A stretch of 64,000 bases of DNA from Nocardioides pelophilus (GTDB lineage: Bacteria > Actinomycetota > Actinomycetes > Propionibacteriales > Nocardioidaceae). The translations under genes were made by a program, and so were the position numbers. Position 1 is the first letter of the stretch, and every line of letters starts with the position of its first letter. Below, in pieces: positions 1-64,000 of the stretch. The notes under the pieces were generated by a model. It was not told where the DNA came from. It worked only from the letters and a program-made list of their open reading frames with translations, and made no database searches. The stretch lies in assembly GCF_014180685.1 (NCBI RefSeq), contig NZ_JACEHF010000004.1, positions 1-64,000 on the forward strand, read 5' to 3'.

Positions 1-1
1 C

Positions 2-112
2 TCGATCGCCGCGAAGGAGCGTGAGGAGCGGGAGGAGACCCGGGTGCACCCGGGCGACATCCGCAGGGGCCGGGTCGGCGGCGGCAAGGACCGGGACCGG
101 CAGGTCCAGTGA
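2..112 (+). CDS. C-terminal tail of an unidentified protein (cut by window edge)
   Basis: An open frame enters from the left edge and stops at the TGA at 110-112, eight bases before the GTG of the next gene. It encodes 36 residues, strongly charged (runs of K, E, R, D), as expected for a cytoplasmic C-terminal tail, for example that of a membrane transporter. No domain is visible, so the product cannot be named. The tight spacing suggests co-transcription with the downstream methyltransferase gene. Confidence 0.45.
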   Translation, partial: SIAAKEREEREETRVHPGDIRRGRVGGGKDRDRQVQ

Positions 113-119
113 GCTGCCC

Positions 120-1253
120 GTGAGCCCACCGCCGCGCCGTCCCCGAGCCCGACAGCAGCGCGGGCAGTCGCATGTCGGTGAGCGGTTCGAGGCCGAGATC
201 GGTCCGGTGGCCCACGGCGGTCATTGCGTGGCGCGCCTTCCGCAGGGTGACGGCGACCGGGTCGTGTTCGTGCGGCACGCATTGCCGGGGGAGCGGGTGG
301 TCGTCGAGATCACCGAGGGCACCGAGGGCGACCGGTTCTGGCGCGGCGACGCCGTCGAGGTGCTCGCCCCGTCGCCGGACCGGGTGGTCGCGCCGTGCCC
401 GTACGCCGGGCCCGGCCAGTGCGGTGGCTGCGACTTCCAGCACGCGTCGTTGCCCGCCCAGCGGGCGTTGAAGGCCCAGGTGGTGCGCGAGCAGCTGCGT
501 CGGCTCGCAGGGCTGGAGGTGGAGGTCGTGGTCGAGGCGGTGCCGGGCGACACCGCGGGCCTGGGTTGGCGGACCCGGCAGCGCTACGTGCCGCTGCCCG
601 GCGGGCGACGCGGGATGCGCAAGCACCGGTCGCACGACGTGGTGCCGGTCGAGCGCTGCCTGCTCGAGGCACCCGACGGCCCGTCGTTCGAGGTGCGCGG
701 CACCTGGTTCGACGTCGCCGCCAGCGGCTTCTGGCAGGTGCACCCCGGCGCGCCGGAGGCCCTGGTCGGCGCCGTGCTGGACGCCCTCGACCCGCAGCCG
801 GGGGAGTCGGCGCTCGATCTCTACGCCGGCGTCGGGCTGTTCAGCCGGTTCCTGCTCGATGCGGTCGGCCCGGGTGGCCGGGTGTGCGCGGTCGAGGGGG
901 ACGGTTCCGCCGTACGGCTGGCGAGGCGGAACTGCCGCGGCCTCGACGCGACGGCCGGCGACGTCGGCGCCGTGCTCGCGACGACGTACGACGCCCCCTT
1001 CGACCTGGTCGTGCTCGACCCGCCGCGCGTGGGTGCGAAGCGGAAGGTCGTCGAGCAGGTCGTCGACCGGCGGCCGCGGGCCGTGGCCTACGTCGCCTGC
1101 GACCCCGCGGCGCTCGCCCGCGACGTGGCGATCTTCGCCGAGCACGGCTACCGGCTCACGGACCTCCGGGCGTTCGACCTGTTCCCGATGACCAGCCACA
1201 CGGAATGCGTTGCGCTGCTGGAGCCTGCGGACGTTTGCGCGCGGCCGCGCTGA
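120..1253 (+). CDS. TrmA/RlmD-family RNA m5U methyltransferase with exchanged 3' end
   Basis: A SAM-dependent methyltransferase that would make 5-methyluridine in rRNA or tRNA. The start is taken as GTG 120, directly after the previous stop; further upstream the frame overlaps that gene. Seen: a TRAM-like N-terminal beta domain, four cysteines spaced as in iron-sulfur RlmD proteins (C93, C101, C104, C180), a SAM-binding region (LDLYAGVGLFS), the DPPR motif at D300 and the probable catalytic cysteine C327 in VACDPAAL. At 377 residues it is shorter than E. coli RlmD (433), as is common in actinobacteria. The last 24 codons (FPMTSHTECVALLEPA and tail) look replaced: a related 3' end in the more usual form FPMTHHVECVALLEPA lies at 28.67 kb. 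The exact target base cannot be told. Confidence 0.85.
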   Translation: MSPPPRRPRARQQRGQSHVGERFEAEIGPVAHGGHCVARLPQGDGDRVVFVRHALPGERVVVEITEGTEGDRFWRGDAVEVLAPSPDRVVAPCPYAGPGQCGGCDFQHASLPAQRALKAQVVREQLRRLAGLEVEVVVEAVPGDTAGLGWRTRQRYVPLPGGRRGMRKHRSHDVVPVERCLLEAPDGPSFEVRGTWFDVAASGFWQVHPGAPEALVGAVLDALDPQPGESALDLYAGVGLFSRFLLDAVGPGGRVCAVEGDGSAVRLARRNCRGLDATAGDVGAVLATTYDAPFDLVVLDPPRVGAKRKVVEQVVDRRPRAVAYVACDPAALARDVAIFAEHGYRLTDLRAFDLFPMTSHTECVALLEPADVCARPR

Positions 1254-1479
1254 ACGAGCCTTCACACGGGAAACAAGTCAACGGCGCGACAGACATCCTT
1301 CTGTGTCATCCCCCTTGGCGCCACAGATCAGATGTCACCTATCCGTGCAGCAGACCCGCCGTGGTGCTGTCACTGCTGAGCGCCGCAGCGTGAAAGGCAT
1401 CCGAAAGGGGGGAAGCAGGCAGGACCGCCATCGTCGTGGAAGAGCCCGGGATCCGGGTCCCCACACAAGGAGCATCCCC

Positions 1480-2094
1480 ATGGACAGGTCCACGAACATC
1501 CTCATCTCGTACTACTCCTCGACCGGCGGCGTGCACCGGCTCGCGGAGGCAGTGGCCGCTGGGGCCGAGAAGGCGGGAGCCGATGTGCGGCTGCGCCGGG
1601 TTCCCGAGCTGGCGCCCGCATCGGCGATCGCGGCCAATCCCGTCTGGGCCGAGCACGTCGCCAGCACGGACCACCTTCCCGAGGTGACCCTCGACGACCT
1701 GAGGTGGGCAGACGGCGTGGCCTTGGGGACGCCCACGCGCTTCGGGCTTCCCAGCGCCCAGATGAAGCAGTTCATCGACCAGACCGGTGGCCTGTGGTTC
1801 CGGCGCGAGCTCGAGGGCAAGGCGTATGCCTCGTTCACCGCGACCAGCACGGACCACGGCGGCGTCGAGGCGACGATCCTTGCTCTCAACAACACCTTCT
1901 ACCACTGGGGCGGCATTATCGTGCCGCCCGGTTACACCGCTGAGGTCCAGCACGAGCACGGGAACCCGTACGGCGCCAGCCACGTCGCCAAGGGCGGCGC
2001 CGCACCGGGCGACGTGGCCCTGCTCTCGGCGCAGCACCTGGGCGAGCGGCTGGCTGTCGTGGCCTCGCAGACCCACGAGCTCCGGGCCGGCTGA
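1480..2094 (+). CDS. wrbA: WrbA-type NAD(P)H:quinone oxidoreductase (flavodoxin fold)
   Basis: A cytoplasmic FMN enzyme that reduces quinones by two electrons and so limits radical formation. The start is ATG 1480 with AAGGAG eight bases upstream; the open frame extends further 5' but without family similarity. At 204 residues it matches WrbA (198 in E. coli). Seen: the FMN phosphate loop SSTGGVHRLAEAV near residues 13-25, the family motif GTPTRFGLPSAQMKQFID around residue 85, and a tyrosine-containing C-terminal segment. It is the first gene of a run continuing 25 bases later into an EamA transporter and an AfsR-like regulator. The 226 bases upstream hold short imperfect inverted repeats but no operator I can name. 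Confidence 0.9.
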   Translation: MDRSTNILISYYSSTGGVHRLAEAVAAGAEKAGADVRLRRVPELAPASAIAANPVWAEHVASTDHLPEVTLDDLRWADGVALGTPTRFGLPSAQMKQFIDQTGGLWFRRELEGKAYASFTATSTDHGGVEATILALNNTFYHWGGIIVPPGYTAEVQHEHGNPYGASHVAKGGAAPGDVALLSAQHLGERLAVVASQTHELRAG

Positions 2095-2118
2095 CCGGGC
2101 GCGGCCGAGGAGACCGTC

Positions 2119-3156
2119 GTGCGACACCACCGTTCCCAGCCCGTCCTGCTGGTCCTGGCCCTGACCGCGGTGGCGCCCGCCCTGTGGGGCACCACCTACT
2201 TCGTCACCACCGAGTGGTTGCCCGAGGACCGCCCGCTGCTCGCCGGCACGCTGCGCGCCCTGCCGGCAGGCCTGCTCCTGGTCGCGGTCACGCGCACCGT
2301 GCCCCGGGGCGCCTGGTGGTGGCGCGCCGGGGTCCTCGGGGTGCTCAACATCGGCGCCTTCTTCGCCCTGCTGTTCGTGGCCGCCTACCGTCTCCCCGGC
2401 GGGGTGGCCGCGACGCTGGGGGCGGTGCAGCCGCTGGTGGTCGTCGCGCTCTCGGCCGTGCTGCTGCACGAGCGGGTGAGCGGCCGAGCCGTGCTCGCGG
2501 GCGTCACCGGCGTGCTGGGAGTCGGGCTCCTCGTCCTGCGCGGCGACGCCCACCTGGACGTCCTCGGTGTCGTGGCCGGCCTGCTCGGGGCCGCGTCGAT
2601 GGCGGTGGGCGTCGTCCTGACCAAGCGGTGGGGCCGTCCGGCGGACGTGGGGGTCGTCGCCTTCACCGGCTGGATCCTGTCAGCCGGCGGGCTCTTCCTG
2701 CTGCCGCTCACGCTGGTCTGGGAGGGCCTGCCCGGCAGTGTCTCCGGCAGCGAGACGCTGGCGCTGGGCTACATGACCTTCGTCAACACCGCGCTCACCT
2801 ACTACCTCTGGGTCCGTGGGATCCAGCTGCTCCCGGCGAGCCGGGTGGCATACCTGGGCCTGCTCTCCCCCGTGGTGGCGACGGTGGTGGGCCTCGCTGC
2901 GGCCGGTGAGACCCTGTCCGGCTTGCAGGTCGTGGGCCTGCTGCTCGCCCTCGGGAGCCTGGTGGCCGCCCAGTCCCGCGGCGGTCTCGGCCCTCGGTCC
3001 GTGCCTCCCTCGCGGGTCGCCCGGTCCCGTACCGTTGCGCCGTGGAGGTCCCGGTCGAGTTCCTGGTCCTCGGACCGCTCGAGGTCCGGGTCGACGGGAC
3101 CGTCGTCGCCCTCCGCGGCGGACGCCCCCGCACCCTGGTCCACGCGCTCCTCCTGA
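2119..3156 (+). CDS. EamA/DMT-family transporter
   Basis: A drug/metabolite transporter with about ten membrane helices formed by two EamA repeats. The GTG at 2119 follows GAGGAG and lies 24 bases after wrbA. Helical segments are evident from residue 10 onward; motifs such as WGTTYFVTTEWLP and the second-half LWVRGIQLLPASRVAYLGLLSPVVAT are typical. The last helix ends near residue 293; the remaining 50 or so residues are Ser/Arg/Pro-rich and low-complexity because the frame runs 115 bases into the next gene. Substrate unknown; small-molecule export is likely. It resembles the EamA protein at 20.6-21.7 kb, suggesting an old duplication or shared ancestry. Confidence 0.85.
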   Translation: MRHHRSQPVLLVLALTAVAPALWGTTYFVTTEWLPEDRPLLAGTLRALPAGLLLVAVTRTVPRGAWWWRAGVLGVLNIGAFFALLFVAAYRLPGGVAATLGAVQPLVVVALSAVLLHERVSGRAVLAGVTGVLGVGLLVLRGDAHLDVLGVVAGLLGAASMAVGVVLTKRWGRPADVGVVAFTGWILSAGGLFLLPLTLVWEGLPGSVSGSETLALGYMTFVNTALTYYLWVRGIQLLPASRVAYLGLLSPVVATVVGLAAAGETLSGLQVVGLLLALGSLVAAQSRGGLGPRSVPPSRVARSRTVAPWRSRSSSWSSDRSRSGSTGPSSPSAADAPAPWSTRSS

Positions 3157-6059
3157 ACCGGCGGCTCGCCCAACCGGTCGAGCTTCTCGCGGAGCGCCTC
3201 TGGGAGCGCGACGCCCCGGTCGACGGCTCGAACGCCGTGCACCAGCTCGTCTCCTACCTGCGGCGTGCCCTCGGGCCCGTCGGTCGGCAGGTCCTGGTCA
3301 CCACGGCGACCGGCTACCGCCTTGACGTGTCGGACGACTGCCTCGACGCGGAGCGGCTCGAGCGGCTCGTGCGCTCGGCGATGGCGGGCACGGCGTCCCC
3401 CTCGGGTGTGGAGGTCCGCCGGGGCCTGGCCGAGGCCGATGAGGCAGTCCGCCTGTGGCGTGGCGAGCCGTACGCCGAGTCCGCGCACCACGAGTGGCTG
3501 GGTGGCGAGCGCGCGCGCCTCCAGGAGACGTACCTGGAGGCGCAGGAGACCCGGCTCGACGCCATGCTGGCCCTGGGGCGGCACCGCGAGGTCGTGATGG
3601 AGGCGCAGTCACTCAGCGCCGCCTACCCGCTGCGCGAGAAGCTGCACGCCCAGCTCTCGCTGGCGCTGTACCGCACCGGGCGACAGGGGGAGGCGCTCGA
3701 GGCGCACCGCGGCGTACGCGAGCTGCTGGCCCGCGAGCTCGGCCTGGACCCGGGTGGTGAGCTCCGGGAGCTCGAGCTCGCGATCCTCCGCCAGGATGCT
3801 GCCCTGGACTGGGTGGCGCCGTACGACGAGTCGGCCACGCGCGCCGGCGAGGGGCTCGCGACAGCCGCCGCGACGGCGGCGGACGAGGCGCCCCGCGTCC
3901 GACCGGCGCCCCATGCCGTGGTCGAGCCGCCGCTGTCCATGGTCGGCCGGGACCACGACCTGGCCACCGCCACCGCCACGATGCGGACCGCGCCCGTCTA
4001 CACGATCACCGGCCCTGCCGGAGTCGGGAAGACCCGCTTGGCGGCAGCCGTCGCCGCGGCCGACGAGCGGCCCGTGTGGTGGGTCGACCTCAGCAGCGTG
4101 GCCCGCGAGCAGGACGTGCCGGCTGCGCTCGCCGACGCCCTCGACCTCCGACCGGCGGCCGGGCAGGACGCCCTCGTGACCGTCGCCGACGCCGTGCGCG
4201 ACGCCCGCGGACTGCTGGTGCTGGACAGCTGCGAGCACCTCGTCGCGGCTGTCGGGTCGACGGTGATGGCTCTACGTGAGGTGGCGCCGTCGCTGAGCGT
4301 GCTCATGACCAGCCGACGACCCGTGGGACCGGTCGGGGGGACCGTCCACCAGCTCGCGCCGCTGGCCGTGCCCCCCGACGCCCTCGACGGCGCGCAGGAG
4401 CTCGCGGACAACCCTGCCGTGCGCATGTTCTGCGACCGTGCGCGCTCCCTGCGGGCGGACTTCGCGGCGACCGACGAGCGCCTCCGCGACATCGCGGCGA
4501 TGGTGCGCACGCTCGACGGCCTGCCGTTGGGCATCGAGGTGGCCGCGGCCAACAGTGACGTCCTGACCACCGCGATGCTGCGTCAGCGCATCGAGGCACA
4601 CGCGGACGGCCCCGTGGCCGAGGCGTCCTCGGTGCTGCCGCACCCCCGTTCCCTCACGGCAGCGCTCGACGCCAGCGTCGTGCTCCTGACGCCGGCGGAG
4701 CGGGAGCTGCTGTGGGAGCTCAGCGTCTTCCCCGCCAGCTTCACCGTCGGGGCCGCGGCGGCCGTCGCGGGCCAGGACGAGGAGGAGGTCCTCGGCCGGC
4801 TCGCGTCCCTGGTGCGCCAGTCGCTCGTCGTGCTCGACGAGCGGCACCGCCTGCTGGGACCGATACGGGCGTACGCCGCCAGGCGGGCGGCGGCCGAGCT
4901 GGACGTGGACTCCATCCGGGGGCGCCATGCCGACTGGGTCGCCTCGGTGTCCGGGTCGGTCCGGCGGCGGAGCGGCGGACTGGCCCAGCGCCACGAGCTG
5001 ACCACCCTGCGGCCCCTGGTCGCCGACGCCCGCGCCGCGCTCGCCTGGTCCCTCGAGCAGCGGCGGCTGGAGCCGGCCGCCACGATCGCCGCCGCGTTCT
5101 CCTGGGTGTGGACGCTCCACGGCCAGGCACCCGAGGGGCTCGACTGGCTGCTGCAGGTCAGGCAGCTCTCGGACGAGGAGGGACGGACGGACCCCGACGC
5201 CGCTCTGGCCCGGGCCAGCGTGCTGCGGAGCGTGGGGCTCCTCGCGAACCCGATGGGACGCCTCGAGCTCGCCCGCGACGCCTGCACGGAGGCGATCGCG
5301 CTCGCCGAGCGCCACGGGGACCCCGAGGGCGCCGCGGCAGCCGCGCTGACCCTGGCGGTCTCCGAGTGGGCGCTGGGGGACATGGCGGCGTCGGCCCGCG
5401 CCGCCGACCGTGCCCGGGACCTCCTGGGCGAGCGCTCCGACACGTGGGGGTACGTCGCGGCACGTGTCCTGCGGGCCCGCGCTGCGCTCGACGGCGGCGA
5501 GGGGGCGGCCGGCGCTCTGCTCGAGGAGGCGACGGTGCTGGCGCAGACGGCCAACGAGCCGCACATGCTCGGGCTGGCCCTCGTCTGCAGTGCCCGGCTG
5601 GCGTTCCGTGACGGCGACGGCGACACCGCGATGGTGGCCGGCGCCGAAGCGCTACGGGTCTGGCGACAGATCGACTACAAGGAGGGTGAGATCTCGGCGC
5701 TCAACGCCCTGTCCCGCGCGTCCGCCGGCCTCGGTGACCCGGAGGCCGCGACCGCGCACGCCCGCGAGGCGCTGGCGGTTGCCCGCACCATCCAGCTGCG
5801 CGGCGGGATGTGCGAGGCGCTGGAGTCCCTCGCGCTGGTCGCGGCGGCCGACGGACGCCGCGAGCACGCCGCGCTCCTCCTCGCGGTCGCGTCGCGCGAG
5901 CGAGGCCGGCTCTCCGCGCCGGTCCCGCCCGCTGATGCGGGCGCAGTCACCGCACTGTCCCAGGACGTCACGCGATCCCTCGGCGCGGCCGTGGCGATGG
6001 TCGAGGCCCGGGCGAAGATCAGCCGGTTCGACGACCTCGTCGACGAGCTGCTGCGCTGA
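3042..6059 (+). CDS. AfsR/SARP-type giant transcriptional regulator 1
   Basis: A predicted DNA-binding regulator of 1005 residues. Domains in order: OmpR-like winged helix (about 5-95, starting EFLVLGPLEVRVDG), bacterial transcriptional activation domain (about 100-245), STAND/NB-ARC ATPase with Walker A GPAGVGKT at 324-331, then an all-helical TPR-like C-terminal half. This is the AfsR architecture. The GTG at 3042 fits the start of the winged helix but has no clear ribosome site; translation may be coupled to the upstream EamA gene, whose end it overlaps by 115 bases. Such proteins usually activate secondary metabolism or export genes. It is one of two possible readers of the GGACAG repeats found in this block. 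Confidence 0.88.
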   Translation: MEVPVEFLVLGPLEVRVDGTVVALRGGRPRTLVHALLLNRRLAQPVELLAERLWERDAPVDGSNAVHQLVSYLRRALGPVGRQVLVTTATGYRLDVSDDCLDAERLERLVRSAMAGTASPSGVEVRRGLAEADEAVRLWRGEPYAESAHHEWLGGERARLQETYLEAQETRLDAMLALGRHREVVMEAQSLSAAYPLREKLHAQLSLALYRTGRQGEALEAHRGVRELLARELGLDPGGELRELELAILRQDAALDWVAPYDESATRAGEGLATAAATAADEAPRVRPAPHAVVEPPLSMVGRDHDLATATATMRTAPVYTITGPAGVGKTRLAAAVAAADERPVWWVDLSSVAREQDVPAALADALDLRPAAGQDALVTVADAVRDARGLLVLDSCEHLVAAVGSTVMALREVAPSLSVLMTSRRPVGPVGGTVHQLAPLAVPPDALDGAQELADNPAVRMFCDRARSLRADFAATDERLRDIAAMVRTLDGLPLGIEVAAANSDVLTTAMLRQRIEAHADGPVAEASSVLPHPRSLTAALDASVVLLTPAERELLWELSVFPASFTVGAAAAVAGQDEEEVLGRLASLVRQSLVVLDERHRLLGPIRAYAARRAAAELDVDSIRGRHADWVASVSGSVRRRSGGLAQRHELTTLRPLVADARAALAWSLEQRRLEPAATIAAAFSWVWTLHGQAPEGLDWLLQVRQLSDEEGRTDPDAALARASVLRSVGLLANPMGRLELARDACTEAIALAERHGDPEGAAAAALTLAVSEWALGDMAASARAADRARDLLGERSDTWGYVAARVLRARAALDGGEGAAGALLEEATVLAQTANEPHMLGLALVCSARLAFRDGDGDTAMVAGAEALRVWRQIDYKEGEISALNALSRASAGLGDPEAATAHAREALAVARTIQLRGGMCEALESLALVAAADGRREHAALLLAVASRERGRLSAPVPPADAGAVTALSQDVTRSLGAAVAMVEARAKISRFDDLVDELLR

Positions 6060-6400
6060 ACGCCGCGGCGTCCACCTCGTCCGGTGCCCGCCCCACCACG
6101 CGCTGGTACCCGTCGGGGTCCGTGGCGCCCTCCGTGCACAGCAGCACGACCCGGGACTCGTGATCGAGTCCGAGGCGTCCCCGCACCTCCGGCTCGTCGG
6201 CCAGCGCCAGGAGGGCCGCGGCCGCGGCAGCGCCGGTCTCACCGGCGGCCACTCCGTCCTCGGCGAGGAGGACCATGGCCGTCTCGGCGAGAGCGTCGTC
6301 GATCACCAGGCTCCCCGTCAGACCTGCCCGCAGCGTCGGCCACGCGAGCAGCGACGGTGTCCCACAGTTCAGTCCAGCCATGATGGATCTGTGGGGACCT
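6019..6400 (-). pseudogene. 3' fragment of diaminopropionate ammonia-lyase gene
   Basis: Reading the minus strand from about 6400 gives GPHRSIMAGLNCGTPS and then a segment ending in STEGATDP-like residues (here LLCTEGATDPDGYQRVVG). This is typical of the C-terminal third of the PLP enzyme diaminopropionate ammonia-lyase. The N-terminal two thirds, including the PLP lysine, are missing: upstream of GPH the frame becomes non-homologous sequence at the junction near 6391-6402. The frame runs to a stop at 6019 inside the AfsR gene end. The fragment cannot be an active enzyme. It abuts a similarly truncated M20 peptidase gene on the other strand. Confidence 0.75.
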
Positions 6401-6908
6401 GGCCGAGCTGAGCAGGACCGACGTCGGGACCACCGTGACTCCCACAATCGTGCAGGCGGGCTCCGCGGCAAACACCGTTCCGGGTTCCGGGTCCTTCGCC
6501 GTCGATGTCAGGGCTCGGACGGTGACGGAGCAGCAGCGCGTCGACCGAGCCATGCAGTCGCTCCGCCCAGCACTGCCGTGGGCCACGCTCGACATCGATG
6601 GCGGCCCGAACCGGCCACCCATGGAAGCCTCGTCCTCGGCGGGTCTCTACGCCCGGATCTGTGCGCTCGCCGCACGCCTCGACATGCCGGAGCCGAGGTC
6701 CGTGGCCGTGGGCGGGGCCTCCGACGGCAACTTCACGGCCGGCGTCGGGACTCCGACTCTCGACGGTCTCGGCGCCATCGGCGGGGGAGCCCATGCCGAC
6801 GACGAGCACGTAGTCATCGACGAGCTGCCCGGCCGGACCCACCTCCTGACCGCCTTCGTGCGCGACCTTGTCGGCGGGGAGGCCCGATCCGACCACGCCC
6901 ACGCGTAG
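6399..6908 (+). pseudogene. 3' fragment of an M20-family metallopeptidase/amidohydrolase gene
   Basis: From about 6399 the plus strand encodes LAELSRTDVGTTVTPTIV, then NTVPGSGSFAVDVR and later GGASDGNFTAGVGTPTLDGLG and GGGAHADDEHV. These are the dimerisation domain and last metal-ligand region of ArgE/carboxypeptidase-G2-like M20 hydrolases. The first half, carrying the other zinc ligands, is absent. Genes for M20 hydrolases often neighbour diaminopropionate ammonia-lyase genes, and here the two remnants point away from each other and meet at one breakpoint. An internal GTG at 6435 could start a peptide of 157 residues, but it would lack the catalytic domain. Confidence 0.75.
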
Positions 6909-6949
6909 CGGGTCGTGGACCGCACGATCGGCGGCGCCCTGCGTCCGGG

Positions 6950-7177
6950 TCAGGACTCCGTCCGGTCCTCTTCCGCGACGAGGTGCGCGGTGAAGGTCGT
7001 GTCGCGCAAGGACGCCACGATGTCGGAGCTCGTCATCGTGCCGAGGACCGTGAGCAGCCCCGACTTGGCGTCGGCTGTCACGGCCTGGACGCCGTCGACG
7101 TCTCGAACCAGCGCGGTGGCGCGCCGTACGCATCGACGACAGCGCATGCCGTCGACGGAGAAGGTCAGTGTGCGCAT
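6950..7177 (-). CDS. HMA-domain metal chaperone, 75 aa
   Basis: A small heavy-metal-associated (ferredoxin-like) domain protein, probably a cytoplasmic copper chaperone handing Cu(I) to a P-type ATPase. The metal site is MRCRRC (two cysteines spaced CxxC, residues 12-17 region), followed by the usual beta-alpha-beta pattern; the length of 75 residues is normal. The site is more arginine-rich than the standard MTCxxC. It lies downstream of the MFS exporter on the same strand, but a strong hairpin at 7222-7249 separates them. It converges with the M20 fragment. Confidence 0.8.
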   Translation of the reverse strand: MRTLTFSVDGMRCRRCVRRATALVRDVDGVQAVTADAKSGLLTVLGTMTSSDIVASLRDTTFTAHLVAEEDRTES

Positions 7178-7221
7178 GGGCGTGCCTCCGAACGGGGGAT
7201 GGTGGACAGGAAAGGTCGGCG

Positions 7222-7249
7222 CCCCGTCCGCCGCTGGGCGGACGGGGCT
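7222..7249 (-). terminator. Hairpin terminator after the MFS exporter gene
   Basis: A perfect 12-bp inverted repeat (GCCCCGTCCGCC / GGCGGACGGGGC) with a 4-base loop lies ten bases after the MFS stop codon. There is no long T run, which is usual for GC-rich actinobacteria. Confidence 0.7.
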
Positions 7250-7258
7250 CGACGTCTT

Positions 7259-8710
7259 TCAGCTCGCTCCCACGCGTGCTTCCTCGGCGGAAGGCGCCGC
7301 AGGGGAGGCGGCTGGTCGCAGCGTCAGTGCCGCGATCAGCGCTCCGGCACCGGCGATGGCGGCGGCGCCCCACAGGCCAGCTGAGAAGCCGTTCGTCAGA
7401 GCGTCGGCGTCGCCGATCTGGTCGGCGCCGTACGCGGCGGCCACGGCCGTCATGGCAGCGAGTCCCAGCGCGGACCCGATCTGGTAGCTGGTGTTGACGA
7501 TTCCTGCCGCGAGCCCGCCTTCCTCAGGGGCGGCCGCTGAGAGCGCGGTGCCCAGAGAGGGGATGAACGCCATCGCCATGCCAGCGGCCGTGACGAGGGT
7601 GGCGGGCAGCACGTCCACGGAGAACGATCCGTCGGGGCTGATGAAGGAGAGCCACACCAGACCGACGGCCAGGGTGGCCAGGCCCGCGACCGTCATCGCC
7701 TTGGTGCCGTGGCGGGCGATCAGGCGCGGAGCGATCGCGACCATGCCGATCATGATGGTCAGCGTGAGCGGCAGCAGCGCCGCGCCGCTGGCGAACGCCC
7801 CGAGCCCCAGCACCTGCTGCAGGTACAGGTTGATGAAGAAGAACATCGGGATCCAGGCAGCACCGAGCAGGAGCTGGGCCACGTTGGCCGCGGCGAGGTC
7901 GGGTGCGCGGAAGATGCCCAGGCGCATCAACGGCTGGCGCAGGCGGGCCTGCAGCGACACGAAGACTCCCAGCAGCACGACTCCGGCGACGGCGGGGATC
8001 ACTGTGGACGAGGCGGTCCAGCCTGCCTCGGGCGCCTGCACGACGGCGTAGACCACGGCTGCGATCCCGGCGGTGACCGTGCCGGCGCCCACGAAGTCGA
8101 TGCTGCCCCGGGTCCTGGCGCCCGCCGGCATGACCGCCGAGGACATGACCAGGACCGCGACGGCCAGCGGCACGTTGATGAAGAACACCCAGGGCCAGCT
8201 GGCGTACTCGGTCAGGACGCCGCCGAGGAAGACGCCGGCGGTGCCGCCGGCGGGTGCGGCGGCGCCGTAGAGCGCCAGGGCCTTGGTGAGCTCCTTGGGG
8301 TTCGCGCCGAAGATGGTGAACAGCAGCGTCAGCGCCGAGGGCGCGATCAGTGCTGCGCCGGCGCCCTGCACGGCGCGGCCGACGATCTCGACGGTGGCGG
8401 TGTCAGCCAGTCCGGCGACCAGCGAGCCAACGGCGAGGATGGCCCAGCCGGCGTTGAAGATGCGCCGAGCCCCGAGCAGGTCGGAGAGGCGTCCTCCCAG
8501 CAGCAGGAGTCCGCCGAACGCGACGACGTAGGCGTTGAAGACCCAGCTGAGGTTCTGCGGATCGAAGCCGAGGTCCTGCTGCATCTCGGGCAGCGCCACC
8601 CCGATGATGGATGTGTCCATGATGACCATGAACTGAGCAGCGGCGATGAGCCCCAGCGCCAGCCAGCGCCGGTCGCCGGTCCTTCCCGCGGTCGGTGCGG
8701 TGGAAGACAT
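7259..8710 (-). CDS. MFS drug exporter, DHA2 (14-TM, EmrB/QacA-like)
   Basis: A proton-driven efflux pump of the inner membrane, 483 residues. Motif A (GGRLSDLLGARRI, about 72-84) follows the second helix, and the N-terminal MDTSIIGVALPEMQ segment matches the DHA2 signature of the first helix. About fourteen hydrophobic segments are present. The start is ATG 8710 with AGAGAGG upstream. It is divergent from the copper chaperone at 8977; the shared 266-base region holds two sets of 11-nt-period repeats, one oriented for each gene, so regulation by a SARP-type factor is likely. The substrate cannot be predicted. A hairpin follows the gene. Confidence 0.9.
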   Translation of the reverse strand: MSSTAPTAGRTGDRRWLALGLIAAAQFMVIMDTSIIGVALPEMQQDLGFDPQNLSWVFNAYVVAFGGLLLLGGRLSDLLGARRIFNAGWAILAVGSLVAGLADTATVEIVGRAVQGAGAALIAPSALTLLFTIFGANPKELTKALALYGAAAPAGGTAGVFLGGVLTEYASWPWVFFINVPLAVAVLVMSSAVMPAGARTRGSIDFVGAGTVTAGIAAVVYAVVQAPEAGWTASSTVIPAVAGVVLLGVFVSLQARLRQPLMRLGIFRAPDLAAANVAQLLLGAAWIPMFFFINLYLQQVLGLGAFASGAALLPLTLTIMIGMVAIAPRLIARHGTKAMTVAGLATLAVGLVWLSFISPDGSFSVDVLPATLVTAAGMAMAFIPSLGTALSAAAPEEGGLAAGIVNTSYQIGSALGLAAMTAVAAAYGADQIGDADALTNGFSAGLWGAAAIAGAGALIAALTLRPAASPAAPSAEEARVGAS

Positions 8711-8778
8711 GGGTTTCCTCTCTTTCAGTGGTGAGCGGCGCAGTGATGCTGCCGATGCAGAGAGGCTGCCCGGGGCGT

Positions 8779-8805
8779 CTGTCCGTCCCCTGTCCCACTC
8801 CTGTC
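8779..8805 (-). promoter_or_regulatory. Triple 11-nt direct repeat upstream of the MFS gene
   Basis: CTGTC occurs at 8779, 8790 and 8801, exactly 11 bases apart; read in the direction of the MFS gene this is (G)GACAG three times. The nearest repeat is about 69 bases from the start codon. Heptamers spaced by 11 bases are the classical arrangement of SARP binding sites. The same element is found at 8855, 15718, 20559 and 27910. Confidence 0.65.
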
Positions 8806-8854
8806 GCCACGAAGCCGGCCCCGGATGGTCGCCAGCCCCGGGTTCATGCAGCGC

Positions 8855-8881
8855 GACAGTCTGCGGACAGCGTCAGGACAG
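8855..8881 (+). promoter_or_regulatory. Triple 11-nt direct repeat upstream of the CopZ-like gene
   Basis: GACAG at 8855, 8866 and 8877, a perfect 11-base period, in the same orientation relative to the chaperone gene as the element at 8779 has to the MFS gene. The last repeat ends 95 bases before the ATG at 8977. Confidence 0.65.
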
Positions 8882-8976
8882 TGGACCTCCCCATCGTTCT
8901 TCCCACGGGGTACTGCCGGCGTGACGACACGTCTCGACCAGTGCGCCTTCCATCCGCGACAGACAAGGAATTTCCC

Positions 8977-9186
8977 ATGACCAGTAGCAACTTCACCGTG
9001 GTCGGCATGACGTGCAACAGCTGCGCGATGACGGTGACCGAGGAAGTCACGCAGGTCCCCGGCGTCCAGGACGTCGCCGTCGAGCTCTCGACGGGACGTA
9101 TCACCGTCACGTCGGACTCCGACCTCGACCCGGCCCTGATCAAGGGTGCCGTCGAGGAGGCCGGCTACCAGCTGGCTGCCGGTTGA
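8977..9186 (+). CDS. CopZ-like copper chaperone, 69 aa
   Basis: A single HMA domain: MTSSNFTVVGMTCNSCAMTV with the metal-binding CxxC at residues 13 and 16, then the conserved PGVQDVAVELSTGRITV strand-turn-strand and a C-terminal AAVEEAGYxL-like helix (here GAVEEAGYQLAAG). It would bind Cu(I) in the cytoplasm and deliver it to CopA (11886-14207). ATG 8977 has AAGGAA seven bases upstream. A 13-bp terminator hairpin follows, so it is probably transcribed alone from the repeat-bearing promoter rather than from a copper-responsive operator; I see no CsoR-like palindrome in front of it. Confidence 0.88.
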   Translation: MTSSNFTVVGMTCNSCAMTVTEEVTQVPGVQDVAVELSTGRITVTSDSDLDPALIKGAVEEAGYQLAAG

Positions 9187-9195
9187 GAGCACCTG

Positions 9196-9232
9196 CCGGT
9201 CCCTTCCTGCCACCCGTCCAGGAAGGGACCGG
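9196..9232 (+). terminator. Hairpin terminator after copZ
   Basis: A perfect 13-bp inverted repeat (CCGGTCCCTTCCT / AGGAAGGGACCGG) with an 11-base loop starts nine bases after the stop codon and is followed by a C/T-rich stretch. Confidence 0.75.
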
Positions 9233-9267
9233 CCCCCCTCTTGCCGCTCCCACCACAAGGACATCCG

Positions 9268-9360
9268 ATGACTTCCTCACCTCAGCCCGGCGCAGGAGCT
9301 GATCTGTCGACCACCCGACTCCAGGCGCCGTGCACCGGCCGCGAGCGAGGCGTCTCATGA
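9268..9360 (+). CDS. Possible 30-aa leader ORF coupled to the FAD reductase
   Basis: ATG 9268 follows a ribosome site (AAGGA, seven bases before) and opens a 30-codon frame that ends in an ATGA overlap with the start of the FAD reductase at 9357. The peptide has no recognisable domain. The good ribosome site and coupled stop suggest that ribosomes reach the reductase start through this ORF. It may be a leader, a degenerate gene front, or chance; comparison with related strains would decide. Confidence 0.35.
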   Translation: MTSSPQPGAGADLSTTRLQAPCTGRERGVS

Positions 9361-10613
9361 CCGTCGCATCGGTCGTCATCGTCGGCGCGGGTGCAGCCGG
9401 CACGGCCGCCGCAACCCAGCTGCGAACGCTCGGGTTCGACGGCGACCTGACTCTCGTGCACGGAGAGGGGCCCGTTCCCTACAACCGGACCGCGGTGAAC
9501 AAGACCCTGTTGCAGCCCGACGCCAGGCTCGAGTCCGTGCGTACGGTCCTCCCGGACGATGCCCCCACCGTGCTGCTCACCGGCCGCGCCCAGGGGCTGG
9601 ACATCCCACGCCGAGCGGTCGTCCTGCAGGACGGCAGCCGCCTCTCCTATGACGCTGCGATCATCGCCACAGGCGCGCGGCCACGTCTGCTTCCAGCACG
9701 CGTGGGAGGCCTCGACGGCCCCGCGCTCAGTGGTCTGGTCACGCCGCTGCGCACCTCCGACGATGCCGACCACATCCGGCGACTCCTGGCCGATGTCGGC
9801 AGGAGGCACGAGCGTCCGGCGCGGGTGGGCATCGTGGGCGCGAGCCTGCTTGGCTCCGAGACGGCCGACGTCCTGACGACCTTGGGGCATGAGGTCTTCC
9901 TGATCGGCGCCGCGGCCGACCCCATGGCCCGACGGTTGGGCACCACCATCGCGAGGTGGGTCCGGAAGCGGCACGAGGAACACCTCGCCGGCCTCATCGA
10001 GGCCCGCGTCGACTCGCTCGAGGTGGCCGGCGACGGCCTCCGGCTCGCCCTGAGCAACGGCACAGGCCTGACCGTGGACCTGGTCATCGAGGCACTCGGG
10101 GTCGACCCCGACGTGGACTGGCTGCGCGACTCCCCGCTGGCGCTCGACGACGGCGTGCTCGTGGACGACCGTCTGCGCGCCGTGAACGTCGAGGGGGTGT
10201 ACGCCGCCGGGGACCTCGCTCGGGTCGAGGGGTCGACGCGGATCGAGCACTGGGGCCATGCGTTGGCGCAGGGAGCCCACGTCGCCCGCACCGTCAGCCA
10301 CGACCTGCGACGGACCGAGGACCCGGGGCCGTTCGGTCCCAGCGGTTCCTACTCGACGTGGTTGTACGGCAAGGCCATCAACGTCCTCGGCTCGCCGTGC
10401 CCCCGACGTGACCGGGAGGTCGTCCTGGCGCCGCCAGGGCACGAGACGCACGTCACCGTCTTCACGAGCGCAGAACACCGCGTGAGCGCGGCGGTGACGC
10501 TGGGTTCGGCGAAGCTGGCCAATCGGCTGCGACCACTGGTCGTGGCCCGCGCGGCGGTCGAGGAGGTCGCCGACGTGGTGACCGCCACACTGAGCCCCAC
10601 GTCGGGCGTGTGA
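9357..10613 (+). CDS. FAD-dependent NAD(P)H oxidoreductase (ferredoxin-reductase type)
   Basis: A cytoplasmic pyridine-nucleotide-disulfide-family flavoprotein of 418 residues, resembling reductases that feed Rieske or P450 ferredoxins. Seen: FAD site VVIVGAGAAGTAAATQLR near residues 6-23, the NAD(P)H site RVGIVGASLLGSETADVL near 155-172, and the second FAD motif GVYAAGDLA near 281. There is no CxxC redox disulfide. The start is ATG 9357, overlapping the small ORF stop. No ferredoxin or oxygenase partner is adjacent, so its electron acceptor is unknown; it may serve a partner elsewhere, or act in redox defence alongside WrbA. A bidirectional terminator follows. Confidence 0.85.
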   Translation: MTVASVVIVGAGAAGTAAATQLRTLGFDGDLTLVHGEGPVPYNRTAVNKTLLQPDARLESVRTVLPDDAPTVLLTGRAQGLDIPRRAVVLQDGSRLSYDAAIIATGARPRLLPARVGGLDGPALSGLVTPLRTSDDADHIRRLLADVGRRHERPARVGIVGASLLGSETADVLTTLGHEVFLIGAAADPMARRLGTTIARWVRKRHEEHLAGLIEARVDSLEVAGDGLRLALSNGTGLTVDLVIEALGVDPDVDWLRDSPLALDDGVLVDDRLRAVNVEGVYAAGDLARVEGSTRIEHWGHALAQGAHVARTVSHDLRRTEDPGPFGPSGSYSTWLYGKAINVLGSPCPRRDREVVLAPPGHETHVTVFTSAEHRVSAAVTLGSAKLANRLRPLVVARAAVEEVADVVTATLSPTSGV

Positions 10614-10711
10614 CCACCGCGCGAGCCCTCCATGATCTTCAGCGCGGCCACACGCTGCGCTGATCCCTGCCGCCGCGGTGCCCCCCTAGCTGCGCGGCAG
10701 GCCCCCCAGAA

Positions 10712-10745
10712 GGCGCCGTCCGGGTCACCCGACCCGGGCGGCGCC
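10712..10745. terminator. Bidirectional terminator between convergent genes
   Basis: Two 15-base arms (GGCGCCGTCCGGGTC / GACCCGGGCGGCGCC) with one mismatch and a 4-base loop lie between the plus-strand reductase and the minus-strand YbaK gene, and can serve both. Confidence 0.7.
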
Positions 10746-10758
10746 GAGGTCTGCGGGC

Positions 10759-11238
10759 TCACCCGGCGTCGGGTGCCTGTCGTGCCGTGACGTCGGCGAC
10801 GGGGGCGGACAGCGCCCGGACGACGTCACCCGCGTCAGCCGAGGCGCTCACCCCGTGCGCGCCTGCACCGATCGAGATGGTCCCGCGGACCCGGACGTCG
10901 GCGACGACGGGCCACGCATGCAGTGCGCCGAACGGGGTGATCGTGCCGCGCTCGTATCCGGTCACGTCTCGAGCGGTCTCGGCGTTGGGCATCGAGAGGC
11001 GGCTGACGCCGAGGAGGGCGCGCAGCTTGGGCCAGCTGATCTGCCGGTCCCCGGGGACCAGGATGAACAGGTAGTCGTCCTCGCCACGACGCACGACCAG
11101 TGTCTTGACAACCTGGTTCGGGGCCACGCCGCGGGCGCTCGCGGCCTCGACGAGAGAGCTCACGGGACCGTGACGAACGATCGTGTGGTCGATGCCGGAC
11201 AATTCGAGCGCCGCCCTGGCGCGTTCCTCACTCATCAT
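10759..11238 (-). CDS. YbaK/ProX-type aminoacyl-tRNA deacylase
   Basis: A trans-editing enzyme of 159 residues that hydrolyses mischarged tRNA (Cys-tRNA(Pro) or Ala-tRNA(Pro) in characterised relatives). Seen: N-terminal helix, VVKTLVVRRGEDDYLFILVPGD with the conserved lysine of the YbaK domain near residue 44, and the C-terminal GTITPFG and GAGAHGVS-type elements. It is the last gene of a short minus-strand run; its start overlaps the stop of the PGPGW membrane protein by 11 bases. Whether it acts on Cys or another residue cannot be judged from the sequence. Confidence 0.85.
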   Translation of the reverse strand: MMSEERARAALELSGIDHTIVRHGPVSSLVEAASARGVAPNQVVKTLVVRRGEDDYLFILVPGDRQISWPKLRALLGVSRLSMPNAETARDVTGYERGTITPFGALHAWPVVADVRVRGTISIGAGAHGVSASADAGDVVRALSAPVADVTARQAPDAG

Positions 11239-11725
11239 GACCCCTCCTCCTCGGTTCGACGGACGACGCCTGCGCGACCGCGGTCAGCCTTCCGGGTGCT
11301 CCGCGGAACCGCCGGTAGCTGTAGCCCAGCAGGGCAAGCGCGACGGCCGTCGAGGCCAGCTGCGTCACACCGACGACCACGCCCCCCGGTAGCCACCAGG
11401 TCTCTGTCAGCGGCCACCACAGGGGTGCCGGAGGTGACGCGATCCAGATGATGCCCGCCGAGAGGACAAGGGCTGCACCCCCGATGGACACGGTGAGGCG
11501 CGGCCAGGTGGCAACACTCCGTGCGGCCCCCTCGAGGGCGCGCAACCGGACCCATCCGACGCGGCGCTCGGCCCAGGCGTACTGGCGCGAGAGCAGCATC
11601 AGTCCGGCGAACGTGATCAGGAGGCCCGGCCCGGGCAGCGGGATCGCCGCCAGTCCTCCGACCAACAACAGCCAGCCGGCCGTCTCGCGCAACACTCTCT
11701 CCGCGGCGCGGACGACTCGTGTCAT
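11228..11725 (-). CDS. PGPGW-type small membrane protein (TIGR02611-like)
   Basis: A 165-residue protein with an amphipathic N-terminus, a helical pair containing the motif IPLPGPGLLITFAGLMLLS, and two further hydrophobic segments near residues 75-95 and 110-135. The PLPGPG motif is characteristic of the PGPGW/TIGR02611 family of actinobacterial membrane proteins of unknown function. ATG 11725 is chosen because the upstream 26-codon ORF stops there (TGATG). It is translationally coupled to the YbaK gene. Confidence 0.75.
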   Translation of the reverse strand: MTRVVRAAERVLRETAGWLLLVGGLAAIPLPGPGLLITFAGLMLLSRQYAWAERRVGWVRLRALEGAARSVATWPRLTVSIGGAALVLSAGIIWIASPPAPLWWPLTETWWLPGGVVVGVTQLASTAVALALLGYSYRRFRGAPGRLTAVAQASSVEPRRRGHDE

Positions 11726-11805
11726 CACGCGCCCCCGACGACGCTGCACCGCCGGCGGGGGGCTGTCGTGGTACCCGGGACAGGGGTCTTCGTGGTCGTT
11801 GCCAT
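11725..11805 (-). CDS. Possible 26-aa leader ORF ahead of the PGPGW gene
   Basis: ATG 11805 has a strong ribosome site (GAGGAGG, seven to eight bases upstream) and a 26-codon frame, Thr-rich then Arg-rich, ending in a TGATG overlap with the PGPGW start. There is no similarity I recognise. The ribosome site is better than that of the downstream gene itself, which suggests real translation. Confidence 0.35.
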   Translation of the reverse strand: MATTTKTPVPGTTTAPRRRCSVVGGA

Positions 11806-11885
11806 GGCAGGGGCCTCCTCGGCGCCCGGGGGATCGGGTCTCGTCCGGGGCGGCGTCGGAGAGTGGACGGCGTCGCCGGGATGGG

Positions 11886-14207
11886 TCAGGTGGCGGCCGG
11901 CTGGGCGGGCCGCGCCGGGGTGGTGGTCGGCGCGGCCGGGGTGTCAGTGGCTCGGCTCCTGAACGAGCGCAGCTGCAGGCTGTTGCCGACGACGAAGACG
12001 CTGGAGAACGCCATCGCGGCGCCGGCGAGCATCGGGTTGAGCAGCCCGAGGGCGGCCAGCGGGATCGCTGCGACGTTGTACCCGAAGGCCCAGAACAGGT
12101 TGGTCTTGATCGTTCCGAGGGTCTTGCGTGAGAGGCGGATCGCGTCGGCTGCGCTGCGCAGGTCTCCGCGGACCAGGGTGATGTCGGCGGCCTCGATGGC
12201 CACGTCGGTGCCGGTGCCCATGGCCAGGCCGAGGTCGGCCTTGGCGAGGGCCGCGGCGTCGTTCACACCGTCGCCGACCATGGCGACCACCTTCCCCTGG
12301 GCCTGCAGCTTGGTGATGACGTCGACCTTGTCCTGGGGCATGACCTCTGCAATCACTTCCTCGATGCCGACTTCGGCGGCGATCTGTTCGGCGACGGCAC
12401 GGTTGTCACCGGTAAGCAGGATCGGGGTCAGGCCCAGGGACCGCAGCTGTGCGATCGCCTCGTAGCTGGTCGCCTTGACCTGGTCTGCCACCACCAGGAC
12501 GCCCCGTGCTTGGCCGTCCCAGCCAACGGCGACGGCGGTCTTGCCCTGCGCCTCAGCGTTCGCCTTGGCGCGTGCGAGGTCGATGTCGAGGTGCTGTGAC
12601 CAGTCGGCCAGCAGCGTCTCGCGTCCGACGAGGACCGCGTGTCCGTCCACGATGCCCTGGACGCCCTTGCCTTCGACGTTCGCGAAGTCCTCAGGGGTGG
12701 GCAACTGCCCGACTTCCTGGACCGCTCCCTTGGCGATGGCCTGGGCGATGGGGTGCTCGGAGGCGTCCTCGAGGGCACCGGCCAGGCGGAGCAGCTCCCC
12801 GCGGGAGACGCCGTCGGCGACGAACACGTCGACCAGGGTCATCTTGCCGGTCGTGACGGTGCCGGTCTTGTCCAGCACGATCGTGTCGACCTTGCGGGTC
12901 GACTCCAGCACCTCGGGGCCCTTGATGAGCACACCCATCTGGGCACCGCGGCCGGTGCCGACCAGCAGGGCGGTCGGCGTGGCAAGGCCCAGCGCGCACG
13001 GGCAGGCGATGATGAGCACTGCGACCGCCGCGGTGAAGGCGGCGCTGACCGGGAATCCCGCGCCGAGCCAGGCCGCAAGTGTGGCCACCGCGATGCCGAT
13101 CACGATCGGCACGAAGATGCCCGAGACCTGGTCGGCGAGGCGCTGGACCTGCGCCTTGCCGGACTGGGCGTCCTCGACGAGCTTGGCCATGTGGGCCAGT
13201 TGGGTGTCGGACCCGACCCGGGTGGCTTGCACGACGAGGCGTCCGCCCGCGTTGACGGTGGCGCCGGTGACGGGGTCACCCTCGCCCACCTCCACCGGCA
13301 CCGATTCGCCGGTGAGCATGGAGGCGTCGACTGCGGAGGTGCCGGAGACGATGACGCCGTCGGTGGCGATCTTCTCGCCGGGACGGACCACGAACTCATC
13401 GCCCTCGGTGAGCTCGGCGGTGGGGATGCGAACCTCGACGCCGTGGCGCATGACGGCCACGTCCTTGGCGCCGAGCTCGAGCAGGGCCCGCAGCGCGGCA
13501 CCGGCCTGTCGCTTGGATCGCTTCTCGAAGTAGCGGCCAGCGAGCAGGAACATGGTGACGCCGGCGGCGACCTCGAGGTAGATGTTCGCGGCGCCGTCGG
13601 TGGGCTTCACTGTCAGCTCGAAGGGGTGCGTCATGCCGGGGGTGCCGGCGGTGCCGAGGAACAGTGCGTACAGCGACCACAGCAGCGCCGAGAGGGTGCC
13701 GAGCGAGACCAGCGTGTCCATGGTCGCGGCGCCGTGCCGCAGGTTGGTCCACGCTGCGCGGTGGAAGGGCCAGGCCGCCCAGAGCACCACGGGTGCTGCC
13801 AGCGTCAGTGACGCCCACTGCCAGTAGTCGAACTGGAACGCGGGGATCATCGACAAGGCGATGACGGGCACCGCGAGGGCCACTGAACCGAGGAGGCGCT
13901 GTCGCAGGGCGAGGAGCTCCGTGTCGGGCTGCTCGTCCCCCGACGCGTCCGCGTCGGGGGCAGCGTCCTTGCTGCGGGGCAGAGTGGCGGTGTAGCCGGC
14001 CTTGGCCACCTCGGCGATGAGGGCCGCGGTGTCCACCCCCTCGGGGGCCAGGACCTGCGCCTTCTCGGTGGCGTAGTTGACGGTGGCGGTGACGCCATCG
14101 AGCTTGTTGAGCTTCTTCTCGATCCGCATCGCGCAGGAGGCACAGGTCATCCCGCCGATCGCGAGCTCGATGCTGGTGCCCAGGTTGGGGGCCGGGTGCG
14201 CAGTCAT
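11886..14207 (-). CDS. copA: CopA-like Cu(I)-exporting P1B-type ATPase
   Basis: An inner-membrane ATPase pumping Cu(I) out of the cytoplasm, 773 residues. Domains: one N-terminal HMA domain with MTCASC (cysteines 22 and 25), eight predicted helices, the TGES actuator loop, the ion-binding CPC at 402-404, the phosphorylation site DKTGT at D446, an ATP-binding region with an HP dipeptide (SEHPIAQAI) and GDGVND. The start is ATG 14207 with GAAGGAAG upstream; the long 5' extension of the frame is the antisense image of the neighbouring gene. It is the last gene of an operon with the HMA remnant and the secreted copper-associated protein, behind two CsoR-like operators. The gene symbol is by function. 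Confidence 0.93.
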
Positions 14208-14235
14208 GGGTTCTTCCTTCGGTGTGCGATGTGCG

Positions 14236-15243
14236 TCAGTGGTCGTGGCCGTCGCCGGACTCGGCGTCGGTGTCGGGCTCCGTGACCGCGTGCGTCGGCT
14301 CGGAGTGGCCGTCCTCGGCGGTGGGGAGGCCGGCTGTGTCGACGACGAACGGGGCGCTGTGGACCTCGCCGTCGACCTTGAAGTCCAGGTAGAGCAGGTA
14401 GCGGCCCGGGGTGGGTGCCTCGGCGATGAAGCCGATCTCTGGGCCGGACTCCTCGCCCGCGGCCGGCTCGTCGCCTTCGGGGTGGACGTGCAGGAAGGCC
14501 AGGTCGCCCTCACGCAGCGCGACCAGGTGGCCGAACGCACCCAGGTAGGGCTCGAGGTCGGTGACCGGGGACCCGTCCCTCGACACGACGAAGGTGAGGT
14601 CGGAGCCTGATCCGGGGGCCACCTCACCTCTGAGCTCCACGCGGTACCCGCTGACGGTCGCGGTGCTGGCCGGCGCGGCGGGTGCGGGGGTGAGCCGGCC
14701 GGCCACGTCGACCGTGCGAGTCAGCGTGATGGTCTCGACTGCTCCGTCCGTCTCCGGGACGAAGTCGGCATAGACGCGGTAGGTGCCGGCCGAGGTCCAG
14801 CTCCAGGGCAGCGACCACGTGCCGTCGTCATCCATCGTGGGGTGCACGTGGCGGAACCGGGTCCCGTCGGTGCGGACGACGATCAGGTGCATCCGCTTCT
14901 CGTGCGAGGTGGCGAAGCGCGTCACGCCCGTGCCGTCCGCGTCGAGGATCCGGAACGACAGCTTCCCGGCCCGGTCGACAGCGCTGGGGGCAGCGACGGG
15001 GGAGAGCAGGTAGCCGTTCTGTGCGCTGGTGACGCCTGGGGCGGCGGCGTCGGTCTGGGACGGTCCGCTCGAGCCGTGGCCCCCGGGGCCGCTCGTGGTG
15101 CCGTTCATGGTGTGCCCGCCGGCTTCGTCGGTCCAGCTGTCGACCGTGCTCGCGGGCACGACGGCGTCTGCCGCGACGAACGCGCCGCCGAAGACGAGGG
15201 CCAGCCCGGCGCCGTAGGCCCCCAGGCGGACGGGGGTGCTCAC
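14236..15243 (-). CDS. Exported copper-locus protein with His/Met-rich linker
   Basis: A 335-residue protein with a signal-like or anchoring hydrophobic segment at residues 5-27, then a Gly/Ser/His-rich linker (residues 40-65, including HTMNG and GGHGSSG), two beta-rich repeats that each contain an HVHP motif ([10 protein letters not shown] and FLHVHPEGD), and a His/Asp-rich end (DGHDH). Proteins of this layout accompany CopA in many actinobacteria and probably bind copper outside the membrane; that role is inference from context. The GTG start overlaps the stop of the upstream 33-codon remnant (GTGA). Length and repeats appear intact. Confidence 0.7.
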
Positions 15244-15341
15244 GACGCGCCCGCCGTCCGGTAGCCCGATTCGGCGACGGCGGCGAGGACTGCGCCGTCG
15301 TCGACCTCTTCGGTGGGGACCTGGTACTCGCTGGTGTTCAT
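15240..15341 (-). pseudogene. copZ-like chaperone with its metal-binding core deleted, 33 codons
   Basis: ATG 15341 (GGAG upstream) opens a 33-codon frame. The first residues, MNTSEYQV, fit the first strand of an HMA chaperone, and the end, EVDDGAVLAAVAESGYRTA, fits its last strand and helix. The intervening 35 or so residues, including the GMTCxxC metal loop, are missing and the two ends are joined in frame. The result cannot bind copper in the normal way. It still stands first in the copper operon, right behind the operators, and its TGA overlaps the next GTG, so it may persist because it is needed to start translation of the downstream gene. Confidence 0.65.
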
Positions 15342-15370
15342 CGCTGGCTCCTGGCTGTCATAAGTGGGGA

Positions 15371-15421
15371 GATGCCCCCCAGGGGTATGGGAGACGGAAC
15401 TATATACCCCAGGGGGGTATA
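15371..15421 (-). promoter_or_regulatory. Two CsoR-type operator palindromes before the copper operon
   Basis: TATACCCCAGGGGGGTATA (15403-15421) and GATGCCCCCCAGGGGTAT (15371-15388) are near-palindromic C-tract/G-tract sites with T/A flanks, the form bound by CsoR copper repressors. They lie 30-80 bases upstream of the first ATG of the operon. Copper binding by CsoR would release it and induce copA. No csoR gene is visible in this window, so the repressor would be encoded elsewhere. Confidence 0.7.
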
Positions 15422-15465
15422 GGAGAGGCCGGCGGGCCGACAGGAAGGCGCGGCCGCTCGGGCGG

Positions 15466-15648
15466 TCAACGATTGCTGCGCCAGATCACGCCCATGCGTG
15501 GGTCGCCGGGGAGCACGGCGAGGGTCCCGATCGCGCCGGGACGGTTCAGGCGGAAGACGCGGGCGTCGTGGGTGTGGCGGGTGGCCCTGCGGGCCTGGGC
15601 GCCGCGTCGTGACTCGTGCACGACGAAGGCTGCGTAGATCTCGTTCAT
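15466..15648 (-). CDS. Small basic hypothetical protein, 60 aa
   Basis: ATG 15648 begins a 60-residue frame (MNEIYAAFVVHESRRGAQAR...) rich in Arg and His, ending 45 bases before the copper operators. An AAAGG lies upstream at a long spacing. I do not recognise a family. The case for a real gene is its promoter: a perfect 11-base-period repeat sits 70 bases upstream, at the same distance as at three other genes of this block. It could be a small regulator or a decayed gene. Confidence 0.5.
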   Translation of the reverse strand: MNEIYAAFVVHESRRGAQARRATRHTHDARVFRLNRPGAIGTLAVLPGDPRMGVIWRSNR

Positions 15649-15717
15649 GGCGGTGCGTTGCCTTTCGGAGGGGGACGGGTGCGTGCCATGACTGTGGCCC
15701 GCCCGGGTTGCCGTCCC

Positions 15718-15735
15718 CTGTCCCAACGCTGTCCT
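15718..15735 (-). promoter_or_regulatory. 11-nt direct repeat upstream of the 60-aa ORF
   Basis: CTGTCCC at 15718 and CTGTCCT at 15729, period 11, oriented as GGACAG towards the 60-aa ORF and beginning 70 bases upstream of its ATG. A weaker third repeat may precede it. It belongs to the same set as the elements at 8779, 8855, 20559 and 27910. Confidence 0.6.
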
Positions 15736-15886
15736 GCGGCGCAGGCGCAGGCGCCGACGGCGCTGTGGCGCCCGTTCCTCCACCCGGCAGCTGATCTCCC
15801 GTACAGTCGGAGGGCCACCACTGGGCGTTGCCTGAGCCCCCGCGTGACATGACGACGACTACCCAGCGGGGTGACGAGGAGAGCTT

Positions 15887-18800
15887 GTGGACGTGCGCTT
15901 CCGGCTGTTGGGACCGATGGAGATCCTCGTCGAGGGCTGCCCGGTAGGGATGCCCGGCGCTGCCGAGCGCGCGGTCCTGGTTCAGCTCCTGCTGTCCCCC
16001 GGGCGGACGATCCCGGCGACCATGCTGGTGGACCGGCTCTGGTCGGAGTCGTCGCTTCCCCAGGATCCGATGAACGCCCTGCAGATCCGGGTCTCGAAGC
16101 TACGACGCAGTCTCAAGGCGGTCGGTGTGCCTGAGGTGGTCACGCGCGAAGGCGTGGGCTACCGCGCGAACGTCGATCCCCGGTCGGTCGACGCCGTCGA
16201 CTTCGTTGCCCGCGTGCGGGAGGCGAGGGCGCGATCCGAGGCGGCGGTGGACGGGGCTGACGCGGCCTCGCTGGACGCGTACGACGAGGCCCTGGCCTTG
16301 TGGCAGGGCGACGCACTGGCCGACTTCGCAGCCGAGCAGTGGGCGATGGTCGAGGCCGCTCGGTTCTCCAAGCTCAGGCTGGCCGCGCTCACCGAACGTG
16401 CTCAGGTCGCGCTGGCGCTCGGCCGCCACGCGGAGGTGGTCGCGGACCTCGATCCTCTGGTGGCGCATGATCCGACCCTCGAGTCGCTCACCGGGCTGCT
16501 CATGGTCGCTCTGTACCGCAGTGGGCGACAGACGGAGGCGCTCGAGGCGTATCGGCGCACCCGCGACGTCCTGGATGAGTCCTTGGGGCTCGAGCCCTCC
16601 TTGACGCTGCGGTCCCTGCACGAACGCGTGCTCCGGCAGGACGAGGCGCTGGGCTCACTACCCGACCTGACCCCGGCGTCCGTGGCGGTGTCCCGCGTCG
16701 TCCCGGCCGAGAAGGTCGGGACTGCGCCCACCAACCTGCCGACGGTGGTGCGTCCGCTGATCGGCCGCGACGCACAACTCGACTCACTCGGAGAGCTCGT
16801 CCTCGGCACGCGCCTGCTGACGCTGATCGGCCCCGGCGGTGCCGGCAAGACATCCTTGGCGCTCGCCGCCGTGGTGCGAACCTCCGAGGCCTTTCCGGAC
16901 GGCGCTTTCGGGGTCCGCCTCGCCTCCGTCGACATGCCCGACGAGGTGCCACTGGCGGTGGCCGACGCCCTGGGCGTGCCTCTCGACGGAGCGGCGGGGG
17001 ACCGTGACGTGCGCGAACGAGTGGTCTCGTACCTGGTCAGACGCCGACTCCTGCTGCTGGTCGACAACTGCGAGCACGTCATCGACGCCGCTGCCGGTCT
17101 CATCGACCAGATCCTCAGCAGGTGCCCTGACGTCACGATCCTGGCGACGAGCCGTGAGGCTCTCGCGATCCCCGACGAGGTGCAGGTGACGGTGGGCCCT
17201 CTGGGGACGCCGCCGGACGGCACCCCCGCCGGGGACGTCCTGCTGTACCCGGCCGCGCAGCTGTTCGTCGAGCGGGCCCGGTCGGTGCGGCCCGGGACGG
17301 TCTTCGGGGACGAAGACCTCGCTGCGATCGGTCGCATCACTCGCGCTCTCGACGGCATCCCACTCGCGCTGGAGCTTGCCGGCGTTCGGGTGGCGACGAT
17401 GTCGCCCGTCGAGATCGCTGGCCGCCTGGACCAGCGGTTCGCGCTGCTCACGACGGGGGCGCGCACCGCCGAAGCCCGGCAGCAGACGCTCCGCGCGACC
17501 GTCGACTGGAGCTACGCCTTGCTCACCGAGCGGGAGCAAACCGTCTTCAACCGGCTCGCCGTCTTCCAGGGAGGATGGAGCCTGAGCGCGTCGGAAGCCG
17601 TGGTGACCGACCCCGCTCTCGCGACAGGTGAGGTGCTGGACACCCTCGGCCGGCTGGTCGAACGCTCGATGGTGGTGGTCGACCGAGGGGCATCGACCCG
17701 CTACCGGATGCTGGACACCCTGCGCCACTACGCCGCCGAGCAGCTGGTCGCTTCCGGTGAGCACGAGGCCGTGGCGCAGCGGCATGCGGAGCACTTCCGT
17801 GACGTCGTCCACGACGCCGAGTCCCGCCTGCGCGGCCACGACCAGCGTGAGACCTTCCAACGGCTCCGCGACGAGCAACCCAACATCAGGGCTGCGCTCG
17901 CCTGGCTGGGCCGGCCGGGTGGCGATCTCGACTCGGCACTCGAGACGGCCGGTGCCCTCGGGCTCTTCTGGCACCTCGGGCGCCACCTCGAGGGCCGCGA
18001 GGTCTTGTCCCGCCTGCTCGAGTCGGGCGAGGGCAGCCCGTCCTCGCGGGCCCGTGCCCTGCAGGCGGTCTCCCTGGTGGAGCGCCCTCGCGCGTGCCTC
18101 GTGCACCCGAGTCCGCGCTGCGCCGAGACCGCCCGGGAGAGCCTGGCGATCTTCGACGCCCTGGGCGATGGCTCCCGTGCCGCCCTCTCACGCGTCCTCC
18201 TGGCCGTCGAGGGCGTCACCGGCCAGGACCCCGACCAGGCCGAGGACCTGCTGTGCAAGGCCGAGGCACAGTTCGCCGCCGACGGTGACGCCTGGGGCGG
18301 CGGCGTCGTCGGCTTCGTACGCATGGAGACCGCCCTCAAGAACGGGAACGAGACGGCTGCGGTCCCCATCGGGCGCGCGACCTCCGCGACGTTCCGGCAC
18401 CTCGACGATCCGTGGGGCCTGTCCGCGATCCTCTACCACCTCGGCTGGGGGCTGCGGCAGTTCGGCCGCTACGACGAAGGCTCACGTGCTCTCGAGGAGG
18501 CGATCGACGTGGCGGCCGGGGCCGGCCTCTACAACACCGTCCAGTGGGCGCTGGCCGACCTGGCGATCGCTCAGCTCCACCTCGGCGACCAGGAGGCCGC
18601 TCGAAGCCTCCTGGACCGGGCGAGCGCCGCGTCGGAGCACGTCGGTGACGGGGCCGGCGCCGTCCTCGCCTGCTACGGCCACGGGCTCGTCGCCCAGGTC
18701 GGCCAGGAGTGGGGCCTGGCACGCGAGCGGTACGCGGAGTCGTACGCCGGCTTCGGCGCGCTCGGCACGCCTGTGTCCCAGGGCCTCGCGCTCGCCGGCC

Positions 18801-19087
18801 TGGCCCGGTGGGACGAAGCTGCGGGCGACGCGACCGCTGCCGGTCGCCGGTACGACGAGCTGCTCGAGCTCAGCCGCAGGATCGGCGAGCCGGGGCTCAC
18901 CAGCACGGCGCTGGAGGGACTGTGCCGGCTCGCCTCGGCGCGTGGGGACAGAGACCTTGCTGCCGGCCTGCTCGCCGAGGCCTCCCGCCTGCGGATCTCC
19001 TCGTCCCGACCACGCCCGCCGCACGAGGAGCGTGACCTCGCGGCCGCCGTCGCCGACCTCACGCCGGACTCCGTCGCAGGAGTCTGA
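15887..19087 (+). CDS. AfsR/SARP-type giant transcriptional regulator 2
   Basis: A 1066-residue regulator: winged helix (VRFRLLGPMEILVEG from residue 3), transcriptional activation domain (about 105-250), STAND ATPase with Walker A GPGGAGKT at 315-322 and LLLVDNCEH as Walker B, then a TPR-like helical half from about residue 600. The GTG 15887 follows GAGGAGAG. It is a second AfsR-like protein, related to but clearly distinct from the one at 3.0-6.1 kb. It stands downstream of a 200-base region with a repeat facing the other way. The likely role is ATP-dependent activation of nearby promoters in response to an unknown ligand. Confidence 0.88.
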   Translation: MDVRFRLLGPMEILVEGCPVGMPGAAERAVLVQLLLSPGRTIPATMLVDRLWSESSLPQDPMNALQIRVSKLRRSLKAVGVPEVVTREGVGYRANVDPRSVDAVDFVARVREARARSEAAVDGADAASLDAYDEALALWQGDALADFAAEQWAMVEAARFSKLRLAALTERAQVALALGRHAEVVADLDPLVAHDPTLESLTGLLMVALYRSGRQTEALEAYRRTRDVLDESLGLEPSLTLRSLHERVLRQDEALGSLPDLTPASVAVSRVVPAEKVGTAPTNLPTVVRPLIGRDAQLDSLGELVLGTRLLTLIGPGGAGKTSLALAAVVRTSEAFPDGAFGVRLASVDMPDEVPLAVADALGVPLDGAAGDRDVRERVVSYLVRRRLLLLVDNCEHVIDAAAGLIDQILSRCPDVTILATSREALAIPDEVQVTVGPLGTPPDGTPAGDVLLYPAAQLFVERARSVRPGTVFGDEDLAAIGRITRALDGIPLALELAGVRVATMSPVEIAGRLDQRFALLTTGARTAEARQQTLRATVDWSYALLTEREQTVFNRLAVFQGGWSLSASEAVVTDPALATGEVLDTLGRLVERSMVVVDRGASTRYRMLDTLRHYAAEQLVASGEHEAVAQRHAEHFRDVVHDAESRLRGHDQRETFQRLRDEQPNIRAALAWLGRPGGDLDSALETAGALGLFWHLGRHLEGREVLSRLLESGEGSPSSRARALQAVSLVERPRACLVHPSPRCAETARESLAIFDALGDGSRAALSRVLLAVEGVTGQDPDQAEDLLCKAEAQFAADGDAWGGGVVGFVRMETALKNGNETAAVPIGRATSATFRHLDDPWGLSAILYHLGWGLRQFGRYDEGSRALEEAIDVAAGAGLYNTVQWALADLAIAQLHLGDQEAARSLLDRASAASEHVGDGAGAVLACYGHGLVAQVGQEWGLARERYAESYAGFGALGTPVSQGLALAGLARWDEAAGDATAAGRRYDELLELSRRIGEPGLTSTALEGLCRLASARGDRDLAAGLLAEASRLRISSSRPRPPHEERDLAAAVADLTPDSVAGV

Positions 19088-19220
19088 CGTCCCGGGGCGG
19101 CACCGCCGCTCCCCGAGCCCACCCGTGAGGCAACGCAGACTCAACGCCCGGCCGGAAGACTCGCTCCGATCTTGCAGTCGGGACCGGCCGCCACTGCACA
19201 CCACGCACAGAGGAGCTCAG

Positions 19221-19724
19221 ATGGCCGACGACACCTGGTTGCCCCGAGACTGGGAGCACCCGCTGCGGGAGGAGCTGTCCACGGGTCACCACCTCCGGCC
19301 GATCAGTCCTGACGACACCCACAAGGACATGCTCGCCGTGATGGGCTCTCGCGAGCGCCTGTGGTCGATCTACGGGGAGGCCTGGGGATGGCCCCCTGCG
19401 GACATGACGCCCGAACAGGATCGCGCGGACCTGCAGCACCACGCCGACGAGATCGAGCGCCACGAGTCGTTCAACTACGCCCTGTTCGATGCGGAGGAGA
19501 GCGAGCTCATCGGTTGCGTCTACATCGACCCGACCGACAAGGCAGGCGCGGACGCCGACATCTCCTGGTGGGTCCGGGACGAGTACGTCGGATCTGCCGT
19601 GGAACGCGCCCTCGATGAGCTCGTCCCGAGGTGGATCGCCGCCAGGTGGCCCTTCCGGCTGCCGCGACTCGTGGGCGTCGACATCAGCTGGCAGTCCTGG
19701 CTCGCCATTCCCAGGCAGCGGTGA
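19221..19724 (+). CDS. GNAT-family acetyltransferase-like protein, 167 aa
   Basis: A 167-residue protein with a GNAT-like order of elements: LRPISPDD near residue 25, a central strand pair (FNYALFDAEESELIGCVYIDP) and ADISWWVRDEYVGS in the region of motif A. The acetyl-CoA loop R/Q-x-x-G-x-G is not canonical, so activity is uncertain. ATG 19221 follows GAGGAG. The next GNAT gene starts four bases after its stop. Both are downstream of the AfsR-like gene, with 133 bases between that hold no recognisable site. Substrate unknown. Confidence 0.7.
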   Translation: MADDTWLPRDWEHPLREELSTGHHLRPISPDDTHKDMLAVMGSRERLWSIYGEAWGWPPADMTPEQDRADLQHHADEIERHESFNYALFDAEESELIGCVYIDPTDKAGADADISWWVRDEYVGSAVERALDELVPRWIAARWPFRLPRLVGVDISWQSWLAIPRQR

Positions 19725-19727
19725 GCG

Positions 19728-20276
19728 GTGACAGGCGAAGTCGGCTCGGCGCCGAGCGTCCGCATCATTCACCTTGACCCGGCGACTCTCGAACATCTCG
19801 CCGACGGCGACCTGGTCCTTGCGAGCCAGCACTGTCCCTGGCAGCTCTCGCCCTGGCTGGCGGGACCCGACGCGGTCGACGTGTGGCGGGTGCGTGCACG
19901 GCAAGCCGTGGCTGCGCCCCAGGACCTGCCCTGGATCACGGGCATCGTGTGGGACGAGCACGCAGCGGCGGCGGTCGGGATGGCAGGATTCCACGCGGCC
20001 CCGGATGCAGAAGGCATGGTGGAAGTCGGCTACGCCGTCGACCCGGCCCTGCGTCGGCGCGGCGACGCGCGGGCCGCCCTCGACGTGTTGCTCTCCCGCG
20101 CTCACGCGTCACCGCTCATCCGGACCGTCCGAGCCACCGTCGCTCCTGACAACCTGCCCTCGCTCGCACTGCTCGCTGACTACGACTTCCTCGAGGTGGG
20201 CGAACAGTGGGACGAGGAGGATGGTCTGGAGATCGTCTACGAGCTCGCCGCAGACGCCTCTCGATCCCGCGCCTGA
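19728..20276 (+). CDS. GNAT-family N-acetyltransferase, 182 aa
   Basis: Contains motif A of GNAT enzymes, VEVGYAVDPALRRRGDARAAL, with the pyrophosphate-binding RRRGDA at about residues 110-115, followed by a motif B-like NLPSLALLADYDFLEVGEQWDEEDG. This closely resembles ribosomal-protein or small-molecule acetyltransferases such as RimJ-type proteins; the substrate cannot be assigned. GTG 19728 is chosen because it lies four bases after the preceding stop and gives a complete N-terminus. It converges with the 57-aa Zn-ribbon ORF. Confidence 0.8.
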   Translation: MTGEVGSAPSVRIIHLDPATLEHLADGDLVLASQHCPWQLSPWLAGPDAVDVWRVRARQAVAAPQDLPWITGIVWDEHAAAAVGMAGFHAAPDAEGMVEVGYAVDPALRRRGDARAALDVLLSRAHASPLIRTVRATVAPDNLPSLALLADYDFLEVGEQWDEEDGLEIVYELAADASRSRA

Positions 20277-20311
20277 GGGCTCCCGCCCAGCGGCCGTAGC
20301 TGTGGTCGCGG

Positions 20312-20485
20312 TCAGCTGGCGCGGGCGAGAGGGGGAAGGGCAGCGGCTCGCGCGGTACCGCACCGTGGGCAGTGGCCCGAGCGGACGTGCTCGAGGTCCT
20401 GGCCGCACCAGCAGTGCGGCGGGATCAGGTTCGATCGGACGGCTCCGGTCGAACGGGTCGTGGGCGTCAGGCTGGTCGTGTTCAT
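20312..20485 (-). CDS. Small zinc-ribbon-like protein, 57 aa
   Basis: ATG 20485 opens a 57-residue frame with CWCGQDLEHVRSGHCPRCG, a CxC plus CxxC arrangement suitable for one zinc ion, preceded by a Thr/Ser-rich N-terminus. No enzymatic domain is present. The promoter carries an 11-base-period repeat starting 74 bases upstream, which supports it as an expressed gene of the same regulon as the exporters and the SARP operon. The role is unknown; a protein- or nucleic-acid-binding adaptor is possible. Confidence 0.55.
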   Translation of the reverse strand: MNTTSLTPTTRSTGAVRSNLIPPHCWCGQDLEHVRSGHCPRCGTARAAALPPLARAS

Positions 20486-20558
20486 CTGGCTCACCGCCTC
20501 GGTTGGCTGTGGTCGAGTTGGCCACACAAGAACGGTCGGGCATGCCGCTTGCTCTCGA

Positions 20559-20576
20559 CTGTCCGTCGCCTGTCTT
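20559..20576 (-). promoter_or_regulatory. 11-nt direct repeat upstream of the Zn-ribbon ORF
   Basis: CTGTCCG at 20559 and CTGTCTT at 20570, period 11, read as GGACAG/AGACAG towards the 57-aa ORF. It lies between that ORF and the end of the SARP-led operon. Confidence 0.6.
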
Positions 20577-20631
20577 GAGGCAGCGGTGGTCGGAGCAGCC
20601 CGGCGAGGCCGTGGGTGCACGTGCCGCCGGG

Positions 20632-21666
20632 TCAGGGATGTGCTCGCGCCGCGGGCGCGGAAGAGCACAGTTCCTCGACACGTCCGGTCTCGGCGGGACC
20701 TGCAGGTCCCTGCGGACCGACGGCGCTGCGGCCGATTCCTTCGCCCGGGATGCCGGAGCACGTCGGAAGGTCGTCGTCGCAGCAGGGGTCGATCGTTGCG
20801 CGGCGACGCGTCACCAGCCGCCCGATCGCGGGCTGCCCGGCAAGGGCTCCGCCGAGGACCAGGGCCATCCCCATGGCGGTGGTGTACCTGAACTCCTCGC
20901 CCCCGATGATGACGCCCAACGCCGTCGCCACGACGGGGTTGACGAGTCCGATGAGGGCGACCGTGCCTGCCGGCAGATGCGTGAGGCCGTGGAACCAGCA
21001 CAGATAGGCCCCAATGGTTCCCACGATGCTCATCCACAGCAACCCGGCGATCGAGCCGGCACCCACGGGCGGCGGCCGTCCCTCGAAGACGAGGGCAAGA
21101 GGCAGGAGCGCGAGTCCTCCGGCGACCAGCTGCCAGGACACCAGGGTCACCATGTCCACGGGGGCGGGCCATCGCTTGATCAGGACGAACCCCAGGGCTG
21201 CGGCCACCACGGATCCGACAGCGGCGAGCACTCCGACGGGCTCGACGGAGCTCCCGCCGTTGAGGACGAGCACGGCGACGCCCACCAGGCCGACGATGCT
21301 TGCTGCGGCCCGGCTCCAACCGGGCGTCTCGCGGAGCAGGATCCACGCCAAGGCCATCACGACGATCGGTGATGTGGCCGTGATCGTGGACGCGACGCCG
21401 CCGGGCAGGTGGAAGGCTGCCAGGAACACCAACGAGAAGAAGGCCGTGAAGTTGAGCAGGCCGAGCAAGGCCGCCCGGAACCACCACACGCCTGTGGGCA
21501 GCTTCCGACGCAACGCCAGCAGGACGAGTCCGGCCGGCAGGGCGCGGATCAGCGCGGCGTACAAGGGGTGGTCGGCAGGAAGAAGCTGGCCTGCGACGAT
21601 GTACGTCGACCCCCACGCCGCGGGCGCGACGAGGGTTATCACCGAAGCGCGGGCCTGCGGGGTCAT
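20632..21666 (-). CDS. EamA/DMT-family transporter, end of the SARP-led operon
   Basis: A ten-helix membrane transporter of 344 residues: WGSTYIVAGQLLPADHP near residue 18, LPGGVASTITATSPIVVMAL near 90, and LCWFHGLTHLPAGTVALIGLVNPVVATALG in the second repeat. The last helix ends near residue 275; the following 65 residues are hydrophilic and include CCDDDLPTC. It probably exports a small molecule. It is the last gene of a nine-gene minus-strand run, 49 bases after the SRPBCC gene. It resembles the EamA at 2119-3156. Confidence 0.85.
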   Translation of the reverse strand: MTPQARASVITLVAPAAWGSTYIVAGQLLPADHPLYAALIRALPAGLVLLALRRKLPTGVWWFRAALLGLLNFTAFFSLVFLAAFHLPGGVASTITATSPIVVMALAWILLRETPGWSRAAASIVGLVGVAVLVLNGGSSVEPVGVLAAVGSVVAAALGFVLIKRWPAPVDMVTLVSWQLVAGGLALLPLALVFEGRPPPVGAGSIAGLLWMSIVGTIGAYLCWFHGLTHLPAGTVALIGLVNPVVATALGVIIGGEEFRYTTAMGMALVLGGALAGQPAIGRLVTRRRATIDPCCDDDLPTCSGIPGEGIGRSAVGPQGPAGPAETGRVEELCSSAPAARAHP

Positions 21667-21715
21667 GATGGGCTCCTGACGTGGTTCTCGGTCGTCGACG
21701 AAGGTCGTGCGGCGG

Positions 21716-22174
21716 TCAGCTCGCGCTCGCTCCGTCCGCGGCCACGCCCTCCGCGGCGGCGGCGAGCCGCTTCGAGATGTCGGTGAGGACCCGGGTCATG
21801 ACGAGGCGCAGGAGGCTGCCGGTGAAGGGGTACTTGGTGGTGAACTGGGAGCGCCAGTCGATGAAGGTGCCGCCCTCGACGGCAGTCAGGGTGACGTCGG
21901 CGCGGTACGCCTTGAAGGGCAGGGTCCCGACATAGTCGTAGGAGAACAGCCTGTCCTCCTCGAACGCGAGGACGTTCTCGATGGAGCTGAGCCGGCCGAT
22001 GCGGATACGTCGTACCGCGCCGAGGCCGTGCGGAGCGGGGGTGCCTTCGCGGTCGTAGTCGACCTCGTCGAACCCGGCCCATCGTGTCCACGAGGGCCCA
22101 TCGGCGAGCAGCGTCCAGACCTGGCTGGGGGTGGCCATGGACTCTGCTGTCACGTGCACGGACTTCCGGCTCAT
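21716..22174 (-). CDS. SRPBCC-family (START-like) protein
   Basis: A 152-residue helix-grip domain, the polyketide cyclase/dehydrase-like superfamily: VHVTAESMATPSQVWTLLADGPSWTRWAGF at the N-terminus, then a beta sheet around a hydrophobic cavity and a long C-terminal helix. Such proteins bind hydrophobic ligands and sometimes cyclise or hydrolyse them; without a polyketide synthase nearby the role is open. It lies between an MFS exporter (42 bases upstream) and the EamA exporter in the SARP operon, so handling of an exported or resisted compound is plausible. Confidence 0.8.
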   Translation of the reverse strand: MSRKSVHVTAESMATPSQVWTLLADGPSWTRWAGFDEVDYDREGTPAPHGLGAVRRIRIGRLSSIENVLAFEEDRLFSYDYVGTLPFKAYRADVTLTAVEGGTFIDWRSQFTTKYPFTGSLLRLVMTRVLTDISKRLAAAAEGVAADGASAS

Positions 22175-22216
22175 CTGCTTCTCCTTCTCGGGGTGTGGGG
22201 GTGGTGCGTGTCGGTG

Positions 22217-23704
22217 TCATGTCGTGCTGCTCGCCGGGGGTCGCTGCCCTGCGAGTCGATCGGTCAGCGGTCGGTCACGTTCGGGCGGTCGAGGAGCCAG
22301 TACGTCGCGCCCGCGCAGTCCCAGCAGCGCGATCCCCGCGACGGCGGCGCCGCCGGCAGCGATCACCGCCACGCTCAAGCCTGTCGCCTGCATCGGTGAG
22401 GTTCCTGCCGCGACCCGGACGTCGTAGAGGGCCTCGCCCCCTGCCAGGGCGACCGCTCCACCGACCTGGCGAGCCAGCAGCAGTGCTCCCATCGCAGCGC
22501 CGAGGTCCTCGGGTGCGACCACGCGCCCGATCACCATCTGCAGGCCGGAGAGCGCAGGACCCATCCCGAGGCCGAGGAGTGCCAGGACCGCCATGTGTGC
22601 ATACAGGTCACCGCCGACCCAGACCCGGAAACCGCCGGCCGCCGCCATGACGACGGCGCTGGCACCCACCAGGACGACCACGTACCGACCCCGGCTCTGG
22701 ATCAGCCCCACGCCCACGTTGACCCCCACGAGCAGTGCCAGCAGGAACGGGTACATCCGGACGCCGGTCGCGCTGGCGCTGAGGCCTTGTTCGGACTGCA
22801 GCAGTCGCGGGAGCAGGACGACGAGCACGTACAGGCCGAACGTTGCGAAGCCGCCTGCCACCAGCAGTCGCCCGACCACGGGATCGGCGAGCAGCCGTGG
22901 AGGCAGGACGGGCGCGACGGCACGCCGTTCGACGAGGACCAGCAGGGCCAGGCCCATCAGGCCCAGGACGACCATCCCCCCGGTCCGGCTGTCGGACCAG
23001 GACGAGACGACAGCGTGCTGGTGGAGCCCGACCAGCAACGCCCCGGTCGCCAGGGTCAGGACGGCGATGCCCGCGACGTCGACAGGCAGCCTCCTGTCCT
23101 CACGCTGGCCGACCTGAGGGGGCAGGACCACGGCGATCACTGCGAGCGCGGCCATCCCCAGCGGGACGTTGACCAGGAAGATCGACCGCCAACCCAGCAG
23201 GTCACTGAGGATGCCGCCGGCCAGCGGCCCGCCGACGAAGCTGAACGTCATCACGCCGGCGAGCGCGAGCTGGGCACGTGCGCTCCTGGTCGGCCCGGCC
23301 AGCTCCATGACCAGGAGGAACGAGAGCGCCTCGAGCGCCGCCGCCCCGACGCCTTGGACCGCGCGGGCGGCCACCAGCTGGGGCATCTGCTGGGCGAACG
23401 CACAGAGCGCGGAGGCCGCGACGAACGTCGCCATGCCGCTGAGGAGCATGCGTTGCCGACCGAAGCGGTCCGAGAGCCGTGTGAAGACCGGGATCATCAC
23501 GGTGGCCGGCACGAGGTACGCGCTCACCACCCAGACGTACCAGCGGTGGCCGCCCAGGTCCTCGACGATGGTGGGCAGCGCTGTCCCGACGATGGTCTGG
23601 TCGAGCATCGACAGCAGCAGTCCCGAGAGCACGGCGCACCACAGCAGGGCGCGGCGTCGCGGGCCCAGTGTGGACAGCAGATCTTCATGACTGTTCCTGT
23701 GCAC
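22217..23704 (-). CDS. MFS drug exporter, DHA2 type
   Basis: A 495-residue, 14-helix proton-coupled exporter. The signature LDQTIVGTALPTIVEDL lies in the first helix and motif A RLSDRFGRQRM near residue 76. The GTG at 23704 is chosen because it lies four bases after the stop of the preceding gene; the frame is open further 5' but would overlap that gene without conserved sequence. It is in the same operon as the SARP, isochorismatase-like and PhzF-like genes. Substrate unknown; related proteins export antibiotics and dyes. Confidence 0.88.
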   Translation of the reverse strand: MHRNSHEDLLSTLGPRRRALLWCAVLSGLLLSMLDQTIVGTALPTIVEDLGGHRWYVWVVSAYLVPATVMIPVFTRLSDRFGRQRMLLSGMATFVAASALCAFAQQMPQLVAARAVQGVGAAALEALSFLLVMELAGPTRSARAQLALAGVMTFSFVGGPLAGGILSDLLGWRSIFLVNVPLGMAALAVIAVVLPPQVGQREDRRLPVDVAGIAVLTLATGALLVGLHQHAVVSSWSDSRTGGMVVLGLMGLALLVLVERRAVAPVLPPRLLADPVVGRLLVAGGFATFGLYVLVVLLPRLLQSEQGLSASATGVRMYPFLLALLVGVNVGVGLIQSRGRYVVVLVGASAVVMAAAGGFRVWVGGDLYAHMAVLALLGLGMGPALSGLQMVIGRVVAPEDLGAAMGALLLARQVGGAVALAGGEALYDVRVAAGTSPMQATGLSVAVIAAGGAAVAGIALLGLRGRDVLAPRPPERDRPLTDRLAGQRPPASSTT

Positions 23705-23708
23705 GTGC

Positions 23709-24029
23709 TTACCGCCGCGGGATCTTGATCTCGCGCATGTCGACGACCGTGGTCCGCCGAACCTCGACCTGGTAGCCGTGGGCGGCCAGCGCAGCGAGCG
23801 CCAGCGCACGGACGGACTCCTCCTGGGAATCCGGTGCGTCGCCGGCCTCGTCGGCCGGGACGGCGCACCGGAACGTGAAGACCGTCCCCGTGGGGTCGCA
23901 CGTGAAGGTCCCGGGGCGGCTGAACGACATCAGGGCGACGTCGGACCCGGCGACGAGGTCGCGACGCTGCTGGCTGGTCAAATGCACGAACTTGCCGCTG
24001 ACGGTCACCCGGAACACGTCGCTGTTCAT
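23709..24029 (-). CDS. Conserved small protein of the DUF6204 type, 106 aa
   Basis: A 106-residue alpha/beta protein (FRVTVSGKFVHLTSQQRRDL ... GTFTCDPTGTVFTFRC ... DMREIKIPRR) matching what I know of DUF6204, whose members start with a strand containing RV.V.GKF and end in DMxxIKIxRR. No catalytic residues can be proposed. It overlaps the preceding isochorismatase-like gene by four bases and is followed after four bases by the MFS gene, so it is firmly inside the operon. The family identification is from memory of its pattern. Confidence 0.7.
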   Translation of the reverse strand: MNSDVFRVTVSGKFVHLTSQQRRDLVAGSDVALMSFSRPGTFTCDPTGTVFTFRCAVPADEAGDAPDSQEESVRALALAALAAHGYQVEVRRTTVVDMREIKIPRR

Positions 24030-24640
24030 TCGGCAGACGGCTTCGCTCGTGCTGCAGGCGCGCGGGCGGCAGCGACGACCTGCTCTGTCGAGACGACGGT
24101 CGCGAACTGGCCGTGGAGGTTCGTCGCGGTTGCTCGCGAGAGCTCGTCGGCCGTCATCGTGGCGCCATCAGGCCCGACCCGGTCGAAGGTGTGGGTGGCG
24201 TCGAGCGCGAACCAGACCTCGTACCCGATGTTGTCGCCCACGCGCGCAGTCGTCTCACAGCAGTGGTTGGTCGTGATGCCGGCGATCACGATCGCGGAGA
24301 CGCCGCGACCACGCAGCCAGGCGTCGAGGTCAGGGGTCCCGTGGAAGCTGGAGTGCACCGTCTTCGTCACCACCAGGTCCGGGGTGTGCTCCTGGAGGTA
24401 GGGCTTCAGTGCGTTGCCGGGGTTCTGCGGGTGCAGCGTGCTCTTCGGGCTCGCGGACTCGTGACGTACGTACACGACCGGTCGGCCCGCAGCCACGAAG
24501 GTCGACACGAGTGTGGCGATGTTCCGGTCGCAGTGGGGATTGTTGCGCCGTCCCCAGGAGGGGGCGTCGAACCCGACCTGGGCGTCGATCACGACGAGGG
24601 CGGTGGAGTCGGGGAGCCGGACTGCGGTGGGGGTGCTCAT
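24026..24640 (-). CDS. Isochorismatase-like cysteine hydrolase
   Basis: A 204-residue hydrolase of the isochorismatase superfamily. The triad is visible as D19 in ALVVIDAQVGF, the lysine in VVTKTVHSSF and the cysteine in GITTNHCCETT, with the cis-peptide-containing loop before it. Members act on amides (nicotinamide, N-carbamoylsarcosine) or on vinyl ethers; the specificity is not evident. It overlaps both neighbours by four bases (VOC protein upstream, DUF6204 protein downstream), so these three proteins are probably made in similar amounts. Confidence 0.85.
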   Translation of the reverse strand: MSTPTAVRLPDSTALVVIDAQVGFDAPSWGRRNNPHCDRNIATLVSTFVAAGRPVVYVRHESASPKSTLHPQNPGNALKPYLQEHTPDLVVTKTVHSSFHGTPDLDAWLRGRGVSAIVIAGITTNHCCETTARVGDNIGYEVWFALDATHTFDRVGPDGATMTADELSRATATNLHGQFATVVSTEQVVAAARAPAARAKPSAE

Positions 24641-25062
24641 GATGCGTCCCCCGACTCCTCGAAGACGGTGATCTGGAGTCCGGCCGGAGCATCCAGTCGT
24701 GCGTTGACAGACCCCCAGGGTGTGACCGTGGGTGGTGCGACGAGCTCGGCACCGGCTCGGACCAGCTCCTCGGTGACGGTTGCCGCATCCGCGACCTCGA
24801 ACGCCACTCTCACGTGCGGGCTCACCCGGTGCCCGACTTCGACCCGGTCGATCATGTCCACCTGGGCCGGGTTGGAGATCTCGAGCGTGGCGCGTCCTAC
24901 GTCGAGGATCGTGACGTGCTCGCCCGCCTCCGAGTGGATCTGGAGCTCCTCGCCCGCACCCAGGGCGTCGCGATAGAAGGCGAGGGCCTCGTCATAGTCG
25001 TCGGCCTCGACGACGACTCGCATCTGGAGGACCTGGTGTCGTGGTGATCGGGTGGTGGCCAT
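24637..25062 (-). CDS. VOC-family (glyoxalase/bleomycin-resistance fold) protein
   Basis: A 141-residue protein with two beta-alpha-beta-beta-beta modules: MRVVVEADDYDEALAFYRDALG first and VRVAFEVADAATVTEELVRAGAELV second. The fold occurs in metal-dependent dioxygenases, glyoxalases and drug-binding resistance proteins. Possible metal ligands are few (E and H in EELQIHSEAGEHVTI), so a binding rather than catalytic role is possible. It is in the operon between the PhzF-like and isochorismatase-like genes; its stop overlaps the latter's start. Confidence 0.82.
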   Translation of the reverse strand: MATTRSPRHQVLQMRVVVEADDYDEALAFYRDALGAGEELQIHSEAGEHVTILDVGRATLEISNPAQVDMIDRVEVGHRVSPHVRVAFEVADAATVTEELVRAGAELVAPPTVTPWGSVNARLDAPAGLQITVFEESGDAS

Positions 25063-25090
25063 CAGTGTGTTCCTGTCTGGTGGAGGGTGG

Positions 25091-26005
25091 TCACAGGACC
25101 CTGCGGGCGTCGTCGTCGCTCGGCATCTCGGTCGCCTCGCCGCTCACAGCGACGCCGTCCTGACCAGGCCGCAGCTCGACCGTCAGCTCACTCGGTGTGC
25201 CGAGGTCGTGCCCCTGGTGGATGGTGAGCGTGGCGGGGGGTCGGCTGTGGCCGATCTGGCGCAGGTACCCGCCGAATGCTGCGGCAGCAGCCCCGGTCGC
25301 CGGGTCCTCCACGACGCCGCCCGGTGGGAAGGGGTTGCGCGCGTGGAAGACGACATCGGATTCTGCCCAGAACACGTTCACCGTCGTCCATGACGCGACG
25401 TCCATCAGTCGGGCGAGTGCCGGGTAGTCGTAGGTCATGGCGGCCAGCGTGTCTCGCGAGCCGACCCCCAGCATGAGGTGGTGGTTCCCAGCGAAACCGA
25501 CCTGCGCAGGGAACCGCGGGTCGAGGTCCTCGACGGTCCACCCGAAGGCGTCCAGGGCGGGCTCCAGCTCGGCGGGGGTGGCGGGGCGGCTGCTGGCGGG
25601 GGGCGAGGTCAGCGTCGCGCCCGTGTGCCCGCCGGCCGTCCAGGTGCTGATGACCACCGGTCCCACGTGCGTGGAGAGATGGAGCTCTCCGGGACCGTGC
25701 CTGTCGGCCACGGCAGCAGCGGATGCGACGGTCGCGTGGCCGCAGAACGCGACCTCGGCCAACGGGCTGAAGTACCTGATCCGTGCCGCCTGGATCCCGC
25801 TCGTGGGGGCGCGCCCGTCGCCGGGCCGGGGGTCGGCGGGGGAGTCCTCGGGGAACAGGAAGGCGGTCTCCGAGTACCCGACGACCTGGGCGATCCGAAG
25901 CATCTCGGCGTCGGTGAGCCCGTGGGCGTTTAGGACGACGCCCGCCGGGTTCCCCCCACGTCCTTGGTGCGTGAAGGCGCTGTAGTGCAGCACGTGTGCG
26001 GTCAT
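25091..26005 (-). CDS. PhzF-family epimerase/isomerase
   Basis: A 304-residue protein of the PhzF/diaminopimelate-epimerase fold. Seen: GRGGNPAGVVL near residue 17, the conserved glutamate in YSETAFLF near residue 50, FCGHATVA near residue 85 and DPATGAAAAAFGGYL in the C-terminal half. The founding member isomerises dihydro-hydroxyanthranilate in phenazine synthesis, but most relatives are unassigned. No other phenazine genes are nearby. The ATG at 26005 overlaps the stop of the CPBP gene; the longer 5' frame is shadow. Confidence 0.85.
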   Translation of the reverse strand: MTAHVLHYSAFTHQGRGGNPAGVVLNAHGLTDAEMLRIAQVVGYSETAFLFPEDSPADPRPGDGRAPTSGIQAARIRYFSPLAEVAFCGHATVASAAAVADRHGPGELHLSTHVGPVVISTWTAGGHTGATLTSPPASSRPATPAELEPALDAFGWTVEDLDPRFPAQVGFAGNHHLMLGVGSRDTLAAMTYDYPALARLMDVASWTTVNVFWAESDVVFHARNPFPPGGVVEDPATGAAAAAFGGYLRQIGHSRPPATLTIHQGHDLGTPSELTVELRPGQDGVAVSGEATEMPSDDDARRVL

Positions 26006-26811
26006 CGTTCGTTCCTCTCGTTCAGGTGCGCGCTGTCCCGGTTCTTCATCGCCACGAGAGCGAGGAGGCCGAAGGCGAGGGTGACCAGGTAGCGGATCCA
26101 GTCGTAGTCGGCGTCGAGCAGCTCGCCCGACGCGTTGAAGGTGGCGTGCAGCAGTGCAAGCGTCAGGATGGAGCGCCTGCCCCACGTGTCGAAGGCGCCG
26201 AGGAGGAGCCGGAGCCCGACCCCGGCGACCAAGAGCCCGGCGAGGTTCTCGCCCAGGTCAGCAGCATCGTCGATGTCGTAGAAGGCGAGCGGGAGGTGGA
26301 TGCCCACGAACAGGACCGCCGTGGCGAGGCTTCCGCGCAGGTATCCCCATCGCGCCATGGTCCGCCGCTGCACGAAGCCGGCCCAGACCATCTCCTCCCA
26401 GAGATTCACGATCAGCAGGGAGGCAGCCACGTTCCCCAGCGCGAGCGAGACGACGAACCCCACGTCGAGGCCGGCCTGCTGGTCGAAGGCTCGAGCCGCC
26501 AGCCAGGTGCCGGCCGGGATGAGCAGCAGTGCCGGGATCAGCAGGATCCGGGGCCGGGGGAGGCGGAAGCAGTCGCGGAAGAGCTGGCGGCCATCCGCTC
26601 CGGGGTCGCGCCTCACCAGGAGGACCGTCGGCAGGACCAGGCCGAGAACCAGGGTGCCGAGGACGAACGGCTCGACGGGGACGTCGACGAACAAGGGGAT
26701 GGACAGGAGCACCCAGCCGACGGGAAGGGCGATGGCGACGAACGCCTTCAGGAGAGCGAGGTCGTCGGCCTCCCGAGCGGCGACGGATGCTGTGCGCTTC
26801 ATGTGTCTCAT
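26002..26811 (-). CDS. CPBP-family intramembrane protease-like protein
   Basis: A membrane protein of 269 residues with about seven helices. The CPBP motifs are present: paired glutamates in NLWEEMVWAGFVQRR, FVGIHLPLAF, and LLHATFN near the end. The arginine normally found at the fourth position after the EE pair is an alanine here (EEMVWA), so proteolytic activity is not certain. Relatives include Rce1-type proteases and bacteriocin self-immunity proteins, which fits an operon concerned with a toxic compound. The ATG at 26811 overlaps the SARP stop by four bases. Confidence 0.78.
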   Translation of the reverse strand: MRHMKRTASVAAREADDLALLKAFVAIALPVGWVLLSIPLFVDVPVEPFVLGTLVLGLVLPTVLLVRRDPGADGRQLFRDCFRLPRPRILLIPALLLIPAGTWLAARAFDQQAGLDVGFVVSLALGNVAASLLIVNLWEEMVWAGFVQRRTMARWGYLRGSLATAVLFVGIHLPLAFYDIDDAADLGENLAGLLVAGVGLRLLLGAFDTWGRRSILTLALLHATFNASGELLDADYDWIRYLVTLAFGLLALVAMKNRDSAHLNERNER

Positions 26812-27842
26812 GCTGTTCGTGCCACCTTGGGTCTCGGTTGGTCTGCCGTTGGGGCTCTGCCTGTCAGCGAGGTGGGGCCGAGCACGAGATCGCGTCGGGT
26901 CAGCGACTCGATCAGGATCGTGGCGTGCAGGGTCAGTTGCTGAAGCGTGTCGATCAGGGACGCCAGGGACGACTCCGTGACTGCGAGGCCGGCGAGTGGA
27001 CTCGGCGGTGTGAGGTCCAGGTGGGGTTCGTGGTTCAGGATCGAACCGACCAGCTGGTCCAGTCCCGGACCGGGGTCGATGCCGAGCTGGTCCCTGAGGA
27101 GGGCCCGGCACCGTCGGTGCACGTCGAGTGCCTCGGCCGAGCGCCCGCCCCGGTGCAGCGCGAGCATCAGCAGCTCGTAGGGGGGTTCGCGCAGCGGTTC
27201 GTCACGCACCAGCGCCTCCAACAGGGGGACGGCCTCCTCGTGCCGACCGGTCTCGACCATCGCGCGCAGCAGACCTTCGCGAGCGGAGGTCCGCAGCTCA
27301 GTGAGCTCGGCGATCAGCGCTGTGGCGACGTCGTGTGCGGCCAGCTCGATCACGGGCTGCCCGCGCCAGAGCTGGAGCGCCGCCCCGTAGGCGAGCGCTG
27401 ACTCCTCGGGGCGGCCGGCCCGCATGTGCGAGAAGCCCGAGGAGATCAGGCGGCGGAAGCGCACGACGTCGAGGGCGTCGTCCTCCACCTCCAGGCCGTA
27501 GCCCGAGCTCGTCGTGATGAGCCTGGCCGAGGCGGTCGGGTGCTCTGCGAGCCGTTTGCGCAGGTGGAAGACGTAGGAACGCAGCGTCACCAGGGCGCCT
27601 GGCGGGGGATGGCCGTCCCACAGCTGGTCGGCAAGCTGGTCAGCCGGCAGCACGGTGTTGGCGTGCACGGCGAAGAGCGCCATCAGGGTGCGCTGTCGAC
27701 GGCTGGTGAGGTTGAGCTCGTGGCCGCCGGCGCGGACCCGGAGCGGTCCGAGCAGGTCGATGGTCACGGCGGCGGCATCGACGTCCTCGGTGGCGCAGCT
27801 GGCGAGATGACGTCCAGGCGCGGTGGTACGCATGTCAGGCAT
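26808..27842 (-). CDS. SARP-family regulator heading a nine-gene operon
   Basis: A short SARP of 344 residues: winged helix (TIDLLGPLRVRAGGHELNL from about residue 26, recognition-helix region LVTLRSYVFHLRKRL) and activation domain with tandem helical repeats up to about residue 275. A C-terminal helical tail of 65 residues has no ATPase. SARPs typically switch on antibiotic clusters by binding heptamers 11 bases apart and recruiting RNA polymerase. Exactly such repeats precede its own gene (27910-27927) and four other promoters in this block, so autoactivation and control of the regulon is a natural hypothesis. The downstream genes overlap or nearly touch down to 20632. Confidence 0.88.
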   Translation of the reverse strand: MPDMRTTAPGRHLASCATEDVDAAAVTIDLLGPLRVRAGGHELNLTSRRQRTLMALFAVHANTVLPADQLADQLWDGHPPPGALVTLRSYVFHLRKRLAEHPTASARLITTSSGYGLEVEDDALDVVRFRRLISSGFSHMRAGRPEESALAYGAALQLWRGQPVIELAAHDVATALIAELTELRTSAREGLLRAMVETGRHEEAVPLLEALVRDEPLREPPYELLMLALHRGGRSAEALDVHRRCRALLRDQLGIDPGPGLDQLVGSILNHEPHLDLTPPSPLAGLAVTESSLASLIDTLQQLTLHATILIESLTRRDLVLGPTSLTGRAPTADQPRPKVARTA

Positions 27843-27909
27843 CAGGTTCTCCTGCCGGGGCGGCCGTCCTCGGCGGAACGGCCTGGTGGATCGACCCTCT
27901 CCTCAGGGT

Positions 27910-27927
27910 CTGTCCAAAACCTGTCTC
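27910..27927 (-). promoter_or_regulatory. 11-nt direct repeat upstream of the SARP operon
   Basis: CTGTCCA at 27910 and CTGTCTC at 27921, period 11; towards the SARP gene this reads AGACAG then GGACAG. It starts 68 bases upstream of the ATG at 27842, the same spacing as at 8779 and 15718. Confidence 0.6.
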
Positions 27928-28024
27928 GGGTCTTTCACCTCAAGTGCGGGCCCCGCGCGTGCGCGTCGTCTGCGGTCCGGCATCCGTACCACGGGTGGCG
28001 CTGGTGGGCGCCTGACCTGCGGTT

Positions 28025-28113
28025 TTGTAGAGCTTCAGGGGGTCGAACCTAAACCAACGGCTCCGGGCGTCGTTGCTGTCTACGGAGCCGAGCAACTGAG
28101 CTAACCGGAATGG
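28025..28113 (-). pseudogene. tRNA-like relic
   Basis: Read on the minus strand, TTAGCTCAGTTG (D-arm type) is followed 45-55 bases later by GGTTTAGGTTCGACCCC (T-arm type) and a 3' end GAAGCTCTACA; a CAACG/CGTTG pair could be the remains of the anticodon stem. The loop between is too long, extra bases occur in the D region, and the two acceptor ends do not pair. It is therefore not a working tRNA. It may be a decayed tRNA or an old attachment site. Confidence 0.35.
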
Positions 28114-28339
28114 TCCACGGCGACGGACGCCATCCTCGCGGTCGCCGAGAGCCAGTCTCGGGTCTCGCGCAGTGTGTGTGCATCGAGCAGTCGGCCAACA
28201 AGCCAAGGGATCGACTCAGGACCCGAGGCACTCGGCGACTGCCCACTGCTCGGCACTAGCGGTGTCTTCGGCAACGGCGTTCGGGGAGTGGCAAGTGGTC
28301 TGCGAGGTTCGTGTTTGACCGCGTTGAGATCGAAAGCGA

Positions 28340-28368
28340 CGAGGGCCCCGGCTAAGCCGGAGCCCTCG
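28340..28368. terminator. Strong hairpin, probable terminator
   Basis: Arms CGAGGGCCCCGGC and GCCGGAGCCCTCG (one mismatch) with the loop TAA. No intact gene ends beside it, so it probably belonged to a lost gene or tRNA operon. Confidence 0.5.
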
Positions 28369-28666
28369 CTGTCGAACGGTGCGTTCGAGCTCTACCTGCA
28401 CAAGTGACTACATGTCGTAGTAGAGCCCGACCTGGCGCCGAGTGGTCTCCGTAGTGCGGTGCCAGGGCGTGGCTGCATTGGTTTGTGACCGTCTGAGCCT
28501 GCTCACAGGAGGGCTCGGAATGGGCTCACTTTGATTCGCAAAGGCCCGCAACACCGCTCCGCCGCCCGCAGTCTCCGAGGACGGCATCGCCGCAGGTCAG
28601 AGGCTGGTTCCACCTCCTGCGCGCAACCGACCGCAAAGGATCGCGCTCACGCTCAGGATCATCGGT

Positions 28667-28744
28667 GCCTTCCCGATGACGCACCACGTCGAGTGCGTCG
28701 CGCTGCTGGAGCCGGCAGGGTCCGGTCAGCGCACCACGTCGTAG
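28667..28744 (+). pseudogene. Displaced 3' end of a TrmA/RlmD-family gene
   Basis: The frame AFPMTHHVECVALLEPAGSGQ followed by a stop at 28742 matches the C-terminus of TrmA/RlmD enzymes; FPMTHHVE is the usual family form. It corresponds codon for codon to the end of the gene at 120-1253 (FPMTSHTECVALLEPA). The sequence before GCC-TTC is not homologous, so this is only the tail. It is best read as the original 3' end of the left-hand gene, separated by the island. Confidence 0.65.
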
Positions 28745-29301
28745 ACGAGCTTCTGGACGCCGTTGGCGTAGGACTGGCTCTCGGCGAGGCTCAGCTTCTG
28801 CTTGTCGGGGGAGGAGTCGGAGAACAGCCGCTTGCCCGAGCCGAGGACGACCGGGAAGACCAGCAGGTGGTAGCGGTCGACGAGGCCGGCAGCGGCGAGC
28901 GACTGGGCGAGCCGGGCGCTGGCGTGCACGGAGATCGGGCCGCCCTCGGTCTCCTTGAGCCGGGCGACGTCGTCCATGGTCCGGAGGATCGTGATCTCGC
29001 CCCAGTTGTCGACCAGGTCGTCCTCCTGGAGCGAGGAGGAGACGACGTACTTGGGCATCGCGTTGTACTTCGGGAACTCCTCGGTCATCGACGGCCACAC
29101 CGGTGCGAACAGGTCGTAGCTGACCCGGCCGAGCATCAGCGCGCCGGCCTCCTCCTGCTCCTGGCCCTTCATCTCGTAGACCTCGGGCAGGAACTCGACG
29201 TCCTTGAACGACCAGCCGGCGTGGGGGTGGCCCTCGTTGCCGCCGGGCGAGTCGATGACGCCGTCGAGGGTGATGAACTCGGTGACGTACAGGGTGCGCA
29301 T
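28726..29301 (-). CDS. Dihydrofolate reductase-like (RibD C-terminal domain) protein
   Basis: A 191-residue NAD(P)H-binding protein of the RibD_C/DHFR-like fold: MRTLYVTEFITLDGVIDSPGG at the N-terminus, GALMLGRVSYDLFAPVWP near residue 50 and FPVVLGSGKRLFSD near residue 150. Proteins of this type are common in actinobacteria and only distantly related to true DHFR; the substrate is unknown. ATG 29301 follows a GGAG-type site. The gene is the first backbone gene right of the island and its 3' end overlaps the displaced methyltransferase tail on the other strand. Confidence 0.85.
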   Translation of the reverse strand: MRTLYVTEFITLDGVIDSPGGNEGHPHAGWSFKDVEFLPEVYEMKGQEQEEAGALMLGRVSYDLFAPVWPSMTEEFPKYNAMPKYVVSSSLQEDDLVDNWGEITILRTMDDVARLKETEGGPISVHASARLAQSLAAAGLVDRYHLLVFPVVLGSGKRLFSDSSPDKQKLSLAESQSYANGVQKLVYDVVR

Positions 29302-29424
29302 CTCAGGATCTCCTTGGTCGGGTTGCATTTAACTCACCACGAACGGGGTGCCGCGGATCCGACACGCACCTGACGTCGATGTCGGAAAAGCTGCCGGACG
29401 CGACCGGTAGGTCAGGTACGAAGC

Positions 29425-30393
29425 TCAGCGGCGCGCGGCGTAGATCCGGCGTACGACGTCCTCGATGTCGGGCTCCTCGACCGTGAGGTCCAGGACCTCC
29501 GCCCGTTCGGAGACGGCGGCGAGGACCCGGGCGGCGGTGGTCGTCTCGGCGTCGAAGGCGAGCCGCTGGCGGAGCCCGTGGCCCTCGGAGGCGAGGTGGC
29601 GGGTGCCGGTGATGCCGGTCAGGTCGGCGACCGCCTCGGCCAGGTCGACGACGAGCACCCGCTCGGCTCCGACGGTCCGGGACAGGCCGGGGAGGTCACC
29701 GTCGTAGGCGAGCCGGCCGCGGTCGATGACGAGGATCCGGTCGCAGAGCCGCTCGACGTCGCCCATGTCGTGGGTGGTGAGCAGCAGCGTGGTGCCGTGG
29801 GTGCGGCGCTCGGCCACCAGGAACTCGCGGAGCCGCTGCTTGGACAGCACGTCGAGACCGATGGTCGGCTCGTCGAGGATCACCAGCCGCGGGGAGTGGA
29901 GCAACGCGGCGGCCATCTCGGCCCGCATCCGCTGACCGAGGGAGAGCTGCCGCACCGGTGTCGCCAGGAACTCGCCCATCTCGAGCCGCTCGACCAGCTC
30001 GTCGGTGCGGTCGCGCTCCGCGGTCGCCGACAGGTCGTGGATCGCGGCGAGGATCCGGAACGACTCGCGCACCGGGAGGTCCCACCACAGCTGCGACCGC
30101 TGCCCGAAGACCACGCCCACCTGGCGGGCCAGCCGCCGGCGGTCCTGCACCGGGCGCAGGCCGCAGGTGGTCACCTCGCCCCGGCTCGGCACCAGGATCC
30201 CGGTGAGCATCTTGATGGTCGTCGACTTCCCGGCGCCGTTCGCGCCGATGTAGCCCACCGCCTCGCCGGGCTCGATCCGGAGCGTGAGGTCGTCGACGGC
30301 GACGAGCGTTCGCCTTCGTGCTCCCTCCCGGATCCGGAACTCCCGGGTCAGCCCGTTGGTCTCGATGATCGGGCCTGCATCGGTGGTGGTCAT
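29425..30393 (-). CDS. ABC-2 type exporter, ATP-binding subunit
   Basis: A 322-residue ATPase with Walker A GANGAGKST near residue 51, an atypical signature LSLGQRMR, Walker B RLVILDEPTIGLD and the switch histidine in TTHDMGDV. A C-terminal 80-residue accessory domain follows. It belongs to the DUF990-associated ABC-2 exporters, whose substrates are unknown. ATG 30393 overlaps the stop... of the upstream permease by four bases, and two permease genes precede it, forming a complete three-gene transporter operon. Confidence 0.9.
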   Translation of the reverse strand: MTTTDAGPIIETNGLTREFRIREGARRRTLVAVDDLTLRIEPGEAVGYIGANGAGKSTTIKMLTGILVPSRGEVTTCGLRPVQDRRRLARQVGVVFGQRSQLWWDLPVRESFRILAAIHDLSATAERDRTDELVERLEMGEFLATPVRQLSLGQRMRAEMAAALLHSPRLVILDEPTIGLDVLSKQRLREFLVAERRTHGTTLLLTTHDMGDVERLCDRILVIDRGRLAYDGDLPGLSRTVGAERVLVVDLAEAVADLTGITGTRHLASEGHGLRQRLAFDAETTTAARVLAAVSERAEVLDLTVEEPDIEDVVRRIYAARR

Positions 30394-31211
30394 CCGCCGC
30401 CTCCTTGGTAGTGCCGGACGCCCCACCGCCAGCTGATGAGCGCCAGCAGCCAGGTCCATGCTGCCGCGAGCGGCGCGCACCAGCCGAGCCAGTCGGGCAG
30501 CCCGTACGGCGGCGCGATCCCGAGCAGCCAGAGTGCCGGGAGGAACCCGGTGAACGCCATCGGGAAGAAGAACCCGAAGACCGCCCACAACGGTCGGTTC
30601 CACACCGAGGCGGGCTGCGTCGCCGCGTAGCGGCCGCCGTACACGAACGCGTTGGTCGTCTCGGCGCCGTCGACGAGGAAGAACTGGGCGCCGCCTGCCC
30701 AGACGAACATCCCGGCGAACATCACGTAGCCGCTCACGATCGCGACCGCCAGCAGCAGCACGTGCGCCGGGCTCCAGGCGATGTCGTTGAGGGCCAGCCC
30801 GAACGCCAGCGCGACCGCGCCGACGCCGGCGCGGGCGAGCCGGCGCAGCGAGATGTCGCTGGTGACGAGCTGCAGGAGCAGCGGCTGGGGCCGGAGGTAG
30901 AAGACGTCGAGCGTGCCCGCGCGGAGGTACGTCGGCAGGTTGTCGCAGTGCCCGAACGTCATGTCGGCGAGGGAGAAGCAGAGGTCGGCCAGGCCGAACA
31001 CCAGCAGGATCTGGGCGAAGTCGAGGCCGCCGAGCTCGGTCACGCTGTGGAACAGCACCCAGATCTCCGCGAGCTCGATCACCCCGACCAGCGCCGAGCT
31101 GGCCAGGTCGAGGCCGAAGCTCGCCCGGTAGGCGCGCTGCGACCGGGCGCGGGACGCGAGCACCGCACGGTAGGGCCGAAGGCGCGCGCGGAGGGTCAGC
31201 GGCTCAGCCAC
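30390..31211 (-). CDS. ABC-2 type exporter permease (DUF990-like) 1
   Basis: A membrane protein of 273 residues with six predicted helices; the N-terminal LRPYRAVLASRARSQRAYRASFG and DLCFSLADMTFGHCDNLPTYLRAGTLD segments are typical of ABC-2 permeases that pair with a second, related subunit. It lies between the other permease (8-base overlap) and the ATPase (4-base overlap). It would form half of the membrane channel. Substrate unknown. Confidence 0.85.
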   Translation of the reverse strand: MAEPLTLRARLRPYRAVLASRARSQRAYRASFGLDLASSALVGVIELAEIWVLFHSVTELGGLDFAQILLVFGLADLCFSLADMTFGHCDNLPTYLRAGTLDVFYLRPQPLLLQLVTSDISLRRLARAGVGAVALAFGLALNDIAWSPAHVLLLAVAIVSGYVMFAGMFVWAGGAQFFLVDGAETTNAFVYGGRYAATQPASVWNRPLWAVFGFFFPMAFTGFLPALWLLGIAPPYGLPDWLGWCAPLAAAWTWLLALISWRWGVRHYQGGGG

Positions 31212-32022
31212 CCTGCACCTCCAGGTGGCGGCGGCCGGCCCGGGTGAGGACCTGGCCGAGAGCGCCGACGCCGACCAGCCACCCGACCTGCACCGCGATC
31301 AGCAGCAGCCCCTGCCCGCTGTCGACGCGGCCGGAGATGATGTCGACGGGATACATCATCATCGACGGGAACGGCGTCGCCTGGGCGACGATCTCCAGCC
31401 AGCGCGGGAAGATCCAGATCGGGACGAACAGGCCGGCCAGGAAGCCCGAGACCACCATGTAGAGGATCTGGAGGCCGCGGGTCTCGACCAGCCAGAAGCC
31501 GGGCGCCGCGACGACCAGGTAGACCGTCGCCGCCGAGATCGCGATGCCGAGCACGATGCTCGCGGCGCCGAGGAGGTAGGCCACGGGGTTGTCGGGCAGC
31601 GCCATGCCCACGACGAGGCCGCCGATGAGCACCGACGGGATGCCGCGCGGGATCAGGTTGAAGAGCGACTTGCCGACCTCGGTCGTGATCGCGGCCGCCT
31701 GCACGTCGAGCGGACGGAGGAAGTCCACGGCGACGTCGCCGTCCTTGATCCGGTCGGCGATGTCGATCCGGCCGAAGAGGTTGACGGACCCGAGCAGCCC
31801 CTGCGAGACCCAGATGTAGGTGCTCATCAGCGCGACGTCGTACCCCTCCAGCTCGCCGCCGGCGGCGCGGACGGTCGCGAACAGGATCGCCACCTTGAGC
31901 AGGCCGAAGGTGGTGTTGGCGACCAGGCCGCCGAACGCCGCGAGGAGATAGGCGGACTGCCGGCGGAAGCCGGCGACGAGGATGCGCCAGTAGACCCGGA
32001 CCCCTGATGGCACAGCACGCAT
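31204..32022 (-). CDS. ABC-2 type exporter permease 2
   Basis: A 272-residue permease with six helices, starting MRAVPSGVRVYWRILVAGFRRQSAYLLA. ATG 32022 is preferred; the frame also allows a TTG at 32034. It is the first gene of the three-gene exporter operon. Its start is only 51 bases from that of the divergent ABC exporter at 32074, so the two promoters overlap and are probably controlled together. Confidence 0.83.
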   Translation of the reverse strand: MRAVPSGVRVYWRILVAGFRRQSAYLLAAFGGLVANTTFGLLKVAILFATVRAAGGELEGYDVALMSTYIWVSQGLLGSVNLFGRIDIADRIKDGDVAVDFLRPLDVQAAAITTEVGKSLFNLIPRGIPSVLIGGLVVGMALPDNPVAYLLGAASIVLGIAISAATVYLVVAAPGFWLVETRGLQILYMVVSGFLAGLFVPIWIFPRWLEIVAQATPFPSMMMYPVDIISGRVDSGQGLLLIAVQVGWLVGVGALGQVLTRAGRRHLEVQGG

Positions 32023-32073
32023 GAGGGACAGCAACCTAGGCTTGCCTTCAAGTCGACTTCAAGTCCTAGGGTC
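32023..32073. promoter_or_regulatory. Compact divergent promoter with palindrome between two ABC exporters
   Basis: Fifty-one bases separate the two start codons. The centre is AAGTCGACTT (32050-32059) inside the direct repeat CTTCAAGTCGACTTCAAGTC, flanked by CCTAGG on both sides (32035-32040 and 32065-32070). Symmetric sites of this kind in short promoters are typical for a dimeric regulator acting on both genes; MerR or TetR types are possible. No candidate regulator is adjacent except the LuxR-type gene at 33976. Confidence 0.5.
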
Positions 32074-33966
32074 ATGCGCATGAGCATGGAGTCGATCGCG
32101 TGGAACCAGATGTACCGGCGGATGAGCGCGCCGGACGAGCGGCGTGCCTTCAGCGCCGCGACCGCTCGCCGGATCCTGGAGTTCGCGCGGCCGCACCGCC
32201 GCAAGCTGATCGGCTTCCTCGTCCTCAGCGTGGCGGGCGCCGCGCTCGCGGTGGCGACGCCGGTGCTGGCCGGCCGGGTCGTCGACGCGATCGTCGATGG
32301 TTCCGAGCCGCGGGTCGTGGTGGTGCTGGCGCTGGTGATCGCCGGCGTCGCGGTGCTGGACGCGGCGATGGGCCTGGTCACGCGGTGGCTCTCGGCGGGG
32401 ATCGGTGAGGGACTGATCCTCGACCTGCGGACGGCCGTGTTCGACCACGTGCAGCGGATGCCTGTCGCCTTCTTCACCCGGACCCGGACCGGTGCCCTGG
32501 TCAGTCGTCTCAACAACGACGTCATCGGTGCCCAGCGGGCGTTCAGCAGCACGCTGTCGGGGGTGGTCGGGAACTTCGTGATGCTCGTCCTCACGCTGGT
32601 GGTGATGCTCGGCATCTCCTGGCGGGTCACGCTGCTGGCGCTGGTGCTGCTCCCCGTCTTCGTCCTCCCCGCGCGCCGGATGGGCAACCGCCTCGCCGGC
32701 ATCCAGCGCGAGGCGGCCGACCACAACGCCGCCATGGGCAACCAGATGACCGAGCGCTTCTCCGCGCCCGGCGCGACCCTGGTCAAGCTGTTCGGCCGGC
32801 CGGACCAGGAGTCCGCCGAGTTCGCGGCCCGGGCGCGGCGGGTGGCGCAGATCGGGGTCCGGATCGCCATGGTGCAGACGACCTTCGTGACCGCCCTCAC
32901 CGTGGTGTCCTCCCTCGCGGTGGCCCTGGTCTACGGTCTCGGCGGCTACTACGCCCTGACCGGCGGTCTCGACGCCGGTGACGTCGTCGCCCTGTCGCTG
33001 CTGCTGGCCCGGCTCTACGCCCCGCTCACGGCCCTCGCCAGCGCCCGGGTCGAGGTGATGGCCGCCCTGGTGAGCTTCGAGCGGGTCTTCGAGGTGCTCG
33101 ACCTCGAGCCGCTGATCCACGACCGGCCTGGCGCCCGGGACGTGCCCGAGGGACCGGTGTCCGTACAGCTCGACGACGTGCGCTTCTCCTACCCGTCCGC
33201 CGATCGCGTCTCGCTCGCGTCCCTGGAGGACGTGGCGACGCTCGACGCGCGTGGCGGCGAGGAGGTCCTGCACGGGGTGAGCCTGCGGGCGGAGCCCGGC
33301 CAGGTGATCGCGCTGGTCGGCTCCTCCGGTGCCGGGAAGTCCACGATCGCGCAGCTCGTGTCCCGGCTCTACGACGTCGACGCGGGCGCCGTACGGCTCG
33401 CCGGCGTGGACGTGCGGGACCTGTCCGCCGCGGCGATCCGCGACGCGGTCGGAATGGTGACCCAGGACGGGCACCTGTTCCACGACTCGATCCGCGGCAA
33501 CCTCCTGTTCGCGCGGCCTGATGCGACGGAGGAGGAGGTGTGGGACGCGCTGGAGCGGGCCCGCCTCGCCGACCTGGTGCGGTCGCTGCCCGACGGGCTC
33601 GCCACGGTCGTGGGCGAGCGGGGCTACCGGCTCTCCGGCGGCGAGCGGCAGCGGTTGACCATCGCCCGGCTGCTGCTGAAGCGGCCGCGGGTGGTCGTCC
33701 TCGACGAGGCGACGGCGTCGCTGGACTCCACCTCCGAGGCGGCGGTGCAGGCGGCTCTCTCCGAGGTGCTCGCCGGCCGGACGGCGCTCGTCATCGCCCA
33801 CCGGCTCTCGACGATCCGCACCGCGGACCGCATCCTGGTGGTCGAGGACGGGCAGATCGTCGAGCAGGGCACCCACGCGGAGCTGCTGGTGGCCGGTGGT
33901 CGCTACGAGGAGCTCTACCGCACCCAGTTCGCGGAGACCGGCGGTGGGGTGTCGGCGCCGGCCTGA
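32074..33966 (+). CDS. ABC exporter half-transporter (membrane and ATPase domains fused)
   Basis: A 630-residue type IV exporter. Six membrane helices span about residues 40-330 (GALVSRLNNDVIGAQRAFSSTLSG is the usual coupling region). The nucleotide-binding domain has Walker A GSSGAGKST near residue 415, signature LSGGERQR near 522, Walker B VVVLDEATASLD and the H-loop AHRLSTI. It would act as a homodimer, exporting lipids, peptides or drugs. ATG 32074 is used; in-frame ATGs follow at 32080 and 32086. It is divergent from the ABC-2 operon. Confidence 0.9.
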   Translation: MRMSMESIAWNQMYRRMSAPDERRAFSAATARRILEFARPHRRKLIGFLVLSVAGAALAVATPVLAGRVVDAIVDGSEPRVVVVLALVIAGVAVLDAAMGLVTRWLSAGIGEGLILDLRTAVFDHVQRMPVAFFTRTRTGALVSRLNNDVIGAQRAFSSTLSGVVGNFVMLVLTLVVMLGISWRVTLLALVLLPVFVLPARRMGNRLAGIQREAADHNAAMGNQMTERFSAPGATLVKLFGRPDQESAEFAARARRVAQIGVRIAMVQTTFVTALTVVSSLAVALVYGLGGYYALTGGLDAGDVVALSLLLARLYAPLTALASARVEVMAALVSFERVFEVLDLEPLIHDRPGARDVPEGPVSVQLDDVRFSYPSADRVSLASLEDVATLDARGGEEVLHGVSLRAEPGQVIALVGSSGAGKSTIAQLVSRLYDVDAGAVRLAGVDVRDLSAAAIRDAVGMVTQDGHLFHDSIRGNLLFARPDATEEEVWDALERARLADLVRSLPDGLATVVGERGYRLSGGERQRLTIARLLLKRPRVVVLDEATASLDSTSEAAVQAALSEVLAGRTALVIAHRLSTIRTADRILVVEDGQIVEQGTHAELLVAGGRYEELYRTQFAETGGGVSAPA

Positions 33967-33975
33967 GGCGGAGCC

Positions 33976-34290
33976 TCAGTCGACCCGGACGAACCCGCTG
34001 CGGTAGGCCGCGATGACGAGCTGGACGCGGTCGCGCACGCCGACCTTGGCGATCAGCCGGGCGACGTGGCACTTCACGGTGGCGGGGGAGATGAACAGGG
34101 TGTGCGCGATCTCGACCGTCGACTGGCCCTCGGCGAGGAGGCGGAGGACGTCGCCCTCCCGGCTGGAGAGCCGTGCCGTCCAGGGGTACGTCGGCAGCGG
34201 TGGGGCCGGCTGGGGCGCGTCGGGCGAGTGCCGCACCACCTGGAGGTGGCGGGGCGCGGCCGCCGAGGAGGTGTACTGCGGTTCGCTCAT
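33976..34290 (-). CDS. Stand-alone LuxR-type DNA-binding protein, 104 aa
   Basis: A 104-residue protein that is little more than a GerE/LuxR helix-turn-helix (LSSREGDVLRLLAEGQSTVEIA ... ATVKCHVARLIAKVGVRDRVQLVIAAYRSGFV, residues 40-102), with a 38-residue Pro-rich N-terminus and no receiver domain. It probably regulates transcription as a small dimer without phosphorylation. ATG 34290 is the only methionine start consistent with the domain. It converges with the ABC exporter and has a 250-base region, shared with aconitase, upstream. Confidence 0.85.
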   Translation of the reverse strand: MSEPQYTSSAAAPRHLQVVRHSPDAPQPAPPLPTYPWTARLSSREGDVLRLLAEGQSTVEIAHTLFISPATVKCHVARLIAKVGVRDRVQLVIAAYRSGFVRVD

Positions 34291-34405
34291 TCTGGCGAGG
34301 CTAGGGAAGGCCTTCGGCGCGCGCACCCGACCCGGGGGAACGTGATACCGATGTGAGACGCGCTCGCACGGTCGATCGTGTGGAGAATCCACTCGACCTC
34401 GTGTA

Positions 34406-34419
34406 TCTTGATATCAAGA
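34406..34419 (+). promoter_or_regulatory. Palindromic operator upstream of aconitase
   Basis: TCTTGATATCAAGA is a perfect 14-base palindrome, partly extended by TA/GATA flanks, 125 bases before the aconitase ATG. MarR-family TamR is known to control aconitase in Streptomyces; whether this palindrome is a TamR-type site is inference. It could equally serve the divergent LuxR-type gene. Confidence 0.6.
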
Positions 34420-34543
34420 GATAGGGGTTCCTGGGTGTCCCGGAACTTAGGGCAGCCTCACTATCCGCCCGCCCGCTCGCGGCGGCAGGATGTGACGGCA
34501 GCCCTACCCCGACCCACAGATGTCGACGAGGACGGAGACGCGG

Positions 34544-37360
<2,817 letters not shown>

Positions 37361-37399
37361 TCCGCCGGAACTGAACCGCCGGAGCTGATCCGATCGGCC

Positions 37400-37443
37400 G
37401 ATGGCCCGACACCCGGTGTGGTGGCGGGCCATCGCCCGCATCT
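37400..37443 (+). terminator. Hairpin downstream of acnA
   Basis: GATGGCCCG (37400-37408) pairs with CGGGCCATC (37435-37443); the intervening bases form an inner ACAC/GTGT hairpin. It lies 40 bases after the acnA stop and just before the next gene. Confidence 0.55.
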
Positions 37444-37460
37444 GTTGGAACGATGGCCCC

Positions 37461-38153
37461 ATGCGCTCCTTCGGTACGGCGGCCCTCCTGATCGCCCTGA
37501 CGGTGCTGACCGGCTGCGGCTCGGGCAGCGGCGACGCGGACGACGTGCCGACGATCACGACCCGACCCTCCACCTCGGCGACGAGCGCACCCACGACCGC
37601 GTCCGGCGCGCCGTCGAGCGACGCGTCCGCGACGCCCGGTACGTCGTCGCAGCCGCCGGCCACGGAGACCAGCACGCCTCCGTCACCGCCGGAGACGACC
37701 ATCGCCCCGCCGACGTCCGCGCCGCCACCGGACGAGGCGCGCGGTCCCACGACGTATGCCGACGCGATCGACCGGATCAACGCGGCCGCGACCGCGGGCA
37801 CGACCGTGTCCACGGCTCGGTTCGTCACCCCCGGCGACGACGTCTACTGCCTGCTCGACGACCCGGTCATCGGCCCGACCTGCGAGCTGGGCAACGGGTT
37901 CATCACCGACCCCCGCGTCTGCGGCGCCGACTCCACCGACCGGGTCGGCCGGATCGAGACCTTCAACGGCAGGCCGCGGCCGGTGTGCAACGCCGACACC
38001 ATCCGCGAGCCCGGCGCCGAGGTGGTCCGTCCGGACGCGGCCGTGGTCAGCGGCGACGTCAGCTGCGGGATCGAGCCCTTCGGCGTGACCTGCATCGACC
38101 GTTCGGCCGAGGTCGGGTTCTTCATCGGCAAGGGCGAGTACCACGTCTTCTGA
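37461..38153 (+). CDS. Secreted lipoprotein with Thr/Ser/Pro linker
   Basis: A 230-residue lipoprotein: signal peptide with lipobox LTVLTGC (cysteine near residue 19), a 75-residue Thr/Ser/Pro-rich linker typical of cell-wall-spanning stalks, and a small C-terminal domain with six cysteines (CLLDDP, TCELG, VCGAD, VCNAD, SCGIE, TCID), probably disulfide-bonded. I do not recognise the domain. ATG 37461 precedes the signal peptide directly; the frame is open further upstream through the terminator, which is not believable as coding. Confidence 0.75.
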
Positions 38154-38176
38154 CCCGCGCGACTACGGTGAGCGAC

Positions 38177-38482
38177 ATGCTCGTCGCCTTCAGCATCTCG
38201 CCGTCCGGGGCCGCCGCCGATGAGACCGGCGGCGTGACCGAGGCCGTTGCCGCCGCGGTGCGCGTGGTCCGGGAGTCGGGGCTCCCCAACGAGACCAATG
38301 CGATGTTCACGAACATCGAGGGGGAGTGGGACGAGGTGATGGCCGTCGTCAAGCGGGCCGTCGACGTCGTCGCCGCGGTGTCGCCGCGGGTCGGGCTGGT
38401 CCTCAAGGCCGACATCCGTCCTGGCCACACCGGGCAGCTGACCGCCAAGGTGGAGCGGATCGAACGGGCGCTCGAGGCATGA
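38177..38482 (+). CDS. MTH1187/YqgV-type thiamine-binding protein
   Basis: A 101-residue ferredoxin-like protein (MLVAFSISP at the start, then [28 protein letters not shown], then [12 protein letters not shown]) of the MTH1187/DUF77 family. Structures of relatives bind thiamine or its precursors and suggest a role as a tetrameric binding or regulatory protein. ATG 38177 is 24 bases after the lipoprotein stop. The next gene, 50 bases on, is YjbQ, also linked to thiamine phosphate, so the two may work together. Confidence 0.82.
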
Positions 38483-38531
38483 CCGACCACGCCGGCAGTG
38501 CCCCGGGCCGCAGCGCCTGATCGGAGGGACC

Positions 38532-38936
38532 ATGGACAGCGAGACCCTCGGCTTCCGCACGGGCGGGGAGGAGCGGGTCCTCGACATCACCCGCGAGTGC
38601 GCGGACTTCGCGTCGGGACGCGGCGACGGGCTGCTGCACGTGTTCGTGCCCCACGCCACCGCGGGGATCGCGATCATCGAGACGGGCGCCGGCAGCGACG
38701 ACGACCTGTTGGCTGCCCTCGGGGACCTGCTCCCCGCGGACGACCGCTGGCAGCATCGCCACGGGTCGCCGGGCCACGGTCGCTCGCACGTGATGCCGGC
38801 ACTGGTCCCGCCGTACGCCTCGGTGCCGGTGCTCGGCGGCCGGCTCGCGCTCGGCACCTGGCAGAGCATCTGCCTGGTCGACCTCAACGTCGACAACGCA
38901 GTCCGCGAGGTGCGGGTGAGCTTCCTCCCGGGCTGA
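38532..38936 (+). CDS. YjbQ/UPF0047 family, secondary thiamine-phosphate synthase-like
   Basis: A 134-residue protein with the YjbQ pattern: LHVFVPHATAGIAIIETG, DLLPADDRWQHRHGSPGHGRSHVMPALVPP and LGTWQSICLVDLNV. The histidines and aspartates match the conserved active-site set of the family; members show weak thiamine-phosphate synthase activity in E. coli tests, although the true role is unsettled. GGAGGG lies eight bases before ATG 38532. It follows the thiamine-binding protein gene in the same direction. Confidence 0.88.
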   Translation: MDSETLGFRTGGEERVLDITRECADFASGRGDGLLHVFVPHATAGIAIIETGAGSDDDLLAALGDLLPADDRWQHRHGSPGHGRSHVMPALVPPYASVPVLGGRLALGTWQSICLVDLNVDNAVREVRVSFLPG

Positions 38937-38959
38937 CCGACGCGTACGCCGGAGCGCGG

Positions 38960-39748
38960 TCAGTCGGGCGCGTAGGCCAGCCCGAGCTCGGCGAGCGACG
39001 CCTCGATCCGGTCGAGCGCGATCGGTCCGACCCCGTGCAGGGCCGCGAGGTCACGGCGACGCCAGTGGCTCGCGGCCTCCAGGGTGTGCACGTCCACGCG
39101 GCGCAGGGCGGCCGTCGCCGGCGCGCCGATCGTCCGCGGCAGCGGCGTGCCCTCCCGGCGGGGGGCGCGTTCGCGGGGTCCGTCCTCGTGGTCGAGCACC
39201 GCCTGCCCCCGCGGTGACAGGCGGTAGCCGATCGCGAGCGACTCGGTCAGCCCTCGCTCCTTGAGCTTGCGGACGTCACGCTTGAAGTCGGGGGTCGGCC
39301 GGCCGACCAGAGCGGCGAGGTCGGGCGCCCGCACCTCGGGGTGGGCGTCGATGAGGCGCAGCGTGGCCCGGGTCCAGGGTTCACTCGGGGAGGCGCGGTC
39401 GAGGCGGTCCAGGCCGGAGAGGACCTCCCCGATCTCGTCGGGGCCGGGCACGGTCTCGCGCAGCGCCTCCCGCGGGTCGGCGCCGGCGTACCTCAGGCCG
39501 ATGCGGTAGACCGGCCGGTCGGCCCTGGCTGCCAGGGCCGCCTTGAGCTCGGTCAGGGACGCAGCGCCGCAGCGGCGGGCGTCGTCGGCGCGCAGCGCGC
39601 CGACGGTCGTCCGGTCGACGCTCACCACCTCGACCAGTCCGACCGCGGTCCGCAGCCGCGACCCGACCCGCACCCGGGGCCGGTCCCACCGTCGGAAGGC
39701 GAGGTCGACCTCGCCCCTGCGGATCGCCTCGAGCTCGGCCGGTCGCAT
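38960..39748 (-). CDS. ASCH/PUA-like domain protein with C-terminal helix-hairpin-helix
   Basis: A 262-residue protein. The N-terminus (MRPAELEAIRRGEVDLAFRRWDRPRVRVGSRL) fits an ASCH domain, a PUA-like fold linked to RNA or modified nucleotides. The middle (APDLAALVGRPTPDFKRDVRKLKERGL) looks like a winged helix, and the end (RRDLAALHGVGPIALDRIEASLAELGL) is a helix-hairpin-helix resembling the RNA polymerase alpha C-terminal domain. The combination suggests a nucleic-acid-binding regulator; the function is unknown. ATG 39748 has GAGG upstream (a GTG six bases further is possible). It is divergent from the Nudix gene, with about 20 bases between starts. Confidence 0.7.
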   Translation of the reverse strand: MRPAELEAIRRGEVDLAFRRWDRPRVRVGSRLRTAVGLVEVVSVDRTTVGALRADDARRCGAASLTELKAALAARADRPVYRIGLRYAGADPREALRETVPGPDEIGEVLSGLDRLDRASPSEPWTRATLRLIDAHPEVRAPDLAALVGRPTPDFKRDVRKLKERGLTESLAIGYRLSPRGQAVLDHEDGPRERAPRREGTPLPRTIGAPATAALRRVDVHTLEAASHWRRRDLAALHGVGPIALDRIEASLAELGLAYAPD

Positions 39749-39768
39749 CAGCACCCTCGGAGGATACG

Positions 39769-40230
39769 GTGATCGGCGTGCGCCACTTCGCCTCGATCCT
39801 GCTCGTCGACCAGCGGGGCTGGGTGCTGCTGCAGGAGCGCGACGAGCACCCGGTGATCGACCCGGGCTGCTGGGGCTTCGTCGGTGGCCACGTCGACCCC
39901 GACGAGGAGCCGGAGACCGCGGCCTACCGCGAGCTGCTGGAGGAGACCGGTCTCCGGGTCGAGCCGCCCGCCCTCGAGCTGTGGCGGGAGGTCTCGATCT
40001 ACCACGCCGCCTACGAGTCCTTCGACGACGTGTTCGTCTACACGGCCGCCAGCACCGCCACCGACGCGGACATCGTCGTGGGGGAGGGGCGCCAGATCGT
40101 CTTCGTCGACCCCGCGACGGTCAGCGAGCTGCCGCTGACCGCGTCGGCGACCCGGATCCTGCCCGAGTTCCTCGCCTCCGACCGCTACCAGACCCTCCGC
40201 GGGCCCGCGATCAGGGCCATCGACCCCTGA
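39769..40230 (+). CDS. Nudix hydrolase, 153 aa
   Basis: A Mg-dependent hydrolase of X-linked nucleoside diphosphates. The Nudix box is complete: G40, E46, R54-E55-L56, E58-E59, G61. The length is normal for MutT-like enzymes. The GTG at 39769 follows CGGAGG. Substrate cannot be told from the sequence; the neighbouring dxs gene starts 18 bases after its stop, so the two may be co-transcribed. Confidence 0.88.
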   Translation: MIGVRHFASILLVDQRGWVLLQERDEHPVIDPGCWGFVGGHVDPDEEPETAAYRELLEETGLRVEPPALELWREVSIYHAAYESFDDVFVYTAASTATDADIVVGEGRQIVFVDPATVSELPLTASATRILPEFLASDRYQTLRGPAIRAIDP

Positions 40231-40248
40231 CGGCCTAAACTCGCACCC

Positions 40249-42174
40249 ATGGGCCTCCTCGACCGGATCACCTCGCCGCGCGACCTGCGTGACCTCTCCG
40301 ACGTCGAGCTGGCCACGCTCGCGAGCGAGATCCGCGACCTGTTGATCCGCACGGTCGCGACGAACACCGGTCACCTCGGGCCCAACCTGGGCGTGGTCGA
40401 GCTGACCCTGGCGATCCACCGGGTCTTCGACAGCCCGCGCGACCGGGTGGTCTTCGACACCGGCCACCAGGCCTACGTGCACAAGCTCGTGACCGGCCGG
40501 GTCGCGGAGTTCGCCACGCTGCGCCGTGAGGGCGGGATGAGCGGCTACCCGAGCCGGGCCGAGTCCGACCACGACATCGTCGAGAACTCCCATGCCTCCA
40601 CCGCGCTCAGCTATGCCGACGGCATCGCGAAGGCCTACGCCATCCGGGGCGAGGACCGCCACGTGGTGGCCGTGATCGGCGACGGCGCGCTGACGGGCGG
40701 CATGGCCTGGGAGGCCCTCAACAACATCGCGATCGCCAAGGACTCGCGCCTGGTGATGGTGGTCAACGACAACGGCCGCTCCTACACGCCGACGATCGGG
40801 GGCCTGGCCAACGCGCTCACCGGGCTGCGCACCAACCCGCGCTACGAGCAGGTGCTCGACCTCGTCAAGAAGCGCGTCAACGCGGTCCCGGCGGTCGGCC
40901 CCACGGCGTACGACGCCCTCCACGCGGTGAAGAAGGGCCTCAAGGACGCGCTCGCCCCGCAGGGCCTGTTCGAGGACCTCGGTCTCAAGTACGTCGGTCC
41001 CGTCGACGGTCACGACCGCCAGGCCATGGAGCACGCCCTCCAGCAGGCGAAGAGGTTCGGCGGGCCGGTGATCGTGCACGCCATCACGCGCAAGGGCTTC
41101 GGCTACGACCCGGCCGAGCGGCACGAGGCCGACCAGTTCCACGCGCCTGGTCCCTTCGACGTGCAGACCGGTGCAGAGAAGCCGAAGGGCCCGATCTGGA
41201 CCGACCACTTCGCCGACCACATCGTGCGGATCGGCGGCCGGCGCCCCGACGTCGTCGCGATCACGGCCGCGATGATGCACCCCGTCGGTCTCGACAAGTT
41301 CCAGACCCGCTTCCCCGAGCGCACCTTCGACGTCGGCATCGCCGAGCAGCACGCCGCGACCTCGGCCGCCGGGCTGGCGCTCGGCGGCCTGCACCCGGTC
41401 TTCGCGGTCTACGCGACGTTCCTCAACCGGGCCTTCGACCAGGTGCTGATGGACGTCGCGCTCCACAAGTGCGGCGTGACCTTCGTGCTCGACCGTTCGG
41501 GCGTGACCGGTGACGACGGCGCCAGCCACAACGGCATGTGGGACATGTCGATCCTCCAGGTCGTGCCCGGGCTCCGTCTTGCCGCGCCCCGCGACGTCAC
41601 CCGGATGCGCGAGCTGCTCGACGAAGCGGTCGAGGTCGCGGACGCCCCGACGGTCGTGCGCTTCCCGAAGGGCCCCCCGCCGCCCGATCTCGAGGCGATC
41701 GACACCGTCAACGGCCTCGACGTGCTCGTCCGCGACGGCGAGCGCGACGTGCTCGTCGTCGCCGTCGGCTCGATGGCCGGCACCGGGGTCGACGTGGCCG
41801 AGCGGCTGACCGCGCAGGGGATCGGCGTCACGGTCGTCGACCCGCGTTGGGTCAAGCCGGTCAACCCGGCGCTGGTCGAGCTCGCCTCCCACCACCGGCT
41901 GGTCGTGACGATCGAGGACAACGGCGTCATCGGCGGCGTCGGCGCCGTGCTCCTCCAGACCCTCGCCGCGGCCGGCATCGACACCCCGGTGCGGCTGCAC
42001 GGCATCCCCCAGGAGTTCCTGGACCACGCCAAGCGGGCCGTCATCCTCGAGCGGGTCGGACTCTCGGCGCAGTCGATCGCGCTCGACATCGTGCACGAGA
42101 TGGCCAGGATCGGCACCGACGACGCAGCCACGGCGGACGACCGGGCGCTCCTCGATGCCGACAGGAAGCACTGA
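40249..42174 (+). CDS. dxs: 1-deoxy-D-xylulose-5-phosphate synthase
   Basis: The first enzyme of the MEP isoprenoid pathway, a thiamine-diphosphate transketolase-like protein that joins pyruvate and glyceraldehyde 3-phosphate. At 641 residues it is of normal length. Seen: the TPP/Mg motif [16 protein letters not shown] near residue 145, [25 protein letters not shown] near residue 363 and [18 protein letters not shown]. The catalytic histidine region near the N-terminus ([14 protein letters not shown]) is intact. The downstream lipoprotein gene overlaps its 3' end by 20 bases. Confidence 0.97.
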
Positions 42175-43447
42175 CGTCCACGGGAGCCGGCTCCGGATCG
42201 TCTCCGCGCTGCTGACCGCTCTCGTCGCGACCACGCTCGCCGCCTGCGGCGGCGACGACCCGCCCGTCAGCACCGACGACCCGGAGGCCGACGTCGCCGA
42301 CGCTGTCCAGCGCACGCTGCGCCAGCGCGCCCGCGCGATCGTCGAGCGGGACCCGGTGCGGTTCGAGGGCACGCTCGCGCCGCGCGACGGGGGCTTCGTC
42401 GCCGAGCAGCAGCGCTACCTCGACAACCTCGGCCAGCTGCCGCTCGGGGTCGTGCGCATCGACCTGGTCGAGGACTCGCTCGAGCAGGACGGCGAGGGCT
42501 ACTGGGGCGTGGTCCGGGTCCGCCTCGAGCTCCAGGGGTACGACGCCGCGCCCGTCATGACCTCCGACCGGTGGCGCTTCGCGCCCTCCCGCAACGAGCG
42601 TCGCTACCTGATCTCCTCGACCACCGACGCCGGCTGGGAGGCCGAGCACGGACCGCAGCCGCAGCCGTGGGACCTCGGCGACATCGAGGTGCGCGAGGGC
42701 CCGGGTGTGCTGGGCATCTTCGACGCGACGACGGTGGCGAACGCGGACGTCGTGATCAGCGCCGTCTCGGAGGCCCGCTTCGAGGTCAAGGGCATCGTCC
42801 CCGACAGCCCCGCCGGCCCCGACAACCGCGCCGGCCGCGCCGAGCCGGACGGTGTCGTCGTCTACACGCTCGCCGACCCGGCGTTCCTCGAGCACCTCGA
42901 GGGCCTGCCGGTGAGCGACCCCGACCTCCTGGACGGCGCAACCGTCCAGGTGCCGCGCAACGCGACGGACGTCGACGGGCCGGTGGCGTCGTACCGGGTC
43001 CTGCTCAGCCCGCACGTCCTCGACCAGGGCAGCGAGGTCCTCGACCGGCTGGTCCGCCACGAGCTCACCCACGTCGTGCTCGGCGACCGTGGCCGGGAGG
43101 CGCCGCTGTGGCTCACCGAGGGCATCGCCGAGTACGTCTCGGTGCGTCCGATCGCCCCGGCCGAGCGGCGGCTGCAGACCGGCGCGCTCGACCTGGTCGC
43201 GGCCGGCGTCAACGACGTGCCGTCCGACGACGACTTCGCCGGCAGCGACGCCGAGGGCTGGTACGCCGTCGCGTGGTGGGTGTGCGAGTACGTCGCGGCG
43301 ACCTACGGCGAGCCGGTCCTGTGGGCGCTCGTCGACGGGCTCGCGAGCGGCACCGACGTGCAGTCGGTCGTCTTCGAGCAGCTGGGGATCACGACCTCCG
43401 AGCTGGTCGAGGCGGGCATCGGCCTGATGCGCCGCACCTACGGGTGA
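42155..43447 (+). CDS. Lipoprotein with HExxH metallopeptidase domain
   Basis: A 430-residue exported lipoprotein: signal peptide with lipobox [10 protein letters not shown] (cysteine near residue 31), a beta-rich region to about residue 260, then a zinc-protease-like domain with HELTH at residues 302-306 and the downstream glutamate in [10 protein letters not shown], as in gluzincin/peptidase MA-like proteins. It would act outside the membrane on the cell wall or proteins; the substrate is unknown. The ATG at 42155 lies inside dxs, a 20-base overlap consistent with coupling. Tandem CCAGCCAACCG copies follow the gene at about 43457-43480. Confidence 0.8.
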
Positions 43448-43526
43448 GCGGGCCCAGCCAACCGCCCAGCCAACCGCACAGCCACCGCACAGGCCACCCG
43501 CACCGACCGGTCAGTATCGTTCACCT

Positions 43527-44465
43527 GTGACCTCGACTCCGCGCCTCGTCCACATCGTCGACGACGTGCCGGAGCTCGCCGGGGTCGACGAGCTGCGCAT
43601 GCTCGTGGCGCTCGACGGCTTCCTCGACGCCGGCAACGCCGGTGCGACCGCGTGCCGTCACCTGGTGGGCGCTGCCGACGGTGGCGGCACGGTCGTCGCG
43701 ACGTTCGACGTCGACCAGCTGCACGACTACCGGGCCCGACGGCCTCCGATGTCCTTCGTGCGCGATCACTACGAGGGCTACGACGCCCCCCGGCTGGTCG
43801 TGCGGCTGCTGCGCGACACGGGTGGCTCGCCGTACCTCCTGCTGCACGGGCCGGAGCCGGACATCCGCTGGGAGGCGTTCTGCCGGGCGGTGCTCGAGGT
43901 CATCGAGCGGTTCTCGGTGGTGCTGGTCGTCGGCATGGGGTCGGTGCCGATGGCGGTGCCGCACACCCGGCCGATCGCGATCACCCATCACGCCAACAAC
44001 GCCGACCTGCTCACCGCCACCAGCCCCTGGCAGGGCGAGCTGCGGATCCCCAGCAGCGCGCAGGCGCTCCTGGAGGTGCGGCTGGGGGAGTGGGGCCACG
44101 ACGCGCTCGGGTTCGTCGCCCACGTCCCGCACTATCTCGCCCAGCTCGACTTCCCGCGCGCGTCGCTCACGCTGCTGGAGCAGGTCGAGCTCGCCGCGCG
44201 GTTGACGATCGACCTGTCCGACCTCGCCGCGGAGGCGGAGGAGCGCGAGGACGAGATCGCCCGCTACCTCGCCGCCAACAACGAGGTCGGCGAGGTCGTC
44301 GCTGCGCTCGAGCAGCAGTACGACGCGTTCGCGCGCGCCGAGGAGAGCGGCTCCAGCCTGCTCGCCGAGGACCGGCCGCTCCCGACCGGCGAGGAGATCG
44401 GGCAGCAGTTCGAGCAGTTCCTGGCCGGCCTGGAACGGCCGGACGAGACCGGAGGTGGCGCATGA
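43527..44465 (+). CDS. PAC2-family protein
   Basis: A 312-residue protein related to proteasome assembly chaperone 2 and to actinobacterial PAC2 proteins (for example Rv2125). Seen: LVALDGFLDAGNAGATACRHL near residue 28, YLLLHGPEPDIRWEAFCRAV near residue 110, GMGSVPMAVPHTRP near residue 140 and an acidic coiled C-terminal part (LAAEAEEREDEIARYLA). The bacterial function is unknown; a role with ATP-grasp partners or the proteasome system has been proposed. GTG 43527 is used. The stop overlaps the thioesterase start by four bases. Confidence 0.88.
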   Translation: MTSTPRLVHIVDDVPELAGVDELRMLVALDGFLDAGNAGATACRHLVGAADGGGTVVATFDVDQLHDYRARRPPMSFVRDHYEGYDAPRLVVRLLRDTGGSPYLLLHGPEPDIRWEAFCRAVLEVIERFSVVLVVGMGSVPMAVPHTRPIAITHHANNADLLTATSPWQGELRIPSSAQALLEVRLGEWGHDALGFVAHVPHYLAQLDFPRASLTLLEQVELAARLTIDLSDLAAEAEEREDEIARYLAANNEVGEVVAALEQQYDAFARAEESGSSLLAEDRPLPTGEEIGQQFEQFLAGLERPDETGGGA

Positions 44466-45346
44466 CGGAGCAGGTGGAGACCGGACACCCGGACGAGATG
44501 GCGGACGCGACCCGTCAGCTGGTGTCGCTGCTGGACCTCGAGCAGCTCGACACCGACCTGTTCCGCGGCCGGCAGCCCGAGTCGGTGCGGCAACGCGTCT
44601 ACGGCGGCCAGGTCGCCGCGCAGGCCCTGATCGCGGCCACCCGCTCGGTCGGCCCGGACTTCCACGTGCACTCGCTGCACTCGTACTTCCTGCTGCCGGG
44701 CGACTACAACGTCCCGATCATCTACGACGTCGAGCGGATCCGGGACGGCAAGTCGTTCGCCACCCGACGGGTGCTGGCCCGCCAGCACGGCCGCCCGATC
44801 TACTACCAGTCGCTCAACTTCCAGCGTGCCGAGGACGGCTTCGAGCACCAGGACGTGATGCCGGAGGTCAAGGGGCCCGACGAGGGCATGAACCTGATCG
44901 ATCTCATGCAGGACCGCGGCTCCGACGACGGGCTGAGCAAGGAGTGGGCGGCCCTCGACGTGCGCTGGCTCGGCAACAGCCAGTACGGCCTCGAGCCGGA
45001 CCCGATGCACCCGTCGAAGACCCAGCTGTGGATCCGCATCGACGGGCGGCTCTCCGACGACCCGCTCGAGCACCTCGCGACCTTCACCTACGCCAGCGAC
45101 GTGTCGCTGCTGGGCGCGGCGCTGGCGGCCCACGAGGCCGACCCGACCAAGGTGCAGATGGCGTCCCTCGACCACACGATCTGGTTCCACCGACCGTTCC
45201 GGGCCGACGAGTGGTGGCTCTACGACCAGTGGTCGCCGTCGGCGGGCGGCGCCCGCGGGCTCTCCCTCGGCCGGGTGTTCACGCAGGACGGGACCCTGGT
45301 CGCGACCACTGCCCAGGAGGGCCTGATCCGCCCCCGCACCCGGTGA
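44462..45346 (+). CDS. tesB: Acyl-CoA thioesterase II
   Basis: A double-hotdog thioesterase of 294 residues that hydrolyses medium- and long-chain acyl-CoA. Seen: FRGRQPESVRQRVYGGQVAAQAL near residue 37, HVHSLHSYFLLPGD near residue 67, the catalytic aspartate region LDHTIWFHRPFRADEW near residue 237 and the glutamine-containing LVATTAQEGLIR at the end. It is within a GTGA/ATGA-coupled trio with the PAC2 gene upstream and a methyltransferase gene downstream, which is an unusual pairing of functions. Confidence 0.92.
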   Translation: MTEQVETGHPDEMADATRQLVSLLDLEQLDTDLFRGRQPESVRQRVYGGQVAAQALIAATRSVGPDFHVHSLHSYFLLPGDYNVPIIYDVERIRDGKSFATRRVLARQHGRPIYYQSLNFQRAEDGFEHQDVMPEVKGPDEGMNLIDLMQDRGSDDGLSKEWAALDVRWLGNSQYGLEPDPMHPSKTQLWIRIDGRLSDDPLEHLATFTYASDVSLLGAALAAHEADPTKVQMASLDHTIWFHRPFRADEWWLYDQWSPSAGGARGLSLGRVFTQDGTLVATTAQEGLIRPRTR

Positions 45347-46710
45347 CCGGACAGCTCGAGGCCGGCCGCGCTGCCGTCAAGCGGGGAGACCTCGACGAAG
45401 CCAGGCTGCTGCTCGGCCCGTTGGTCGCGGAGTCGCCCGCCGGTCCCGCCTCGATCGTCCTGGCCCGGCTGGAGCTCGACGCGGAGCGGCCGGAGGTCGC
45501 CGTACCGATCCTCGACGGCTTCCTCGCGGTCCGCTCCGACCACGGCCTCGCGTCCCTGATGCGGGCCCGCGCCCACCTGGCGACCGGCGACCTCGCCGGC
45601 GCGCGCGACGACGCCACGAGGGCCGGCGAGCTCCTGGAGGACCGCAGCTCTGCGGAGCGGGTGCTGGCGAAGGTCGAGGCCGCCGAGGACGCACGCCGGG
45701 TGGCGGCGCTGGTGGAGCGGGCGGCGCCGCTCATCGGCGTCATCGACGCCGGCCACGTCGAGGCCCGCTCGACGGGACCCAGCCAGGAGATGCGCGACGC
45801 GGCCCGCGAGCTCGCCGGTCTGCCGCTCGAGGGCGACTGGACCACGGACCCGAACCTCAGCAAGATCGCCTTCTTCGTGCACGCCGCCGACCCCGAGGAG
45901 GCACTGCGCAGCTACGACGCCCACCTGGTCGAGGTGTCCGCGGAGTTCGGCTACATCACCTGGCCGCGACGCATCCAGGAGCACGTGCGCGGCCGGCGGG
46001 TCATCGACGTCGGATGCGGGTTCGGAGGCTTCGGGGTGGGCTTCCTCGTCGCGGGCGCGTCGTCGTACGTCGGACTCGATCCCGCGATGAACATGGACTC
46101 CTCGGCTGCGCGGAACAAGCGCCTCCGGCAGCGGGCCGACATGGGCATCACCCCTCGGCAGATCGCCGACGACCTGCCGGCGATCCACCTCGTGCGCGGC
46201 AAGTCCGAGGACCTGGCCTTCGACGAGCAGTTCGACACGATCTCCCTGCACAACGTGACCGAGCACCTCGCCGAGCCGGACCTGGTCTTCGCCGGGCTGG
46301 TCCCGCTCTGCCACGCGGACACCGCCGTGGTCTTCCACCACCACAACTACTACTGCTGGAACGGTCACCACGACCCGCCGGTCCAGCCTGCCCAGCTCGA
46401 CCTGTCGTCGCCGGCCCACACGGCGGTCTACGACTGGCGGCACATCGACCTGCTGCCGGACCTGCCGCCCGGCCACCGCTACCTCACCGGGCTGAACCGG
46501 ATCCGGCTCGACGAGCTCCGCGCCATCACCGAGCGGTACTTCGACATCGAGCGCTGGGACGAGATCCCGTCGTCGGCAGCGACGCTCGACCGATTCACGC
46601 CCGAGATCCTCGACCGGGTGCGACGCACGATCCCGGACCTGACCGAGCGCGACCTGGTGGTCCACGCCGTGCTGGCGGTGGCGCGGCCGAAGCGACCGCG
46701 GGAGGCGTGA
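45343..46710 (+). CDS. SAM-dependent methyltransferase with TPR-like N-terminal region
   Basis: A 455-residue protein. Residues 1-110 form Ala/Leu-rich helical repeats (GDLDEARLLLGPLV, GDLAGARDDATRAGELL) like tetratricopeptides. The C-terminal two thirds carry a class I methyltransferase with motif I VIDVGCGFGGFGVGF near residue 220 and VGLDP thereafter, plus ISLHNVTEHLAEPDLV. An unusual HHHNYYCWNGHH segment near residue 344 could bind metal. GTG 45343 overlaps the tesB stop. It precedes, and converges with, the sugar operon; its target may be a glycan or lipid of that region, but this is inference. Confidence 0.8.
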   Translation: MTGQLEAGRAAVKRGDLDEARLLLGPLVAESPAGPASIVLARLELDAERPEVAVPILDGFLAVRSDHGLASLMRARAHLATGDLAGARDDATRAGELLEDRSSAERVLAKVEAAEDARRVAALVERAAPLIGVIDAGHVEARSTGPSQEMRDAARELAGLPLEGDWTTDPNLSKIAFFVHAADPEEALRSYDAHLVEVSAEFGYITWPRRIQEHVRGRRVIDVGCGFGGFGVGFLVAGASSYVGLDPAMNMDSSAARNKRLRQRADMGITPRQIADDLPAIHLVRGKSEDLAFDEQFDTISLHNVTEHLAEPDLVFAGLVPLCHADTAVVFHHHNYYCWNGHHDPPVQPAQLDLSSPAHTAVYDWRHIDLLPDLPPGHRYLTGLNRIRLDELRAITERYFDIERWDEIPSSAATLDRFTPEILDRVRRTIPDLTERDLVVHAVLAVARPKRPREA

Positions 46711-46737
46711 CGGTGCGGGTGAGCTAGAGCGGGGCCC

Positions 46738-47517
46738 TCAGCTCCTGCGCAACCAGCCGTCCGGCGCAGCCGAGATCAGCAGCTTGTCACTGACCGACCG
46801 GTCGACCGCGAAGTCCGGGTTGGCCTCGAGGAACTCCCACACCGCCGTCTTCGGACTGTTGCCCGGGGCCCACGGACGATCGGGGAACACGCTGTCGTCC
46901 ATGTCCTCGACGATCGTGTCGAAGACCATGCAGTAGCTGCCGGAGGTCACCAGCGGGGCGTAGAGCGCGAGCTCCCGGGCGACGTGCTCGTGGGTGTGGT
47001 TCGAGTCGAGCACGACGAGCACCCGCTCGAAGCCGGCGGCGAAGTCGCGGACCCGGGCCGCCATCTCTTCGGTGACCGAGGACCCCTCGAGCATCTCGAT
47101 GCGCGAGCGCATCGGATGGGCGTCGATCTCGGCGCGGTTGTGGGGGCGGATGTCGATGTCGACGCCCAGCACCTTCCGGGACGGCTGCGCCGGGTCGAGC
47201 ACGGTGCCGGCAGCCGCCGCGTCGCTGTAGTCCAGCATGGCCAGCAGGGACGCGCTGAGCACGAGCGAGCCGCCGTGGGCGATCCCGGTCTCGATGATCA
47301 GGTCGGGCTTGACCTCCCAGACGATCTCCTGGAAGGCGACGATGTCGGCGGGGAACTGGATGAGGGGCCGACCCAGCCAGTCGAAGTTGTACATGTAGCG
47401 CTTGTCGAACGCACGGGTGACCCATTGCCGGGTGAGGCCCTGCCACTCGTCCTCGGCGCCGTACGTCGCGATGGACTCGCGTCGCTCGGATCGGAACTCA
47501 ACAATCGGGTCGGTCAT
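46738..47517 (-). CDS. CmcI/rhamnosyl O-methyltransferase-like enzyme
   Basis: A 259-residue SAM-dependent methyltransferase of the cephalosporin-hydroxylase (CmcI) family, which includes mycobacterial rhamnosyl O-methyltransferases. Seen: YNFDWLGRPLIQFPADIVAFQEIVW near residue 45, the SAM-binding IIETGIAHGGSLVLSA, GVDIDIRPHNR and the metal-site-like VVLDSNHTHEHV. ATG 47517 is chosen since it overlaps the stop of the upstream gene (ATGA); a start at 47532 is also open. It is the last gene of the seven-gene sugar operon and probably O-methylates the sugar product. Confidence 0.83.
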   Translation of the reverse strand: MTDPIVEFRSERRESIATYGAEDEWQGLTRQWVTRAFDKRYMYNFDWLGRPLIQFPADIVAFQEIVWEVKPDLIIETGIAHGGSLVLSASLLAMLDYSDAAAAGTVLDPAQPSRKVLGVDIDIRPHNRAEIDAHPMRSRIEMLEGSSVTEEMAARVRDFAAGFERVLVVLDSNHTHEHVARELALYAPLVTSGSYCMVFDTIVEDMDDSVFPDRPWAPGNSPKTAVWEFLEANPDFAVDRSVSDKLLISAAPDGWLRRS

Positions 47518-48320
47518 CGGGTGGTCCTCCATGTCGCGAGCATCTCAGGCAGTCGGTCGAGCAGGTGCGCCGGGTCGAGGTCGGTCTCGGCCCGGATCCG
47601 GGTGACGTCGACCCGCGGGAAGGTGCGGGTGGGGCCCTCGGGGTCGAAGGAGACGGCGCGGCCGGTCTCGCGGGTGATCACCGAGGCGATCTCGGCGTGG
47701 GTGACCGGGACGCCGCTGGCCAGGTTGTAGAGCCGGTGCCGCCCCGCCACGGCCACGTGCTCGATCATCCGGCACAGGTCGTCGATCGCCAGGTAGTCCT
47801 TGGACGACCCGGGCGCCTCGCCGATCGTGATGTCGCGTCCGGCCGCGACGTCGGCGAGCAGCATGCCGAGGAACGAGTCGCTGTGGGCGCCGGGGCCGTA
47901 GACGTTGGAGACCCGCGCGACCCGCGCCCGCTCGTCGTCGACGGTCGCGCAGATCGCCTCGCCGAGGAGCTTGCTGATGTCGTACAGACCGTCGGCGGTC
48001 GGCCGGACCTCCAACGGGGCGTCCTCCGAGGCGGTCCCGGACCCCAGCCCCCGGTAGACGCGGGTGCTCGAGAGGTAGAGCCACGAGTCGAAGTCGGCGC
48101 CGCGGAGCCGGTCCGTGAGCGCGGTGACGTGGGCGTCGACGGTCGCCAGCGGCCGGCTCCGGAAGTCGCCGGTCAGGCCGATGGCGTAGACGACGTGGCC
48201 GAGCCCGCCGGTCGGGATCTCGTCCCGCTCCGGCGCCCGCACGTCGTGACCGGCTGCGCGCAGGTGGCGGCACAGCGCGCCACCGATGAACCCGCTGGCG
48301 CCGTACACGGTGAACCTCAC
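47514..48320 (-). CDS. NAD-dependent epimerase/dehydratase (sugar 4-ketoreductase candidate)
   Basis: A 268-residue extended short-chain dehydrogenase: VYGASGFIGGALCRHL nucleotide motif at residues 5-20, YLSSTRVYRG, the catalytic YDISK pair and VARVSNVYGPG. The family includes sugar epimerases and NDP-4-ketosugar reductases; given its operon, reduction of a 4-keto-6-deoxy sugar is the most likely task (inference). GTG 48320 overlaps the acyltransferase stop by four bases and its own stop overlaps the CmcI-like start. Confidence 0.83.
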   Translation of the reverse strand: MRFTVYGASGFIGGALCRHLRAAGHDVRAPERDEIPTGGLGHVVYAIGLTGDFRSRPLATVDAHVTALTDRLRGADFDSWLYLSSTRVYRGLGSGTASEDAPLEVRPTADGLYDISKLLGEAICATVDDERARVARVSNVYGPGAHSDSFLGMLLADVAAGRDITIGEAPGSSKDYLAIDDLCRMIEHVAVAGRHRLYNLASGVPVTHAEIASVITRETGRAVSFDPEGPTRTFPRVDVTRIRAETDLDPAHLLDRLPEMLATWRTTR

Positions 48321-48805
48321 GTACGCGACCCCCGCAGCGTCATCGGGTTGCCGGCCGCGATGGCGTAGGCCGGCACGTCGCCCCGGACCAGGGTCATCGC
48401 CCCGATCACGGCGCCGCGTCCGATGCGCGCGCCGTCGAGGATGACTGCGCCGGCTCCGATCCAGACGTCGTCCTCGATGACGATGCCGCCCTTGCTGGCA
48501 CGGAAGCCCTGCTGCTGGATGAGGGTGTCGGGGTCGGCGTACTCGTGGTTGGCGGGGGCCAGGACGCAGTTGGCGGCGATGGACACCGCGTTGCCGATGG
48601 TGATCCCGTTGCCGGAGTAGAAGACGCAGCCCGAGTTGACCACGCAGTCCTCGCCGATCACGACGTCGCCGGAGCCGCCGGCGGGCTTCACCTTCACGAA
48701 GCTGTCGATGACGGTGCGCGCCCCGATCACCAGTCGGGTGCCGCGCACGCTCGGCTCCAGGTCGGCCCGGTCGGACACGCGTGCGGTGGGATCGATCTGG
48801 ATCAT
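48317..48805 (-). CDS. Hexapeptide-repeat acyltransferase
   Basis: A 162-residue left-handed beta-helix protein with repeating V/I-x-G-x-x turns (VIGEDCVVNSGCVFYSG, ITIGNAVSIAANCVLAP, VIEDDVWIGAGAVILDG, GRGAVIGAMTLVRGDVP). A histidine in ANHEYADP could be catalytic. Such enzymes transfer acetyl groups to sugar amino or hydroxyl groups. ATG 48805 overlaps the 3,5-epimerase-like stop. In context it may acetylate the deoxysugar; an esterase gene lies in the facing operon. Confidence 0.85.
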   Translation of the reverse strand: MIQIDPTARVSDRADLEPSVRGTRLVIGARTVIDSFVKVKPAGGSGDVVIGEDCVVNSGCVFYSGNGITIGNAVSIAANCVLAPANHEYADPDTLIQQQGFRASKGGIVIEDDVWIGAGAVILDGARIGRGAVIGAMTLVRGDVPAYAIAAGNPMTLRGSRT

Positions 48806-49353
48806 GACAACAGCTCCGGGTCGATCTCGGCGAGCAGGGGATAGGTGGCATCGCGGTCGGAGATGACGAGCGGTCGGCCCGGCCACGGGATGTCGAGAGC
48901 GGGATCGTCCCACCGGATGCCGCGACCGGCACCATCGACGAACCGGGAGCCCATGGCGTACAGGATGTCGGTCCCGGGTTCGGTCGTCAGGAACCCGTGG
49001 GCGCACCCGGGTGGGATGAAGAGGAGCCGGCCGCTGTCGGCGTCGAGCGTCACCGATGCCGACCGGCCGAAGGTGGGTGAGTCGCGGCGCAGGTCGACGA
49101 TCGCGTCGAACAGCGCGCCGGCGACGCACTGCACCAGCTTGGCCTCCTCGTGCGGAGGTCGCTGGAAGTGGAGACCGCGCAGCGTCCCTTCCGCGACGTT
49201 GCGCGAGAGGTTGCCCTGGACCGGCACGAAGTCGATGCCGGCGCGGGCGAACTCGTCGGCACAGTAGGTACGTGCGAACACGCCGCGGTCGTCGCGCAGG
49301 AGGTCGAGGTGGATGACGAAGGCGCCGGGGATGTCGAGCGGCTCGAACTCCAT
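48802..49353 (-). CDS. dTDP-4-dehydrorhamnose 3,5-epimerase-like enzyme
   Basis: A 183-residue cupin-fold sugar epimerase related to RfbC/RmlC and NovW. Seen: RGLHFQRPPHEEAKLVQC with the catalytic histidine, DLRRDSPTFGR with the conserved aspartate, and FIPPGCAHGFL. It would epimerise C3 and/or C5 of a 4-keto-6-deoxy sugar nucleotide. Since the operon makes a CDP- rather than a dTDP-activated sugar, the substrate is likely CDP-bound, or methylated CDP-sugar (inference). ATG 49353 overlaps the C-methyltransferase stop by one base (TGATG). Confidence 0.88.
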   Translation of the reverse strand: MEFEPLDIPGAFVIHLDLLRDDRGVFARTYCADEFARAGIDFVPVQGNLSRNVAEGTLRGLHFQRPPHEEAKLVQCVAGALFDAIVDLRRDSPTFGRSASVTLDADSGRLLFIPPGCAHGFLTTEPGTDILYAMGSRFVDGAGRGIRWDDPALDIPWPGRPLVISDRDATYPLLAEIDPELLS

Positions 49354-50588
49354 CACCACACCTCCAGCGAGGGTACGGCGGTGACGAACCTGCCTCCCCA
49401 CGCGCGCACGTCGCCGAGCTGCTCGGCCACCTCGTCGCGGAGGTTCCACGGCAGGATCAGCACGTAGTCGGGTCGCTCCTCGAGCAGGGTCTCGGGAGCG
49501 ACGATCGGGATCCGCCCTCCAGGCGTCAGCCGACCCTGTTTGGCCGCGGAGCGGTCGGCGATCATCGGCAGCTCGCTCGCGGTCACGCCGGCGTAGTTCA
49601 ACAGGGTGTTGCCCTTCGCTGCCGCGCCGTAGCCGAGCACGGTCCGGCCGGCAGCGCGGGCCTCGGCGAGGAAAGACATCAGGTCGTCGCGGACCTTCTC
49701 CACCTTGGCGGTGAAGTCGAGGTAGCCCGCCCGTGCGTCCAACGCGGCGGCGTGCTCGAGGGCGCGCACGTGCGCGACGCCCGGAGCCTCCGTGTGGCCG
49801 GCTGCGGCGAGGCAGGCGAAGACCCGGAGCGAGCCTCCGTGGGTCGAGAGCTCCTGGACGTCGAACACCCGGAGCCCGTGCCGCTGGAACACCCGCTCGA
49901 CCGCGAGCAGCGAGAGGTACGTGAAGTGCTCGTGGTAGATCTGGTCGAACTGAACCCGCTCGAGGGTCCGCAGCAGGTGCGGGAACTCGACCGTGAACAC
50001 GCCCTCCGGCTTGAGGATCTCGGCGACTCCGGCGACGAAGTCGTTGATGTCCGGGACATGGGCCATGACGTTCTTGGCGGCGAGGAGGTCGGCCGAGCGG
50101 CCGGCGGCGGCCAGCCTCGTCGCCGTACCGAAGCCGAAGAACGCGACCTCGGTCGGCACTCCCTTCCCGACCGCGACGGCCGCGGTGTTGGCCGACGGCT
50201 CGACGCCGAGCACCGGGATGCCGTCGGCCGCGAAGTACTGCAGGAGGTAGCCGTCGTTGGAGGCGATCTCGACGACCTGGTTGCTGGGGCCGAGCCCGAA
50301 CCTCTCGGTCATCTCGGTCGCGTAGGTGCGGCAGTGCTCGAGCCAGCTCTCCGAGTAGCTCGAGAAGTAGGCGTAGTCGTCGTTGAAGATCGCGTCGGGC
50401 GGCACGACCGCGTCGACCTGGACCAACCAGCACTCCTCGCACACTCGCGCGTGCAGCGCGAACACGCGGTCGGGGGAGCCGGCGTCCTCGGGGCGCACGT
50501 TGGCGTTGGAGAGGGGCTGGTGACCGAGATCGACGAGGGTCAGCTCCAGGGCGGCGCCGCAGCCGAGGCAGCGAGGTGCGGCGCTCAT
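49353..50588 (-). CDS. NDP-sugar C-methyltransferase (TylC3/NovU type)
   Basis: A 411-residue enzyme that adds a methyl branch to a keto-sugar nucleotide using SAM. Three parts are visible: a zinc-binding N-terminus (C7, C10, C50, C53), a class I methyltransferase core (VVEIASNDGYLLQYF near residue 105, HVPDINDFV), and the C-terminal Methyltransf_14-like domain (VLGYGAAAKGNTLLNYAG, PDYVLILPWNLRDEV). TylC3 methylates C3, NovU C5; which carbon is used here is not evident. Coupled by overlaps to rfbG upstream (ATGA) and the epimerase downstream. Confidence 0.9.
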   Translation of the reverse strand: MSAAPRCLGCGAALELTLVDLGHQPLSNANVRPEDAGSPDRVFALHARVCEECWLVQVDAVVPPDAIFNDDYAYFSSYSESWLEHCRTYATEMTERFGLGPSNQVVEIASNDGYLLQYFAADGIPVLGVEPSANTAAVAVGKGVPTEVAFFGFGTATRLAAAGRSADLLAAKNVMAHVPDINDFVAGVAEILKPEGVFTVEFPHLLRTLERVQFDQIYHEHFTYLSLLAVERVFQRHGLRVFDVQELSTHGGSLRVFACLAAAGHTEAPGVAHVRALEHAAALDARAGYLDFTAKVEKVRDDLMSFLAEARAAGRTVLGYGAAAKGNTLLNYAGVTASELPMIADRSAAKQGRLTPGGRIPIVAPETLLEERPDYVLILPWNLRDEVAEQLGDVRAWGGRFVTAVPSLEVW

Positions 50589-51652
50589 GCCGCCGCCAGC
50601 TGCTGGTAGCGGGCGATCTGACCCAGCGTCAGCTCGCGCGGATCCGCGCCGCCCTCGAACGAGCGGTACCACTCGGCCGTCCACTGGAGCGCGGTCGCCG
50701 GATCCAGACGCGGTGTCCACCCGAGGGTGTCGATCGCCAGCGAGGGGTCGAGGGCGAGGGTCGCCATCTCGTGCGGGTGGTCCCCGTCGGCCTGTGCCCA
50801 CGCGGAGGCGGCGCCGGCAGCGTCGGCGAACGTCTCGGCGACCTCCGCGACGGTGATCTCCGGCATGTCGGGCGACGGTCCGAAGTTCAGCGCGGTCGGG
50901 GACTCGCCGGGTCGTGCGGTCAGGGCCTCGACGTAGAGCAGGTAGCCGGCGATCGACTCGAGGACGTGCTGCCAGGGCCGGGTGGCACGGGGGTAGCGCA
51001 GCTCCGGGACCTCGCCGGCGCGGATCGCGCGCCAGATGTCGGGCACCAACCGGTCCTCGGACCAGTCCCCACCGCCGACGACGTTGCCGGCTCGCGCGGT
51101 GGCGAGGCCGATGCCCCGGGGCGCGAAGTACGTCGATCGGTAGCAGGCCGTGACCAGCTCGCAGCACGCCTTGGACGCCGAGTACGGGTCGTGCCCGCCG
51201 AGGCGGTCGTTCTCGACGAAACGGCGACCGGTTCCGGTGTTGGCGTAGACCTTGTCCGTCGTCACGACCAGCACCGCCGACAGCTCCTCCAGCTCGCGGG
51301 CAGCATCCAGGAGGTTGACGGTCCCCTGGACGTTGGTCGCGAAGGTGGCGGACGGCTCGCGGTAGGAGCGACGGACGAGGGGCTGGGCAGCGAGGTGGAG
51401 GATGACCTCCGGTCGGAACTCCTGGACGCACGCCCTGAGCGCCGCCTCGTCGGCGAGGTCGGCCAGGGTCGACTGCTCCTTGCCGCCGCCGAGCACCTCG
51501 AAGAGCGACGGCGTCTGGTCGGGAGCCAGCGCGTAGCCGGCGACGTCGGCGCCGAGGTCCTCCAACCAGAGCGCGGTCCAGCTCCCCTTGAACCCGGTGT
51601 GGCCCGTGAGCAGGACGCGGCGACCGGCCCAGAACGCAGGTGACGGCATCAT
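50585..51652 (-). CDS. rfbG: CDP-glucose 4,6-dehydratase
   Basis: A 355-residue short-chain dehydrogenase that turns CDP-glucose into CDP-4-keto-6-deoxyglucose. Seen: LLTGHTGFKGSWTALWL nucleotide motif from residue 14, HLAAQPLVRRSY near residue 82, VVTTDKVYAN, the catalytic DPYSASK and RAGNVVGGGDWSEDRL, all close to RfbG/DdhB. ATG 51652 (or 51649) follows rfbF by seven bases. It commits the pathway to CDP-deoxysugars; rfbH, needed for 3,6-dideoxy sugars, is absent. Confidence 0.94.
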   Translation of the reverse strand: MMPSPAFWAGRRVLLTGHTGFKGSWTALWLEDLGADVAGYALAPDQTPSLFEVLGGGKEQSTLADLADEAALRACVQEFRPEVILHLAAQPLVRRSYREPSATFATNVQGTVNLLDAARELEELSAVLVVTTDKVYANTGTGRRFVENDRLGGHDPYSASKACCELVTACYRSTYFAPRGIGLATARAGNVVGGGDWSEDRLVPDIWRAIRAGEVPELRYPRATRPWQHVLESIAGYLLYVEALTARPGESPTALNFGPSPDMPEITVAEVAETFADAAGAASAWAQADGDHPHEMATLALDPSLAIDTLGWTPRLDPATALQWTAEWYRSFEGGADPRELTLGQIARYQQLAAA

Positions 51653-51659
51653 CGCGATC

Positions 51660-52433
51660 TCAGTCCCACTGCTTCCAGGGCGCCTTGCCCGAGTCCCACA
51701 GCGCCTCCAGCTGGATCTTCTCACGCAGCGTGTCCATCGGCTGCCAGTAGCCGCGGTGCCGGTACGCCATCAGCTCGCCGTCCCTGGCCAGCTGTTGCAT
51801 GGGCTCGAGCTCCCACACGGTGTCGTCGCCCTCGATCAGGTCGATGACCGACTTCTCCAGGATGAAGAACCCGCCGTTGATCCCCGTGCCGTCCCCGCTC
51901 GGCTTCTCCATGAACCCGGTCACCTGGTCGCCGGCGATGTCCAGTGCGCCGAACCGGCCCGGCGGCTCGACGGCCAGCACCGTGGCCTGCTTGCCGTGGT
52001 CGCGGTGGAACGCGATCTCGTCGGTGATGCTCACGTCGGTGAGCCCGTCCCCGTAGGTGAAGGCGAACGGCTCGTCGTCGGCCAGGAAGTCGCTGACCCG
52101 GCGGAGCCGTCCTCCGGTCATCGTCTCCTCGCCCGTGTCGACCAGGGTCACCGTCCAGGGCTCGGCGCGCTGCTCGTGGACGGCCATCTGGCCCGTCGTC
52201 ATGTCGAACGTCACGTTGGACATGTGCAGGGCGTAGTTGGCGAAGTACTCCTTGATGACGTAGCCCTTGTAGCCGCAGCAGATGATGAAGTCGTTGATCC
52301 CGTGGTGGGAGTAGATCTTCAGGATGTGCCAGATGAGCGGGCGGCCGCCGATCATCACCATCGGCTTCGGCTTGGCGGAGGTCTCCTCCGAGATCCGTGT
52401 CCCCAGCCCTCCGGCCAGAATCACCGCTTTCAA
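51660..52433 (-). CDS. rfbF: Glucose-1-phosphate cytidylyltransferase
   Basis: A 257-residue nucleotidyltransferase making CDP-glucose from CTP and glucose 1-phosphate. Seen: the N-terminal loop [38 protein letters not shown], the metal aspartate in [12 protein letters not shown] and [12 protein letters not shown]. Length and motifs match RfbF/DdhA. It is the first gene of the seven-gene minus-strand operon; 174 bases separate its start from that of the divergent TylF-like gene, enough for two promoters, though I cannot assign boxes. Confidence 0.95.
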
Positions 52434-52607
52434 GCTCGCACCCTTTCGGGACCGCCGCCTGACGCTGGTCGATGGCGCTGCGTCGTCGTGGACGGCCGGT
52501 CGGTCGGGGGAACCTTACTCGGTGCGAAGACGATTTCCAGGCAGCCCCGTCGCCACCTGACGGCCGTCGCCTTGACGCGACCGGGCGGGTCGGTCAGGAT
52601 CCTCGGG

Positions 52608-53633
52608 ATGTCGGGCGAGGGAGACGTGCTGGAGCCTGGTGGCGAGGTCCAGGAGGCACTGGCTCAGCTCGCTGCCAGGCTGCGACCGAACAACCGCCCT
52701 GGCCCGGTTCCGATCATCGGCCCGATCCGCACGCTGCTCGTGGCCGCCGGCTACCCGCCCGAGGCGTCCACGCTCTTCTCGAGCCTGCTCCAACCGGCCA
52801 AGCCGAGCGACCTGCGGGCGCAGCTCCGCCTGGTCCTCGACAACAACGGGCTGGACCGGCGGTTCGCCAACGACATCGCGGCGATGCTGACGCGCGACTC
52901 CGACGAGATCGACGTGGGCGAGCTGCTGCGGATCGCGTCGCGCTCGTCCACGGCCGAGGACTCGTGCGCCTCGGTGGCTGCCCCGAGCTGGTTGGCGGAC
53001 CCGCGGTTCGCCGGTGCCTACGCCGAGGCGAAGGGGATCGCGGCGTGGGGCCGCGAGATCCGGTGGCGCGTCCAGACGCTGGTCAAGCTCGCCGCGGCGG
53101 CGTCCCACCTCGAGGGTGACTTCGTCGAGTGCGGTGTCGACACCGGCGGTACGGCGCGCGCGGTCATGGCCTACCTGGGGGACGACGCCTTCGCCGACCG
53201 CACCTTCTACCTCTTCGACACCTTCCGCGGGCTCGTGAGCGACCAGCTCGACGCGGACCATCAGGAGGGCGAGCACATCAGCGACGAGCGCTACCCGGAC
53301 GTGTCGGAGGTGGTGCGCGCGAACTTCGCCGACAAGCCCTTCGCCCGGATCGTGCAGGGCACGGTGCCCGAGACGCTGGACCAGTTCGAGGGCAGCCGGG
53401 TGGCCTACCTCCACATCGACATGAACGTCGCCCACCCGGAGGTCGAGGCGCTCAGGTTCTTCTGGCCGATGCTCGTGCCCGGCGCTCCCGTGGTGTTCGA
53501 CGACTACGGGTTCCCGCCGCACCACCTGCAGCGCACCGCGCTCGACGAGGTCGCGCGCGAGCTCGGGGTGGAGATCATGATGCTGCCCACCTGCCAGGGC
53601 CTGCTGATCCGTCCCCCCGACGGGGGTGCCTGA
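52608..53633 (+). CDS. TylF/MycF/NovP-type sugar O-methyltransferase
   Basis: A 341-residue protein: an N-terminal helical region of about 120 residues, then a TylF-family class I methyltransferase (GDFVECGVDTGGTARAVMAYL near residue 168, YLFDTFRGL, and HIDMNVAHPEVEALRFFWPML with VVFDDYGF as the probable Mg site). Family members O-methylate macrolide and aminocoumarin sugars. ATG 52608 is the best internal start. The extra N-terminal domain is not usual for TylF or NovP. First gene of the plus-strand operon facing rfbF. Confidence 0.85.
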   Translation: MSGEGDVLEPGGEVQEALAQLAARLRPNNRPGPVPIIGPIRTLLVAAGYPPEASTLFSSLLQPAKPSDLRAQLRLVLDNNGLDRRFANDIAAMLTRDSDEIDVGELLRIASRSSTAEDSCASVAAPSWLADPRFAGAYAEAKGIAAWGREIRWRVQTLVKLAAAASHLEGDFVECGVDTGGTARAVMAYLGDDAFADRTFYLFDTFRGLVSDQLDADHQEGEHISDERYPDVSEVVRANFADKPFARIVQGTVPETLDQFEGSRVAYLHIDMNVAHPEVEALRFFWPMLVPGAPVVFDDYGFPPHHLQRTALDEVARELGVEIMMLPTCQGLLIRPPDGGA

Positions 53634-53636
53634 CCG

Positions 53637-54305
53637 ATGCACGTCCTCGGTGTCGGCCAGTCCAACATCGCGAACCACTGCGGGTCTGTCGGCAGCTCGG
53701 ACTTCGGCGAGGTCGTCTTCGGCGGCGAGATCCACCCGATGAGCGACCCGATCCCCGGTGGCACCGGAGATCTCGGCAGTGTCTGGCCGCGGGTCGCCGA
53801 CGAGCTCGTCCGGCGCGGCCGGCCCGACTCCTTCCGGCTGACCCTCGCCGCCAGCGGCGGCACCTCGGTGGGAGAGTGGGCTCCGGGCGGCACGTTGTAC
53901 GACGCCCTCGCCACCCGGCTCGCGGCCGGCGACGGCCGGGGCATCACCCACGTGGTGTTCCAGCAGGGCGAGAAGGACACGTTGCTCGGCACGTCGGAAT
54001 CCGACTACACAAGGGACTTCATGAGGTTGCACGACGGGCTCGCCGGTCTGGTCGGCGACGCGCGCTGGATCATCTGCCGCTCGTCGTACCGCTTCGGTGT
54101 GACCTCACCGGACGTCATCACGGCCCAGTCGCGGCTTGCGGCCACCCTTCCCGGGGCGGTCGCTGGCCCCTGCCTGGACGAGCTGGGGTCGGACCTGCGC
54201 CGCGACGACACCCACTTCAACGACCGGGGTCTCGCCCGCTTCGCCGAGCTGCTCGTCGACGCGCTGGTCACGTCGGGCGAAGTCGATGAAGGGAGGGCGT
54301 CGTGA
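53637..54305 (+). CDS. SGNH-hydrolase-like protein (possible carbohydrate esterase)
   Basis: A 222-residue protein with the marks of an SGNH/SASA-type esterase: GVGQSNIANHCG at the N-terminus (nucleophile serine near residue 9), an oxyanion-type LAASGGTSVGEW, VVFQQGEKD in the position of block III, and DDTHFNDRGLARFAELL containing the catalytic Asp-His pair. There is no signal peptide, so it would act in the cytoplasm, perhaps removing or transferring acetyl groups on the sugar. Three bases follow the previous stop; its own stop overlaps the sulfotransferase start. Confidence 0.65.
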   Translation: MHVLGVGQSNIANHCGSVGSSDFGEVVFGGEIHPMSDPIPGGTGDLGSVWPRVADELVRRGRPDSFRLTLAASGGTSVGEWAPGGTLYDALATRLAAGDGRGITHVVFQQGEKDTLLGTSESDYTRDFMRLHDGLAGLVGDARWIICRSSYRFGVTSPDVITAQSRLAATLPGAVAGPCLDELGSDLRRDDTHFNDRGLARFAELLVDALVTSGEVDEGRAS

Positions 54306-55081
54306 ACGACGTCCCGAACTCGCGCGCGGTCCTGGTCGCCTGCATGCCCAAGAGCGGCTCGACCTACGTCACCGAGCTGCTCGCACAGATCCCGGGCTTC
54401 CGGCGCGAGCACATCGTCCCGTCGTACTTCCGTCGGGAGCAGGAGCTGAGCGACAGCCTGATCCGGCGGGCGTTCGACAACACGAACACGTTGCGTCAGG
54501 CGATCAGCAGGGGCACGGTGACCGCGGAGCACCGTCCTCGCGGCTGGGTCGCCCAGAACCACGTCAAGCACAACGCCGAGACCCAGACCCTCATCGACCG
54601 CTACGGCATCGTCCCGGTCTTCCTCGTGCGCAACATCTTCGACGTCGTGGTGAGCCTCCGCGACCACGTCGCGAACACCTCGCCGAACACTCCGGTCGCC
54701 TACATCGACGAGGAGATGGGGGCGTGGGAGCCGGAGCGGATGCACGAGTTCCTCGTCGAGATGGCGGTGCCGTGGTACATCCACTTCTACGTCAGCTGGT
54801 ACCGCGCCGAGAACAAGATCATGGTGCGCTACGAGGACCTGATCGCCGACCCGTCCCGTGAGCTGCGGCGGATCCTGAAGTTCGGGGGCCTCGGCTGGAA
54901 CCCGGACATCCTCGCCGCCGCGGTGGCCGGGGTCGCCGGCGACCGGACGCGCAAGAACGTCGGGGTCGCGGGCCGCGGGTCGGTCCTGTCGGACGAGCTC
55001 AAGGCTCGCATCCACCAGTACTGCGGCTACTACCCCAGCGTGGACTTCAGCCCCATCGGCATCGAGGGCGGCCGCGGGTGA
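54302..55081 (+). CDS. Sulfotransferase
   Basis: A 259-residue cytoplasmic PAPS-dependent sulfotransferase: the 5'-phosphosulfate loop MPKSGSTYVTELL at residues 15-27, the 3'-phosphate element VFLVRNIFDVVVSLRDH near residue 110 and IMVRYEDLIADPSRELRRIL. It would place sulfate on a sugar or lipid. GTG 54302 overlaps the esterase stop and its own stop overlaps the glycosyltransferase GTG, so sulfation and glycosylation are coupled in expression. Confidence 0.88.
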   Translation: MNDVPNSRAVLVACMPKSGSTYVTELLAQIPGFRREHIVPSYFRREQELSDSLIRRAFDNTNTLRQAISRGTVTAEHRPRGWVAQNHVKHNAETQTLIDRYGIVPVFLVRNIFDVVVSLRDHVANTSPNTPVAYIDEEMGAWEPERMHEFLVEMAVPWYIHFYVSWYRAENKIMVRYEDLIADPSRELRRILKFGGLGWNPDILAAAVAGVAGDRTRKNVGVAGRGSVLSDELKARIHQYCGYYPSVDFSPIGIEGGRG

Positions 55082-56100
55082 AGGTCATCATCCCCACCCG
55101 CAACCGACCGACGTCGCTGCGGGGAGTCCTCGACTACTACGAGCGGTTCTACCCACGGGTCGACCTGCTGATCGCCGACGGCTCGGCACCTGAGTTCCAG
55201 GAGCGCAACCAGCAGGTCGCGGAGCAGAGCTCGCTGCAGGTCGACTACCGCAGCTTCGATGCGTCCATCTCGCTGTTCGACCGCCTGCTCGAGGTGCTCC
55301 ACGCGATCGACACCGAGTACGTCGTCATGGCTGCCGACGACGACTACCCGATCCTCGAGACCATGGAGCGGGCCCAGAAGCGCCTCCAGGAGAAGCCGGA
55401 CGCCATCTGCGCCGGGGGCCACCTGGTGCACCTGGGGATCACGAGCGCCGACGGCGGCATCGCCCGGCTCGACCCGGTCCGGCACATCATGGCCGACGAC
55501 GCCGGACGTCGGATGCGGATGTTCGGCGCCCTTCCGTTCACCACGACCTACGGCGTCGCGCGGCGCGAGCTCCTGATCCATCGCTACGAGTTCCTCAGCG
55601 GCTGGAGCATGCCGGGCTTCTTCGATCTCGCCGTGGGCCTGATGGACCTGTCCCGGGGCAAGTTCGTGGCGATCCCGGACCTCGGGTTCATCTGCACCCG
55701 CAACTTCGTCCACAGCTACTACCGCGCGGAGGAGCCGCTGGTCTACCTCCGCCGGGCCGCCGCGGTCCTCGAGCTACACGACCTGCTCCTCGAGCGCCTG
55801 TCCCACACCGACGACTACGACCCCGACCGTGCCGCCGACGTCGTGCGCTCGGTCATCGCGCGCCGGGTCGCGGCACTGGCAGGAGCTCCGCCGTACCGGA
55901 TCGTGGGGTTCACCGAGCGACCCCCCTTCAAGACGCCGATCGTCGAGGGCGCCCGGCAGCTGTTCGCCGACCTGTTCCACGCCGACACCGAGGTCCGCAC
56001 CAAGTACGGCGAGCGCCTGGCGTTCATCGCCGAACGACTCGGGGAGACCCTCGAGTCCTCCGACAACGCTGGGGAGGCTGGCACCTATGAATCCTGGTGA
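55078..56100 (+). CDS. GT-A family glycosyltransferase (TIGR00180-like)
   Basis: A 340-residue glycosyltransferase: MKVIIPTRNRPTSLRGVLDYY at the N-terminus, a DxD-like acidic motif AADDDYPIL near residue 84, and the extended acceptor region typical of TIGR00180-type enzymes (GFFDLAVGLMDLSRGKFVAIPDLGFICTRN). It is the only glycosyltransferase visible in the region and the best candidate for transferring the modified deoxysugar. GTG 55078 overlaps the sulfotransferase stop. Confidence 0.83.
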   Translation: MKVIIPTRNRPTSLRGVLDYYERFYPRVDLLIADGSAPEFQERNQQVAEQSSLQVDYRSFDASISLFDRLLEVLHAIDTEYVVMAADDDYPILETMERAQKRLQEKPDAICAGGHLVHLGITSADGGIARLDPVRHIMADDAGRRMRMFGALPFTTTYGVARRELLIHRYEFLSGWSMPGFFDLAVGLMDLSRGKFVAIPDLGFICTRNFVHSYYRAEEPLVYLRRAAAVLELHDLLLERLSHTDDYDPDRAADVVRSVIARRVAALAGAPPYRIVGFTERPPFKTPIVEGARQLFADLFHADTEVRTKYGERLAFIAERLGETLESSDNAGEAGTYESW

Positions 56101-56227
56101 CGTCCCGACCGAAGCGGTGGCCTCCGCAGAGTCCCCGCAGAACCTGCTGGAGGCGATCGGCTTCCGCCTCCACGTGTCGTTCCCCGACCTCCTCGCGATC
56201 GACCCGGAGGAGCGCGCCGAGGGCTGA
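56087..56227 (+). CDS. Small protein coupled to the glycosyltransferase, 46 aa
   Basis: ATG 56087 follows GGGGAGG at a good distance and overlaps the glycosyltransferase end by 14 bases. The 46-residue product (MNPGDVPTEAVASAESPQNLL... ending in FPDLLAIDPEERAEG) is acidic with a central amphipathic helix; no family is recognised. Position, ribosome site and coupled overlap argue that it is translated. It could be a partner or anchoring subunit of the glycosyltransferase. Confidence 0.6.
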   Translation: MNPGDVPTEAVASAESPQNLLEAIGFRLHVSFPDLLAIDPEERAEG

Positions 56228-56320
56228 CCTCAGCGGACTCGGCCGATCGCGGGTCGGGCAGGTGGCTCCGGTGCTAGGTTCGGCCGGTTGCTGCTGTTCC
56301 TCATGGGGAGGGAACCTTCG

Positions 56321-57946
56321 ATGGTTCTTCGTCGTTTGATCGTGCCTGTCGCGATCGTGGTCGGTCTGCTCACGGTCCCGACGTCCGCGCAGGCCGCGGA
56401 CCCGATCCCGGTGACGGTCAGGGTGACCGGCGCCCAGACCTACGGCGGCCTGCCCGCCTTCGCCGGGTCGACCGGCGTGGCCGGGCTGACCGTCACCGGT
56501 GTGACCTGCACCGGGTTGACGAGCGGCGTGGCCATCTCGCCCACGCTGAAGGCGCTGGGCTCCTACGCGATCGCCGGCGCGACCTGCAGCGGGGGCACGC
56601 TGTCCAACCCGGGCTACACGATCGCCGGCTACACCGGTGGCGCCTACGCCGTCTACCGAGCGCCGCTGAAGGTGACGGCACAGAACCGGACGAAGGTCTT
56701 CGGTGCGCCCAACCCGGCCCTCGGATACGCGATCACCGGCTACGTCAACGGCCAGGACTCCTCGGTCGTGGCCGGCGAACCGGCCCTGTCGACCACGGCG
56801 ACCGCGTCGTCCGACGCCGGGACGTACCCGATCACCGTCACTGCCGGGACGCTCGCCGTGCCGAGCAACAACTACTACCTCACCTACGCCGCCGGCACGT
56901 TGACCGTGTCACCGAAGCCGGTGGCCGTGACGGTGGGCGGCGTGCAGAACTACGGGGGCCAGCCCGTCTTCTCCGCCAAGACCTCGGTGGCCGGGGTGAC
57001 CGTCTCCGAGGTGGTCTGCACCGGCGCGCTGACCGGCCAGACGATCGCGCCGACGCTGCCCGCCGGCAGCTACGCCGTCGACCCGGCGACGTGCAGCGGT
57101 GGCGTGCTGTCGAGCACGAACTACGCGATCGGGTCCTACAAGTCGGCGTCGTTCCTCGTCTTCAAGGCCCCGTTGACCGTGACCGCCACCGACGCCAGTC
57201 GGGTCTACGGCTTCGCCAACCCGACGCTGGACTACACGCTGACGGGGTTCCAGAACGATGAGGACGCGTCGGACATCGGCGGTACGCCGACGCTGTCGAC
57301 GCCGGCGGTGGTCAAGAGCGACGCGGGGACCTATCCCATCGAGATCGCGGTCGGATCTCTGAGCTCGCCGAACTACCGCTTCGTGTTGCTGCCCGGAACG
57401 CTGACCGTCACCAAGAGGCAGCTGACCGTCCGGGCCGATCCGGCGACCCGGGCCTACGGCGCCGAGCCGCCCGCCTACACCGCGTCCTACACCGGCTTCC
57501 GCAACGGCGACACCGCGGCCGTCCTGGCCGGCGGGCCGGCTTTCAGCACTCCGGCGACGGCGACGTCCGATCCCGGCACCTACCCGCTGGACGTCGGGCA
57601 GGGCACGCTGGACTCGCCGAACTACTCGTTCGGCGGGTTCGTCAGCAGCACGCTCACGATCACGCCCGGTGTCGCCGACATCGCGACCACGAAGCTGGCG
57701 GGCGGCGTGCTGTCGGCGACGGTCACCTTCGGCACCAGCCGCACGCCCGTCGTCGGCTCGACGATCACCTTCACGATCGGCAACGGCGACAAGCCGGCGT
57801 GCACCGCGGTCACGGACGCGACCGGTCGGGCAGCGTGCAGCGTCTCCGGCTCGACCAAGCTCGCGATCCAGCTGAACGGCTACACCGCGAACTTCCCCGG
57901 CACCGCCGCACTGCTGCCCGGGAAGATGCACCAGGGCATCCTCTAG
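56321..57946 (+). CDS. Secreted protein with MBG-type repeats
   Basis: A 541-residue exported protein: signal peptide MVLRRLIVPVAIVVGLLTVPTSAQAA, then alternating modules. One type occurs twice (YGGLPAFAGSTGVAG near residue 38 and YGGQPVFSAKTSVAG near 208), each with a cysteine pair; the other, an MBG-like domain (VFGAPNPALGY, VYGFANPTLDY, AYGAEPPAYTA), occurs three times and ends in an NYxF strand. A final Ig-like domain has two cysteines. No membrane anchor or sorting motif is visible. MBG modules build surface or adhesive proteins. ATG 56321 has GGGAGG upstream. Confidence 0.8.
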   Translation: MVLRRLIVPVAIVVGLLTVPTSAQAADPIPVTVRVTGAQTYGGLPAFAGSTGVAGLTVTGVTCTGLTSGVAISPTLKALGSYAIAGATCSGGTLSNPGYTIAGYTGGAYAVYRAPLKVTAQNRTKVFGAPNPALGYAITGYVNGQDSSVVAGEPALSTTATASSDAGTYPITVTAGTLAVPSNNYYLTYAAGTLTVSPKPVAVTVGGVQNYGGQPVFSAKTSVAGVTVSEVVCTGALTGQTIAPTLPAGSYAVDPATCSGGVLSSTNYAIGSYKSASFLVFKAPLTVTATDASRVYGFANPTLDYTLTGFQNDEDASDIGGTPTLSTPAVVKSDAGTYPIEIAVGSLSSPNYRFVLLPGTLTVTKRQLTVRADPATRAYGAEPPAYTASYTGFRNGDTAAVLAGGPAFSTPATATSDPGTYPLDVGQGTLDSPNYSFGGFVSSTLTITPGVADIATTKLAGGVLSATVTFGTSRTPVVGSTITFTIGNGDKPACTAVTDATGRAACSVSGSTKLAIQLNGYTANFPGTAALLPGKMHQGIL

Positions 57947-57953
57947 CGGCGGT

Positions 57954-58853
57954 TCAGAGCGCCGTCGTACGTCCCAGCAGGTGCGGGGCACCCGACTTCG
58001 GGTTCACCAGCGCGAAGTCCCAGCCAGCGGCGTTGGGCTCGGTGCCGAACTGCGCCTTGCCCGGGAGGAAGATCGGCTTCTTGAAGCCGACCTCCACGCG
58101 GACCGCGTTGGGCAGCCGGTTCTCGAGAGCCGCGATGCAGCGCGCCTTGCTCCACATGCCGTGCGCGATGTGTCGCGGGAACCCGAGCGCCTTGGCCGTC
58201 AGCGGGTAGAGGTGGATCGGGTTGCGGTCGCCCGAGACGGCGCCGTACGTGCGGCCGAGGCTCTCCGGCAGGCTCCAGACCGGGCCCTTGGCCTCGATCG
58301 CGGTGAACGAGGTGCCCGGGTCGCCGTTCTCCTTGTCGCCCTTGCCGACCCGCAGGTACGTCGAGACCGACTCCCAGACCACCTCGTCACCCACGGTGCC
58401 GGTGACGTTCATGTCCCACGCGCGGCCCTTGGTGCTGTTGCGCAGGTTGTCGGCCGTGAGGGACAGGCTGACGGTCTCGCCGATCGCGACCGGACGGTGC
58501 TGGGTGATGGAGTTCTCCAGGTGCACCGAGCCGATCGCCGGGAACGGGAACGCCGCGTCGGTCATCAGCGCCATGTGCAGGGGGAACGCCAGCATGTGCA
58601 GGTAGGGGACCGGTGCGACGTCCTTGTTCGGGAAGCCGCAGACGGCCGCGTAGCGGTCGACCTCGGCCCGGGTGACCTGGACGTCCTCGCGGCGCAGCTC
58701 GAGGGCCGGCAGCTCGCGACCGGTCTTCTTCACGCCGGGCAGCAGGTTGACGCCGGGCACCACCGGGAGGGCCGCCTTGACCATGGTGCCCAGGCCGCCA
58801 CCTCCCTCGACCACGCGCACGGTCGGTGCGTCGTCGGCGGCCACGTCAGGCAC
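57954..58853 (-). CDS. MaoC-type (R)-hydratase, HtdX-like
   Basis: A 299-residue double-hotdog protein: an N-terminal half with VPYLHMLAFPLHMALM, and a C-terminal MaoC half with the catalytic D/H region YGAVSGDRNPIHLYPLTAKALGFPRHIAHGMW. It hydrates trans-2-enoyl thioesters to (R)-3-hydroxyacyl forms. Its start overlaps the end of the long FabG gene by eight bases, and a thiolase gene is divergent, the arrangement known from mycobacterial htdX-fabG4-fadA2 (Rv0241c-Rv0242c-Rv0243). It converges tightly (seven bases) with the MBG gene. Confidence 0.88.
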   Translation of the reverse strand: MPDVAADDAPTVRVVEGGGGLGTMVKAALPVVPGVNLLPGVKKTGRELPALELRREDVQVTRAEVDRYAAVCGFPNKDVAPVPYLHMLAFPLHMALMTDAAFPFPAIGSVHLENSITQHRPVAIGETVSLSLTADNLRNSTKGRAWDMNVTGTVGDEVVWESVSTYLRVGKGDKENGDPGTSFTAIEAKGPVWSLPESLGRTYGAVSGDRNPIHLYPLTAKALGFPRHIAHGMWSKARCIAALENRLPNAVRVEVGFKKPIFLPGKAQFGTEPNAAGWDFALVNPKSGAPHLLGRTTAL

Positions 58854-60189
58854 CCAGCATCATCTGGCCGCAGACCCGGACCACGTTGCCGTTGACCAGG
58901 CTCGAGGCCGGGTTGGCGTACCACGCGATGGTCTCGGCGACGTCGATCGGGAGACCGCCCTGGGACATCGCGTTGAGGCGCTGACCGACCTCACGGGTCG
59001 CGAACGGCACCGCGGCCGTCATCTGGGTGATGATGAAGCCGGGGGCGACGGCGTTGATCGTGATGTCCTTGAGCTCGTCGGCCAGCGAGTCGACGAGACC
59101 GATCACGCCGGCCTTGGAGGCGGCGTAGTTGGTCTGGCCCACGTTGCCGGCGATGCCGGCGATGCTCGCGACGCCGATGATCGAGCCGCCCTTGTTGACG
59201 ACTCCCTGGTCGAGCAGCTCACGGGTGATCCGCTCCGGAGCGGTCAGGTTGACGCCGAGCACCTGTGCCCACCGGTCGCCCTTGTCACTGGGCGCCATGT
59301 TCGCGAGCTTGCGGTCGCGGGTGATGCCGGCGTTGTGCACGACCACGTCGACGCCGCCGTGCTTCTCCTTCAGGTGGTAGGCGATCCGCTGGGGAGCGTC
59401 GTCACTGCTGATGTCGAGGGTCAGCCAGTCGCCGTCCAGCTCCTTCATCAGGGCCTGGAGCTCGCTGGCGGCCTGCGGGACGTCAAGGCCGACCACGGTC
59501 GCGCCGTCGCGGTGCAGGGTCCGGGCGATCGCCTCGCCGATGCCACGGCTGGCGCCGGTCACCAGGGCGACCCGGCCGGCCAGCGGCCGCAGCTGGTCGG
59601 CCACCTCGGTGACCTTGCCCTTGCCGTGGGCGCCGATCCGCACGACCTGCCCCGAGACGTAGGCCGACTTGGGGGAGAGGAGGAACCCGAGGGTGCTGGT
59701 GACACCGGCCTCCGCGCCCTCGGCGACGTAGACCAGCTGGACGGTGCCGCCCTTGCCGATCTCCTTGCCGAGGCTGCGGGTGAAGCCCTCGAGGGCACGC
59801 TGGGCGACGCGCTCGGAGCCCGAGGTGAGCTCGGGCGGGGTGCCGAGGACGACGACGCGGGCGCAGCTGTCGAGGCTCCGCAGCACGGGGGTGAAGAAGT
59901 CGCGCAGCGCGATCAGCTCGGCGGAGCTCTTGAGGCCGGTCGCGTCGAAGACGATGCCCTTGAACCGCTCGCCGTCGCCGGCGGACGTGGCGGACGCGAT
60001 GCCGAGCAGGTCGAGCAGTCCGGTCAGCGACTCGGCGAGCCGGCCGGTGCCGCCCACCAGCACGGTCCCGTCGACCAGCGGATCGCCCGCGGTGTAGCGG
60101 TCGAGCTTGGTCGGGTTGGGGAGCCCGAGGTTCTTGACCAGCAACTTGCCGATCGGGGACGTGACGAAGCCCTGGTACTTGTCGCTCAT
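58846..60189 (-). CDS. High-molecular-weight 3-oxoacyl-(ACP/CoA) reductase, FabG4-like
   Basis: A 447-residue reductase, nearly twice the usual FabG length. The C-terminal half is a standard short-chain dehydrogenase ([19 protein letters not shown] near residue 206, HNAGITRD, catalytic Ser and YAASKAG); the N-terminal half is a degenerate Rossmann domain, as in Mycobacterium FabG4, which uses NADH and acyl-CoA. It works between the MaoC hydratase and the thiolase in acyl chain elongation or degradation. ATG 60189 is followed upstream by the divergent promoter with a TetR-type site. Confidence 0.92.
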
Positions 60190-60263
60190 GATGGTGCGTT
60201 GCCTCCGCAGCGTTGAATCTAGGTCCACGGGCCGGGCCCGCTCACGGTCTATGTAACTAGATG

Positions 60264-60281
60264 TGTAACTCTGAGTCCACA
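60264..60281. promoter_or_regulatory. Probable TetR operator between fabG4-like and thiolase genes
   Basis: TGTAACTCTGAGTCCACA shares the core TGYAACTCYGAGT with the perfect palindrome in front of the TetR gene (62678-62694). It sits centrally in the 152-base divergent region, where it can control both genes. A related half-site, ATGTAACTAG, lies just to its left at 60251. Confidence 0.6.
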
Positions 60282-60341
60282 TTTCGTGACTTGGCCCTCA
60301 AACGGTTCTCTCGACGGGCCTGAAGCCTGAGGATAGGAAAC

Positions 60342-61634
60342 ATGGCTGACTCTCCTAATGCATCGGTACGCCGCGCTGCGGTCATCGGCGGCAACCGCAT
60401 CCCCTTCGCCCGCTCCAACGGGGCCTACTCCACCGCCTCCAACCAGGAGATGCTGACCGCCGCGCTCGACGGCCTGGTGACGCGCTTCGGGCTGGAGGGT
60501 GAACGCATCGGCGAGGTCGCCGGTGGCGCCGTGCTCAAGCACAGCCGCGACTTCAACCTGGTCCGCGAGTCGGTGCTGGGCACCAAGCTCGCCCCCGAGA
60601 CCGCGGCGGTCGACCTCCAGCAGGCGTGCGGCACCGGCCTCCAGGCGATCAACTACGTCGCCAACAAGATCAAGCTCGGTCAGCTCGAGTCGGGCATCGG
60701 CGGCGGTGTCGACACCACCTCCGACGCCCCGATCGCGATCTCCGAGAAGCTGCGCAAGAAGCTCATCCAGCTCAACAACGCACGCTCGGCCAAGGACCGC
60801 CTCGCGATCCTGGCCACGATCCGCCCCGGCGACATCGGGCTGGCGATCCCCTCCAACGGCGAGCCGCGCACCCGGCTGTCGATGGGCGACCACCAGGCGC
60901 TCACCGCGCTGGAGTGGCAGATCACCCGTGAGGCGCAGGACGAGCTCGCGGTGACCTCGCACCACAACCTCGCCCGGTCCTACGAGGAGGGCTGGCAGGA
61001 CGACCTGATCACGCCGTTCCGTGGCCTCGAGCGCGACAACAACCTGCGCGCCGACTCCTCGTTCGAGAAGCTCTCCACGCTCAAGCCGGTCTTCGGCAAG
61101 GGCGAAGCGGCCACCATGACCGCCGGCAACTCGACCCCGCTGACCGACGGCGCCTCCGCGGTGCTGCTGTCCTCGGAGGAGTGGGCCGAGGCGCACGGGC
61201 TGACCCCGCTGGCCTACTTCGTCGACTCCGAGGTCGCTGCTGTCGACTTCGTCAACGGTCACGAGGGCCTGCTGATGGCGCCGGCGTACGCCGTCCCGCG
61301 GATGCTCGCCCGCCACGGCCTCACCCTGCAGGACTTCGACTTCTACGAGATCCACGAGGCGTTCGCCTCGCAGGTCCTGGCGACCCTCGCCGCGTGGGAG
61401 AGCCCGGTGTTCTGCAAGGAGCGCCTCGGTCTCGACGCGCCGCTCGGCTCGATCGACCGCAGCAAGCTGAACGTCAAGGGCTCCTCGCTCGCCGCGGGCC
61501 ACCCGTTCTCCGCGACCGGCGGCCGGATCGTCGCGAACACCGCGAAGCTGCTCGCCGAGAAGGGCTCGGGCCGGGCCCTGATCTCGGTCTGCGCCGCGGG
61601 CGGCCAGGGCGTCGTCGCGATCATGGAGCGCTGA
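60342..61634 (+). CDS. Acetyl-CoA C-acyltransferase (thiolase, FadA2/FadI-like)
   Basis: A 430-residue thiolase of fatty acid beta-oxidation or reverse chain elongation. The catalytic residues are in place: C96 in QQACGTGLQ, H387 in AGHPFSATGGR and C417 in SVCAAGGQG. It is a complete protein with a normal length. ATG 60342 follows AGGATAGGA. Divergent from the FabG4-like gene and sharing its TetR-type operator. A perfect hairpin terminator lies 19 bases after the stop. Confidence 0.94.
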   Translation: MADSPNASVRRAAVIGGNRIPFARSNGAYSTASNQEMLTAALDGLVTRFGLEGERIGEVAGGAVLKHSRDFNLVRESVLGTKLAPETAAVDLQQACGTGLQAINYVANKIKLGQLESGIGGGVDTTSDAPIAISEKLRKKLIQLNNARSAKDRLAILATIRPGDIGLAIPSNGEPRTRLSMGDHQALTALEWQITREAQDELAVTSHHNLARSYEEGWQDDLITPFRGLERDNNLRADSSFEKLSTLKPVFGKGEAATMTAGNSTPLTDGASAVLLSSEEWAEAHGLTPLAYFVDSEVAAVDFVNGHEGLLMAPAYAVPRMLARHGLTLQDFDFYEIHEAFASQVLATLAAWESPVFCKERLGLDAPLGSIDRSKLNVKGSSLAAGHPFSATGGRIVANTAKLLAEKGSGRALISVCAAGGQGVVAIMER

Positions 61635-61652
61635 CACCAGCCACGACCGCAC

Positions 61653-61683
61653 AGGCCGCCCCGGACGTCGTCCGGGGCGGCCT
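61653..61683 (+). terminator. Terminator after the thiolase gene
   Basis: A perfect 14-bp inverted repeat (AGGCCGCCCCGGAC / GTCCGGGGCGGCCT) with the loop GTC, followed by GTTCCGTT. Confidence 0.8.
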
Positions 61684-61703
61684 GTTCCGTTGGACGACGG
61701 CCG

Positions 61704-61950
61704 TTGGTCGAGGAGGTCGCGCAGCGACCGTCTGCCTGGTTGGTCGAGGAGGTCGCGCAGCGACGGTCTGCCTGGTTGGTTCGAGGAGGTCGTGCAGCGA
61801 CCGTCCGCCTCGTTGGTCGAGGAGGTCGCGCAGCGACCGTCTGCCTGGTTGGTCGAGGAGGTCGCGCAGCGACCGTCTGCCTGGTTGGTCGAGGAGGTCG
61901 CGCAGCGACCGTCTGCCTGGTTGGTCGAGGAGGTCGCGCAGCGACCGTCA
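61704..61950. repeat. Seven-copy 36-nt tandem repeat
   Basis: The unit TTGGTCGAGGAGGTCGCGCA... of 36 bases occurs seven times head to tail (starts 61704, 61740, 61776, 61813, 61849, 61885, 61921; the third copy has one extra base and the last is cut at 30). Copies differ at only a few positions. Each contains the inverted repeat GGTCGC-GCA-GCGACC, so every copy can form a short hairpin. There are no unique spacers. It lies between the thiolase terminator and the end of the TetR gene; the open frames across it are a by-product of the multiple-of-three unit. Confidence 0.9.
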
Positions 61951-61956
61951 CGAGAC

Positions 61957-62658
61957 CTACGACGCCCGGGCTCCGCGGGTCACCAGCGCCAGCGCCGACG
62001 ACACGACGTAGTCGCGCACCTGCGCCGCCGAGATCTGGCTCACGGTCGGGACGCCCGGGGCGGACTCGGTGACGAGGATGCCGAGCCGCGCGAGCTGGAG
62101 GGCGCCGAGCCCGCTGGCGTACATCGTGTTGGCCAGCAGCACCGGGTCGCCGTTGACGCTGAAGTCGCCGGAGTCGATCCCGTCGACCAGCACCTGCGAC
62201 AGGATGGTCATGCACGACGTGATGCCCCGACCCAGCCGGAACAGCGCGCCCTCGGAGATCTCGTCGAGCAGCTCGTCGCCGGGACGCACCATCAGCGACT
62301 GGGCGCAGTCGACGAACGCCGGATGGGCGACGCCGTAGTCGACGAAGGCGCCGACCACCGAGGCCAGTCGCGTCGGAGCGTCCGTGCTCGCGTCGGCCGC
62401 GGTGCGCATCGCGTCGTGCAGCTCGTCGAGGTAGCCGACCAGGGTGAGCGCGAAGAGCTCCTCCTTGCCGGTGAAGTGCCGGTAGACGATCGCGCGGTTG
62501 ATCCCCACGGCGCCGGCGATCTCCTCGATCTGGACGTCACGGACCCCGCGGGAGTCGAAGAGCTCCCGGGTCGCGGCGATGATCTGCTCCTTGCGGGCAC
62601 GCCGCCGCGCGGCCGCAGCCCTGCGGCGTCCGTCGTTCTCGGGTGCCCGGGTCGCCAT
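61957..62658 (-). CDS. TetR-family regulator of the fatty acid genes
   Basis: A 233-residue repressor with a typical N-terminal helix-turn-helix (QIEEIAGAVGINRAIVYRHFTGKEELF, residues 42-68) preceded by an Arg-rich arm, and an all-helical ligand domain. ATG 62658 follows the autoregulatory palindrome by 20 bases. The same core sequence occurs in the fabG4-like/thiolase promoter, so the regulator probably responds to an acyl-CoA and controls those genes (inference). The frame is open further upstream, antisense to the ligase, without conserved sequence. Confidence 0.88.
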   Translation of the reverse strand: MATRAPENDGRRRAAAARRRARKEQIIAATRELFDSRGVRDVQIEEIAGAVGINRAIVYRHFTGKEELFALTLVGYLDELHDAMRTAADASTDAPTRLASVVGAFVDYGVAHPAFVDCAQSLMVRPGDELLDEISEGALFRLGRGITSCMTILSQVLVDGIDSGDFSVNGDPVLLANTMYASGLGALQLARLGILVTESAPGVPTVSQISAAQVRDYVVSSALALVTRGARAS

Positions 62659-62677
62659 GGGGAAACTGTACGGGACG

Positions 62678-62694
62678 TGCAACTCCGAGTTGCA
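62678..62694. promoter_or_regulatory. Palindromic operator in front of the TetR gene
   Basis: TGCAACTCCGAGTTGCA is a perfect 8-bp inverted repeat around one central base, 20 bases from the TetR ATG. Its core recurs at 60264-60281. Confidence 0.7.
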
Positions 62695-62714
62695 ACATCT
62701 GTGACGCGTCCGAC

Positions 62715-64000
62715 TCAGGAGTTTTCCGGAGCGGGCGATCCCGCCAGCTGCCGGATGGCCTGGATCGTGTCGGCGTCGCCGGGCCCCTTGTCGTCGCGGT
62801 AGCGCACGACGCGGGCGAAGCGCAGGGCCAGGCCGCCCGGGTAGCGCGAGGACCGCTGGAGCCCGTCGTACGCGATCTCGACCACCTGCTCGGGTCGGAC
62901 CCGGACGGTCCAGTCGTCCGCATCGGTCCGCAGCGCCTGGAACCGCTCGGTCTGCCAGGCCAGCATCTCGTCGGTCATGCCCTTGAAGGTCTTGCCGAGC
63001 ATGACGAAGTGCCCCGGGTGCTCCTCGTCGCGGGCCCCGAGGTGGATGTTGGAGAGCAGCCCGCGACGCCGGCCCGAGCCCCACTCGACGGCGAGCACCA
63101 CCAGGTCGAGGGTGTGCACCGGCTTGACCTTGACCCAGGCCGAGCCGCGCCGGCCGGCGGCGTACGGCGCGGCTGCCGCCTTGACGACGACGCCCTCGTG
63201 GCCGTCGGCGAGCACCCGCTCGGCGAACGCGCGAGCCGCCTCCGGGTCCGAGCCGCGCCAGCGCGGCACCCGGTGCGGCTCGGGCACCAGCGACTCCAAC
63301 GCCGCCCAGCGCTCGGCCGCGGGCCGGTCGAGCAGGTCGTGCCCGTCGAGGTGCAGCACGTCGAAGAAGTACGGCGTCACCGCGGTGCTGCGGTCGAGAG
63401 CCGACGCCGTGCGGGCCGCCGTCTCCTGGAACGGCCGCGGGCGCCCGGCGGGATCGAGCGCGATCGCCTCCCCGTCGAGCACCAGGTCGGCGCCGGGCAG
63501 CTCCCGCACCACGGCGACGACCTCGGGCAGCCGATCGGTGATGTCGTCGAGGCTCCGGGTCGCGACGAGGACGTCGTCACCGCGCCGGTGCACCTGGATC
63601 CGGATGCCGTCGAGCTTCGCGTCGACCGCGAGCTCGGAGACGTCGCTCCCGATCTTCGCGATGGCGGCGTCGAGGTCGGGAGCGGAGGAGGCCAGCATCG
63701 GCTGGATCGCGCGACCGACGGACAGGCCGATGGCCTCGAGCGCGTCGGGGCCGGCAAACGCGGCGTCGACGACGTGGATGGCGCCGCCGGCCAGCATCGC
63801 TGCTCGTCGTACGGCGGCAACCGGCACTCCGGCTGCTGCCGCCACCCCCTCTGTCATGACCGCCTCCAGCGCGCCCTGCCGCACCTCGCCGAGGGCCGCC
63901 GACCGGAGCCACTGCTGCTCGGCGGCGGTCGCCCTGCCGAAGAGCTGCTCCACCGCGGCCGCGCGGGCGGCGACGGACCCAGGTCCTCCCAGTCCGCCGA
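62715..64000 (-). CDS. ATP-dependent DNA ligase (5' end outside window)
   Basis: The minus-strand frame is open to the right edge; the visible 428 codons cover the nucleotidyltransferase and OB domains of an ATP-dependent ligase similar to mycobacterial LigB. Seen: the end of the N-terminal DNA-binding region, the adenylation motif VDAKLDGIRIQVHR with the AMP lysine, DLVLDGEAIALD (motif III), FFDVLHLDG, HEGVVVKAAAAPY (motif IV) and WVKVKP (motif V), then an OB domain with GKTFKGMTDEML. It probably acts in repair, as the main replicative ligase of bacteria is NAD-dependent. The start lies beyond the window. Confidence 0.92.
   Translation of the reverse strand, partial: GGLGGPGSVAARAAAVEQLFGRATAAEQQWLRSAALGEVRQGALEAVMTEGVAAAAGVPVAAVRRAAMLAGGAIHVVDAAFAGPDALEAIGLSVGRAIQPMLASSAPDLDAAIAKIGSDVSELAVDAKLDGIRIQVHRRGDDVLVATRSLDDITDRLPEVVAVVRELPGADLVLDGEAIALDPAGRPRPFQETAARTASALDRSTAVTPYFFDVLHLDGHDLLDRPAAERWAALESLVPEPHRVPRWRGSDPEAARAFAERVLADGHEGVVVKAAAAPYAAGRRGSAWVKVKPVHTLDLVVLAVEWGSGRRRGLLSNIHLGARDEEHPGHFVMLGKTFKGMTDEMLAWQTERFQALRTDADDWTVRVRPEQVVEIAYDGLQRSSRYPGGLALRFARVVRYRDDKGPGDADTIQAIRQLAGSPAPENS

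Follow-up and report, generated by a model that had tools for sequence, protein, structure and literature searches.

Genes and repeats at the locus

The window analyzed here is a 64,000-nucleotide (nt) stretch of the genome of the soil bacterium Nocardioides pelophilus (contig NZ_JACEHF010000004.1). Between positions 8779 and 27927, direct repeats of GACAG stand in front of five genes or operons, led by an exporter (MFS1), a CopZ-like chaperone, two short open reading frames (p60 and p57), and the small SARP gene SARP3 (Table 1). The places, copy numbers, and orientations of these boxes were recovered exactly as given in a preliminary description made from the sequence alone. Measured from the start codon, the near box edge is at 69 nt for MFS1, 70 nt for p60, 74 nt for p57, 68 nt for the SARP3 operon, and 96 nt for copZ.

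Table 1. Positions of genes, boxes, and predicted promoter elements in the window
Feature	Position	Strand	Basis
SARP1	3042-6059		
HMA chaperone, 75 aa, CxxC type (GMRCRRC), 3' of MFS1	6950-7177	-	Pfam HMA, 45.5 bits (cut-off 24.8)
MFS1, DHA2-type exporter	7259-8710	-	Pfam MFS_1
Predicted -10 CAGCCT of MFS1, 10 nt past last unit	8763-8768	-	
MFS1/chaperone box, three GACAG units, 11-nt period	8779-8806	-	Motif scan
copZ box, three GACAG units	8855-8881	+	Motif scan
Predicted -10 CATCGT of copZ	8892-8897	+	
CopZ-like chaperone, HMA domain	8977-9186	+	Pfam HMA, 59.5 bits
Pyridine-nucleotide disulfide oxidoreductase	9330-10613	+	
CopA, P1B-type copper ATPase (CPC, MAFSS), 3' of p60 and p335	11886-14207	-	TIGR01511, motifs
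p335, two Ig-like domains, seven invariant His	14236-15243	-	
p60, 60-aa ORF, first gene after its own box	15466-15648	-	
Predicted -10 CACAGT of p60, 10 nt past third unit	15691-15696	-	
Degenerate third unit GCAAC of p60 box, 11-nt register	15707-15711	-	
p60 box, two GACAG units (by gene order also p335, CopA)	15718-15734	-	Motif scan
SARP2, SARP-NB-ARC-TPR regulator, proposed box reader	15887-19087	+	
Recognition helix DPMNALQIRVSKLRR of SARP2	16064-16108	+	
Codons of H696, H700, C737, H740, C745 of SARP2, candidate metal site	17972-18121	+	
p57, 57-aa zinc-ribbon-like ORF	20312-20485	-	
Predicted -10 GACCGT of p57	20532-20537	-	
Third unit GCAAG of p57 box	20548-20552	-	
p57 box, two GACAG units	20559-20575	-	Motif scan
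SARP3, small SARP leading run of same-strand genes, proposed target	26808-27842	-	
Predicted -10 GAGGGT of SARP3	27894-27899	-	
SARP3 box, two GACAG units	27910-27926	-	Motif scan

MFS1 scores 220.9 bits against the EmrB-like model TIGR00711, under the cut-off of 230.2, and the top NCBIfam match of the CopZ-like chaperone is a CopZ model, under that model's cut-off. The oxidoreductase gene, which adjoins copZ in locus L112 too, is possibly cotranscribed with copZ. CopA presents the CPC, MxxSS, and HMA CxxC motifs and matches TIGR01511 with 539.4 bits (cut-off, 397). The fold of p335, its His-rich partner, has no specific relative (best Z, 8.6). p60 is conserved at 60 to 63% in loci L079 and L191, and relatives of p57 are present in other SARP2 loci. 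Behind SARP3 lie genes for CPBP, PhzF, glyoxalase/VOC, isochorismatase, DUF6204, MFS, cyclase, and EamA proteins; with its PhzF, cyclase, isochorismatase, and transporters, this operon could be a small metabolite cluster.

SARP2 shows the OmpR-type winged helix and BTAD of SARPs (Pfam Trans_reg_C, 1.8e-8; BTAD, 1.1e-37), and its C-terminal half matches AAA_22, nSTAND1, and TPR_12, the NTPase and TPR parts of large SARPs, with structural matches to Apaf-1, MalT, and STAND proteins. Domain order and SARP-domain fold are those of AfsR from Streptomyces coelicolor (8k60; Z of 25.1 and RMSD of 1.8 Å over 249 residues, 36% identity). With 189.9 bits against the AfsR equivalog NF053617 (cut-off, 1430), SARP2 is not an AfsR ortholog.

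An 11-nucleotide period and a fixed -10 element

The preliminary description had proposed repeats of GGACAG with an exact 11-nt period. The period is borne out by spacing counts, but the unit is not: the conserved core is GACAG, and the hexamer is exact in both units of only 3 of 7 adjacent pairs. A scan for GGACAG-N5-GGACAG with up to two mismatches found no enrichment in the window (15 versus 11.7 expected, with 15 or more in 19 of 100 shuffles), and local counts were therefore made with the exact core, the first scan of the genus having used the exact hexamer. The 10 GACAG pairs in the window that lie up to 60 nt apart are spaced by 11 nt in seven cases, by 22 in two, and by 20 in one. The 4.64-Mb genome contains 13 GACAG-N6-GACAG pairs, of which 7 fall within the 19 kb from 8779 to 27927 (binomial P = 3e-14). 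A similar density elsewhere, named beforehand as evidence against a regulon, was not observed, as the remaining six pairs overlap long open frames on either strand and none has the -10 element described below. Nor is the period lost from orthologous promoters, where it is kept together with the -10 spacing: 12 ortholog loci (242 kb) hold 60 pairs at spacing 11, spread over 11 of the loci, with 12 pairs at the harmonic of 22 and at most 8 at every other spacing from 6 to 30. A reversed-pattern control is uninformative for the bare core, because GACAG is its own mirror image, and valid for the box plus -10.

While the repeats of the promoter picture stand, a fixed -10 element and a third GCAAG/C unit had been overlooked. 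Among 66 nonredundant boxes from related loci (106 boxes collapsed by merging those differing at up to 10 of 45 places), the -10 ([CGT]ANNNT, mostly SANNNT) begins exactly 10 nt past the last GACAG in 46 of 54. Where the next unit is GCAAG/C-like, it stands at offset 21 in 11 of 12 boxes; any other offset gives 0 to 2 matches. This rule was first seen on the window and a first group of compared loci, both of which are in the counted set. In more distant loci, which were examined once the rule had been noticed, 18 of 21 boxes conform (12 at 10 and 6 at 21), the intervening unit at offset 21 being GCCAG. The -10 is missing in 8 of the 54 boxes, one of which, in Geodermatophilaceae, points toward SARP2 itself. 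The intergenic stretch between MFS1 and copZ gave no match in a consensus sigma-70 scan, as would be expected of promoters without a -35 element.

By their sequence, the boxes have SARP promoter architecture, with 11-nt direct repeats and the -10 located 8 nt after the heptamer GACAGNN (9 nt if taken as GGACAGN), as assessed on boxes whose assignment to SARP2 comes from co-occurrence. AfsR sites consist of two 11-bp direct repeats instead of a -35, followed in afsS by the weak -10 CACTGT (PMC10936776), and the SARP2 boxes likewise present 11-nt repeats for the -35 and a weak -10 of the same shape. With -12 taken as the first base of the -10 hexamer in afsS, GACAG occupies -27 to -23, bases that AfsR contacts. 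The AfsR box is given as CGTT(T/C)ATCGNN in PMC10972967, whereas the SARP2 core is GACAG, so that in this register its first two bases differ; the base-contacting T88 and R92 of AfsR are I/L/V and K in the SARP2 clade. The SARP-LAL regulators PimR, SanG, and PolR read the heptamer CGGCAAG in direct repeats with 4-bp spacers (PMC5930380), a likeness extended by the third unit GCAAG of some boxes here, which is the PimR core. Unlike in PimR sites, GCAAG/C occurs here only as the promoter-proximal unit, after two GACAG units, and SARP2 is a SARP-NB-ARC-TPR protein, whereas the SARP-LAL clusters are those of polyene and nucleoside antibiotics. PapR2 is a small SARP of pristinamycin biosynthesis. 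Its motif, GTCAGSS (PMC7040171), has a core one base from GACAG.

Association of the boxes with SARP2 and metal-handling genes

The earlier proposal that a SARP encoded here reads an 11-nt repeat unlike the TCGAG heptamers is supported by comparative evidence, which narrows it to the AfsR-like SARP2 as the likely reader. The box plus -10 occurs in all 17 genomes of the genus with SARP2 versus 32 of 198 without it (Fisher P = 1e-12, phylogeny ignored). The former contain 61 such sites, 46 of them within ~25 kb of SARP2, and the latter 41, with 26 for the reversed control across all 215 genomes. MFS1 orthologs (at least 74%) have a same-strand box 61 to 844 nt upstream in 17 of 17 SARP2-positive genomes, at 121 nt or less in 14, while 13 homologs (69 to 71%) checked of the 25 present in 23 SARP2-negative genomes have no box in the 3 to 4.4 kb examined. 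Loci whose SARP carries the recognition helix NALQ[IL]RVSKLRR have boxes in 16 of 17 cases, versus 6 of 63 with other helices. L111, a 67% ortholog whose contig is 9.7 kb long, lacks a box. Six loci belonging to other SARP subfamilies have boxes with the -10 as well, so the motif is not unique to the SARP2 clade. No other co-conserved regulator appeared among the ~60 families listed, which is a weak control because opposite-frame shadows crowd that list. Eleven places with a GGACAG pair or array (L081-L083, L085, L087-L093) were left out of all counts: eight gave nothing above 55 bits for any window gene, L090 and L092 matched only through distant MFS homologs, and L093 has CopA and CopZ homologs at its edge. 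The tree was built without L128 (fragment) and L094, L119, and L120 (second copies).

The five boxed genes named as targets in the preliminary description stand, but the metal-handling nature of the conserved partners had gone unnoticed. The steadiest partners of SARP2 are MFS1 and the small HMA chaperone, which adjoins SARP2 in nearly all clade loci. CopA accompanies SARP2 or a distant relative of it in 25 of 32 groups (20 of 27 in the clade and 5 of 5 distant ones), and CopA, CopZ, and p335 are found in most loci, over five actinobacterial families. In 11 of 22 loci, p335 is fused to the CopA C terminus. Neither CopA nor CopZ is present in five clade loci for which long stretches were compared (G112, G026, G069, and Modestobacter L117, L128); their boxes serve MFS1 and the HMA chaperone, and in G112, G026, and G069 the exact full element is found nowhere else in the genome. 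MFS1 is absent from the loci of the five distant relatives, and a comparison for MFS1-specific metal residues gave only two internal Met columns, which are uninformative. Unlike AfsR with afsS, SARP2 has metal-handling genes as conserved neighbors, and its role appears to be the activation of metal (probably copper) handling instead of antibiotic production. For the window targets MFS1, p57, and SARP3, any copper role is putative.

Actinobacteria are known to have copZ and copA genes under CsoR control. The target genes at SARP2 loci are of the same kind, but unlike in CsoR operons, the operator is a direct repeat with activator geometry. A CsoR gene (PF02583) next to the copper genes, as in a CsoR operon, is absent here: the window contig has no match, and the rest of the genome has four. 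CsoR-family genes are present in all 17 SARP2-positive genomes, and among the matches listed the one closest to SARP2 on a shared contig is ~11 kb away (in G009, next to a second copA).

The sensor (TPR) part of SARP2 contains an HxxxH...CxxHxxxxC cluster (H696, H700, C737, H740, and C745) that is invariant in 30 of 30 clade rows (27 distinct proteins) and constitutes a candidate metal site. The five distant relatives, which also adjoin CopA, do not have these residues.

Alternative explanations and proposed mechanism

It is highly improbable that SARP1 or an autoregulated SARP3 reads the boxes. Both are true SARPs, and the promoter of SARP3 itself carries a box; however, the best match to SARP3 in 57 other genomes has 40% identity, with none above 42% among the matches listed, and the boxes persist. 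Lacking a close ortholog among those matches, SARP3 is unlikely as reader; preceded by a box, as correctly described, it is more probably a target than the reader, a point missed earlier. By eye, the recognition helices of SARP1 and SARP3 differ from that of SARP2 at base-contacting positions. SARP2 orthologs occur in every locus group compared, but SARP1 and SARP3 cross-match there as paralogs, which makes this control weak. OmpR-type domains bind 11-nt repeats, direct ones included. A response regulator of this family (copper CopR/CutR type or PhoP-like) could thus read the boxes, and PhoP and AfsR have common sites in Streptomyces (PMC10972967). This is hardly more probable, as a Pfam scan of 25 window proteins gave no response regulator, element presence tracks SARP2, and the -10 lies at the distance seen in SARP promoters (PMC10936776).

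An unlikely alternative, with clearly more weight than these, accepts SARP2 as reader and takes the signal to be another metal, or the regulon to be one of general stress or xenobiotic response that often includes copper genes. It would fit MFS1 and the HMA chaperone as steadiest partners, the five clade loci without CopA and CopZ, the resemblance of MFS1 to drug exporters, and the glyoxalase, isochorismatase, and GNAT genes behind boxes in some loci. Against it, CopA turns up repeatedly with SARP2 or with the distant relatives, in five families, and the small protein that is a constant partner also belongs to the HMA proteins.

The reading of the GACAG repeats as operators of one local regulon, read by SARP2 and devoted to copper (Cu+/Ag+) handling, is given a probability of about 0.77. 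SARP2 would be a large AfsR-type activator with an OmpR-like DNA-binding domain, BTAD, STAND NB-ARC ATPase, and TPR sensor. It would bind two or three GACAG units side by side, 11 nt corresponding to one helix turn, and the bound units would stand in for the -35 element and bring RNA polymerase to the weak -10 exactly 10 nt downstream. The regulon would comprise MFS1 and the HMA chaperone nearly everywhere, mostly also CopA, CopZ, and p335, with p60, p57, and the SARP3-led operon as strain-specific additions here. The boxes, their period, -10 spacing, conservation, and co-occurrence with SARP2, and the gene families are results of computation, whereas binding, activation, copper response, and metal sensing by SARP2 are what we infer, the response being perhaps exerted through the HxxxH/CxxHxxxxC cluster of the TPR region. 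More tentatively, SARP2 might be a cytosolic Cu+ sensor in which copper, bound by the cluster where the TPR superhelix begins or delivered by the HMA chaperone under its control, frees the NB-ARC switch and lets the SARP domains pair on the repeats. If true, this would add metal sensing to the STAND/NLR-like activators and give copper a way of activating genes that differs from repressor release, from MerR-type activators, and from two-component systems.

The known role of SARPs is to activate antibiotic production. Open-licence PMC text yielded no report that connects a SARP with copper genes, an absence that is weak because only such text, without figure sequences, was covered; the SARP of PMC6436437, a spot on a yeast gel reported to disappear with copper, is unrelated. 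A SARP clade with a distinct box beside metal chaperones and copper efflux genes, spanning three actinobacterial families (five including distant relatives), would extend SARPs to metal homeostasis and would offer a model for what large SARPs sense. Box plus -10 is regular enough for promoters, start sites, and regulons to be predicted from the sequence by itself, and the pairing of helix and box (T88 and R92 of AfsR versus I/L/V and K) helps to read a SARP specificity code.

The GACAG box and its −10 hexamer

The preliminary description of five promoters carrying GACAG repeats in a common orientation, at a period of 11 nt, was confirmed in the window, including the copy numbers. Three units precede both MFS1 (a DHA2-type exporter gene) and copZ, and two units precede p60 and p57 (60-aa and 57-aa ORFs) and the regulator gene SARP3, all in 11-nt steps and pointing toward the gene. 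The 4.64-Mb genome (343 contigs) contains 13 GACAG-N6-GACAG pairs, 7 of them inside the window (binomial P = 3e-14); the other six all cross long open frames and have no −10 beside them. The pattern thus also withstood the genome-wide check.

A hexamer [CG]ANNNT begins exactly 10 nt past the last GACAG for MFS1, copZ, and SARP3. The count was made on 34 SARP2-locus stretches, of which the window is one; their 106 boxes were reduced to 66 by collapsing near-duplicates. Among the 54 boxes lacking a GCAAG-like unit, [CGT]ANNNT is found at offset 10 in 46, and at each other offset from 2 to 29 in 0 to 2; boxes with such a unit have it at offset 21 in 11 of 12 cases. In 68 more distant loci, inspected only once the rule had been noticed, 18 of 21 boxes fit (12 at offset 10 and 6 at offset 21 behind a GCCAG unit). 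The background is 53 of 2245 single GACAG with [CG]ANNNT at offset 10.

Passages of PMC10936776 describe SARP promoters in which direct repeats are spaced by 11 bp, 8 bp separate the 3' repeat from the −10, and the box overlaps the −35, and give CACTGT as the −10 of afsS, the AfsR target; its shape is that of the hexamers behind the GACAG boxes. Judged from sequence, the GACAG box is a putative promoter element with SARP promoter geometry. SARPs with 11-nt repeats are already a known kind; as far as searches reach, the GACAG box and a mixed variant that includes a GCAAG/C unit are new in open-licence PMC text. The closest cores met in the literature excerpts are CGGCAAG (PimR) and GTCAGSS (PapR2). 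Nine genomes share a nearly identical GACAG-AAAACT-GACAG element with CACCCT or CACTCT downstream; two of these genomes lack SARP2, and the element is perhaps a separate conserved promoter.

Features of the window and of homologous locus stretches (L numbers)
Feature	Stretch	Position (strand)	Remark
SARP1	window	3042-6059	SARP encoded in window
SARP2	window	15887-19087	SARP encoded in window
SARP3	window	26808-27842	SARP encoded in window
Predicted −10, MFS1	window		CAGCCT, offset 10 from last GACAG
Predicted −10, copZ	window		CATCGT, offset 10 from last GACAG
Predicted −10, SARP3	window		GAGGGT, offset 10 from last GACAG
Predicted −10, p60	window		CACAGT, 10 nt past third 11-nt unit (GCAAC)
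Predicted −10, p57	window		GACCGT, 10 nt past third 11-nt unit (GCAAG)
HMA chaperone	window	6950-7177 (-)	after MFS1
Zinc-ribbon protein	window	20312-20485
EamA next to SARP	window	2119-6059, 20632-21666
EamA next to SARP	L200	13639-14709
HNGY[YS]AGDFS ORF	L079	8193-8375 (-)	behind box
HNGY[YS]AGDFS ORF	L191	13405-13587 (-)	behind box
HNGY[YS]AGDFS ORF	L078	9498-9590 (-)	behind box
HNGY[YS]AGDFS ORF	L194	1952-2044 (+)	behind box
HNGY[YS]AGDFS ORF	L074	12150-12230 (+)	behind box
SARP2-facing GACAG pair	L114, L116, L117, L118, L128	around 9910
SARP2-facing GACAG pair	L115	538
GACAG-AAAACT-GACAG	genomes G001, G011, G015, G060, G073, G093, G132, G135, G232

The SARP that accompanies the boxes

Within the genus, 17 of 215 genomes, the window's own counted, have a SARP2 ortholog (54-86% identity); Geodermatophilaceae and Pseudonocardia have orthologs at 53-59%. 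At 12 ortholog loci, 60 GACAG pairs have a spacing of 11 and 12 a spacing of 22, with 0 to 8 at the remaining spacings. When all 215 genomes were scanned for the box plus −10, each of the 17 with SARP2 had at least two sites (61 together, 46 of them no farther than about 25 kb from SARP2), and 32 of the 198 without it had any (41 sites); the reversed pattern gave 26 sites over all genomes. The association is significant by Fisher's test with phylogeny ignored (P = 1e-12). MFS1 orthologs (74% identity or more) served as a second test: all 17 genomes with SARP2 have a same-strand box with −10 upstream, at 61-121 nt in 14 and, with one gene intervening, at 355, 372, and 844 nt in G025, G112, and G146. 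None of 13 MFS homologs (69-71%) checked in genomes without SARP2 has a box within 3-4.4 kb. Of the earlier proposal that one of the three SARPs reads the box, what stands is that the boxes track SARP2 in the genus, which would make it the probable binding protein; SARP3 has no close ortholog among the matches listed from 57 other genomes (best identity, 40%).

The NCBIfam AfsR model score led to the rejection of SARP2 as AfsR, and it is classed as a SARP only. In alignment, NALQIRVSKLRR stands opposite R87 T88 Y89 A90 S91 R92 L93 R94 K95 of AfsR. According to passages of PMC10936776, R92 and T88 make the base contacts in AfsR, whereas SARP2 has K and I at these positions and its clade K and I/L/V. 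The AfsR box, in an excerpt of PMC10972967, reads TT(T/C)A at the bases aligned with GACAG; the register assumes that the afsS −10 starts at −12, placing GACAG on −27 to −23, and under this assumption the residue changes would coincide with base changes. Across 80 loci, a box with −10 is present in 16 of 17 with a SARP2-type helix and in 6 of 63 with other helices (P = 4e-11, the loci not being independent); the sole exception with the SARP2-type helix, L111, is a 9.7-kb contig.

Other large SARPs also have GACAG boxes obeying the −10 rule (L135, L154, L160, L161, L162, and L165), with the helix QTK[VI]SRLRR in four of the six loci; in five, the box lies upstream of the SARP gene and is divergently oriented. 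These may form a second SARP subfamily whose box is identical or related to this one and whose targets differ. A GACAG pair without a −10 at offset 10 faces SARP2 itself in Geodermatophilaceae and in one Frankiales MAG, possibly reflecting autoregulation of another kind. EamA transporters recur next to SARPs; one window EamA gene overlaps SARP1, another precedes p57, and in G146 an EamA gene carries its own box of three units.

Genes travelling with SARP2

Neighboring genes were compared over 32 locus groups, 27 from the SARP2 clade and 5 distant. MFS1 (71% or more) is present in 26 clade groups and no distant group, and the small HMA chaperone in 26 clade groups (weak in G011). CopA is found in 20 clade and all 5 distant groups, and CopZ in 21 clade groups; 3 of the distant groups encode CopZ as a separate gene. 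The clade groups without CopA are G112, G026, G069, L117, and L128, for which long stretches were compared, and the short contigs L111, with only an edge fragment, and L115. By these counts, SARP2, MFS1, and the HMA chaperone form the most constant unit, to which a copper pump is added in most loci.

The 26 chaperone sequences carry CRRC (11), CRHC (7), CPRC (5), CRQC (1), or CRDC (1), and one lacks one cysteine. The CopA score lies above the copper cut-off of TIGR01511, and the protein contains the motifs CPC and MAFSS. The His-rich protein p335, folded as two Ig-like domains with seven invariant histidines (H114, H119, H132, H134, H239, H252, and H254), is the C-terminal portion of a long CopA in 11 of 22 loci (1082 aa in L074 and 1091 aa in L114), a fusion that ties it to copper export. 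In the window, boxes precede copZ and the row p60-p335-CopA, and from this order the p60 promoter would drive CopA too. SARP3 is the first of a series of genes that encode PhzF, glyoxalase, isochorismatase, cyclase, and transporters, and SARP2 may also turn on this second SARP.

Five genomes have a short ORF (about 48-61 aa, core HNGY[YS]AGDFS), possibly a peptide precursor, directly behind boxes; the window has none, and p60 stands behind that box instead. A small zinc-ribbon protein (CWCGQxLExxRxGHCPRCG-like) recurs in SARP2 loci, being encoded in the window, L074, L075, L077, L078, L079, and L194; in L075, L077, L079, and the window its gene lies immediately downstream of a box. Third-position GC is roughly 0.8-0.97 across the regulon stretch (6000-28500) and about 0.96-1.0 over the greater part of the right flank (28700-34000); the lower value might fit an acquired island. 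A search of the window for tRNA genes found none.

A putative sensor part and a probable link to copper

The predicted fold of SARP2 (mean pLDDT, 90) matches the AfsR structure in its SARP domain, residues 1-255 (Z = 25.1; rmsd, 1.8 Å over 249 residues), and the rest resembles Apaf-1, MalT, and STAND proteins that carry TPR sensors. Its clade (26 rows; support, 100/100) has the invariant motifs WHxGRH and RPRxCxVHPxxxC. H696, H700, C737, H740, and C745 are kept in all 30 rows, which represent 27 distinct proteins; at these positions the five distant relatives show N, R, a gap, Y, and S/T, respectively. In the model, a short turn separates H696 from H700, C737 and H740 lie within loop 732-742, and C745 opens the next helix. 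These residues are a candidate metal site.

No SARP-copper link appears among the matches listed in open-licence PMC literature, and as far as searches reach in that text, the association of a SARP with genes for copper handling and metal chaperones is the chief novelty. The copper role of SARP2 is one that we infer. CsoR-family genes occur in all 17 genomes with SARP2, four of them in the window's genome and none on the window contig, so a second copper system would be under SARP2 control.
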